Part shown: one piece after another, positions 1 through 32,999 of the stretch
Layout: every line of letters begins with the position of its first letter
How positions within the stretch are numbered: position 1 is the first letter of the stretch
Assembly: GCA_002841335.1 (NCBI GenBank)
Contig: PHEY01000006.1
Span: 1 to 32,999 of the forward strand
DNA length: 32,999 nucleotides
DNA from: Actinobacteria bacterium HGW-Actinobacteria-2
GTDB taxonomy: Bacteria; Actinomycetota; Actinomycetes; Propionibacteriales; Propionibacteriaceae
Direction: 5' to 3'
Made by a program: the position numbers and the translations under genes
Notes under the pieces: model-generated
The model's database searches: none
Seen by the model: only the letters and a program-made list of their open reading frames with translations
What the model was told of the DNA's origin: nothing

Positions 1-94
1 CTGGCTCGAGCACTACAACACTGAACGTCGTCACAGCGCACTCGGAGGACAACCACCAATCAGCCGACTGTCACCAACCTGATGACCGGGTACA
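1..94 (+). mobile_element. Right end of an IS481-family insertion sequence (truncated by window edge)
   Basis: The first 94 bases hold the last codons of an integrase-like transposase followed by a short tail ending in GGGTACA. Read from outside, the end is TGTACCCGGTCATCA. IS481-family elements have ends beginning TGT and insert at NCTAGN targets, and the six bases directly after ACA are ACTAGG, which fits. The left end and most of the element lie outside the window, so completeness and activity cannot be judged. Confidence 0.75.
2..82 (+). CDS. IS481-family transposase, C-terminal fragment
   Basis: An open frame entering from the left edge encodes WLEHYNTERRHSALGG followed by QPPISRLSPT and a TGA stop. 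The pattern W-x-x-x-Y-N-x-E-R-x-H-x-A-L-G-G is the usual C-terminal end of rve-fold (DDE) transposases of the IS481/IS3 group, and a PPISRLSPT-like tail is common in actinobacterial IS481 proteins. Only 26 residues are visible; the catalytic DDE residues lie upstream of the window. The protein would cut and join the element's ends. The family call rests on the tail and on the CTAG target next to the element, so IS3 is the main alternative. Confidence 0.75.
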   Translation, partial: WLEHYNTERRHSALGGQPPISRLSPT

Positions 95-100
95 ACTAGG
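95..100. repeat. Presumed IS481 target site (ACTAGG)
   Basis: ACTAGG directly follows the ACA terminus of the insertion sequence and matches the NCTAGN target preference of IS481. It contains the stop codon (TAG on the minus strand, 98-96) of the neighbouring 3-hydroxyacyl-CoA dehydrogenase gene. The partner copy expected at the left end of the element lies outside the window. Confidence 0.6.
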
Positions 101-935
101 CGGTGTAGGTGAAGAAGCCACGCCCGCTCTTGCGTCCCAGCCAGCCGGCGCGGACGTACTTGCGCAGCAGCGGATGGGCGCGGTACTTCGAGTCGCCGGT
201 CTCAGCCAGCAGCACCTCCATGATGGCCAGCACGACGTCCAGACCGATCAGATCGCCCAGGGCCAGCGGCCCCATCGGGTGGTTGGCGCCGAGCTTCATC
301 GCCGTGTCGATGTCTTCGGCCGATGCCGTGCCTGCGGCCAGCACCTCGACAGCTTCGTTGATCATCGGCACCAGGATGCGGTTCACCACGAACCCGGCTG
401 CCTCCTGCACCTCGACGGGGGTCTTGCCGAGAGTCTCGGCGAGCTCCTTGGTGCGAGTGACCAACTCCGGCGGAGTGTCGGCGCCGGCGATCACTTCGAC
501 CAGCTTCATCACCGGCGCGGGGTTGAAGAAGTGCATGCCGATCACCGGGTGGTTCAGGCCGCGTCCCAACTCGGTCACCGACAGCGAGGACGTGTTGGAC
601 GCCAGGATGGTCTGCGGTCCGCAGAGCTGATCGAGCTGCTCGAAGATCGGGCGCTTGGCGTCCATGTTCTCGTAGATGGCCTCGACAACGAGCTCGCAGT
701 CGCCCAGCTCACCGACCGTGGCGGTGCTCAGCCGGGCAAGAATCGCCTCGGCGCCGGCCTGATCCAGCCTGCCCTTGGCAACCTGACGATCGAGGCCGGC
801 GGCGATCTTCGCCCGCCCGCCGGCCGCCAACTCAGCCGTGGCGTCGGCCAGCAGGACGGTGAAGCCGTCGGTCCGGGCGAACACCTCGGCGATGCCGGCG
901 CCCATGGTTCCGGCGCCGATGACTCCTACCAACAT
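96..935 (-). CDS. 3-hydroxybutyryl-CoA dehydrogenase (PaaH/Hbd/FadB2 type)
   Basis: NAD(P)-dependent oxidation of a (3S)-3-hydroxyacyl-CoA to the 3-ketoacyl-CoA, the third step of beta-oxidation, in the cytoplasm. The 279-residue product has the N-terminal Rossmann motif GAGTMGAG (residues 7-14), the SNTSSLSVTEL segment (about 113-123) and the HFFNPAPVMKLVEV signature with catalytic His135, followed by the C-terminal dimerisation domain. Length is normal for the single-domain enzyme. The ATG at 935-933 is chosen because it opens the Rossmann fold directly and is preceded by a GAGAGGAA ribosome site; longer in-frame readings have an implausible N-terminus. It is the last gene of the leftward operon, and its stop codon lies inside the IS481 target site, so the reading frame is intact. 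Confidence 0.93.
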   Translation of the reverse strand: MLVGVIGAGTMGAGIAEVFARTDGFTVLLADATAELAAGGRAKIAAGLDRQVAKGRLDQAGAEAILARLSTATVGELGDCELVVEAIYENMDAKRPIFEQLDQLCGPQTILASNTSSLSVTELGRGLNHPVIGMHFFNPAPVMKLVEVIAGADTPPELVTRTKELAETLGKTPVEVQEAAGFVVNRILVPMINEAVEVLAAGTASAEDIDTAMKLGANHPMGPLALGDLIGLDVVLAIMEVLLAETGDSKYRAHPLLRKYVRAGWLGRKSGRGFFTYTA

Positions 936-960
936 CTCAGTTCCTCTCGTTGCTGTCTGA

Positions 961-1734
961 CTACTTGTTCTGGAAGGGGGCCGGACGGCGCTTCTCGACG
1001 AAGGCACCCATGCCTTCGCGCTGATCGGCCGACTCGAAGCACGAAGCGAAGGCGTCCACCTCGATCGCGATCGCGGCGTCCAGATCGACGGAGGCGCCCT
1101 CGGCCAGTGCTCGTTTGGTGGCTCGCACTGCGATCGGCGCCTGCCGGGCGATCTCGCCGGCCAGCCCCAGGGCAGCGTCGAGGAGAGCGTCGGGCTCGTG
1201 CACCTCGTTGACCAGCCCGATGGCGAGCGCTCGGGCCGCGTCGACCTTGCGTCCGGTGTACAGCATCTCCTTGGCCAGGCCGGAGCCGACGAGTCGCGCC
1301 AGCCGCTGAGTGCCGCCGAACCCGGCGGTGATGCCCAGCCCGACCTCGGGTTGAGCAAAGATCGCCTTGGTGGAGGCCACCCGAATGTCGCAGGCGAGGG
1401 CCAGCTCGCAGCCACCACCGAGGGCAAAGCCGTTGACCGCGGCGATCGAGGGGATCGGCAGCAGTTCGAGCTTGCGGAAGGTCCCATTGCCAAGCTCGCT
1501 GAACGCCGTGGCCTCGGCCTGCGTCATCGTCGACATCGCAGCCACGTCCGCACCGGCGACAAAGGCCCGGCCCGCCCCGGTGATCACCAGGCAGCGGGCC
1601 TGATCGGCCACGGCCTGGTCGAAGGCCTCGGCGAGCTGGCCGAGTACCTCGGCGTTGAGTGCGTTGAGCGCGTCCTCGCGCGTGATGGTGACCACGGCCA
1701 CCTGATCGGCGAACTCGTAACGAATGTCATCCAT
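961..1734 (-). CDS. Enoyl-CoA hydratase (crotonase family)
   Basis: Adds water to a trans-2-enoyl-CoA to give (3S)-3-hydroxyacyl-CoA. The 257-residue protein has the crotonase oxyanion-hole segment AFVAGADVAAM (about 57-67) and the second one NGFALGGGCELALACD (101-116). Both catalytic glutamates are present, Glu110 and Glu130, the latter in PEVGLGITAGFGGTQRL. This pair marks a true hydratase rather than an isomerase or hydrolase of the fold. The start at 1734 follows an AAGGAGAAG ribosome site. It sits 25 bases upstream of the 3-hydroxyacyl-CoA dehydrogenase and about 35 bases downstream of fixX in one transcription unit. Substrate chain length cannot be read from the sequence; the company of a short-chain dehydrogenase suggests crotonyl-CoA-like substrates. 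Confidence 0.92.
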   Translation of the reverse strand: MDDIRYEFADQVAVVTITREDALNALNAEVLGQLAEAFDQAVADQARCLVITGAGRAFVAGADVAAMSTMTQAEATAFSELGNGTFRKLELLPIPSIAAVNGFALGGGCELALACDIRVASTKAIFAQPEVGLGITAGFGGTQRLARLVGSGLAKEMLYTGRKVDAARALAIGLVNEVHEPDALLDAALGLAGEIARQAPIAVRATKRALAEGASVDLDAAIAIEVDAFASCFESADQREGMGAFVEKRRPAPFQNK

Positions 1735-1768
1735 GCTCTTCTCCTTGCTCGATCGGTTGGGGAACGGC

Positions 1769-2056
1769 TCAGCCTTCGCGGTATTGGACGCCGAAGCCAC
1801 CACGGGGGTAGCGCCAGCGCAGAGCTCCAGGGGAGGACACGGCCAGGCAGGTGCCGCACTCCAGGCAGGCAGCGTATTCGACGGCCACTTCGCCGTCCGG
1901 ACGCCGGGAGTACACCCCGGCCGGGCAGCAGGCGATGATCCGCTCGGCTGTGCCGGTGCTGCGAGCCAACTCCTGGTCGATCTCGATGTGCGACTCCTCT
2001 TCGTCGAGGACGAAGCGGTTGCCGGCCAGGCGGGCCTCGATGGGGGGAAGTTTCAC
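1769..2056 (-). CDS. fixX: FixX ferredoxin-like protein
   Basis: Small iron-sulfur partner of FixC that relays electrons between the flavoprotein and quinone or ferredoxin. The 95-residue product has ACCPAGVY (Cys43, Cys44) and CLECGTC (Cys64, Cys67, Cys70), the cysteine layout of FixX and of the cluster domain of ETF:quinone oxidoreductase, enough for one [4Fe-4S] cluster. The start is GTG at 2056; its GTGA overlaps the fixC stop by four bases, so translation is probably coupled. Length matches the family (about 90-100 residues). It completes a fixABCX set in the usual order. Confidence 0.93.
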   Translation of the reverse strand: MKLPPIEARLAGNRFVLDEEESHIEIDQELARSTGTAERIIACCPAGVYSRRPDGEVAVEYAACLECGTCLAVSSPGALRWRYPRGGFGVQYREG

Positions 2057-3348
2057 AATGCCCTCGCTCCCTGCCAGGCGTCCTTCACGATGGTGCCGAC
2101 GCCGATGCCGCTGCCCTTCAGGGCGTCCATGGCCACCCGACGCAGCGGCTTGCGGGCGCTGCCGTCCAGACCGAACACCTGGTGCAGGGCATCGGCCAGG
2201 AGTGGACCGTAGCTTTCGTACATTCGCGGGTTCTCCAAGAACTTCGGGGCGCGCGCGTAGGTCTGCAGGTCCTGACCGACGAAGCCGGCGGCCAGCGCCT
2301 TCGGATACCCGGCCAGCCCGGCAGCGGTCACATCACCGGTCTCGATCGCCTCGGCCACCCCGACGGCGGCCGCGATCGCCGCCCCGGCGGCCAAGTCCAT
2401 GCCGCGCACGGTCAGACCGGTGTTGATGGTCATTCCAGCGGCGTCCCCGACGATCACCAGACCGTGGTGAACCAGCTCGCCGACCATGGCCTGACCACCC
2501 TCGGCGACGAGGTGGCAGCCGTACTCGAGCAGTTCGCCGCCGCGCAGCAGACGCTCGGTGTAGGGATGGTCGAGGAAGCCGTCGAACACCTCGGTGCTGC
2601 GCAGGCCTTTCGCGGTCAGATCGTCGAGCCGCAGCACCACACCCACCGAGATCGAGCCCTGGTTGGTGTAGATGAAGCCACCCCCACCGACGCCACGGGT
2701 GCAGTCTCCGACCACGGCGATCGCGGCGCCCTCGAGGGCATCCACCCCGAACCGGGCCTCGATGATGTCAGACGGCAACTGCACCACAGCTTTGACGCCG
2801 ACCGCGAGCTGATGCGGCTGCGGGGCCGGGCGCAGGCCCGCGTCGCGGGCGAGGAAGGAGTTCACCCCGTCGGCGGCCACGGTGACCCGCGCCCGCAGCT
2901 CGTCCTCACCGGCGACGACACCGACGACGCGACCGTCTTCGATGAGCAGAGAGTCCACCCGGACGCCGGGCATGACCAGCACGCCGGCGTCTTCGCAGCG
3001 TTCGGCCAGCCAGGGGTCGAGCCGTCCGCGCAGCACGCTCACCGCGGTGCCGTCGCGATCCAGCCGGGCGTCGCGGTAGTCGATCGCTACCGAGCTGTCC
3101 TGGTTGAGGAAGCAGATCTGGTTGCGGGAGATTCGCCGCTCGATCGGGGCTGTCTGGAGGAAGTCGGGAAAGACCTGCTGCAACGGATGGGTGTACAACA
3201 CTCCGCCGGAGAGGTTCTTCGCACCCGGGGTCTCTCCGCGATCGATCAGTGCCACGGACAGTCCGCGTCCGGCGAGTTGATAAGCGGTGATGCAGCCGGC
3301 CACGCCGGCACCCACCACGATCACATCGAAATCAGGCTCCGCGCTCAT
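2053..3348 (-). CDS. fixC: FixC, ETF-quinone oxidoreductase-like flavoprotein
   Basis: FAD protein that accepts electrons from the FixAB electron-transfer flavoprotein and passes them with FixX to the membrane quinone pool. The 431-residue protein starts with an FAD-binding Rossmann motif, VIVVGAGVAGCITAYQLAGRG (split as residues about 9-29), followed by the GAKNLSGGVLY segment typical of FixC/ETF-QO. A second FAD contact, LVIVGDAAGMTINTGL, lies near residue 300. It overlaps fixB by ATGA and fixX by GTGA, so the three are tightly coupled. Dedicated fixABCX sets occur in nitrogen fixers, where they bifurcate electrons, and beside carnitine or acyl-CoA genes; here the neighbours are acyl-CoA oxidation enzymes. 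Confidence 0.93.
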   Translation of the reverse strand: MSAEPDFDVIVVGAGVAGCITAYQLAGRGLSVALIDRGETPGAKNLSGGVLYTHPLQQVFPDFLQTAPIERRISRNQICFLNQDSSVAIDYRDARLDRDGTAVSVLRGRLDPWLAERCEDAGVLVMPGVRVDSLLIEDGRVVGVVAGEDELRARVTVAADGVNSFLARDAGLRPAPQPHQLAVGVKAVVQLPSDIIEARFGVDALEGAAIAVVGDCTRGVGGGGFIYTNQGSISVGVVLRLDDLTAKGLRSTEVFDGFLDHPYTERLLRGGELLEYGCHLVAEGGQAMVGELVHHGLVIVGDAAGMTINTGLTVRGMDLAAGAAIAAAVGVAEAIETGDVTAAGLAGYPKALAAGFVGQDLQTYARAPKFLENPRMYESYGPLLADALHQVFGLDGSARKPLRRVAMDALKGSGIGVGTIVKDAWQGARAL

Positions 3349-4250
3349 GGCTGCTCCAAGGCGGCAGTGATGGCTGGCACCAACTCGTACAGGTCACCGA
3401 CCAACGCGTAGTCGGCCTCGGCCAGCACGGGTGCTTTCGGATCGGAGTTGATCGCCACGATGGTCTCGGCCGAACGCACTCCAGCCAGGTGCTGCAACTG
3501 CCCCGATACCCCCACCGCGACATACAGGCGAGGAGCGATGTGTTGTCCCGAGACTCCCAGATAGCGATCCCGCGGCAGCCAATCCAGCCCTTCGGCGAGC
3601 GGACGCGTGCAGGCAAGCTCGGCCTCCAATGCTGCAGCCAGCGCCTCAATGATCGACAGGTCCTCGCGGGCGCGCAGGCCGCGTCCGGCGCCGACCACTC
3701 GGGGTGCGGCAGCAAGGTCGACCTCGGTCACCGCTGTGACCTGCACCGCTGTGACCTGCATCGGCAACGTCGCCGCAGGCGTCTCTTCGATCGGTGCTGC
3801 GCCCTGGACCGGCGCGACTCCACCGCCGTCCACCATCAGCGCGACCGGTCCGCTGAACTCCCGGGTGGTCACGGCGATACCGCCGTTCACTCCGTGGGTG
3901 ACCATGACGGTGCCGGCTTGGGAGGTGACCTCTTTGACGTCGATCAGGGCCGGAGCGCGAAGCGCCGCAGCCGCCGCGCCGAGCAGCACACGTTCGGCCG
4001 GACGTCGCCCGCCGAGGACCACCTGCGGCCGTGCGGCCGTGGCGGCTTGGGCTACGGCAGGGGCGAACGCTTCCAGTGGACGATCGCCGGGTTCTCCGAA
4101 CCAGATCACCTTGTCGACGCCACTGGTGGCGATCCGTTCGGCGACCGCACGGCTGCCGACCACCACGGCGAGCGTCTCGCCGTCCAGCTGGGCTGCGGTG
4201 GTCACCAGGTTGGCGACACTGGCCGTGCCGGCCACGATGATGAGATTCAT
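3345..4250 (-). CDS. fixB: FixB, electron-transfer flavoprotein alpha subunit
   Basis: Alpha subunit of an ETF that shuttles electrons from acyl-CoA dehydrogenase to FixCX. The 301-residue protein has an N-terminal alpha/beta domain and the diagnostic C-terminal FAD domain: RYLGVSGQHIAPRLYVAVG, then GVSGQLQHLAG and VAINSDPKAPVLAEADYAL, the conserved ETF-alpha signature. It overlaps fixA by four bases at its start and fixC by four at its stop. Length is slightly short but typical of FixB. Whether this ETF bifurcates electrons cannot be settled from the visible motifs; the test is alignment to bifurcating and canonical ETF groups. Confidence 0.93.
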   Translation of the reverse strand: MNLIIVAGTASVANLVTTAAQLDGETLAVVVGSRAVAERIATSGVDKVIWFGEPGDRPLEAFAPAVAQAATAARPQVVLGGRRPAERVLLGAAAAALRAPALIDVKEVTSQAGTVMVTHGVNGGIAVTTREFSGPVALMVDGGGVAPVQGAAPIEETPAATLPMQVTAVQVTAVTEVDLAAAPRVVGAGRGLRAREDLSIIEALAAALEAELACTRPLAEGLDWLPRDRYLGVSGQHIAPRLYVAVGVSGQLQHLAGVRSAETIVAINSDPKAPVLAEADYALVGDLYELVPAITAALEQP

Positions 4251-5023
4251 TGCTGTCCTCCGATCAGGACGCCGTCCGCGCGAAGAGCGCTGACCAGTTC
4301 GGCCGCGGCCGCAGCCGGATCATCGGTCGAGATCTGAATGCCTCGTCGAGCCGGTCCGGACAGTCGTGCCGTCGAGCGCAGCGTGCCGTCGGCAACCACC
4401 GGATCGGCGGGAAGCTGTTGGACGGGCTTCTTCGCGGCCGCCAGCACGTCCTTCATGCCGGGGGCTTTGACCGTGGCGGCATCGGTGGCCACGGCCAAGA
4501 CGGCCGGACCGTCGATCCGCAGCTGCTCGGTGCCGCCGCTGACCGCGCGTTCGACGACCAGGGCACCAGGCTCGATGGCGACGGCGGTGACCTCCGTGAG
4601 CACTGGCCACCCGAGCAGTCCGCCCACCACCGCGGGGACGAGCTTCGCGCCAACATCGACCGAGGAATCCCCGGTGATCAGGACGGCGATGTCGTCCACG
4701 CCGGCCAGAGCCGTGGCCAGCGCTTGTGCGGTGCCGGTGGAGCCTGCGGCCGTGAGCGCCGGATCGGCGACGACCATCAGTGCATCCAGGCCGCGGGAGA
4801 GGGCGGCTTTGGTGGCCAGGCCGGTGGCGACTTCCGGGCCACCGACGGTGAGCCCGACGACGTCGGCGCCATGGGTGTCGCCGAGGTGACGGGCCACGGT
4901 GATGGCGACGGCGTCGTAGTCACTGACCGCTGACTTGGCTCTGCTGAAGTCCACCTGGCCGTCGGCAGCGACGGTGGCTTCTTGGGGATCGGCGGCCCAT
5001 TTGTAGGCCACGACGATTTTCAT
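4247..5023 (-). CDS. fixA: FixA, electron-transfer flavoprotein beta subunit
   Basis: Beta subunit of the ETF, binding AMP or a second FAD. The 258-residue protein opens MKIVVAYKWAADP and contains the SDYDAVAITVARHLGD segment and an ETF-beta core with GLDALMVVADP and PAVVGGLLGWPVLTEV. The ATG at 5023 is preceded by an AGAAGGGA ribosome site. It lies 13 bases downstream of the acyl-CoA dehydrogenase, the natural electron donor, and overlaps fixB by four bases. The N-terminus lacks the long K(Q)VPD-type run seen in some canonical ETF-beta proteins, which agrees with a FixA-group assignment, but that is a weak argument. Confidence 0.92.
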   Translation of the reverse strand: MKIVVAYKWAADPQEATVAADGQVDFSRAKSAVSDYDAVAITVARHLGDTHGADVVGLTVGGPEVATGLATKAALSRGLDALMVVADPALTAAGSTGTAQALATALAGVDDIAVLITGDSSVDVGAKLVPAVVGGLLGWPVLTEVTAVAIEPGALVVERAVSGGTEQLRIDGPAVLAVATDAATVKAPGMKDVLAAAKKPVQQLPADPVVADGTLRSTARLSGPARRGIQISTDDPAAAAAELVSALRADGVLIGGQQ

Positions 5024-5036
5024 CTCGCATCCCTTC

Positions 5037-6176
<1,140 letters not shown>

Positions 6177-6255
6177 GATCTTCCCTTCTCGGCGGCGCCG
6201 ACTGCGCTGCCGGATGTGGCGGTGTGGAGGAGTCGTGCGGTGGGGGGCAGCGGGG

Positions 6256-6672
6256 TCAGGCTGTTGGTGGCTTGGGCGGGAGCAGGACGGCTTCACCGGT
6301 GACCACGACGGTGCCGTCCTGTTTGGTGGCCGTGCATTCGAAGCGAACCCGCCCCTTTTCCAGCTTCTCGGCCACGGTGACGGTGGCGCAGATCGTGTCT
6401 CCCAGCAGCACTGGAGCCAGGAAGTTGAGGGATTGGGACAGGTAGATGGCTCCCGGGCCAGGCAGTTGGGTGCCGAACACGGTTGAGAAGAGGCTGCCGG
6501 AGAGCATTCCGTGGGCAATGCGCTGGCCGAACCGGGTCTGTTCGGCGTAACGCTGATTCACGTGCGCGGGGTTGAAGTCACCGATGATGCCGGCGAAGCC
6601 GTAGACATCGGACTCGGAGATGGTCTTCTCGAAAGACGCGCTGTCGCCGGGGTTCAGTTCGTCGTAGTACAT
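6256..6672 (-). CDS. MaoC-family (R)-enoyl-CoA hydratase, PhaJ-like
   Basis: Hot-dog-fold hydratase that usually makes (3R)-3-hydroxyacyl-CoA from enoyl-CoA. In the 138-residue product the hydratase-2 motif is clear: GDFNPAHVN with Asp32 and His37, then [12 protein letters not shown] with His54. It is the first gene of the leftward operon. The start at 6672 is chosen for the AAGGGAG ribosome site eight bases upstream; a further upstream in-frame ATG would fall in the promoter/operator region. It is interesting that the operon also holds a crotonase of opposite expected stereochemistry. It may supply a second hydratase activity, salvage the wrong epimer, or act on a later or branched intermediate. 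Confidence 0.88.
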
Positions 6673-6697
6673 GGCGGGCTCCCTTGCCTCATTCAAC

Positions 6698-6713
6698 ATG
6701 ACAACCTTGTCAT
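6698..6713. promoter_or_regulatory. Operator palindrome at the leftward promoter
   Basis: ATGACAA-CC-TTGTCAT is a perfect inverted repeat with 7-base arms and a two-base centre. It covers the expected transcription start of the leftward operon, the usual place for a repressor. Its 14-base core TGACAACCTTGTCA shares 10 of 14 positions with TGACACGCGCGTCA at 6983-6996 in the opposite promoter. The TetR protein encoded at 16569 is the obvious candidate to bind it (inference). Confidence 0.65.
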
Positions 6714-6718
6714 ATCGA

Positions 6719-6749
6719 ATGATAGATCCGGGTGAGGCGGCACTGTCAA
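6719..6749 (-). promoter_or_regulatory. Promoter of the leftward beta-oxidation/fix operon
   Basis: On the minus strand a perfect -35 TTGACA (6749-6744) is followed by TCTATC (6726-6721, spacer 17) or TATCAT (6724-6719, spacer 19) as -10. The start would fall near 6710-6713, inside the adjacent palindrome, leaving a leader of about 40 bases before the maoC-like gene. Confidence 0.6.
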
Positions 6750-6972
6750 GCACTCCGCGGTGATCCTTGCGATGGGGCGATCAGCCCGGCGGGAAGACAG
6801 GTATGTCACGTGCTGTCGTCGCGAACGAGGCTACGGACCTGCCGACGGCGAGTGTCTCGATGCGTCCCGCCAAACGAAGGCTGACAAGGATATATGTCGG
6901 TATTGGGTGCCGTCTGGACGGCGCGATCGAGGGACTGCGACCTTTGTTATAGAGGTGTTTCCCACAAAGTCC

Positions 6973-7002
6973 TTGTCTTTGCTGACACGCGCGTCATATA
7001 GT
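6973..7002 (+). promoter_or_regulatory. Promoter of the rightward liv/CoA operon with embedded operator
   Basis: TTGTCT (6973-6978) and TATAGT (6997-7002) are separated by 18 bases. The spacer contains the near-perfect palindrome TGACACGCGCGTCA (6983-6996), a classic position for repression. Between the two divergent promoters (6750-6972) lies AT-richer DNA with a TGACAAGG half-site at 6882-6889 and no gene. The predicted leader to the first start codon is about 110 bases. Confidence 0.55.
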
Positions 7003-7028
7003 CATGCCACCCCGACGGAGCATCATCA

Positions 7029-7055
7029 GGTCTCCCCAGTGTGGGGGAGCAGACC
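7029..7055 (+). other. Hairpin in the leader of the rightward operon
   Basis: GGTCT...AGACC outer arms enclose CTCCCC/GGGGAG with a short loop, in the 5' untranslated region of the liv operon. There is no T-tract after it, so it is not a plain terminator. It may stabilise or control the leader. No known riboswitch motif was recognised. Confidence 0.4.
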
Positions 7056-7119
7056 CGGCAAGTCTTCGTCACGCAAGTGTCATCACTGTCAGATACGGCC
7101 TCCAACGAAGGAGAGTCAC

Positions 7120-7992
7120 GTGGAGATACTCCAACCGCTGTTACGCAGCATGGAGACCGGAAGTGTCTATGCGCTCGCCGCGCTGGGCATCATCATCGTG
7201 TGGCGGACCAGCCTGGTCATGCACTTCGCCCAAGGCGCGATGGGCATGTTCAGCGGCACGGCAGTGGCCTTCGTTCTCAATCGCACGGGCGCGCCGCTGT
7301 GGGTGGCCGTCCTCGCCGGCGCGGTGGTCGCGATCCTGCTCGGTTTCGCGGTGGACTTCGCGGTCATCCGCCAACTGAAGCGCGCCACCGCCGTCGGCAA
7401 AGAGATTGTCACCCTCGGCCTGATCATGGTGTTCATGGGCTTGGCGCCCATCGTGTTCGGCACCGACCCGATGCTGCTGCCCAAAGCGATCCCCACCGGT
7501 GAGGTCGAAGTGGCCGGGGCCAACATCTCCTACAACGCGATCCTGAACATCACCGTCGGCATCGCCATCGCGGCTGGTCTGTTCGTCGTGCTGCAGAAGA
7601 CCAAGCTGGGATTGGCCATCCGCGCCACGGCCTCCAACGAACAGACCGCACGTCTGATGGGGATCCCCACCAAGACGGTCACCCTGGTCGCCTGGGCAGT
7701 GGCCGGTGTGCTCGGCATGCTCGCGGCGGTGATGATCGCGCCCACCACCACGGTGACGCCGACCTTCATGAACACCGTCCAGGTCTCAGCCTTGTTCGCC
7801 TGCGTGCTGGGCGGCTTCCAGACCTTCTACGGCCCGGTCATCGGCGCCTACCTGATCGCGGTGGCCAGCAACTTCCTCAAGCTGTACGGAAGCTCGGTCT
7901 GGGGCGACCAGATCCTCTACCTGCTGATCCTCGTCTTCCTGCTCGTCCGACCCAACGGGTTGGTCGGCAAGACCTACCTGCAGAAGGTGTGA
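7120..7992 (+). CDS. Branched-chain-type ABC transporter permease (LivH-like)
   Basis: Integral membrane permease of a Liv-type importer for amino acids, amides, urea or short organic acids. The 290-residue protein has about eight hydrophobic segments and the LivH-type features GSVYALAALGIIIVWRTS near the N-terminus, RATASNEQTARLMGI (the EAA-like ATPase contact loop, about residues 168-182) and GGFQTFYGPVIGAYL. Translation starts at GTG 7120 because the frame upstream has no membrane character and GAAGGAGAG sits six bases ahead. It is the first gene of the rightward operon. The co-transcribed genes are CoA enzymes, so the cargo is more likely a carboxylic acid than an amino acid (inference). 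Confidence 0.92.
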   Translation: MEILQPLLRSMETGSVYALAALGIIIVWRTSLVMHFAQGAMGMFSGTAVAFVLNRTGAPLWVAVLAGAVVAILLGFAVDFAVIRQLKRATAVGKEIVTLGLIMVFMGLAPIVFGTDPMLLPKAIPTGEVEVAGANISYNAILNITVGIAIAAGLFVVLQKTKLGLAIRATASNEQTARLMGIPTKTVTLVAWAVAGVLGMLAAVMIAPTTTVTPTFMNTVQVSALFACVLGGFQTFYGPVIGAYLIAVASNFLKLYGSSVWGDQILYLLILVFLLVRPNGLVGKTYLQKV

Positions 7993-7997
7993 GGCTG

Positions 7998-9077
7998 ATG
8001 TCTGAAACGCTGAAGCCGCAAACGCGTCGCTGGCTCGGCAACGCGCACCTGCAGTACCTCCTCTTCGGTGCGGTGCTGTGCCTGCTCCCGTTGCTGTCCA
8101 GCTCGGGCGTCCTCAAGGCCAGCACCTTGTCGACCCTGGCGTTCGTCCTGATCTACGCCATCGCCGCCATGGGTCTCAACCTGTTGCTGGGCTACTCCGG
8201 CCTCATCTCCTTGGGCACCGCCGGCTTCATGGGTCTGGGTGCCTACCTGGCCGCCTACGTCCAAGACGACCTCGGCCTCGGCTTCTGGGTGGCGCTGCTG
8301 GCGGCCCTGGTGGTCCCCACCTTCATCGGCATCTTGGTCGGGGTGGTGTCCCTGCGAGTGCGCAGCATCTACCTGGCCATCGCCACCTTGTGCATCTCGG
8401 AGATCCTGCTGAAGACCTTCGAACAGGCCGAGTGGTTCACCCGCGGCACCGCCGGCAAACAGTCCAGCTACCCGGTGATCTTCGGTGTGCACACCGATCG
8501 GCAGGCGATGTTCGTGGTGATCGTGATCGCCTTGATCGCGGTGATGATGCTCACTCACAACGTCGTCCACGGCCAGCTCGGACGGGCGCTGCACGCGATG
8601 CGCTCCAGCGAGGTCGCCGCCCAGGCGATGGGGGTGAACATCTTGAAGTACAAGCTGTTCGCCTTCGCTTTGGCCACCTTGTACGCCGGGCTCGCCGGGG
8701 CGCTCTACCTGTTCTTCCTGAAGAGTTCCTACCCCTCGACCTGGAACCTGTTCCTGTCATTGAACGTGATCGCCATGGTCGTCGTCGGCGGGCTCCGCTC
8801 GATCTTCGGCACCGTGGCCGGAGCGTTCGTCATCATCGCGGTGCCGGAGCTGGTGCTGAAGGAGCTGCCGGTGATCGGCGACATTCCTGGCCTGCCCTAC
8901 ATCTTCAGCGGTGTGCTGATCGTGCTGGTGATCATGTTCTTCCCCCAAGGCCTGCAAGGTCTGTGGCAACTGGTGCGCGACGCGATCTCGTCGCGGCGAC
9001 ATCCGTCCGGCCCGGGCACCCCGCGGGCCACGGCCGAGGTCGAACCGCCGCTGGGCACCGAGGCGGTGACCCGGTGA
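7998..9077 (+). CDS. Branched-chain-type ABC transporter permease (LivM-like)
   Basis: Second membrane subunit of the Liv-type importer. The 359-residue protein has an N-terminal hydrophobic helix, then the LivM motif YAIAAMGLNLLLGYSGLISLGTAGFMGLGAY (in pieces, about residues 50-80), the loop RALHAMRSSEVAAQAMGVN, and a C-terminal membrane end followed by a charged tail of about 35 residues. ATG 7998 is chosen; a GTG at 7989 overlapping the livH-like stop is an equally in-frame alternative that adds three residues and would match the 4-base overlaps elsewhere in the locus. The downstream livG-like gene overlaps by GTGA. Confidence 0.9.
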   Translation: MSETLKPQTRRWLGNAHLQYLLFGAVLCLLPLLSSSGVLKASTLSTLAFVLIYAIAAMGLNLLLGYSGLISLGTAGFMGLGAYLAAYVQDDLGLGFWVALLAALVVPTFIGILVGVVSLRVRSIYLAIATLCISEILLKTFEQAEWFTRGTAGKQSSYPVIFGVHTDRQAMFVVIVIALIAVMMLTHNVVHGQLGRALHAMRSSEVAAQAMGVNILKYKLFAFALATLYAGLAGALYLFFLKSSYPSTWNLFLSLNVIAMVVVGGLRSIFGTVAGAFVIIAVPELVLKELPVIGDIPGLPYIFSGVLIVLVIMFFPQGLQGLWQLVRDAISSRRHPSGPGTPRATAEVEPPLGTEAVTR

Positions 9078-9901
9078 CCGCCGCACTTCGCGTCGAAGGC
9101 CTGTCGATCAGCTTCGGCGGACTCAAGGCTCTGGACGATCTGTCCTTCACCGTGAACGAGCGCGAAGTCTTCGGACTGATCGGGCCCAACGGTGCCGGCA
9201 AGACCACCGTGTTCAACTGCGTCACCCAGTTCTACCGTCCCGACGCCGGCGCGGTGTTCTTCCGGGTCGACCCGCAGCGTTTGGCCAAGAACGCCACCAA
9301 GGCCGACACCGAGGACGGCGAACTGAACCTGGTCGGACGTCCGGTGCACTCGATCATTCGCCAGGGGCTGGTGCGCACCTTCCAGAACGTCGAGGTGATC
9401 CCGGAACTCTCGTTGATCGACAACGTGTTGATCGGTGGCCACGTCGACTTCACCGCGAGCATGTTCTCGCAGATGTTCCGGCTGCCGCGTGCCCGCAAGG
9501 AAGAGCGGGCTTATCGGGACAAGGCGATGGCGGCCCTGCGCTTCCTGAAGATCGACCATCTCGCCAACTCGCTCACCGGCGGGCAGCCCTACGGCGTGCG
9601 CAAGAAGTTGGAGATGGCCCGCACCTTGATGGCCGAACCGACGCTGATCATCCTCGATGAGCCGGCCGCCGGACTCAACGATGCCGAAACCGAGGATCTG
9701 GCCGGGATCATCAGCCAGATCCGTGACGACTACCAATGTGCGGTGCTGCTGGTGGAACACGACATGGGCCTGGTGATGAACGTGTGTGACCGGATCTGCG
9801 CGATCTCATTCGGCAAGTTCCTGGCGTTGGGCACTCCGGCTGAGATTCAGCAGGACGCCGCCGTCCACGAGGCCTACCTGGGGGAGCGCGACGATGACTG
9901 A
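9074..9901 (+). CDS. ABC transporter ATP-binding protein (LivG-like)
   Basis: First ATPase of the Liv-type importer. The 275-residue protein has Walker A GPNGAGKTT (37-45), a Q-loop region TFQNVEVIPELS, the signature segment SLTGGQPYGVRKKLEMAR (a LivG-style degenerate signature), Walker B LIILDEPAAGLN and the switch His in VLLVEHDMG. The C-terminal GTPAEIQQDAAVHEAYLG segment is typical of LivG/BCA_ABC_TP_C. GTG 9074 is the start, overlapping the previous stop by four bases. The stretch after Walker A (about 65-95) is somewhat longer than in many LivG proteins. Confidence 0.93.
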   Translation: MTAALRVEGLSISFGGLKALDDLSFTVNEREVFGLIGPNGAGKTTVFNCVTQFYRPDAGAVFFRVDPQRLAKNATKADTEDGELNLVGRPVHSIIRQGLVRTFQNVEVIPELSLIDNVLIGGHVDFTASMFSQMFRLPRARKEERAYRDKAMAALRFLKIDHLANSLTGGQPYGVRKKLEMARTLMAEPTLIILDEPAAGLNDAETEDLAGIISQIRDDYQCAVLLVEHDMGLVMNVCDRICAISFGKFLALGTPAEIQQDAAVHEAYLGERDDD

Positions 9902-10616
9902 CACTGCACTGGAGATCCGCAACCTCAAGATTCGCTACGGCGCCATCGAAGCGGTCAAGGGCATCGACCTGGACGTCCCCGAAGGCAAGGTCGTCGCGCT
10001 GCTCGGCGCCAATGGCGCCGGCAAGACCTCGACGCTGCGCTCGATCTCCGGCCTGACCCCGGCCGCCGAGGGCAGCATCACCTTCTTCGGTCAGGACATC
10101 ACCAAGCTGGAGGCGGAGAAGATCACCCGACTCGGCATCGTCCAGTCGCCCGAAGGACGTCAGGTGTTTCGTGACCTGACGGTTGAAGAGAACCTCCGCA
10201 CCGGTGCATTCACCGTCCGCAGCCGCGCGCAGGTCAAGGCCAACTTCGAACGCTGCTACCGCTACTTTCCGCGACTCGAAGAACGCCGCACCCAGCTGGC
10301 CTACACCCTCTCGGGCGGCGAGCTGCAGATGTTGGCCATCGCCCGCGCGCTGATGGCCAATCCGAAATTGCTGCTCTTGGACGAACCATCCCTCGGCTTG
10401 GCGCCGATGGTGGTCAAGGACATCTTCGCCATCATCGGCGAGATCAAGGCAGAAGGCACCACCGTGCTCATCGTCGAGCAGAACGCCCTGCAAACCCTGA
10501 AGATCGCCGACTACGGCTACGTGCTGGCCACCGGACGCAACCACCTTCACGGACCCGCAGCCGAGCTGATCAAGGACAACACGTTGGTCGAGGCCTATCT
10601 AGGCACAACGAAGTAA
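9894..10616 (+). CDS. ABC transporter ATP-binding protein (LivF-like)
   Basis: Second ATPase of the importer. The 240-residue protein shows Walker A GANGAGKTS (38-46), VQSPEGRQVFRDLTVEENL, which is highly typical of LivF, the signature LSGGELQMLAIARAL, Walker B LLLLDEPSLGLAP and switch His region replaced by VLIVEQNA as in LivF proteins. The ATG at 9894 overlaps the livG-like gene by eight bases. With the two permeases, the LivG homologue and the following binding protein it makes a full five-gene importer. Confidence 0.94.
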   Translation: MTDTALEIRNLKIRYGAIEAVKGIDLDVPEGKVVALLGANGAGKTSTLRSISGLTPAAEGSITFFGQDITKLEAEKITRLGIVQSPEGRQVFRDLTVEENLRTGAFTVRSRAQVKANFERCYRYFPRLEERRTQLAYTLSGGELQMLAIARALMANPKLLLLDEPSLGLAPMVVKDIFAIIGEIKAEGTTVLIVEQNALQTLKIADYGYVLATGRNHLHGPAAELIKDNTLVEAYLGTTK

Positions 10617-10647
10617 CCATCTCCATCCACCAATAGAAGGAAACATC

Positions 10648-11889
10648 GTGAAATCAAAGAAGATAGCCGCGAGCTTGATCACCGCGGTGCTGGCGACTTC
10701 CCTATTCAGTGCCTGCTCCGGCGCCTCCGGCACGACCGGAACCCAGGGCGTGACCAAGGACAAGATCCTGGTCGCCAACAGTGCGGCCACCTCAGGCGCC
10801 TACGCGCCGGTCGGCGTCCCGTTCCTGGCCGGCATGCAGGCCAAGTTCGACGCGGTGAACAAGGCCGGCGGCATCGACGGACGAAAGATCGAGTTCATCC
10901 ACGTCGACGACGAGTTCGATCCGGCCAAGGGCAGCGCGGCGCTGACCAAGTTCATCGAGGACGACAAGGTGTTCGCCATCGTCGGCGACTTCGGCACCCC
11001 GGTGGTGGCGGCCACGGTCGGCACCCTGAAGGAGACCGGTATTCCCTCGGTCTACTTCGCCACCGGCATCGGCCAGCTCTATGCCGAGAAGGCCACCACG
11101 AACGCCGAGGGCTACAACCTCTTCCCGGTGCAGCCGATCTATCGCACCGAAGGCGGCATCATGGCCGCCTACGCCAAGGCGAAGTTCGGCGCCACGAAGG
11201 TGGGCATCATCTACACCAACGACGACGCCGGCATGGATCTGGAGAAGGGCGCTGTCGCCCAGCTGAAGCAGGTCTCCGGCGTGGAGTACGTCGAAGAGCA
11301 GGTCGCAGCCGGCGCCGCGGACGTCTCCGCAGCCGTCACCAGCATCAAGAACGCCGGGGTCGACTTCGTGATCGTGGCTGCCATCCAGGCGACCATGCCG
11401 ACCATCGTGAAGGAACTCGCTGCTCAGGGCGTCAACAAGCCGGCCATCACCACCTACGTCAACGTCTCCTCCAAGATGAGTGAAGCGGTCGTGAAGGACA
11501 TCACCGGCAAGTTCGATCTGTACGGACTGGGTTGGGTCGACTACTCCAGCGACGTGGCCAAGGCCTCGCTGAAGGAATACCAGGCGTCGGTGGCGGCGGA
11601 GTACGCCAACAACACCTACGCCCAGACCGGTTGGATCGCGGCCTCCTTCTTCGTCGAAGGCCTCAAGCGGCTCGAAGGCAAGGACGTCACCTGGGACGCC
11701 TACATGAAGGCGATGGAGTCCGCACCGATCCAGAACCCCTTCGGCGGCACCATCAACTACGCCAATGGCGCCCGCTTGGGCACCCAGGAGATGAACCTCT
11801 CGAAGGTCGTTCCCACCGACGCCGCGCATCCGGCCGGCTGGGAGCAGGTCGAGGGTCTGCAGAGCGTGGCCGCCCTGCTGAAGAAGTGA
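10648..11889 (+). CDS. Branched-chain-type ABC transporter substrate-binding lipoprotein (LivK-like)
   Basis: Extracellular type I periplasmic-binding-fold protein that captures the substrate. The 413-residue precursor has a lipoprotein signal: a KSKK n-region, hydrophobic core, and SLFSAC with lipidated Cys23. The mature part begins GVTKDKILVANSAATSGAYAPVG, the Peripla_BP_6 opening, and includes VGDFGTPVVAATVGTLKETGIPSVY and VGIIYTNDDAGMDLEKG. The GTG at 10648 follows AGAAGGAAA. The gene lies 31 bases after the livF-like gene and is followed by GC-rich hairpins before the CoA genes. The ligand is not predictable from the sequence; acid-binding members of this family exist alongside amino-acid binders. 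Confidence 0.93.
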   Translation: MKSKKIAASLITAVLATSLFSACSGASGTTGTQGVTKDKILVANSAATSGAYAPVGVPFLAGMQAKFDAVNKAGGIDGRKIEFIHVDDEFDPAKGSAALTKFIEDDKVFAIVGDFGTPVVAATVGTLKETGIPSVYFATGIGQLYAEKATTNAEGYNLFPVQPIYRTEGGIMAAYAKAKFGATKVGIIYTNDDAGMDLEKGAVAQLKQVSGVEYVEEQVAAGAADVSAAVTSIKNAGVDFVIVAAIQATMPTIVKELAAQGVNKPAITTYVNVSSKMSEAVVKDITGKFDLYGLGWVDYSSDVAKASLKEYQASVAAEYANNTYAQTGWIAASFFVEGLKRLEGKDVTWDAYMKAMESAPIQNPFGGTINYANGARLGTQEMNLSKVVPTDAAHPAGWEQVEGLQSVAALLKK

Positions 11890-11895
11890 AATGAC

Positions 11896-11961
11896 CGCCG
11901 TCGGCCCCCTTCGCTGACGGCGTGACGGGGTGGGGGTCCCGCCCATTCGACCCCCACCCCG
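11896..11961 (+). other. Tandem GC-rich hairpins after the binding-protein gene
   Basis: Two inverted repeats follow the stop codon: CGCCGTC/GACGGCG (11896-11902 with 11916-11922) and a perfect 13-base stem at 11926-11938 with 11949-11961 (CGGGGTGGGGGTC and its complement). Neither is followed by a T-tract. They probably protect the 3' end of the transporter mRNA or partly end transcription, separating high expression of the binding protein from the enzymes downstream. Confidence 0.6.
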
Positions 11962-12001
11962 CCCCTCACAGTCCCCACCAGCATCAACACCAAGGCAAAC
12001 A

Positions 12002-13036
12002 ATGAGCACCCACGGCAACATCGGGATTCTGGGCTACGGCCTCTATCTCCCCGAGCACCGGATGACCGCCAAGGACATCTCCGAGGCGACCGGTGGCACC
12101 TGGTCGGAACAGGCAGTGATCGACAAGCTCGGGATCATCTCCAAGCCCGTTCCCGGACCGGGCGACGGCACCCAAGAGATGGGTGCCCTGGCAGCCCTGG
12201 ACGCTTTGGAGCGCACCGGTCTGGACCCCGCCGAGATCGACGTCATCTTGTGCGTCGGAGAGGAGTGGAAGGAGTACGGGCTGACCACCTCGGCGCTGTA
12301 CATCCAAGACCGGATCGGTGCCACCAACGCCTGGGGGATCGACATCGCCAACCGCTGCTGCACCACGCTGACCGGTCTGAAGATGGCCAAGGACATGCTT
12401 CTGGCCGACGATGACATCGACACCATCCTGGTGGCCGGCGGCTACCGCAACGGTGACTTCGTCGACTACACCGATGCGACGGTGTCGATGATGTTCAACC
12501 TGGGTGCCGGCGGCGGGGCGTTCATCGTCCGCAAGGGCATGGATTCCAACTTGATCCTGGGCACCCACATCATCGCCGACGGCTCCTTGGTGCACACCGC
12601 CGGGGTGCAGATCGGCGGCATCAACGAGCCCTTCACGCCCGACAACGTCGATGAGGGCTATCGCTCCTTGCGACTGATGGACGCGGTGCGGATGAAGGAC
12701 ACCCTGAATCAACACAGCCTGCCCAACTGGTACACCTGCATCGACGAGAGCCTGCGCAAGAGCGGCGGGCTCGACCGTACCGACATCGACTACCTCGGGA
12801 TTCTGCACTTCAAGCGCAGCCAGCACCTGGCGATGGTGGCCGAACTCGGACTCACCGAAGACCAGACCACCTATCTGGAGGACTACGGCCATATCGGCCA
12901 GGTCGACCAGATGCTCACCCTCCACCTCGGCCTGCAGGCCGGGAAGATCACCGACGGCTCGTTGGTCACCCTCATCGCGGCCGGCATCGGCTACGTGTGG
13001 GCCTCGACCTGTATCCGTTGGGGAAAGGCCAACTGA
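12002..13036 (+). CDS. FabH/HMG-CoA synthase-like condensing enzyme (KAS III family)
   Basis: A thiolase-fold enzyme that forms or breaks a C-C bond next to a thioester. The 344-residue protein aligns by motif with beta-ketoacyl synthase III: the nucleophile is in GIDIANRCCTTLTG (Cys119 by alignment to the D-V-A-A-A-C motif, Cys120 adjacent), and the catalytic His is in YLGILHFKRSQHL (His269). Where FabH has Asn in GNTSAAS, this protein has YGHIGQVDQ, placing His297 at the third catalytic position. It therefore is probably not an ordinary fatty-acid initiator. The setting, with CoA-transferase, hydrolase and thiolase downstream, points to a CoA-level step in catabolism: condensation with acetyl-CoA or cleavage of a beta-keto compound (inference). 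The ATG at 12002 follows AAGG; longer readings upstream run through the hairpins. Confidence 0.82.
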   Translation: MSTHGNIGILGYGLYLPEHRMTAKDISEATGGTWSEQAVIDKLGIISKPVPGPGDGTQEMGALAALDALERTGLDPAEIDVILCVGEEWKEYGLTTSALYIQDRIGATNAWGIDIANRCCTTLTGLKMAKDMLLADDDIDTILVAGGYRNGDFVDYTDATVSMMFNLGAGGGAFIVRKGMDSNLILGTHIIADGSLVHTAGVQIGGINEPFTPDNVDEGYRSLRLMDAVRMKDTLNQHSLPNWYTCIDESLRKSGGLDRTDIDYLGILHFKRSQHLAMVAELGLTEDQTTYLEDYGHIGQVDQMLTLHLGLQAGKITDGSLVTLIAAGIGYVWASTCIRWGKAN

Positions 13037-13037
13037 C

Positions 13038-14384
13038 ATGTTCGACTACCGCTCAAAGCTGATCAGCGTCGATCAGGCTTTGGAGCTCATCAACGACGGC
13101 GACAACATCACCGTCGGTCTGGGCGCCAATGAGCCCCCGGCGTTCCTGGGCAATCTGCACCAGATCGCCGACCGGGTGAATGACGTGACGATCACCAACT
13201 GCCTGCCGACCGTGCCGGGGGAGTACCTGTCGGTGGAGAACGTGACCAAGGCGTTCTGGATCGACAGCTGGTTCTCCACGCCGCAGTTGCGCACCCTGTC
13301 GGCCACCGGACGGGTCAGCTACATCCCCAACCACCTGCACTTGGCCGGAACCAAGCGGAACTTCCACTCCCGGGCCAACATCATGATCTCGCTGGCGTCC
13401 ATGCCGGGGGCGGGCGGTCGTACCCGCTTCGCCTGCGGCAACACCTATGAGGAGAAGATCGGCAGCCAGGCCGACCTGCGGATCCTGGAGATCAGCCCGA
13501 ACGCGCCGTACTCGTTCGGTCAGAACTACCTCGACTGGGACCAGATCGACTACGTCATCGAGTCCGACGGGCTCCCCGGGACGATCCCGGCGGCCAAACC
13601 CAACGAGAAGGACCTCGCCATCGGACGGGCCATCGCCGACCTGGTCGAGGACGGCGACTGCGTCCAGGTAGGGATCGGTGGCATTCCCAACGCCGTGTGC
13701 AGCTACCTGGCCGAGAAGCGCGACCTGGGTATCCACACCGAGATGATGACCACCGGAATCATGGAGCTGATGCGGGCCGGGGTGGTCACCGGAGCCCGCA
13801 AACAGGTCGACGTCGGCAAGACGGTGTTCGCCTTCGCCCTGGGCAGCCAGGAGATGTACCAGTTCATCGACAACAACCCCGACTGCTTCACCGGCCGCGG
13901 TGAAGAGGTCAACAACCCGTGGATGATCGCCCGCAACGACAACCAGGTGAGCATCAACACCACCGTCGAGGTGGACCTGACCGGTCAGTGCTGCTCTGAG
14001 AGCATCGGCACGTTCCAGATCTCCGGCACCGGAGGTCAGTCCGATACCGCCACTGGTGCGCAGCGCTCGAAGAACGGCCGCTCGATCATCGCGCTCTACA
14101 GCACGCTGGAGAAGGTCAACAAGGAGACCGGTCAGACCGAGACGATCTCCAAGATCGTGCCGACCCTGCGTCCGGGAGCTGCGGTGTCGTTGTCGCGCAA
14201 TGACGTCGACTGGGTGGTCACCGAGTACGGCGCGGTGAGCCTGCGCGGCACGAACATCCGCGAACGGGTGGAGCGGTTGATCTCGATTGCGCACCCGTCC
14301 ATGCGCGACCACTTGTACGCCGAGGCCGTGAAGTGCGGCTTCATCTCGGTGGCACCGTCGGTGTCGCGGGTCGCGGGAGCCTGA
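13038..14384 (+). CDS. Acetyl-CoA hydrolase/transferase-family CoA-transferase
   Basis: Moves CoA between acids, for example from acetyl-CoA to the imported acid, so activation costs no ATP ligase. The 448-residue protein is colinear with 4-hydroxybutyrate/succinate:acetate CoA-transferases. Visible motifs are VGIGGIPNAV (about 211-220), INTTVEVDLTGQCCSESIG with the likely catalytic Glu311, the oxyanion loop ISGTGGQSD (329-336) and TEYGAVSLRGTNIRER near the C-terminus. The gene starts one base after the condensing-enzyme stop and is followed four bases later by the hydrolase gene. No acyl-CoA synthetase is encoded anywhere in the locus, so this is the only visible activation enzyme. Acid specificity is unknown. 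Confidence 0.92.
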   Translation: MFDYRSKLISVDQALELINDGDNITVGLGANEPPAFLGNLHQIADRVNDVTITNCLPTVPGEYLSVENVTKAFWIDSWFSTPQLRTLSATGRVSYIPNHLHLAGTKRNFHSRANIMISLASMPGAGGRTRFACGNTYEEKIGSQADLRILEISPNAPYSFGQNYLDWDQIDYVIESDGLPGTIPAAKPNEKDLAIGRAIADLVEDGDCVQVGIGGIPNAVCSYLAEKRDLGIHTEMMTTGIMELMRAGVVTGARKQVDVGKTVFAFALGSQEMYQFIDNNPDCFTGRGEEVNNPWMIARNDNQVSINTTVEVDLTGQCCSESIGTFQISGTGGQSDTATGAQRSKNGRSIIALYSTLEKVNKETGQTETISKIVPTLRPGAAVSLSRNDVDWVVTEYGAVSLRGTNIRERVERLISIAHPSMRDHLYAEAVKCGFISVAPSVSRVAGA

Positions 14385-14388
14385 TCAC

Positions 14389-15207
14389 ATGGCCACCTTC
14401 GACTTCGACGGCATCGGCCTCAACTACGAAGACCACGGCAGTGGGACGCCGCTGCTGATCCTGAATGGGATCTTCATGTCGTGCGCATCGTGGGCCGGCT
14501 TCGTCGACACCTTCAGCGAGCGCAACCGACTGCTACTGCTGGACCTGGTCGATCAAGGTGCCAGCGACAAGGTCGAGTTCGAGTACACCCAGGAGCTGCA
14601 GGAACGAGCAGTGCTGGCGTTCCTCGACCATCTCGGACTTGCCAAGGTCAGCATCTGCGGGGTGAGCTACGGCGGCGAGGTCGCCATGCGGTTCGCGGCC
14701 CGCCACCCCGATCGGGTCGAGAAGCTGATCCTGGCCAACACCACCGCCTACACCTCGTGCTGGTTGCGGGACATCGGCCACTCGTGGGAGCGGGCGATGG
14801 GCACCCACGATGGCCACGTCTTCTTCGCCACCTGCATTCCGATCGTGTACTCCCCGACGTTCTACGAGACCAACTACTCCTGGCTCTCGGCGCGCGAGGA
14901 CATGTTCGTCGAACACTTCACCCCAGCGGTCTATGACGCCTTCGCCCGCCTGACCCGCAGCGCTGAGAACCATGACGAGCGAAAGAACCTGCCTCGGATC
15001 ACCGCGCCGACGCTGGTCATCTCGGCCGAGCTCGACTACGTCACACCGCTGCCCAACCAGCGGGAACTCGTTGCCGGGATCCCCGGCGCCGCCCACGTGG
15101 TGATCCAAGACGCCGGGCACGCCGCGATGTACGAGAAGCCCAGCGAGTTCGCCTCCCTGGTGCTTGGTTTCGTCAACACCGACGCCGCAGCCATCGCCAT
15201 CTCCTAA
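14389..15207 (+). CDS. Alpha/beta hydrolase
   Basis: Predicted serine hydrolase acting on an ester, thioester or C-C bond; substrate unknown. The 272-residue protein has the oxyanion segment LLILNGIFMS in place of the usual HG motif, the nucleophile elbow ICGVSYGGEVAM (Ser93), the acid in VISAELDYVTP (Asp216) and the base in QDAGHAAMYEKP (His244). The absence of the common HGxP oxyanion motif is unusual. The gene starts four bases after the CoA-transferase stop, between it and the thiolase, so its reaction most likely belongs to the same pathway: hydrolysis of a CoA thioester, a lactone or a beta-diketone are all possible. Confidence 0.85.
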   Translation: MATFDFDGIGLNYEDHGSGTPLLILNGIFMSCASWAGFVDTFSERNRLLLLDLVDQGASDKVEFEYTQELQERAVLAFLDHLGLAKVSICGVSYGGEVAMRFAARHPDRVEKLILANTTAYTSCWLRDIGHSWERAMGTHDGHVFFATCIPIVYSPTFYETNYSWLSAREDMFVEHFTPAVYDAFARLTRSAENHDERKNLPRITAPTLVISAELDYVTPLPNQRELVAGIPGAAHVVIQDAGHAAMYEKPSEFASLVLGFVNTDAAAIAIS

Positions 15208-15230
15208 GCCGACCTACAGAGGAACCCGAA

Positions 15231-16409
15231 ATGACCGACATCTATATCGTCTCCGCTTGCCGCACGGCCGTTGGCAGCTTCGGCGGCAGTTTGAAGGACG
15301 TGCCCGCCGCCGCGCTCGGCGCCGCCGTGATCAAGGCCGCAATGGAGCGGGCGAACGTCGCCGCCGACCAGGTCGATGAGGTCTACTTCGGCTGCGTGTT
15401 GGCCGCCGGCGCCGGCCAGAACGTCGCTCGTCAGGCTGCGATCGGTGCCGGGATCGGCGTGGAGACGCCCGCCACAACGGTCAACATGTTGTGCGGCTCA
15501 GGCATGAAGACCGTTGTCGAGGCTGCCCGAACGATCTTGGCCGGCGATGCCCAGGTTGTCGTGGCCGGCGGCACCGAGAACATGTCGGCCGCGCCGTACC
15601 TGGTGCCGTCCCAACGCTGGGGGGCTCGGATGGGGGAGGCGACCATGGTCGACTCGATGCTCTACGACGGACTGACCGATGTGTTCAGCAACCAGTCGAT
15701 GGGCATCACGGCAGAGAACGTCGCCGATCAGTGGGGCATCACCCGCGACCAGATGGACGCGCTGGCGTTGGCGTCCCAGACCAAGGCTGCGGCGGCGGTG
15801 GCTGCCGGCCGCTTCGCCGACGAGATCGTTCCGGTCACGGTGAAGGTGAAGCGCGAGGAGAAGGTCTTCGACACCGATGAGTACCCCCGCGCCACCACCG
15901 CCGAGGCGCTGGCGAAGCTGCGTCCCGCCTTCAAGACCGATGGGCGAGTGACCGCGGGCAACGCGTCGGGGATCAACGACGGCGCTGCTGCCATCGTGGT
16001 GGCCAGCGGCGAGGCCGTGGCTGCGCTCGGGCTGAAGCCGCTGGCCAAGCTGGTCGGGTGGGGCCAGGCCGGGGTCGATCCGTCGATCATGGGGGTGGGC
16101 CCGATCGAGGCCACCCGACGAGCGCTCGCCAAGGCTGAACTGAGCGTCGACCAGCTGGATCTGATCGAGGCCAACGAGGCCTTCGCGGCCCAGGCCCAGG
16201 CCGTGGGCAACGACCTGGGGTGGGATTGGTCGAAGGTGAACGTCAACGGCGGCGCGATCGCGCTGGGGCACCCGATCGGCGCCTCGGGGGCGCGAATCAT
16301 CGTCACTTTGCTCAACGAGCTGGCTCGACGACCGCAGGACCGCTACGGGCTGGCTACCTTGTGCATCGGCGGAGGCATGGGCATCGCGACCGTGTTCGAA
16401 GCATGCTGA
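15231..16409 (+). CDS. Acetyl-CoA C-acetyltransferase (thiolase)
   Basis: Cleaves 3-ketoacyl-CoA with CoA to acetyl-CoA plus a shortened acyl-CoA, or the reverse condensation. The 392-residue protein has all thiolase signatures: NMLCGSGMK with nucleophile Cys88, the GGTENMS segment, NVNGGAIALGHPIGASGAR with catalytic His (about residue 349), and the C-terminal CIGGGMG with the second Cys (about 379). Length and motifs are those of biosynthetic-type/degradative thiolases such as AtoB. It is preceded by AGAGGA and ends the rightward operon. It supplies the final step for the dehydrogenase and hydratase encoded on the opposite arm. Confidence 0.94.
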   Translation: MTDIYIVSACRTAVGSFGGSLKDVPAAALGAAVIKAAMERANVAADQVDEVYFGCVLAAGAGQNVARQAAIGAGIGVETPATTVNMLCGSGMKTVVEAARTILAGDAQVVVAGGTENMSAAPYLVPSQRWGARMGEATMVDSMLYDGLTDVFSNQSMGITAENVADQWGITRDQMDALALASQTKAAAAVAAGRFADEIVPVTVKVKREEKVFDTDEYPRATTAEALAKLRPAFKTDGRVTAGNASGINDGAAAIVVASGEAVAALGLKPLAKLVGWGQAGVDPSIMGVGPIEATRRALAKAELSVDQLDLIEANEAFAAQAQAVGNDLGWDWSKVNVNGGAIALGHPIGASGARIIVTLLNELARRPQDRYGLATLCIGGGMGIATVFEAC

Positions 16410-16505
16410 GTGCCGCGCCGCCGCCGCGACCGTTCGGGGTCTCATCCCCGGCTGAAGGCGGGTGGTCAGCCTAGAATCGCCATCGATGAGAACCCGCGCG
16501 AGGCG

Positions 16506-16546
16506 TCCAGGTGCGCCCACGCGAGGGAGACAACCAGTCACCTGGA
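16506..16546. repeat. Inverted repeat ahead of the tetR-like gene
   Basis: TCCAGGTG (16506-16513) and CACCTGGA (16539-16546) form 8-base arms around a 25-base spacer, ending 22 bases before the regulator's start codon. Within the spacer, GACAACC (16529-16535) repeats one half of the palindrome at 6698-6713. It may be a regulatory site for autoregulation; a chance repeat is not excluded. Confidence 0.35.
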
Positions 16547-16568
16547 CCGCTGGTGAAAGGCCGAGGCA

Positions 16569-17177
16569 GTGCCTACTCAAACATTCTTGAACCTTCCCGC
16601 AGAGAAGCAGGCGAGGGTTGTTGCTGCCGCCATGGACGAGTTCAGTGTCCGCAACGTCGACGAAGCCAAGCTGTCCAACATCGTCCGCTCAGCGGGGATA
16701 CCGCGCGGCAGCATCTATCAGTATTTCGAGGACAAGGACGACCTCTACGTCCACGTCTTCGAGACGCTGCGGGCGCAGCGGCGGGAGTTCACCAACCCCG
16801 CCTTCGACTACTACCTCACCAGCCCCTTTCTGACCTTCTTCGAGCACTACTACGCGCTCGATTCGGAGTTCCTCATTCGACACTCCCAGCACATCCAGCT
16901 GGGCAAGATCCTCTATGGCCACGCCAGCGGGGTGTCGGTCAGCCTGATTCGAGCGATCAAGTCGCGCTATCGCGAGACCTTCCTGGTTGCCATCGAACGA
17001 GACCAGGCTGAGGGGCGGATCCGTCCCGATGTCGACGGTGCGGTGCTTGCCGATCTGTGCGTGCACTTCATGACCGACATCTTCATCTTCCAGAACCTCA
17101 CCGAACGAATGTCCTTGGCCGATGTCCGAAAGCACCTCAAGGGCACGGTCGAACTGATCAGGCGCGGCATCGAGTAG
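16569..17177 (+). CDS. TetR/AcrR-family transcriptional regulator
   Basis: Predicted ligand-responsive repressor. The 202-residue protein has the TetR helix-turn-helix at residues about 10-57: ARVVAAAMDEFS, then LSNIVRSAGIPRGSIYQYFEDKDDLYVHVF, the most conserved part of the family. The C-terminal ligand domain is divergent, with many aromatic residues (FFEHYYALDSEF). The start is GTG 16569, with GAAAGG upstream. It sits 160 bases after the thiolase and likely has its own promoter (a TAGAAT -10-like box lies near 16472). Its position at the end of the liv/CoA operon, and the shared palindromes at the two divergent promoters, make it the likely regulator of the locus, with an acyl-CoA or free acid as effector (inference). 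Confidence 0.9.
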   Translation: MPTQTFLNLPAEKQARVVAAAMDEFSVRNVDEAKLSNIVRSAGIPRGSIYQYFEDKDDLYVHVFETLRAQRREFTNPAFDYYLTSPFLTFFEHYYALDSEFLIRHSQHIQLGKILYGHASGVSVSLIRAIKSRYRETFLVAIERDQAEGRIRPDVDGAVLADLCVHFMTDIFIFQNLTERMSLADVRKHLKGTVELIRRGIE

Positions 17178-17195
17178 CGCGCCACCACCACGTCC

Positions 17196-17224
17196 GCCCG
17201 CCGCGCTGCGGGCACCCATTTTGA
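17196..17224 (+). terminator. Weak hairpin between tetR-like gene and hydrolase
   Basis: GCCCGC (17196-17201) pairs with GCGGGC (17208-17213), followed a few bases later by TTTT (17219-17222). Stem and tract are both short, so termination would be partial at best. Confidence 0.25.
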
Positions 17225-17235
17225 AGGAGACATCG

Positions 17236-18285
17236 ATGACTCTGCTACCAGGCATTTCCTCTTGGCAGGTACAGACCCCGCGGCTGAAGGTGGCGGTCTT
17301 GGGCCGCGAGGCCGACAGCCCGGACACCGCCCCCCAGCGCACCGTCGTCCTGGTGCACGGGAACGTGTCCTCGGCCCTGTTCTGGCAGGAAGCCATGCTG
17401 GCGCTGCCGGCGGACCTCCGTGTGCTGGCCGTTGATCTTCGCGGGTTCGGCGACTCCGAGGTGCGGCCGGTTGACGCGACCCGCGGCTTGCGTGACTACA
17501 GCGACGACGTCCACGCTGCCTTGACCGCGATGGGGATCGACACCGCGCATCTGGTGGGCTGGTCGATGGGCGGCGGCGTCGTGATGCAGTACGCCTTGGA
17601 CTACCCGGTCCTCAGCCTGACCTTGCAGGCCCCGGTGTCGCCGTACGGCTTCGGCGGAACTCGTCGAGATGGCACCGCGCTGACCGCCGACGACGCCGGG
17701 TGCGGCGGTGGCGGGGCGAACCCGGATTTCGTCCAGCGGTTGCGTGACCGCGATACCTCCGACGAGGCGCAGACCTCACCGCGCAGCGTCTTCCGCAGCG
17801 GCTACGTCTCGCCGAACTACACCACCGAGCGCGAGGACCTGTGGGTGGAGTCGATGCTGACCACCTCGACAGAGCCCGGCAACTACCCCGGCGATCTGGT
17901 CGCCAGCGCGAACTGGCCCGGCTTCGGCGCAGGAACTGTCGGGGTGTTGAACACCATGGCACCCAAGCATTTCAACGTCTCGGGGATCGTCAACCTGGAG
18001 CCGAAGCCGCCGATCCTGTGGGTTCGCGGCGATGTGGACGCGATCGTGTCCGACGCCTCCTTCTACGACCTCAACTACCTCGGCGAGCTGGGGGTCATCC
18101 CAGGCTGGCCCGGTGCCGACGTCGCCCCGGCTCAGCAGATGGTCAGCCAGACCCGTGACGTGCTGGACGCCTACGCCGCGGCCGGCGGCCAGGTGCGCGA
18201 ACTCGTCTTCGAAGGTGTCGGCCACGCGCCCCACCTGGAGCGTCCGGCCGAGTTCTGCTCGGCGCTGGTTGAGCTGATCGGCTGA
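17236..18285 (+). CDS. Alpha/beta hydrolase (second of the locus)
   Basis: Predicted serine hydrolase of 349 residues, unlike the first one in length and motif detail. It has a canonical oxyanion motif VVLVHGNVSSALFW (about 37-50), nucleophile elbow LVGWSMGGGVVMQ (Ser110), a likely acid in WVRGDVDAIVSD and base in EGVGHAPHLERP (His330). Between them is a long cap region (about residues 130-265) with a CGGGGANPDF stretch and many aromatic residues, where substrate choice would be made. The ATG at 17236 follows GAAGGAG. It lies 58 bases after the tetR-like gene, so may be co-transcribed with it. It ends 13 bases before the convergent isomerase-like gene. Substrate unknown; epoxide hydrolase, lactonase and esterase are all members of the fold. 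Confidence 0.85.
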   Translation: MTLLPGISSWQVQTPRLKVAVLGREADSPDTAPQRTVVLVHGNVSSALFWQEAMLALPADLRVLAVDLRGFGDSEVRPVDATRGLRDYSDDVHAALTAMGIDTAHLVGWSMGGGVVMQYALDYPVLSLTLQAPVSPYGFGGTRRDGTALTADDAGCGGGGANPDFVQRLRDRDTSDEAQTSPRSVFRSGYVSPNYTTEREDLWVESMLTTSTEPGNYPGDLVASANWPGFGAGTVGVLNTMAPKHFNVSGIVNLEPKPPILWVRGDVDAIVSDASFYDLNYLGELGVIPGWPGADVAPAQQMVSQTRDVLDAYAAAGGQVRELVFEGVGHAPHLERPAEFCSALVELIG

Positions 18286-18298
18286 CCTGTCGGCGGCG

Positions 18299-19552
18299 TT
18301 AGCGGTCGGTCGAGAACGGGCCGACCGCTTCGGCCAGCTCCGCGTTGCCCGGACCGAAGTGCTTCAGCAGCACCAGCGGCTCGGTCAGGCTGCGGTTGTG
18401 CACCCGGACACCGGTGCGAGCGGCGGCGGCGGAGACGAAGAACTCGTCATCGCTGAGTTCGCCGAAACGCAGCATCCCGGCCGCGGCCACATGGTGCAGC
18501 CCCAGGCTGCCGTGGCCCTGCACCACCAGGACGCCGTAGGCGTCGGTGTCGACGATCACTGCGCTCGCTCCGGGCAGGACGGTGAGTTCCTTGGCGCTGA
18601 AGTGCGGCGACTTGTATACGATCCACTTCTCGCTGAACGCCTCCCCACCGGCCTCGAGCGACGCCTGCGTGGGGAAGGGGATCAGTTGGCGATTGGTGAC
18701 GAAGTCGGGATCGACATTGGCCTGCCAGTCCAGCAGCTCGATGATGTAGTTCAGGTCGCCGACTCGATCGGCCGGGACGTCCTTCCACAGCAACTCGTCG
18801 GGCACTTCGCGGTTGTTGCTCCACGATTCGCACATGCACAGCACGTCCGAGGCCAGTTGCGGTTCGTAGGTGCACACGCTGCCCGGCGCGTGCAGCACGC
18901 CGGCCGGGATGTCCCAGCCGGTGCCCAGGCGGGTGCGGTAGCCCAGCGACAACTCGGTGATCCGGTTGTCGCCACCGCGGGCGAACCACTCCAGCCGCTC
19001 AGCCAGCTGCTCGCGGGTCACCTGAGGTTGTAGGCCGAGGAAGGAGACCGGCTGGGCGGCCAGATGGTTGTTCAGTTGCGGCGGGTAGTAATAGGCCTCC
19101 GGCTTGGCCACTTTGCCCAGCGGGTGGGCGTGCTCGTCTCGGTGATGGACGTGGAAGGGCAGCGCCTGCTGATTGTCGAACAGCTTGGCGAACACCGGCC
19201 ACTTGCCGTGCTCGTTCCAGATCCGCTGACCCACCAACGCGGCCCCGTGATGCGCGATCAGCTCGTCGAAGCGAAACAGGGTGCCGTCCTCGGCGACCAC
19301 CAGCGACACCCCTTCGTGCTCGCCGGTGGCCGGACCGTTGTCGGCGCGGATCGGCGAAGCGAGCCAGCGCTCGTCGATGCCGCCGCGGTCCTTGCCGTAG
19401 GCGTAGTGGTCGTCGGGATGCAGCCGCAGCCGCTGGCCCGGGGTGCAGAACACCCGCGGAACCCAGTTGGGCGCCAGTCGGACGATGCCGAGCCCGTCGT
19501 CGAGGACGGTTGCCGCGGCGGTCGGGGTGAGTCGCGTGGGTGGGGTATTCAT
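18299..19552 (-). CDS. Class I mannose-6-phosphate isomerase-like cupin enzyme
   Basis: Probable metal-dependent aldose-ketose isomerase acting on the sugar of this locus. The 417-residue protein resembles class I phosphomannose isomerases: ALPFHVHHRDEHAHPLGKVAKPEAY supplies His134, His136 and Glu152 as likely metal ligands, and WDIPAGVLHAPGSV supplies His221. A second, C-terminal cupin-like half follows (about residues 315-400). The usual Q-x-H of the ManA metal site is F-x-H here, so the substrate or metal geometry may differ. The start at 19552 follows a GAGGATT ribosome site. It lies 49 bases downstream of the DeoR regulator in the same direction and opposite the transporter-kinase-aldolase operon. 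It could act on a free sugar before the kinase or on a phosphorylated one after it. Confidence 0.78.
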   Translation of the reverse strand: MNTPPTRLTPTAAATVLDDGLGIVRLAPNWVPRVFCTPGQRLRLHPDDHYAYGKDRGGIDERWLASPIRADNGPATGEHEGVSLVVAEDGTLFRFDELIAHHGAALVGQRIWNEHGKWPVFAKLFDNQQALPFHVHHRDEHAHPLGKVAKPEAYYYPPQLNNHLAAQPVSFLGLQPQVTREQLAERLEWFARGGDNRITELSLGYRTRLGTGWDIPAGVLHAPGSVCTYEPQLASDVLCMCESWSNNREVPDELLWKDVPADRVGDLNYIIELLDWQANVDPDFVTNRQLIPFPTQASLEAGGEAFSEKWIVYKSPHFSAKELTVLPGASAVIVDTDAYGVLVVQGHGSLGLHHVAAAGMLRFGELSDDEFFVSAAAARTGVRVHNRSLTEPLVLLKHFGPGNAELAEAVGPFSTDR

Positions 19553-19601
19553 GGCGGTGAATCCTCTATCTGCATAGCAGCGCTGAGCGCAGGCGTTGAG
19601 C

Positions 19602-20414
19602 TCAATCGCCAGGGGTTTCCTCGGCAACGACGACGGCCGCGCCGACTTCGGCTGCGCGATCCAGTAGGGCTTGGCTCGGGCGCAGATCGGTCACCAAGGT
19701 GGTGCGGGCGGACAGGTCGGCAACCTCGGAGAACTCCCGCTTGCCGAACTTGGTGGCGTCGGCCAGCAGCAGGGTGTGGCTGGCGCAGTCCATCATCGAG
19801 CGCATCATTCCGGCTTCGGGCAGGCTGGAGGTCCACACCGTGCCCTCGTCAGTGACCCCGCCGACACCGATGATCGCCCAGTCGGCGTGGATGGCGCGCG
19901 GTTGCCCCGCACCGTCGGAAAGCACGACGGGGCCGATGGTCACCTGAGAGCGCAGGCGATAGGCGCCACCGATGACGTAGATCTCGCGGGCGCCGCGGGA
20001 GTACAGCTCCGGCGGCAGTGGTAGGGAGTTGGTGACCACGGTCAGGCCGCGTTTGGTCGCCAGGTGCTTGGCCAGCGCCAGGGTGGTGGTACCGCCGTTG
20101 ATGATGACGCTTTGGCCCTCGTCGATCAGGGCGGCCGCCGCGCGGGCGATCGCGTCCTTGGCGTCGGCGTTGGCGTGGATCCGCTTGAAGAAGGGGATCA
20201 CGGCGTTGAGCCGGTCCTCCTGGGAGATGGTCACGCCGCCATGAGTGCGGTCGACCGAGCCCTGCAGGGCCAGAGTCTCGACATCGCGGCGGACGGTGTC
20301 ATCGGAGACCCCGAACTCGACGGCCAGTTCGGTGATCGAGGCCTGGCCGCGATCACGCAAGAACTCGAGGATCTCGGCGCGTCGCCGGGCTGGGTACAAG
20401 CTCTCCTTGCTCAC
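19602..20414 (-). CDS. DeoR/GlpR-family transcriptional regulator
   Basis: Predicted sugar-phosphate-responsive repressor of the adjacent sugar genes. The 270-residue protein has the DeoR helix-turn-helix RRAEILEFLRDRG and ITELAVEFGVSDDTVRRDVETL (residues about 11-47), then the DeoRC sensor domain with INGGTTTLALAKHL, VTNSLPL and ADWAIIGVGGV, which belong to the sugar-phosphate-binding ISOCOT fold. The start is GTG 20414 behind GGAGGGAAT. It is divergent from the sugar transporter operon with a 218-base shared control region containing repeated GCAAGAAACC elements. It is probably co-transcribed with the isomerase-like gene. Confidence 0.93.
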   Translation of the reverse strand: MSKESLYPARRRAEILEFLRDRGQASITELAVEFGVSDDTVRRDVETLALQGSVDRTHGGVTISQEDRLNAVIPFFKRIHANADAKDAIARAAAALIDEGQSVIINGGTTTLALAKHLATKRGLTVVTNSLPLPPELYSRGAREIYVIGGAYRLRSQVTIGPVVLSDGAGQPRAIHADWAIIGVGGVTDEGTVWTSSLPEAGMMRSMMDCASHTLLLADATKFGKREFSEVADLSARTTLVTDLRPSQALLDRAAEVGAAVVVAEETPGD

Positions 20415-20432
20415 ATTCCCTCCACCGTTGCG

Positions 20433-20524
20433 GGTTTCTGCGTGTAGACTGCCATAAAGTGCGCAAGTGTGGCAAGCATCCGCGGATGTTATCGCACCGT
20501 TACGGCAAGAAACCGCAAGAAACC
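20433..20524. promoter_or_regulatory. DeoR operator region: tandem and inverted 10-mers plus a palindrome
   Basis: GCAAGAAACC occurs twice in perfect tandem at 20505-20514 and 20515-20524, and a near copy in the opposite orientation, GGTTTCTGC, lies at 20433-20441. Between them is a perfect 12-base palindrome CATCCGCGGATG (20477-20488). Tandem or spaced repeats are typical of DeoR-family operators, and the tandem pair touches the -35 box of the transporter promoter. Confidence 0.6.
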
Positions 20525-20554
20525 TTGACTAGCCGAGGAAGTCGGCGCGATCAT
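20525..20554 (+). promoter_or_regulatory. Promoter of the sugar transporter operon
   Basis: TTGACT (20525-20530) is followed after 18 bases by GATCAT (20549-20554). The -35 directly abuts the GCAAGAAACC tandem repeat. A start near 20561 gives a leader of about 70 bases to the binding-protein gene. Confidence 0.5.
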
Positions 20555-20632
20555 TGGTTCCGGAAGGTGTTGCCGTGAGTCCCAGAGCGGACTGTCTGCT
20601 CTTCGGCGCACCACGCACGACAAGGGAGTGAG

Positions 20633-21913
20633 ATGCGCAAAAAGTACCTGGCGGGAATCGCTGCAATGGCAGCTGCCGCCCTGGCTATGACTGGTTGCAC
20701 CGGTGGCGGGACCGCCCCGTCAGCCAGCAGCGGGGGAGAAGTAACCCTCGAATTCGCCCAGTGGTGGGAGCCGGAACTGCCGGCTGGTTCACTGCGGGGC
20801 CTGATGGATCAGTTTGAGGCTCAGAACCCCGGAATCAAGGTCAAGTTGATCTCCGGCCCGTACGCCTCTACCAAGGAACAGGTCGTCGCCGGCGCCGCCG
20901 CCGGAACGATGTCCGACGTTGTCGGACTCGACGGGGCCTGGGTCAACGACTTCGTGAAGCAGGGTTCGCTTGCGAACCTCAGCGATCTGATGAAGTCCGC
21001 CAACTTCGACGAGAGCCAACTGGCCGCACAGGTCAAGCTGAACGGCTCGACCTACATGATCCCGGTCGCGAACTTCGTCTACCCGATGTTCGTCAACGAG
21101 GATCTGCTCAAGACCGCCAATGTGGCCAAGGTGCCGAGCAATCGCACCGAGTTCGCTGCCGCGGCCGCTGCGGTCACCAAGACCGGCAAGGCCGCCGGCT
21201 GGGTGCTCCCGCTGGACACCGCAACCCCGAACGGCATCCAGAACGACGTGATGAGCTGGGTGTGGGCCTCGGGTGGTTCGATGCTCAAGGACGGCCAGCC
21301 CAACCTGGTCGGCAACGCTGAAGTCAAGGACGTCATGACCTTCATCAAGGGCATGTACGACGCCGGCTCCATCGCCAAGGGCACCTTCACCATGAAGGAG
21401 CAGGACAAGGTCAACGAGTTCACCAACGGCCGCGTTGGCATGATGATCGACTCCTTGGCTCACGTGAACCTGATCCGCAAGGAGAACAAGGACCTGAAGT
21501 TCTCCGTGGCCGCCATCCCGGCTGCCGACGGTTACTCGGGCAAGCGCGGCATGCCGTACGCCTCGTGGGGCATTGGTGTGGCCAACAACAGCAAGCACCA
21601 GGCCGAAGCCTTCAAGTTGGTCTCCTTCCTGATGGGCAAGGACGTCAACGCGACGCTGTGCAACTCGGCTCACGCCTTCCCGGGCAACACCCAGTCCGTG
21701 CCGGACTTCGTGAACAGTGATCCGATCTTCAAGCAGGCCTTCGAGATCTACCAGGCCGGCACTGCCACCAATGAGTTCACCGGGCTGCCGGTGGCCGAGG
21801 ACCTGATGCGGTCCTTCGATGAGGAGTTCCAGAAGTACCTCGCTGGCAAGCAGAGCGCTGATGAGGCGCTGGCCGCCAGCCAGACTGCCTGGGAAGCGGC
21901 CTTCAAGGGCTGA
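20633..21913 (+). CDS. Carbohydrate ABC transporter substrate-binding lipoprotein
   Basis: Extracellular sugar-binding protein of the CUT1/family 1 type, anchored by a lipid. The 426-residue precursor has a lipoprotein signal ending LAMTGC (Cys22). The mature part opens with VTLEFAQWWEPELPAGSLRGLMDQFEAQNPGIKV (in pieces), the usual SBP_bac_1 start, and carries GLDGAWVNDFVKQG and NGRVGMMIDSLAHV. AAGGGAGTGAG precedes the ATG at 20633. It is the first gene of the rightward sugar operon and is followed by a strong hairpin and then two permeases. The sugar is not predictable from sequence alone. Confidence 0.93.
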   Translation: MRKKYLAGIAAMAAAALAMTGCTGGGTAPSASSGGEVTLEFAQWWEPELPAGSLRGLMDQFEAQNPGIKVKLISGPYASTKEQVVAGAAAGTMSDVVGLDGAWVNDFVKQGSLANLSDLMKSANFDESQLAAQVKLNGSTYMIPVANFVYPMFVNEDLLKTANVAKVPSNRTEFAAAAAAVTKTGKAAGWVLPLDTATPNGIQNDVMSWVWASGGSMLKDGQPNLVGNAEVKDVMTFIKGMYDAGSIAKGTFTMKEQDKVNEFTNGRVGMMIDSLAHVNLIRKENKDLKFSVAAIPAADGYSGKRGMPYASWGIGVANNSKHQAEAFKLVSFLMGKDVNATLCNSAHAFPGNTQSVPDFVNSDPIFKQAFEIYQAGTATNEFTGLPVAEDLMRSFDEEFQKYLAGKQSADEALAASQTAWEAAFKG

Positions 21914-21927
21914 TTCCCATAGGCATC

Positions 21928-21966
21928 GGAGTGGGGGCCGCACCGCCCTTCGGCGGCCCCCACTCC
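21928..21966 (+). other. Strong hairpin between binding-protein and permease genes
   Basis: A perfect 14-base stem (21928-21941 with 21953-21966; left arm GGAGTGGGGGCCGC) closes an 11-base loop that can itself pair CCG/CGG. There is no T-tract. It probably stabilises the upstream mRNA or reduces read-through, giving more binding protein than permease. The same arrangement follows the livK-like gene at 11896-11961. Confidence 0.65.
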
Positions 21967-21990
21967 ACAATCGAAAGGAGGTGGTCAAAG

Positions 21991-22938
21991 GTGACCAGCG
22001 CATCGCTCCCGGTGACCGGAGCACAACAGCTCGGTTCGCCGAGGCAACGCCCCGGAGTTACCCGGAAGGTCAAGACCACACTCGTCCCGTATGGCTATCT
22101 GACCCCCACCATGGTCTTGTTGGTGGTCTTGATGGTGATCCCGATCGTGATGGTCATCGGCTACTCGCTGATGGACAACGTGATCATGAAGAAGAACCCA
22201 CAGTTCGTCGGGTTCAAGCACTACAGCGACATCCTGACCAGCGAGTCGTTCTGGAACGCGGTCACCAACACACTGTTCTTCACCGGTGTGAGCGTGATCG
22301 CTCACCTGGTCATCGGCCTGGCCTTCGCGCTGATGCTCAACACTCCGCTGCTGGGGAACCGCACCAAGGCCCTCTTTCGCACCATCTATGTGCTGCCGTG
22401 GTTGTTCACTGTGGCGATCATCGCGGTGCTGTGGCGGCTGCTGCTGGAACCCAATGGCGTGGTCAACTACCTGCTGATGGCCGGCCACCTCACCGGTACG
22501 CAGGTGGAATGGCTGTCCCAGCCGGAGACCGCACTGTTCGCGGTCACCTTCATCAACATCTGGTCGGGCTACCCGTTCTACATGACCAGCTTGCTGGCCG
22601 GTCTGCAGGGCATCCCCACCGACTACTACGAGGCGGCCCAGGTGGACGGAGCCAGCGCCTGGCAGCGCTTCACCAGCATCACCCTGCCCCAGTTGAAGCC
22701 GATCATCATCTCGATGGCACTCCTGGACTTCATCTGGACCACCCAGCAGTTCGCGCTGATCTGGATGACCACCGGCGGCGGGCCACTGGGCACCACCGAG
22801 ATGCTGAGCACGTACACCTACAAGTTGGCCTTCAGTAAGTACCAGTTCGGTACCGCCTCGGCCGCTGCGGTGATCGTCTTGGTGATCTCGATGACCTTGG
22901 CCTTCTTCTACGTCCGAGCGCAGAAGGCGAGGGACTGA
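21991..22938 (+). CDS. Carbohydrate ABC transporter permease (MalF/UgpA type)
   Basis: First membrane subunit of the sugar importer. The 315-residue protein has about six hydrophobic helices starting near residue 32 (LTPTMVLLVVLMVIPIVMVIGYSL) and the EAA loop YYEAAQVDGASAWQRFTSITLPQLKP, which contacts the ATPase. The GTG start at 21991 follows an almost perfect AAAGGAGGT ribosome site eight bases upstream; the longer frame upstream runs through the hairpin. It is followed one base later by the second permease. No ABC ATPase gene is present in the operon, so the transporter must borrow one, as MsmK/MalK-type shared ATPases do in many Gram-positive bacteria (inference). Confidence 0.93.
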   Translation: MTSASLPVTGAQQLGSPRQRPGVTRKVKTTLVPYGYLTPTMVLLVVLMVIPIVMVIGYSLMDNVIMKKNPQFVGFKHYSDILTSESFWNAVTNTLFFTGVSVIAHLVIGLAFALMLNTPLLGNRTKALFRTIYVLPWLFTVAIIAVLWRLLLEPNGVVNYLLMAGHLTGTQVEWLSQPETALFAVTFINIWSGYPFYMTSLLAGLQGIPTDYYEAAQVDGASAWQRFTSITLPQLKPIIISMALLDFIWTTQQFALIWMTTGGGPLGTTEMLSTYTYKLAFSKYQFGTASAAAVIVLVISMTLAFFYVRAQKARD

Positions 22939-22939
22939 C

Positions 22940-23779
22940 ATGTCACGAGCCCAACGACGCTTGTTGGCGCGAATCGCGCTGCTGATCGGTCTGGTCATCG
23001 GCGGCTTGTACGCCGCACTACCGGTGCTGTGGATGCTGTCGAGTTCGTTCAAGCAGAACACCGACATCTTCGCCTCTCCGCCGCAGCTGATCCCGTCCAA
23101 CCCGACCCTGGAGGCGTACACCGAGATCTTCGCCGACCCGGTCAAGGTGCGGTTCTTCCTGAACAGCTACTTCGTGTCGCTGTCGGTGACGCTGCTCACC
23201 CTGGTGGTGGCGGTGTTGGCGGCCTACGCCCTGAGCCGGTACGAGTTCCCGTTCAAGCGGGTGCTCAACATGGTCATCGTCAGCGTTCAGGCGGTGCCGC
23301 CGATCACGCTGCTGATCCCGTACTTCGGCCTGATCATGTTCCTGGGTCTGTATAACACCTACCCAGGGCTGATTCTCACCTACATGGTGTTCACCCTGCC
23401 CTACGCGATCATCATGATGACCGGCTACTTCAACACCCTTCCCCGTGAACTGGACGAAGCGGTCAAGGTCGACGGTGGAAGCTCGTGGACGGCGCTGTGG
23501 CGAGTGCTGGTGCCGATCTCGGTGCCCGGCCTGGTCTCGGTCGGGATCTACACCTTCATGATCGCCTGGAACGAGTACCTGTTCGCCCTGACTCTGACCA
23601 AGACCCCGGACATGCGGACGGTGCCGATCGGCATCCAACTGCTGATGGGACAGCACTCGTACGAGTGGAACCAGATGATGTCGATGTCCATCCTCGGCTG
23701 CATCCCGATCCTGCTGCTGTTCCTGTTCTTCCAGCGCTACTTCATCGGCGGGATGACCGCCGGAGCCGTGAAGAACTGA
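22940..23779 (+). CDS. Carbohydrate ABC transporter permease (MalG/UgpE type)
   Basis: Second membrane subunit of the sugar importer. The 279-residue protein has six hydrophobic segments, the MalG-type opening LLIGLVIGGLYAALPVLWMLSSSFK, and the EAA loop ELDEAVKVDGGSSWTALWRVLVPISVPGL at about residues 171-199. It starts one base after the first permease stop. Length and topology are normal. The next gene, the aldolase, follows after 41 bases with its own ribosome site, probably in the same transcript. Confidence 0.93.
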   Translation: MSRAQRRLLARIALLIGLVIGGLYAALPVLWMLSSSFKQNTDIFASPPQLIPSNPTLEAYTEIFADPVKVRFFLNSYFVSLSVTLLTLVVAVLAAYALSRYEFPFKRVLNMVIVSVQAVPPITLLIPYFGLIMFLGLYNTYPGLILTYMVFTLPYAIIMMTGYFNTLPRELDEAVKVDGGSSWTALWRVLVPISVPGLVSVGIYTFMIAWNEYLFALTLTKTPDMRTVPIGIQLLMGQHSYEWNQMMSMSILGCIPILLLFLFFQRYFIGGMTAGAVKN

Positions 23780-23820
23780 CCCCCAGACCCACCAACAAAA
23801 CACTCACAAGGAGAAATGAA

Positions 23821-24687
23821 ATGCTTATCAGCGGTGACGGCGTACTGAAGGTCGCCAACGAGGCGGGCTTCGCCGTACCGGCGTTCAACATCAGCGACTA
23901 CGCGATGTTCGCAGGGATCTCTGATCTGTGCGAAGAGCTGCAGGCGCCGTGGATCGTCGCCATCCATCCCGACGAGTACGACCACATCGGGCCCGACCTG
24001 ATCAAGGCGATCATCGCTCGCGCGCACCGCTCCTCGGTGCCGATGGCGATCCACCTCGATCACGGCGGCACCTACGAGCAGGTGCTCACCTCGATCCAGA
24101 ACGGCTACACCTCGGTGATGATCGATGCCTCGATCAAGCCGTTCGAGGAGAACGTGGCCATCACTCAGAAGGTTGTGGCGGCCGCACATGCGGTGGGCGT
24201 CTCGGTCGAGGCCGAGCTGGGCACCATCGGCGCCAACGACGCCTACGGCGAGTCCGGCGCCGCTGAGGTCATCTACACCAAGCCCGAGGACGCCGTGCGC
24301 TTCGTCGAGCAGACCGGTGTGGACAGCCTGGCGATCGCCATCGGCACCTTCCACGGCCTCTACCCGGCGGGAATGAAGCCGGAGCTGAAGCTGGAGCTGC
24401 TCAAGGAGATCAAGGCGGTGCTGCCGATTCCGCTGGTGCTGCACGGTGGCTCCAACAACCCCGATGACGAGATCGGCATCGCCGCTCGCACCGGCATCAA
24501 CAAGATCAACATCTCCTCCGACATCAAGGTGGCTTACCACGCCAAGATGCGCGAAGTGCTCGGTGATGATCCCAAGCTGCGCGAGCCGCTGATGATTCAG
24601 CCGGCGTGTGTAGCTGCCATGAATGAGGTCGCCGCGCACAAGATCACCCTCTTCGGTGCGGACGGCAAGGCCGGCCTCTACCGCTGA
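23821..24687 (+). CDS. Class II ketose-bisphosphate aldolase
   Basis: Zinc-dependent aldolase that cleaves a ketose 1,6-bisphosphate or related ketose 1-phosphate to dihydroxyacetone phosphate and an aldehyde. The 288-residue protein shows HLDHGGTYEQV (catalytic Asp80, zinc ligand His81), EAELGTIG, IGTFHGLYP (His178) and LVLHGGSNNPDDEI (His208), as in GatY/KbaY/FbaA. The last motif has SNNPDDEI where typical fructose/tagatose enzymes have SGIPDEEI-like residues, which hints at a different substrate. The start at 23821 has AAGGAG upstream. Its neighbours, a sugar kinase and a mutarotase, fit the same degradative pathway. Confidence 0.9.
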   Translation: MLISGDGVLKVANEAGFAVPAFNISDYAMFAGISDLCEELQAPWIVAIHPDEYDHIGPDLIKAIIARAHRSSVPMAIHLDHGGTYEQVLTSIQNGYTSVMIDASIKPFEENVAITQKVVAAAHAVGVSVEAELGTIGANDAYGESGAAEVIYTKPEDAVRFVEQTGVDSLAIAIGTFHGLYPAGMKPELKLELLKEIKAVLPIPLVLHGGSNNPDDEIGIAARTGINKINISSDIKVAYHAKMREVLGDDPKLREPLMIQPACVAAMNEVAAHKITLFGADGKAGLYR

Positions 24688-24701
24688 GCGAAGCTGAGCA
24701 G

Positions 24702-25889
24702 ATGAACCATCAACTCGTCCTCGGATTGGGCGGCTGTGTCGACTTCGAGCTCGACTGGGACGCTGACGTCCTGGCCGACCTCGCCCGCGAGCACCACATC
24801 GGGCTCGCCGATCTCGACATTGCCGTTCCGATCCAGGACGAGCGGTCGCTGGTGTGTTCACTGCTCGGATTCTTGGCGGCCGATCAAGGCGGGGAGCGCT
24901 TCGTCGGCTCCTCGGAGGTGGCCATCGCCTTCGCCGAACGCTTCCGCTACAAGGTCAGCCTGGGCGGTACCTGCGTTCGCGCGGCGATGGCCATCGCCAA
25001 GCTCGGGGTGCCCAGCTTGGTGCACCTGGTCAGCATCGACGACAACGTGCGTCGGCTGCTGCCGTCCAACGTCTCCTATCTGTGCAGTGCTGAGGCCGAC
25101 ACGCTCGATCCGCATGTGATCGTCCAGTTCCCCGCCGGGGCGAGTGTCGCGTTGGTCGACGGGGAGGTGCGGGCCACCCACCCGAATCGGATCATCTTCG
25201 TCAACGATCCGCCCAACCGCGATTTGGTGCTCAGCGACGACCTGCCCGAAGCCTTGGTGGACGCGCGCGCCTTCCTGCCGGCGGGCTTCAACGTGATGTC
25301 CGATGCCGGCCTGCTCCGTCAGCGGATCACCTTCCTGAACGCGGCCATGCGCAAGTTGCCCGACGAGGCGGTGGTCTTCTACGAGGACTCCGGCTTCCAT
25401 CAGCAGGAGCTGCGCGACATCGTCAGCCGCGAGTTCAGCGGACGCATCGACGTCCACAGCCTGAACGAGGACGAACTGCAGGCTTACCTCGGACGCCGAA
25501 TCGACCTTCTTGATGTGGCGCAGGTGAAGCAGGCCCTCGCCGATTTCTTCCACGGCTTCTCGATCGCGCCGACGGTGGTGGTGCACACCAAGTACTGGGC
25601 GCTGGCCTTCGGCAAGCAGCCGCGCCGCTACTGCGATGCGCTGGCCGCGGCCATCGACCTGGCCGGCGTGCGTTACTGGCGCGGTGACGATTTCACCGTC
25701 GACGATCTTGCAGCGGTGGCCGCACTCCCGGTGCGTCCGGACGGGCAGCGCTTCGCCGTGCAGGTCAGCGCCGAGCTCGCCGAGGCGGTGTGCTGCGTGC
25801 CCACCCGGCTGATCGAGACTGACACCCCCACCACGATCGGACTGGGGGATACCTTCGTCGGTGGCTTCCTGGCTGCGCTGATCGACTGA
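24702..25889 (+). CDS. ADP-dependent phosphofructokinase/glucokinase-family sugar kinase
   Basis: Predicted sugar or sugar-phosphate kinase of the ribokinase-like ADP-dependent family best known from archaea. In the 395-residue protein, SLGGTCVRAAMAIAKLG (about 86-102) matches the substrate-side glycine motif, SLNEDELQAYLG carries the metal-linked N-x-x-E (Asn255, Glu258), and TPTTIGLGDTFVGGF carries the catalytic GxGD (Asp383). The TxGLGDT form is the ADP-PFK/GK version rather than that of PfkB kinases. The protein is shorter than the archaeal enzymes (about 450 residues). The gene starts 14 bases after the aldolase and is followed three bases later by the mutarotase. The phosphate donor (ADP or ATP) and substrate need biochemical proof. 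Confidence 0.83.
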   Translation: MNHQLVLGLGGCVDFELDWDADVLADLAREHHIGLADLDIAVPIQDERSLVCSLLGFLAADQGGERFVGSSEVAIAFAERFRYKVSLGGTCVRAAMAIAKLGVPSLVHLVSIDDNVRRLLPSNVSYLCSAEADTLDPHVIVQFPAGASVALVDGEVRATHPNRIIFVNDPPNRDLVLSDDLPEALVDARAFLPAGFNVMSDAGLLRQRITFLNAAMRKLPDEAVVFYEDSGFHQQELRDIVSREFSGRIDVHSLNEDELQAYLGRRIDLLDVAQVKQALADFFHGFSIAPTVVVHTKYWALAFGKQPRRYCDALAAAIDLAGVRYWRGDDFTVDDLAAVAALPVRPDGQRFAVQVSAELAEAVCCVPTRLIETDTPTTIGLGDTFVGGFLAALID

Positions 25890-25892
25890 GCG

Positions 25893-26315
25893 ATGCTGAA
25901 GAACGTTCCGCCGCTACTCACCCCCGAGTTGCTGCACACCTTGGCCGAGATGGGTCATGGCGACCGGCTGGCGATCGTGGACCGCAACTATCCCTCCCGC
26001 AGCTCGGCGGCACGCGTCCATCACCTGGCCGGGGCTGACACCGCCACCGCCGCACAGGCGATCCTGGCGTTGTTCCCGGTGGACGATTTCGACGCTCCGG
26101 CAGCCTTCCGGATCACCCCGGTCGGCGACCGCGCCGTCCGCGAGTCACACGCCGAGTTCGCCGCAGAACTGGCCGCCGCAGAAGGCCGGACGATCGAGGT
26201 CGCTCCCGTGGAACGCCAAGACTTCTATGCTCTCGCCCGCCAGTGCTACGCCATCGTCCAGACCGGCGAGGAGCGGGGCTACTCCTGCTTCGTTCTGGTC
26301 AAGGGTGTGCTCTAG
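25893..26315 (+). CDS. RbsD/FucU-family sugar mutarotase
   Basis: Interconverts alpha and beta forms of a sugar so that the kinase or isomerase receives the right anomer. The 140-residue protein opens MLKNVPPLLTPELLHTLAEMGHGD, near-identical in pattern to fucose mutarotase, with conserved His22 in MGHGD, an RNYPS segment and a C-terminal FYALARQCYAIVQTGE and FVLVKGVL ending. Length matches FucU. It begins three bases after the kinase stop and ends the operon. FucU-type proteins act on fucose, ribose and related sugars, so this gene favours a free monosaccharide with an unusual pyranose/furanose balance as substrate of the pathway. Confidence 0.92.
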   Translation: MLKNVPPLLTPELLHTLAEMGHGDRLAIVDRNYPSRSSAARVHHLAGADTATAAQAILALFPVDDFDAPAAFRITPVGDRAVRESHAEFAAELAAAEGRTIEVAPVERQDFYALARQCYAIVQTGEERGYSCFVLVKGVL

Positions 26316-26567
26316 CCGACGAGCCGCGTGACGCTGTGGTTTCGACGCACGGCTGCGCCGCTGCTCAACCGGCGGTGGTGTTGGGTGGCCGCGTGGCTGG
26401 TTGAGGCTGTCGATACCTGGCGCCGCTGTGCGGTGGGGTGGTGATCGCGCCGCTGGTCGAGCTTGTGGAATCCGGCCGGCGCCTACCCGCGCTGCAGTGA
26501 GGGTGGGTCCCGCTTCGCCCGATGATGAATTACCGGAGCATGCGGCGGCCCAGTCAAGAGGTCTGCG
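26316..26567. other. Gene-free region with degenerate REP-like repeats
   Basis: No convincing gene lies between the mutarotase and the membrane protein (401 bases in all). Three degenerate copies of a GGTTGAGC-TGTCGAAACC element are visible: inverted at 26338-26370 (GGTTTCGAC ... GCTCAACC with an insert), and in direct orientation at 26399-26417 and 26455-26473. The rest of this part shows nothing recognisable; the 3' part holds the iron-box-like site listed separately. Confidence 0.5.
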
Positions 26568-26586
26568 TAAGGGTAGGCTTACCTAC
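26568..26586. promoter_or_regulatory. Possible DtxR/IdeR iron box
   Basis: TAAGGGTAGGCTTACCTAC matches the actinobacterial iron-box consensus TTAGGTTAGGCTAACCTAA at 15 of 19 positions, including the central TAGGCT and ACCTA. It lies 130 bases upstream of the small membrane protein gene. No other gene starts nearby, so that gene would be the target, if it is functional. Confidence 0.5.
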
Positions 26587-26716
26587 TTTTACTTAGTCTG
26601 AGCTGGGGTTGAGGCTGGATGTGGTGCTCGCTACTCACCCGACTACGCAATGTGCGAACAAAGGCGTATGCTGAATCCAGCGAATCATTGAAGATTCAAC
26701 AGAAAGAGGTATCCCC

Positions 26717-27316
26717 ATGAAGCGCAGTGCTCTCGACCGGCTCGCCGCCTGGGTGGGACTGGCCCTGGCCGTTGTCCTGCTTGTTGCCGGTGCGCTGCTT
26801 ACTGTGGCCAGTTCGTTCGTCAACGGACAGGTGGCCAGTCAGCTTTCCGCCCAGAAGATCACGATGCCGACCGCTGCGGCGTACGGCAAACTGGCCCCCG
26901 AAGACCAGGCCGCCCTGGCCCCCTATGCCGGTCAGGAGATGACCACCGGTGCTCAGGCTCAGGCCTTCGCCGACCACTACATCGCGGCGCACCTGAAGGC
27001 CCTGGGTGGCGGTCGCACCTACGAAGAGGTCAGCGGTGAGTACATCCAGCTGTCGAAGGATCCCAGCGCCGATCCGGCCAAGGTCAAGGAGCTCGGTGAC
27101 CTGCGCCAGACCATGTTCATGGGCGCCACCCTGCGCAGCATGCTGCTGACGGCCTACGCCTTCGGCACCATGGGCGTCATCGCCGGTATCGCCGCCATCG
27201 CCGCGTTCGCCGGTGCCGTGGTGCTGTTGCTGCTGAGCGTGCTGGGCTTCCGCCACGCCAAGGTCGCCAGCGGTGATGTGCTGGTCAGCCCGGCCGATGG
27301 AGCCAAGACCGAATAG
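26717..27316 (+). CDS. Membrane protein of unknown function
   Basis: Not recognised as any known family. The 199-residue protein has a positively charged start (MKRSALDR), a hydrophobic segment at about residues 11-33, an extracytoplasmic-looking middle of about 110 residues rich in Ala, Gln, Lys and Asp, and a second hydrophobic segment at about 150-182 (GTMGVIAGIAAIAAFAGAVV and LLLLSVLGF), then a short charged tail. The middle contains PEDQAALAPYAGQEMTTGAQAQAFADHYIAAHL, which may be helical. The gene starts at 26717 behind AAGAGG and has its own control region and a strong terminator, so it is a single-gene unit. A TTGAA-GA-TTCAA repeat (26688-26699) lies just before the ribosome site. Confidence 0.8.
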   Translation: MKRSALDRLAAWVGLALAVVLLVAGALLTVASSFVNGQVASQLSAQKITMPTAAAYGKLAPEDQAALAPYAGQEMTTGAQAQAFADHYIAAHLKALGGGRTYEEVSGEYIQLSKDPSADPAKVKELGDLRQTMFMGATLRSMLLTAYAFGTMGVIAGIAAIAAFAGAVVLLLLSVLGFRHAKVASGDVLVSPADGAKTE

Positions 27317-27329
27317 TCGCGGTTGAGGG

Positions 27330-27371
27330 ACGGGGTCCCACTGGCATCGGCCAGTGGGACCCCGTTTCGTT
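27330..27371 (+). terminator. Rho-independent terminator after the membrane protein gene
   Basis: A perfect 16-base stem (27330-27345 with 27350-27365) closes a four-base ATCG loop and is followed by TTTCGTTT. It lies 13 bases after the stop codon and 17 bases before the end of the convergent reductase gene, so it could serve both directions, though the T-tract favours the plus strand. Confidence 0.9.
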
Positions 27372-27388
27372 TGCGTCCGCTCGAATGG

Positions 27389-27964
27389 TCAGGCGATGGT
27401 GAAGCCGCCGGTCCAGCCGATCTTCTCGCCGATCGCCAGGGTCAGCTGCAGGAAGCCGATGGCCTCGAGCTCGTGGGCCCGGGCGAGCGAACCGGCATCG
27501 ATGGCCTCGACTCCGCCGGCCTGGACGGCGTCGGTCAGCACCTTTTTGGCGGCGGCGTCGTCACCGGCGACCAGCACGGTCGTCTTGGCTCCGTTGGCAG
27601 ACTTGCCGACCAGGGTGGCGGCGAAGTTGGTGTTGAAGGCCTTGAGCACCTTCGCGCCCGGAAGGGCGGCGGCGAGTTCGGCGGCGGCGGAGCTGCCGAC
27701 GGGGACCACCAAGGAGTCGAAGGTCTCGAAGTTCAGCGGGTTGGTGATGTCGACCACGGTCTTGCCGTCGAAAGCGCCGGGGTAGGCCGAAATGATGGCG
27801 GCGATCGCGGGGTAGGGCACGGCCAGGACGACGACGTCGCCGTCGAGCGGCTTGGTGCCGATGTCGCTGTGGGAGATGTGGGTGACGGTGTTGCCACCGT
27901 CGGCGAGCAGGCCGCCGATGGCGGTGCCCATGTTGCCGGTGCCGATGATGGTGAAGCTGGTCAT
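27389..27964 (-). CDS. F420-dependent NADP reductase-like NAD(P)-binding protein
   Basis: Predicted NADP-binding oxidoreductase of the NADPH:F420 oxidoreductase-like superfamily. The 191-residue protein opens MTSFTIIGTGNMGTAIGGLL, a Rossmann motif with GxGxxG, and has DVVVLAVPYPAI, VVDITNPLNF and KAFNTNFAATL segments typical of this family. It is compact and single-domain. The start at 27964 follows GGAAGG. It is divergent from a MarR regulator with two matching operators between them, so its expression probably responds to the MarR ligand, often a phenolic compound or an oxidant. The true redox partner (F420, flavin or other) is not determinable here. Confidence 0.85.
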   Translation of the reverse strand: MTSFTIIGTGNMGTAIGGLLADGGNTVTHISHSDIGTKPLDGDVVVLAVPYPAIAAIISAYPGAFDGKTVVDITNPLNFETFDSLVVPVGSSAAAELAAALPGAKVLKAFNTNFAATLVGKSANGAKTTVLVAGDDAAAKKVLTDAVQAGGVEAIDAGSLARAHELEAIGFLQLTLAIGEKIGWTGGFTIA

Positions 27965-27986
27965 GGTGAAGCCTTCCGTGGATTTG

Positions 27987-28000
27987 GTTGTATCTACAAC
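27987..28000. promoter_or_regulatory. MarR operator, copy 1
   Basis: GTTGTA-TC-TACAAC is a perfect inverted repeat 23 bases upstream of the reductase start codon. A near copy lies 34 bases away (centre to centre), with the same two-base TC centre. Confidence 0.7.
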
Positions 28001-28019
28001 TAACAACCTAGCCCAGAAT

Positions 28020-28035
28020 GGTTGCATCTACAACC
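28020..28035. promoter_or_regulatory. MarR operator, copy 2
   Basis: GGTTGCA-TC-TACAACC matches copy 1 except at one position and extends one base further on each side. It lies over the presumed -35 area of the marR-like gene, 19 bases before its start codon, in keeping with autorepression. Confidence 0.7.
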
Positions 28036-28041
28036 ATCTGC

Positions 28042-28047
28042 TAGAAT
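28042..28047 (+). promoter_or_regulatory. -10 box of a probable leaderless marR-like transcript
   Basis: TAGAAT ends seven bases before the ATG at 28054, so transcription should start at or beside the start codon. No ribosome-binding sequence is present between them. Leaderless mRNAs are common in actinobacteria. Confidence 0.5.
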
Positions 28048-28053
28048 CTACGC

Positions 28054-28617
28054 ATGCCAGAGGTCGTCCTGACTCAGCCGGAGCGCATCGCCGTCGCCCG
28101 GCTGCAAGCCATGCTCGAACTCCTTCCCACCGCCCTCGACCGTGAACTGGCCCCGGCAGGGCTGACCTCCTTCGAGTTCACCCTCCTCGAAGCGCTCGCC
28201 GAAGCCGACGGTCACCGGATGCGGCTCTCGGCCCTGGCCACGCGGACGAACGCCACCCTTGCCCGGCTGTCCCGGGTGGTGACCTCCCTGGAGCGCAAGG
28301 GGCTGGTGGAGCGCGCAGCCTGTGCCGCCGACGCCAGGGCCACCAATGCGGTGCTGACCGACGCCGGCCTGGACACCTACCGCGAGAGCCGCCGACTGCA
28401 CGCCGACGCCGTCCGGACGCTGATCCTGGACGGCCTGGGCGGCGGCGATGTGGATGAGCTCGCTCGGCTGACCTTCGCGGTGCTCACCCGGCTGGATCCA
28501 CACGCTCGATTCGGCGTCACCGCCGACGGCCAGTCGTGCGGCGCCGACCCTGGTGTCAACAGTCCCGAGGTGGGTCCCTGTGCGGCCGATCCGGTTGTGT
28601 CCGCGGCAGCCGGCTGA
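28054..28617 (+). CDS. MarR-family transcriptional regulator
   Basis: Winged-helix repressor of 187 residues. The conserved core is EFTLLEALAEADGHRMRLSALATRTNATLARLSRVVTSLERKGLVERAACAADARATNAVLTDAGLDTY (in pieces, residues about 41-110), with the recognition helix around NATLARLSRVVTSLE and the wing after it. The C-terminal 35 residues are Ala/Gly/Pro-rich and probably disordered; family members usually end near residue 150. The gene is divergent from the F420-reductase-like gene, and both promoters share the operator pair, so it most likely represses both. Confidence 0.92.
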   Translation: MPEVVLTQPERIAVARLQAMLELLPTALDRELAPAGLTSFEFTLLEALAEADGHRMRLSALATRTNATLARLSRVVTSLERKGLVERAACAADARATNAVLTDAGLDTYRESRRLHADAVRTLILDGLGGGDVDELARLTFAVLTRLDPHARFGVTADGQSCGADPGVNSPEVGPCAADPVVSAAAG

Positions 28618-28710
28618 GGAATCCTGGGGGTGGGCCAATTGCGCATCAACAAGGAGCAGGGCCGCCGGGGGCGCTCCATTCTTGGCCGCCGTTCATTCCA
28701 CGTTCAGACA

Positions 28711-28727
28711 CGCCAGGTAATCTGGCG
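28711..28727. promoter_or_regulatory. Promoter region of the L,D-transpeptidase gene with inverted repeat
   Basis: CGCCAG-GTAAT-CTGGCG is a perfect 6-base inverted repeat containing a TAATCT -10-like box (28718-28723). It lies about 65 bases before the start codon. A good -35 match is not visible (TTCCAC at 16 bases is the best). It may be an operator over the -10. Confidence 0.35.
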
Positions 28728-28788
28728 GCCGTCCGCCCTTTCGGGAAGGACTGTGATTTTCAGCCGTTCCGTGTCGGGAGAGGGATCG

Positions 28789-29808
28789 ATGGACGCAGTT
28801 GCACGCCGCGCCCGTGGTCGCGCATTGAGCATGGGTGCCGTGGGCATCATCGCGCTCGGGCTTGTGCTTTCCGGGTGCGCGAAGACCACCACCTCGGCAT
28901 TCGGATCCGAACCCAGCCCGCAGACGAGCACCGCTGCGCCAGTGGTGACGCCGGCGACCGTGCCGTCGACCACCCCGTCCGCTGCACCTACGGCCACGCC
29001 GACGCCGGTGGACCCGTTCGAGACCCTGAGTGCGGCGACCAAGAAGGAGTTCAAGGGGTGCCTGACCAAGGTCATCGGCCCCGGCTCCAGCGGCAAATGC
29101 GCCGCTCTGGTGATCAAGAAGCTGAAGGCCGCCGGCTTCTATCCGTGGGGCAAGGCCAGCTCGATCAACGTCGCCGGCGCGAACGCGATCCTGAACTACC
29201 AGCGCTCCCGGGGCATCAAGGGCACCGCCTTCACCGACAAGGCCACCTGGGTCGCCCTGGCTACCAAGGCCCCGTCCGTACCGCAGACCTTGCCGCAGAA
29301 GTGCACCACCACCAAGGGTGTCATCCTGTGCGTTGACCAGGCCCACCGCAAGCTGTTCTGGATCAAGAACGGCACCGTGGTCAAGACGTTCAAGGTGCGC
29401 GTCGGGGGTTGGGCGTACCTGAAGAAGAAGGACGCCAAGAAGGGCGAATGGCGGGTGTTCGGCACTGCCAACGGCACCTGGAAGGTCTTCAACAAGCAGG
29501 TGGATCCGTACTCGGAGAACTACGGCTACGGCGCGATGCCGTACTCCACGATGTTCCACGCCGACATGTATGTGCACTACTCGCCGGGCTTCCACTCGGT
29601 CGGCTACCGGCAGTCCAGTCACGGCTGCGTGAACATCGGCCAGCTCAGCGAAGCCAAGTGGATCTTCAAGAACACCCCGATCGGGACGCCGGTCTACATC
29701 TACTCGCCGAAGGCGCCGCCGGTCACCACTCCGCCGCCGAGCACCAGCCCGACTCCGGGAGCGTCGTCCAGCGCCGTTCCCACGCCGAGCCAGTCGCCGA
29801 CCTCCTGA
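28789..29808 (+). CDS. Lipoprotein L,D-transpeptidase (YkuD domain)
   Basis: Cell-wall enzyme that makes 3-3 crosslinks or attaches proteins to peptidoglycan, exported and lipid-anchored. The 339-residue precursor has a signal with lipobox VLSGC (Cys30), a Ser/Thr/Pro-rich linker to about residue 75, a peptidoglycan-binding-like domain (about 85-158, with LNYQRSRGIKGTAFTDKATW), and the YkuD domain from about 178, with the catalytic HxxGYRQSSHGCVN segment (His278, Cys280). A second Pro/Ser/Thr tail of about 28 residues follows. The ATG at 28789 has GGGAGAGGG upstream; longer readings lack a signal peptide. It is a single-gene unit between marR-like and serB. Confidence 0.92.
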   Translation: MDAVARRARGRALSMGAVGIIALGLVLSGCAKTTTSAFGSEPSPQTSTAAPVVTPATVPSTTPSAAPTATPTPVDPFETLSAATKKEFKGCLTKVIGPGSSGKCAALVIKKLKAAGFYPWGKASSINVAGANAILNYQRSRGIKGTAFTDKATWVALATKAPSVPQTLPQKCTTTKGVILCVDQAHRKLFWIKNGTVVKTFKVRVGGWAYLKKKDAKKGEWRVFGTANGTWKVFNKQVDPYSENYGYGAMPYSTMFHADMYVHYSPGFHSVGYRQSSHGCVNIGQLSEAKWIFKNTPIGTPVYIYSPKAPPVTTPPPSTSPTPGASSSAVPTPSQSPTS

Positions 29809-29843
29809 TTCGGGCGGCGACGGACGGCGCGCTGCGGCCGTGA

Positions 29844-29849
29844 CACAAT
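29844..29849 (+). promoter_or_regulatory. Possible -10 box for serB
   Basis: CACAAT ends six bases before the serB start codon at 29856. No ribosome-binding sequence is seen in front of serB, so a leaderless message is plausible. No clear -35 is present. Confidence 0.35.
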
Positions 29850-29855
29850 CGGCCC

Positions 29856-31061
29856 ATGTCTGAGTCTGTGCGCTCGCTGGCGGCAACGATCACCGGCAGC
29901 GATGCGCCTGGCCTGTTGACCCGCTTGATGGCCTCGATCGCCTCGCTGGATGCCGAGATCCTCGACCTCGAGCAGACCGTCGTTCGTGGTCAGCTCAGCA
30001 TCGGCGTGCTGCTGGGAGTGACCGGCGACGGCGTGGAGGAACTTGAGGACCGCCTGGCCGGCGCCTGCGCCCGACTCGGCCTCACCGTGGCGATGGCCGA
30101 GGGTATCGGCGACAACCCGCCCCGCCACAACCGCGCGATCGTGACCATCCTGGGACGTCCGCTGCTGACCAATCACGTGGCGGTCACCACGGCGGTCATC
30201 GCCGAGAACGGCGGCAACATCGACCGAAGTCGCCGATTGTCCCGGACGCCGCTGACGAGCCTGGAGTTCTGGGTGTCCGGCGCGGACCCGGCGGTGTTGC
30301 GTCCCGCCTTGGCCACCGCGGCAGTCTCTGCCGGTTTCGATGTCTCGGTGTCGCCGGCGGGTCTGGCCCGCCAGGGTCGGCGACTGGTGGTGATGGACGT
30401 CGACTCCACCTTGATCCAGGACGAAGTGATCGAGTTGTTGGCCGAGCATGCGGGTTGCGCCGAGCAGGTGCGTGAAGTGACCGAGCGCGCGATGCGTGGC
30501 GAACTCGACTTCGCCGAGAGCCTGGCCGAGCGCGTCCAGTTACTGGCCGGACTTCCGGTGAGCGTGCTCGATGAGGTGCGCGCGGCCGTCCGACTCACCC
30601 CCGGTGCGCGCACGCTGGTGGCAACCCTGCGTGATCTGGGCCTGTCCATCGGTGTGGTCTCCGGCGGCTTCATCGAGGTCGTCGGCCCGTTGGCCGCGCA
30701 ACTGGGCATCACCTACGCCGCCGCCAACAGCCTGGAGGTCGTCGACGGGCACCTGACCGGACGGGTGGCCGGTGCGGTGGTCGATCGGGCGACCAAGGCG
30801 GCCAAGCTCCGCGAGTGGGCCGCTGCCGAGCACCTTCCGCTGTCTCGCACCATCGCCATCGGTGATGGTGCCAACGACTTGGACATGCTGGCCGCCGCTG
30901 GTCTGGGCATTGCGTTCAACGCCAAGCCGACCGTGCGCGCCTCGGCCGACACCGCGCTCAATCTGCCCTACCTGGACGCGGTGCTCTTCCTGCTCGGGCT
31001 CTCCCGTGAAGAGGTTGAGGACGCCGCCGCTGCGCGTGACAGCCGCGCGGCGAGCGAATGA
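29856..31061 (+). CDS. serB: Phosphoserine phosphatase SerB with two ACT domains
   Basis: Last step of serine synthesis: removes phosphate from L-phosphoserine. The 401-residue protein has two N-terminal ACT-type domains (about 8-80 and 94-165), which bind amino acids in actinobacterial SerB proteins, then a HAD phosphatase domain: VVMDVDSTLIQDEVIELLAE (nucleophile Asp181, acid/base Asp183), VVSGGFIEVV, and GDGANDLDMLAAAGLGIAFNAKP. Length matches actinobacterial SerB2. It ends three bases before the stop of the convergent LacI-type gene. This gene is core metabolism and is unrelated to the catabolic loci on either side. Confidence 0.96.
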   Translation: MSESVRSLAATITGSDAPGLLTRLMASIASLDAEILDLEQTVVRGQLSIGVLLGVTGDGVEELEDRLAGACARLGLTVAMAEGIGDNPPRHNRAIVTILGRPLLTNHVAVTTAVIAENGGNIDRSRRLSRTPLTSLEFWVSGADPAVLRPALATAAVSAGFDVSVSPAGLARQGRRLVVMDVDSTLIQDEVIELLAEHAGCAEQVREVTERAMRGELDFAESLAERVQLLAGLPVSVLDEVRAAVRLTPGARTLVATLRDLGLSIGVVSGGFIEVVGPLAAQLGITYAAANSLEVVDGHLTGRVAGAVVDRATKAAKLREWAAAEHLPLSRTIAIGDGANDLDMLAAAGLGIAFNAKPTVRASADTALNLPYLDAVLFLLGLSREEVEDAAAARDSRAASE

Positions 31062-31064
31062 GAG

Positions 31065-32138
31065 TCAGCGCGTTGAGCGCGGCTCGATCGGTGGCGCCAC
31101 ACTGAGTCGGCGCGACAAGGTGGGGTGAATGATCTTGCGCCCAGTCGTCTGGGATCCGCCGCGCACGACCGCGGCCGCAGCCAACGCGGCTTCGAAGCCC
31201 ACGGTGTACATCGGCAACTTCACCGAGGTCAGTGGCGGAGTGGTGGCCTGGGCGATTTCGATGTCGTCGTATCCGATCAGCGAGAAGTCCCGAGGCACCT
31301 CCAGGCCGCGCACCGCGGCGGCCTGCAGCATTCCGGCCGCGACGTAGTCGTCGGCGGCGAGCCAGGCGGTGGGGAACGGCTGATCCGGCTTGCGCTGGTC
31401 GAGGTAGTCACCGAAGGCGCGGGCGCCGGACTCGATGGAGTACTCACTGTGAATCACATCGGAGCCCCGCACCTGCAGGCCGTTCTCCGCGCACCGGCGA
31501 TAGAAGGCGGCCAGTCGGGCGCTCGCGTCCCGATGTCCGCGCGGGCCGGTGACGTAGCCGACGAGCTGATGGCCATAGTGGGCGAACTCGTCGACGGCCA
31601 AGGAGACGCCGAGTACCTCGTCGATGGCCACCACATTTCGGGCCAGCGAGCCCGGATCGTTGATCACGACCAGGGGGATGTCCTGGGATTGGAGCTCGAT
31701 GATGTGCGCCGGCGCCTCCCACTGGTTGAGCAGGATCAAGGCACCGAAGGCCCGCGCCCGGAACTCGGCGGCGAGCCGGGCGCCCGCGTCGGTGGATTCG
31801 GCGCGCATGAACTGAATCGACAGGTGCAGTCGTGACTGGCTGGCGCCCTCCAGGGCTCCGCGGACGAGGGGGTAGAAGAAGGACGCTTCGCTGTACTCCA
31901 CCGAGGTCGGCGAGGTGAGTACGCGCAGGGCGATCTCGTTGACCTGTCCGGTCCGCAGGAGCTGGGCACTGGCGCGCGGGACGTACCGTAGCGCTGCGGC
32001 CGCGTCCATCACACGGGCGCGAGTGGCGGCCGCGACGGCGCCTCCGTTGAGGGCCTGGGAGGCGGTCGAAATCGATACGCCTGCGCGGATCGCCACGTCC
32101 GCCAGTCGCACGGTGGCGGTAGTTCTGCGGGGTGTCAC
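31065..32138 (-). CDS. LacI-family transcriptional regulator
   Basis: Sugar-responsive repressor. The 357-residue protein has the LacI helix-turn-helix VRLADVAIRAGVSISTASQALNGG with ATRARVMDAAAALRYVPRASAQLLRTG hinge (about residues 10-65), then a periplasmic-binding-fold sensor with LPMYTVGFEAA near the end. The start is GTG 32138 behind AGAAGGAGC. It is divergent from a sugar-binding lipoprotein gene with a 188-base shared control region holding CG-centred palindromes, so it most likely represses that operon and itself. Confidence 0.93.
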   Translation of the reverse strand: MTPRRTTATVRLADVAIRAGVSISTASQALNGGAVAAATRARVMDAAAALRYVPRASAQLLRTGQVNEIALRVLTSPTSVEYSEASFFYPLVRGALEGASQSRLHLSIQFMRAESTDAGARLAAEFRARAFGALILLNQWEAPAHIIELQSQDIPLVVINDPGSLARNVVAIDEVLGVSLAVDEFAHYGHQLVGYVTGPRGHRDASARLAAFYRRCAENGLQVRGSDVIHSEYSIESGARAFGDYLDQRKPDQPFPTAWLAADDYVAAGMLQAAAVRGLEVPRDFSLIGYDDIEIAQATTPPLTSVKLPMYTVGFEAALAAAAVVRGGSQTTGRKIIHPTLSRRLSVAPPIEPRSTR

Positions 32139-32149
32139 TACGCTCCTTC

Positions 32150-32161
32150 TGAAACGTTGCG
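32150..32161. promoter_or_regulatory. LacI-type operator-like site near the regulator start
   Basis: TGAAACGTTGCG is centred on CG and is a partial palindrome (AACGTT core), as in LacI-family operators. It lies 12 bases upstream of the regulator's start codon. Confidence 0.4.
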
Positions 32162-32238
32162 GGTCACTCTGTGGCCTCAGTACAGCAGCCTAACTAGGGG
32201 CGATGCAAGCCCATCGGTGAAAATAACGAAAACGACAC

Positions 32239-32248
32239 AAAACGTTTT
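32239..32248. promoter_or_regulatory. LacI-type operator-like palindrome
   Basis: AAAACGTTTT is a perfect CG-centred palindrome in the control region of the downstream lipoprotein gene, followed by TTTAGATC, which may act as its -10. Its centre is 88 bases from the centre of the site near the regulator start. Confidence 0.5.
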
Positions 32249-32326
32249 AGATCTTGCCCCCGCTCCGGCCGTCTTCGTAGCCTCTTCACACCTGACTACG
32301 CAGGGCATTCCAATGGAGGAAGTCAA

Positions 32327-32999
32327 GTGTCCACATCATTGAGTCGTTCGACGAGCGCGTTGGCGGTCGTCCTGACGGCAGGCGCACTACTGGTGTCCGC
32401 CGCCGGTTGTAGCGCAAACACCTCGCCCAGCGCGGGGTCATCCATCTCAGCGGCCACCGGCAGCGAACCGGTCAAGGGTCGTCCGATACCGGTGCAGAAC
32501 ACCGCCAACAAGCCGGTGAAGATCGCCATCGTCGACTTCCCGTCGCAGGTGGCCGAGGTCTTCAAGGCATCCGAAGCCGGCGCCTCCCGCGCCCAGCAGG
32601 TGCTGAAGGGCTACAACGTCACCGTCGACTACCTGCCGGTGACCACGATCAGCGCCGACGGCGTGAACCAGGTCGTGCGCACCGCGATGACCGAGGGCTA
32701 CGACGCGATCGCCGTCACGCTGCTCGGCGCGGCCAACTGCGCACCAATGAAGGAAGCCGTCGACAAGGGCATCAAGGTCGCCGCGATCATGTCCTCGGCC
32801 GACTGCGTCCAGGGCACCGGCGCGCTGTTCTACCACGGCGAGGACAGCCTCCCCGCGTGGACGGCCATCGGCAAGCAGATGGCCGAGGCGACCGGCACCG
32901 AGCCGTGCACCGCCGGCGTTATCACCGGTTTCTTCAGCGCTCCGCAGCACGAAGCTCGGCGCGAAGGCCTGTTGGCCGGCATCGCCGGCTCGCACGTCA
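32327..32999 (+). CDS. Ribose-type sugar ABC transporter substrate-binding lipoprotein (3'-truncated)
   Basis: Extracellular sugar-binding protein of the Peripla_BP_4 (RbsB-like) type. Translation from GTG 32327, behind GGAGGAA, gives a lipoprotein signal with SAAGC (Cys28), a Ser/Thr-rich linker and then VKIAIVDFPSQVAEVFKASEAGASRAQQVLKG, the usual RbsB-type opening, with LGAANCAPMKEAVDKGIKV and AIGKQMAEATG further on. The frame runs off the right edge after 224 codons with no stop, so the C-terminal lobe is missing from the window only. It is divergent from the LacI regulator, which supports sugar-controlled expression, and permease and ATPase genes are expected to follow. Confidence 0.88.
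   Translation, partial: MSTSLSRSTSALAVVLTAGALLVSAAGCSANTSPSAGSSISAATGSEPVKGRPIPVQNTANKPVKIAIVDFPSQVAEVFKASEAGASRAQQVLKGYNVTVDYLPVTTISADGVNQVVRTAMTEGYDAIAVTLLGAANCAPMKEAVDKGIKVAAIMSSADCVQGTGALFYHGEDSLPAWTAIGKQMAEATGTEPCTAGVITGFFSAPQHEARREGLLAGIAGSHV

What the first reader, a model, noticed from the sequence alone, without database searches (positions are those of the whole stretch)
96..16409. Divergent locus for ligase-free, import-coupled oxidation of an unknown organic acid
Two divergent operons together encode a five-part Liv-type importer, a CoA-transferase as the only visible CoA-activating enzyme, acyl-CoA dehydrogenase, two hydratases, 3-hydroxyacyl-CoA dehydrogenase, thiolase, FixABCX, a FabH/HMGS-like enzyme and an alpha/beta hydrolase. 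Each family is recognisable, but this combination is not one I can match to a described pathway. The condensing enzyme and hydrolase suggest an additional C-C or ester step beyond ordinary beta-oxidation.
Basis: partly seen in the sequence, partly recalled or inferred. Interest (0 to 1): 0.75.

Follow-up and report, generated by a model that had tools for sequence, protein, structure and literature searches.

The report
Import-coupled polyester (PHB) fragment catabolism cassette
This stretch of DNA carries a gene set, shared by many unrelated bacteria, that most likely imports and digests fragments of the natural bioplastic polyhydroxybutyrate, and it includes one enzyme whose role there is still unknown.

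Summary
In detail: window 96-16409 holds the genes listed, and the unit extends to 18285 (TetR 16569-17177; a second alpha/beta hydrolase, ABH2, 17236-18285). The condensing enzyme (KAS, family NF005308) marks a cassette (Liv importer, CoA-transferase, hydrolases, thiolase, C4-acyl-CoA enzymes) found in Actinomycetota, Bacillota, Mycoplasmatota, Spirochaetota and Synergistota, with distant versions in haloarchaea.

Relatives point to a substrate. 29 of 38 tested ABH2-like proteins from KAS loci match the intracellular short-chain PHA depolymerase model. In 299 Bacillota genomes 16 of 18 carriers of that depolymerase also carry KAS, 13 within 8 kb; 26 of 30 KAS carriers show no PHA synthase. 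Secreted PhaZ7-like esterases sit in three KAS loci. Best reading: uptake of exogenous (R)-3-hydroxybutyrate oligomers, hydrolysis, CoA-transfer, epimerisation through crotonyl-CoA, then thiolysis or dismutation to butyrate.

KAS has the FabH fold but not the FabH triad: Cys-His-His instead of Cys-His-Asn in 79 of 79 sequences. Its reaction is unknown; I propose CoA-dependent ester cleavage (inference). The window's own ABH2 is a divergent subtype that fails the depolymerase cut-off, so the substrate is inferred from relatives. New variant of a known kind.

The parts
96..935 (-). 3-hydroxybutyryl-CoA dehydrogenase (HBD)
   Evidence: PF02737/PF00725; best NCBIfam PRK05808 379.7 bits, cut-off 408
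961..1734 (-). crotonase, expected (S)-specific short-chain enoyl-CoA hydratase (ECH)
   Evidence: PF00378 216 bits; PRK05809 324 bits, cut-off 394
1769..2056 (-). FixX ferredoxin-like protein
   Evidence: PF05187 Fer4_ETF_QO 26.1 bits, cut-off 24
2053..3348 (-). FixC flavoprotein
   Evidence: PRK10015 418 bits (cut-off 466) and PRK10157 FixC 360 bits (cut-off 610)
3345..4250 (-). FixB / EtfA
   Evidence: PF00766, PF01012
4247..5023 (-). FixA / EtfB
   Evidence: PF01012
5037..6176 (-). short-chain acyl-CoA dehydrogenase (ACAD)
   Evidence: PF00441/PF02770/PF02771; best NCBIfam AcrC 490 bits, cut-off 640
6256..6672 (-). MaoC-type enoyl-CoA hydratase, expected (R)-specific; the second hydratase
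   Evidence: PF01575 74.8 bits; DFNPAH (DxNPxH) motif in translation
6698..6713 (.). ATGACAACCTTGTCAT, likely TetR operator in the divergent promoter
   Evidence: one exact match, 0.04 expected with up to 2 mismatches; TGACA-N4-TGTCA upstream of KAS/MaoC/LivH in 20 of 23 loci
7120..7992 (+). LivH-type permease
   Evidence: PF02653; GTG start with GGAG upstream
7998..9077 (+). LivM-type permease
   Evidence: PF02653
9074..9901 (+). LivG-type ATPase
   Evidence: PF00005, PF12399
9894..10616 (+). LivF-type ATPase
   Evidence: PF00005
10648..11889 (+). Liv-type substrate-binding protein (lipobox-like N-terminus by eye)
   Evidence: PF13458
12002..13036 (+). KAS: FabH-fold enzyme of family NF005308 with Cys118, His268, His296 (numbering from base 12005)
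   Evidence: 441.8 bits, cut-off 315; residues in 79 of 79 sequences; AF2 pLDDT 85.6 and FabH-type PDB matches
13038..14384 (+). acetyl-CoA hydrolase/transferase family CoA-transferase
   Evidence: PF13336; TIGR03948 269 bits, cut-off 674.8; PDB 4-hydroxybutyrate CoA-transferases
14389..15207 (+). alpha/beta hydrolase 1 (ABH)
   Evidence: PF00561; PDB 4q3l MGS-M2 226.7 bits
15231..16409 (+). thiolase (THL)
   Evidence: PF00108/PF02803; TIGR01930 over cut-off
16569..17177 (+).
   Evidence: PF00440 40.1 bits, cut-off 24; tblastn match in 15 of 80 loci
   Evidence: NF050089 i-nPHAscl 99.8 bits, below cut-off 300; fold match to B. thuringiensis PhaZ among other hydrolases

Best explanation
The two divergent operons form a TetR-controlled cassette for scavenging exogenous short-chain polyhydroxyalkanoate breakdown products, most likely (R)-3-hydroxybutyrate (3HB) oligomers. 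Proposed order: the Liv-type ABC system imports 3HB or short 3HB oligomers made outside the cell, in some relatives perhaps by a secreted PhaZ7-like esterase (inferred). The hydrolases ABH2 and ABH open ester bonds (inferred by homology). The CoA-transferase activates 3HB at the cost of acetyl-CoA or butyryl-CoA (inferred by family). MaoC dehydrates (R)-3HB-CoA to crotonyl-CoA; crotonase and HBD turn this into (S)-3HB-CoA and acetoacetyl-CoA; thiolase yields two acetyl-CoA (standard chemistry of these families). ACAD with FixABCX either reduces part of the crotonyl-CoA to butyryl-CoA, giving an acetate/butyrate dismutation, or re-oxidises butyryl-CoA with quinone. KAS works with the CoA-transferase; my preferred guess is that its Cys takes an acyl group from an ester and hands it to CoA (thiolytic cleavage), giving 3HB-CoA without ATP. 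Shown: gene content, conservation, residue signature, operator-like palindrome, co-occurrence. Inferred: substrate, direction, TetR binding, KAS reaction.
For: Conserved cassette: of 35 loci with full flanks, LivH 33, LivM 33, LivG 32, LivF 32, binding protein 33, CoA-transferase 34, ABH 33, ABH2 27, thiolase 28. ABH2-like proteins of KAS loci: 29 of 38 match i-nPHAscl (NF050089) at E<=1e-85; L068 341.8 and L164 375.3 bits exceed the cut-off 300. Genome association in 299 Bacillota: depolymerase over cut-off in 18, KAS at 1e-60 in 30, both in 16 (Fisher 1.6e-16; 1.4e-15 without the centre genome), 13 of 16 within 8 kb. 26 of 30 KAS carriers and all 12 handles, own genome included, show no PHA synthase (model TIGR01836, E<=1e-10), so the depolymerase hardly serves own granules. 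PhaZ7-like proteins with signal-like N-termini lie in KAS loci of 3 genomes; the other 6 carriers of that family among the 299 all have a PHA synthase, in 2 of them next to it and to MaoC (L197, L198). Tenericute-type operons add SDR, MaoC, ACAD and EtfAB, the families needed for 3HB dismutation. The (R)-hydratase/(S)-hydratase/beta-oxidation route for PHB is documented (PMC4823750, passages), as is 3HB fermentation to acetate plus butyrate (PMC10096456, passages).
Against: The window's own ABH2 is a divergent subtype: 97.9-99.8 bits against a cut-off of 300, matching only about 110 residues; none of the 10 KAS-bearing Actinomycetota tested passes. No PhaZ7-like gene was found in L028-L107; the own genome was not searched for it. 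KAS association of the PhaZ7-like family alone is weak (3 of 9, p = 0.05). The C4 enzymes fit any C4 acid (butyrate, crotonate). 14 of 30 KAS carriers in Bacillota lack the depolymerase over cut-off. The KAS reaction is not needed in a textbook 3HB pathway, so the scheme leaves it as an unproven addition. Association counts are not corrected for phylogeny. ABH2 folds like many alpha/beta hydrolases, PhaZ being only one of the top group. Of 20 further KAS regions, 3 have neither Liv nor an activating enzyme nearby.
Confidence: 0.58

Rival explanations
1. Ordinary import and beta-oxidation of butyrate or another short-chain fatty acid: the CoA-transferase activates it, ACAD with FixABCX oxidises it, crotonase, HBD and thiolase finish; KAS and the hydrolases are accessory.
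For: All C4 enzymes present; best models are butyryl/3-hydroxybutyryl-specific by name; FixABCX can pass electrons to quinone (recalled).
Against: Does not explain two hydrolases plus MaoC, nor the depolymerase association. ACAD was detected in only 7 of 35 full-flank loci, whereas KAS, CoA-transferase and ABH are nearly constant.
Confidence: 0.15
2. Import of another ester, lactone or diketone (ABH resembles 3-oxoadipate enol-lactonase), opened by the hydrolases, activated by the CoA-transferase and cleaved by KAS and thiolase in a PcaD-PcaIJ-PcaF-like order.
For: ABH and the haloarchaeal, Chloroflexota and one Bacillota hydrolase (L165) score best against PcaD-type models, below cut-off; the Chloroflexota plasmid locus has a thiolase-domain protein and a Zn-ribbon protein.
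Against: PcaD-type scores are generic for this superfamily; 29 of 38 ABH2-like partners match PHA depolymerase; PhaZ7-like esterases in three loci.
Confidence: 0.15
3. KAS is a retro-Claisen enzyme (thiolase or HMG-CoA-synthase-like) that cleaves acetoacetyl-CoA or a branched 3-hydroxy-3-methyl acyl-CoA, so the pathway contains a C-C step.
For: KAS Glu86 aligns with a Glu of the HMG-CoA synthase of Acholeplasma granularum (L114, 437 bits, over cut-off) and Cys118/His268 align too; the minimal operon L193 has KAS but no thiolase match within the 20 kb read.
Against: A thiolase is in 28 of 35 full-flank loci, making a second one redundant; Glu86 is Ser in the haloarchaeal KAS; HMG-CoA synthase models score far below cut-off.
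Confidence: 0.25

Closest known systems
Intracellular short-chain-length PHA depolymerase (PhaZ of Bacillus, NF050089; PDB 8ynv)
   Same: 29 of 38 ABH2-like proteins of KAS loci match the model; same ester chemistry expected; window ABH2 shares the invariant Ser110, Asp268, His330 columns of the alignment
   Different: 26 of 30 Bacillota carriers of KAS show no PHA synthase, and the gene sits with an importer and KAS; the window's ABH2 fails the cut-off
PHB mobilisation through (R)-hydratase, (S)-hydratase and beta-oxidation (Haloferax mediterranei PhaJ1; Ralstonia eutropha), PMC4823750 (passages)
   Same: MaoC (R) + crotonase (S) + HBD + thiolase as in the window
   Different: There the polymer is an internal granule; the passages name no importer and no KAS
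3HB or crotonate fermentation to acetate and butyrate (Ilyobacter), PMC10096456 (passages), PMC3035301 (search listing only)
   Same: Enzyme families in the tenericute-type operons fit the same stoichiometry
   Different: No gene cassette with KAS and Liv importer in what I read
CaiA-FixABCX of carnitine metabolism (recalled)
   Same: Acyl-CoA dehydrogenase paired with FixABCX, which may run as enoyl-CoA reductase
   Different: ACAD scores 209 bits against the crotonobetainyl-CoA dehydrogenase cut-off 540; no other cai gene among the families found
FabH, PqsD, BioZ, OleA (KAS III fold)
   Same: Fold (top 50: TM 0.68-0.82 by query length, 16-24% identity), catalytic Cys
   Different: His instead of Asn at position 296 in 79 of 79; Glu86-Glu87, Arg117-Cys118-Cys119, His268/Lys270/Ser272/His274 and Gln299/Asp301/Gln302 invariant; catabolic operon

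Membership tests
NF005308 (PRK06840, '3-oxoacyl-ACP synthase') | score over curated cut-off 315 bits | tested here: met
   441.8 bits
FabH / KAS III | KAS III fold | tested here: met
   the 50 best Foldseek hits are FabH, BioZ, PqsD, PqsBC, OleA or related starter synthases
FabH / KAS III | Cys-His-Asn triad | tested here: not met
   Cys118, His268, His296 in 79 of 79; FabH-like genes of five KAS genomes have Asn at that column; His268 is one column off the FabH His in that alignment
FabH / KAS III | FabH model cut-off | tested here: not met
   TIGR00747 94.6 of 292.1; PRK09352 104 of 249
HMG-CoA synthase | catalytic Glu-Cys-His | tested here: inconclusive
   Glu86 aligns with the MvaS Glu but is Ser in haloarchaeal KAS; one-residue ambiguity
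HMG-CoA synthase | model cut-off | tested here: not met
   TIGR00748 51.8 of 353; PRK04262 63.9 of 244
i-nPHAscl PHA depolymerase (NF050089), window ABH2 | score over cut-off 300 | tested here: not met
   99.8 and 97.9 bits, about 110 residues
i-nPHAscl PHA depolymerase (NF050089), ABH2-like proteins of other KAS loci | score near or over cut-off | tested here: met
   29 of 38 (window included, 37 of the 41 locus rows used) at E<=1e-85, slightly laxer than 300 bits; L068 and L164 over 300 bits
extracellular PHB depolymerase PhaZ7 (NF050060) | cut-off 450 bits | tested here: not met
   L193 41.4 bits, L165 protein no match at 1e-8; L165 aligns with PhaZ7 structures at E 5e-4 to 2e-3, better with B. 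subtilis lipase A
butyryl-CoA:acetate CoA-transferase (TIGR03948) | cut-off 674.8 bits | tested here: not met
   269.4 bits, full length: superfamily member, specificity open
MaoC-type (R)-enoyl-CoA hydratase | MaoC fold and Asp/His motif DxNPxH (motif recalled; dyad Asp31/His36 stated in PMC4823750) | tested here: met
   PF01575 over cut-off; DFNPAH in translation
Liv (HAAT) ABC importer | two permeases, two ATPases, binding protein | tested here: met
3HB-oligomer catabolism | binding, hydrolysis and growth on 3HB oligomers | not testable with these tools
   needs biochemistry

The most novel reading that the evidence does not exclude
KAS founds a new enzyme class: a KAS III-fold, Cys-His-His acyltransferase that cleaves 3-hydroxybutyrate oligomers (or another imported ester) with CoA instead of water, so that the ester bond energy is kept as a thioester and no ATP is spent. 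It would be the marker of a cross-phylum guild that feeds on other microbes' polyhydroxybutyrate, including wall-less Acholeplasma relatives and treponemes.
Probability: 0.25. Interest if true: 0.85.

Novelty: new variant of a known kind. Interest (0 to 1): 0.64.

Why it matters
PHB is a widespread storage polyester and a commercial bioplastic. My searches for its anaerobic breakdown (listings, one paper in passages) gave no gene-level account of how fragments are taken up and fermented. If the reading holds, one recognisable gene, now labelled '3-oxoacyl-ACP synthase', flags PHB scavenging across at least five bacterial phyla and perhaps haloarchaea, predicts a substrate for a Liv-type importer, and adds an enzyme with an unassigned reaction that can be tested directly.

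Tried and rejected
Rejected readings: FabH of fatty acid synthesis (triad and model cut-offs not met; FabH-like genes with Asn lie elsewhere in five KAS genomes); HMG-CoA synthase (cut-offs far off); a phloroglucinol, resorcinol, carnitine or lysine pathway (considered from memory only). Neighbourhoods of six weaker KAS-model hits in Actinomycetota (L108-L113; 22-26% or no tblastn match to KAS) show no Liv gene. Exceptions inside the search: of 20 further KAS regions (6 Actinomycetota, 14 Bacillota of the 30 carriers) 16 have at least one Liv gene and 16 a CoA-transferase or ligase; L173, L175 and L176 have neither, L161 no activating enzyme, L162 no Liv gene in 11 kb. G363 and G395 (about 210 bits) count among the 30 KAS carriers but are below the model's cut-off.

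Led nowhere: paper search for the family name (0 papers); searches for oligomer uptake, anaerobic PHB breakdown and KAS plus PHB depolymerase (listings); passages of the Peloplasma aerotolerans paper hold 0 occurrences of 'butyr', 'branched-chain' or 'ABC'; PDB neighbours of the binding protein are generic; megablast in E. coli genomes gave no match.

Method flaws: one search took wrong reading frames for 5 to 6 of 79 KAS rows (seen as outliers) and dropped 4 of 92 by length; redone with tblastn frames (79 rows, one of them the window, two pairs identical). In some searches some greedy ORFs are on the wrong strand. P0002 carries about 90 residues upstream of the likely start, also in alignment A3. 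For A5 I used 37 of 41 locus rows (L029, L031, L032, L107 left out) plus the window. The gene counts were recounted with overlapping matches resolved (only LivF changed, 64 to 62 of 80).
Full report
WHAT IS THERE. The window is the first 33 kb of contig C4 of a 2.92 Mb, 98.6% complete genome. The closest KAS relatives by tree are a Propionicimonas and a Propionibacteriaceae bin. Two divergent operons meet in a promoter region of about 450 bp. The minus-strand operon reads MaoC hydratase, acyl-CoA dehydrogenase, FixA, FixB, FixC, FixX, crotonase, 3-hydroxybutyryl-CoA dehydrogenase; the plus-strand operon reads LivH, LivM, LivG, LivF, binding protein, KAS, CoA-transferase, hydrolase ABH, thiolase, TetR, hydrolase ABH2.

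CONSERVATION. KAS belongs to NCBIfam NF005308 (441.8 bits, cut-off 315). It is patchy: over the cut-off in 4 of the 60 genomes (own genome included), 7 of 296 Actinomycetota (own included) and 28 of 299 Bacillota (30 at 1e-60). One scan of named genomes found 216 relatives, of which the best 80 were kept: Propionibacteriaceae, Actinotalea, Clostridia, Synergistaceae, treponemes, Acholeplasmataceae, an Anaerolineaceae bin and others. Of the 35 loci longer than 20.5 kb, all with KAS, LivH is in 33, LivM 33, LivG 32, LivF 32, binding protein 33, CoA-transferase 34, ABH 33, ABH2 27 and thiolase 28; LivH, KAS, CoA-transferase and ABH are together in 31. MaoC is in 13, ACAD and FixB/EtfA in 7, crotonase and HBD in 5. 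An SDR of the FabG/acetoacetyl-CoA reductase type, not seen in the window's locus, is in 63 of 83 loci (cluster 1). In the plasmid collection 11 records match at 27-36% identity; of the three inspected, two haloarchaeal ones pair KAS with a Liv importer, a hydrolase, an AMP-ligase and MaoC, and a Chloroflexota one with CoA-transferase, thiolase-domain and Zn-ribbon proteins, hydrolase and Liv genes. So importer, KAS, a CoA-activating enzyme and a hydrolase are the stable core, and the activating enzyme can be a transferase or a ligase.

REGULATION. The palindrome ATGACAACCTTGTCAT lies at 6698-6713, 25 bp before the MaoC start. Its core TGACA-N4-TGTCA occurs 28 times in 23 loci (the 22 rows of the window's clade in the tree, plus L103, which I added because it had a hit), every time within 450 bp upstream of KAS, MaoC or LivH, in 20 of the 23; reversed sequences gave 0, and the 58 other loci gave 1 hit, not upstream. 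I set the 450-bp limit after seeing first hits. The palindrome is shared by Actinomycetota, Synergistota, Bacillota and the Anaerolineaceae bin, which suggests that regulator and cassette moved together. That the TetR protein binds it is inference.

SUBSTRATE. The first clue was ABH2, whose best model is the intracellular short-chain PHA depolymerase (99.8 bits, cut-off 300). In other KAS loci the corresponding hydrolase passes: L068 341.8, L164 375.3 bits, and 29 of 38 ABH2-like proteins match at 1e-85 or better. The window's ABH2 belongs to a longer subtype shared at 40-44% with L049 and L053. The second clue is esterases of the LipA/PhaZ7 type with signal-like N-termini (by eye) inside KAS loci L165, L170 and L193; they are far below the PhaZ7 cut-off. 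L193 is a minimal operon: PhaZ7-like esterase, CoA-transferase, KAS, sodium:solute symporter. In 299 Bacillota the esterase family is in 9 genomes: 3 KAS carriers, each time in the KAS locus, and 6 others, all of which carry a PHA synthase (KAS association alone p = 0.05; PHA synthase association p = 1e-6). The third is co-occurrence: in the same 299 genomes 18 carry the depolymerase over cut-off and 16 of these carry KAS (30 of 299 overall), p = 1.6e-16 without correction for kinship, 1.4e-15 without the centre genome, which was chosen for its KAS; 13 of the 16 have the two within 8 kb. The fourth is absence: 26 of 30 KAS carriers and all 12 handles, the own genome among them (G063 is in both lists), show no PHA synthase with model TIGR01836 at 1e-10, where Caulobacter as control does. 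An 'intracellular depolymerase' in bacteria without the synthase, next to an importer, is best explained by exogenous polymer.

PATHWAY. Literature read in passages supports the route: in Haloferax and Ralstonia (R)-3HB-CoA is dehydrated to crotonyl-CoA by an (R)-hydratase and linked to beta-oxidation, with an (S)-hydratase proposed for Ralstonia (PMC4823750); this is MaoC, crotonase, HBD and thiolase in the window. 3HB fermentation by Ilyobacter gives acetate and butyrate (PMC10096456). Operons such as L061 and L068 hold MaoC, ACAD, EtfB, EtfA, thiolase, SDR, KAS, Liv, CoA-transferase, ABH, ABH2 in a row, the families needed for that dismutation. In the window FixABCX replaces EtfAB; by analogy with carnitine metabolism (recalled) it could drive the acyl-CoA dehydrogenase in the reductive direction. 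Direction is inference.

KAS. The AF2 model (pLDDT 85.6) matches FabH, BioZ, PqsD and OleA at TM 0.68-0.82 and 16-24% identity in the best 50. In 79 of 79 sequences Glu86, Glu87, Lys89, Arg117, Cys118, Cys119, His268, Lys270, Ser272, His274, His296, Gln299, Asp301 and Gln302 are invariant; these are the best-matching relatives, so the invariance is for the close family. Two haloarchaeal relatives at 35-37% keep Cys118, His268 and His296; the Chloroflexota plasmid protein keeps only the Cys. Five FabH-like proteins from KAS genomes and an HMG-CoA synthase have Asn at column 296. The conserved basic residues near the cysteine would suit a substrate with a free carboxylate (inference). No paper in the library holds the term PRK06840, and searches for KAS with PHB depolymerase or oligomer uptake returned nothing on point (listings only). 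Thiolytic ester cleavage is my preferred reaction because L193 shows no match to the intracellular hydrolases in the 20 kb read and because KAS and CoA-transferase are the most constant enzymes; a retro-Claisen reaction is the main rival.

LIMITS. Substrate evidence comes from relatives; the window's own hydrolase fails the depolymerase cut-off, as do all 10 KAS-bearing Actinomycetota tested. Counts are uncorrected for phylogeny. 'Ligase-free' is true of the locus only: the genome has 7 AMP-binding matches elsewhere.

Noticed in passing
window 18299-20414, minus strand: A 442-aa protein without any Pfam or NCBIfam match at the limits used (by eye like a mannose-6-phosphate isomerase) beside a DeoR regulator.
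   Followed up: partly
window 20633-26315, plus strand: Sugar ABC transporter (binding protein, two permeases), class II aldolase, a kinase of the ADP-specific phosphofructokinase/glucokinase family and an RbsD/FucU protein: an apparently unrelated carbohydrate operon.
   Followed up: no
L193 8754-14211: Minimal operon of PhaZ7-like esterase, CoA-transferase, KAS and sodium:solute symporter in an unnamed Bacillota genome.
   Followed up: partly
L166 and L172: Two and three KAS-matching genes in one cluster, 27-61% identical to the window's, suggesting specificity variants.
   Followed up: no
L024 11017-22711: Chloroflexota plasmid with SDR, KAS, CoA-transferase, thiolase-domain protein, Zn-ribbon OB-fold protein, hydrolase and Liv genes; its KAS has Gln and Tyr where the window has His268 and His296.
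   Followed up: partly
L197 7566-10266: PhaZ7-like esterase next to MaoC and a class III-type PHA synthase (362 bits, cut-off 365) in a genome without KAS at 1e-60.
   Followed up: partly
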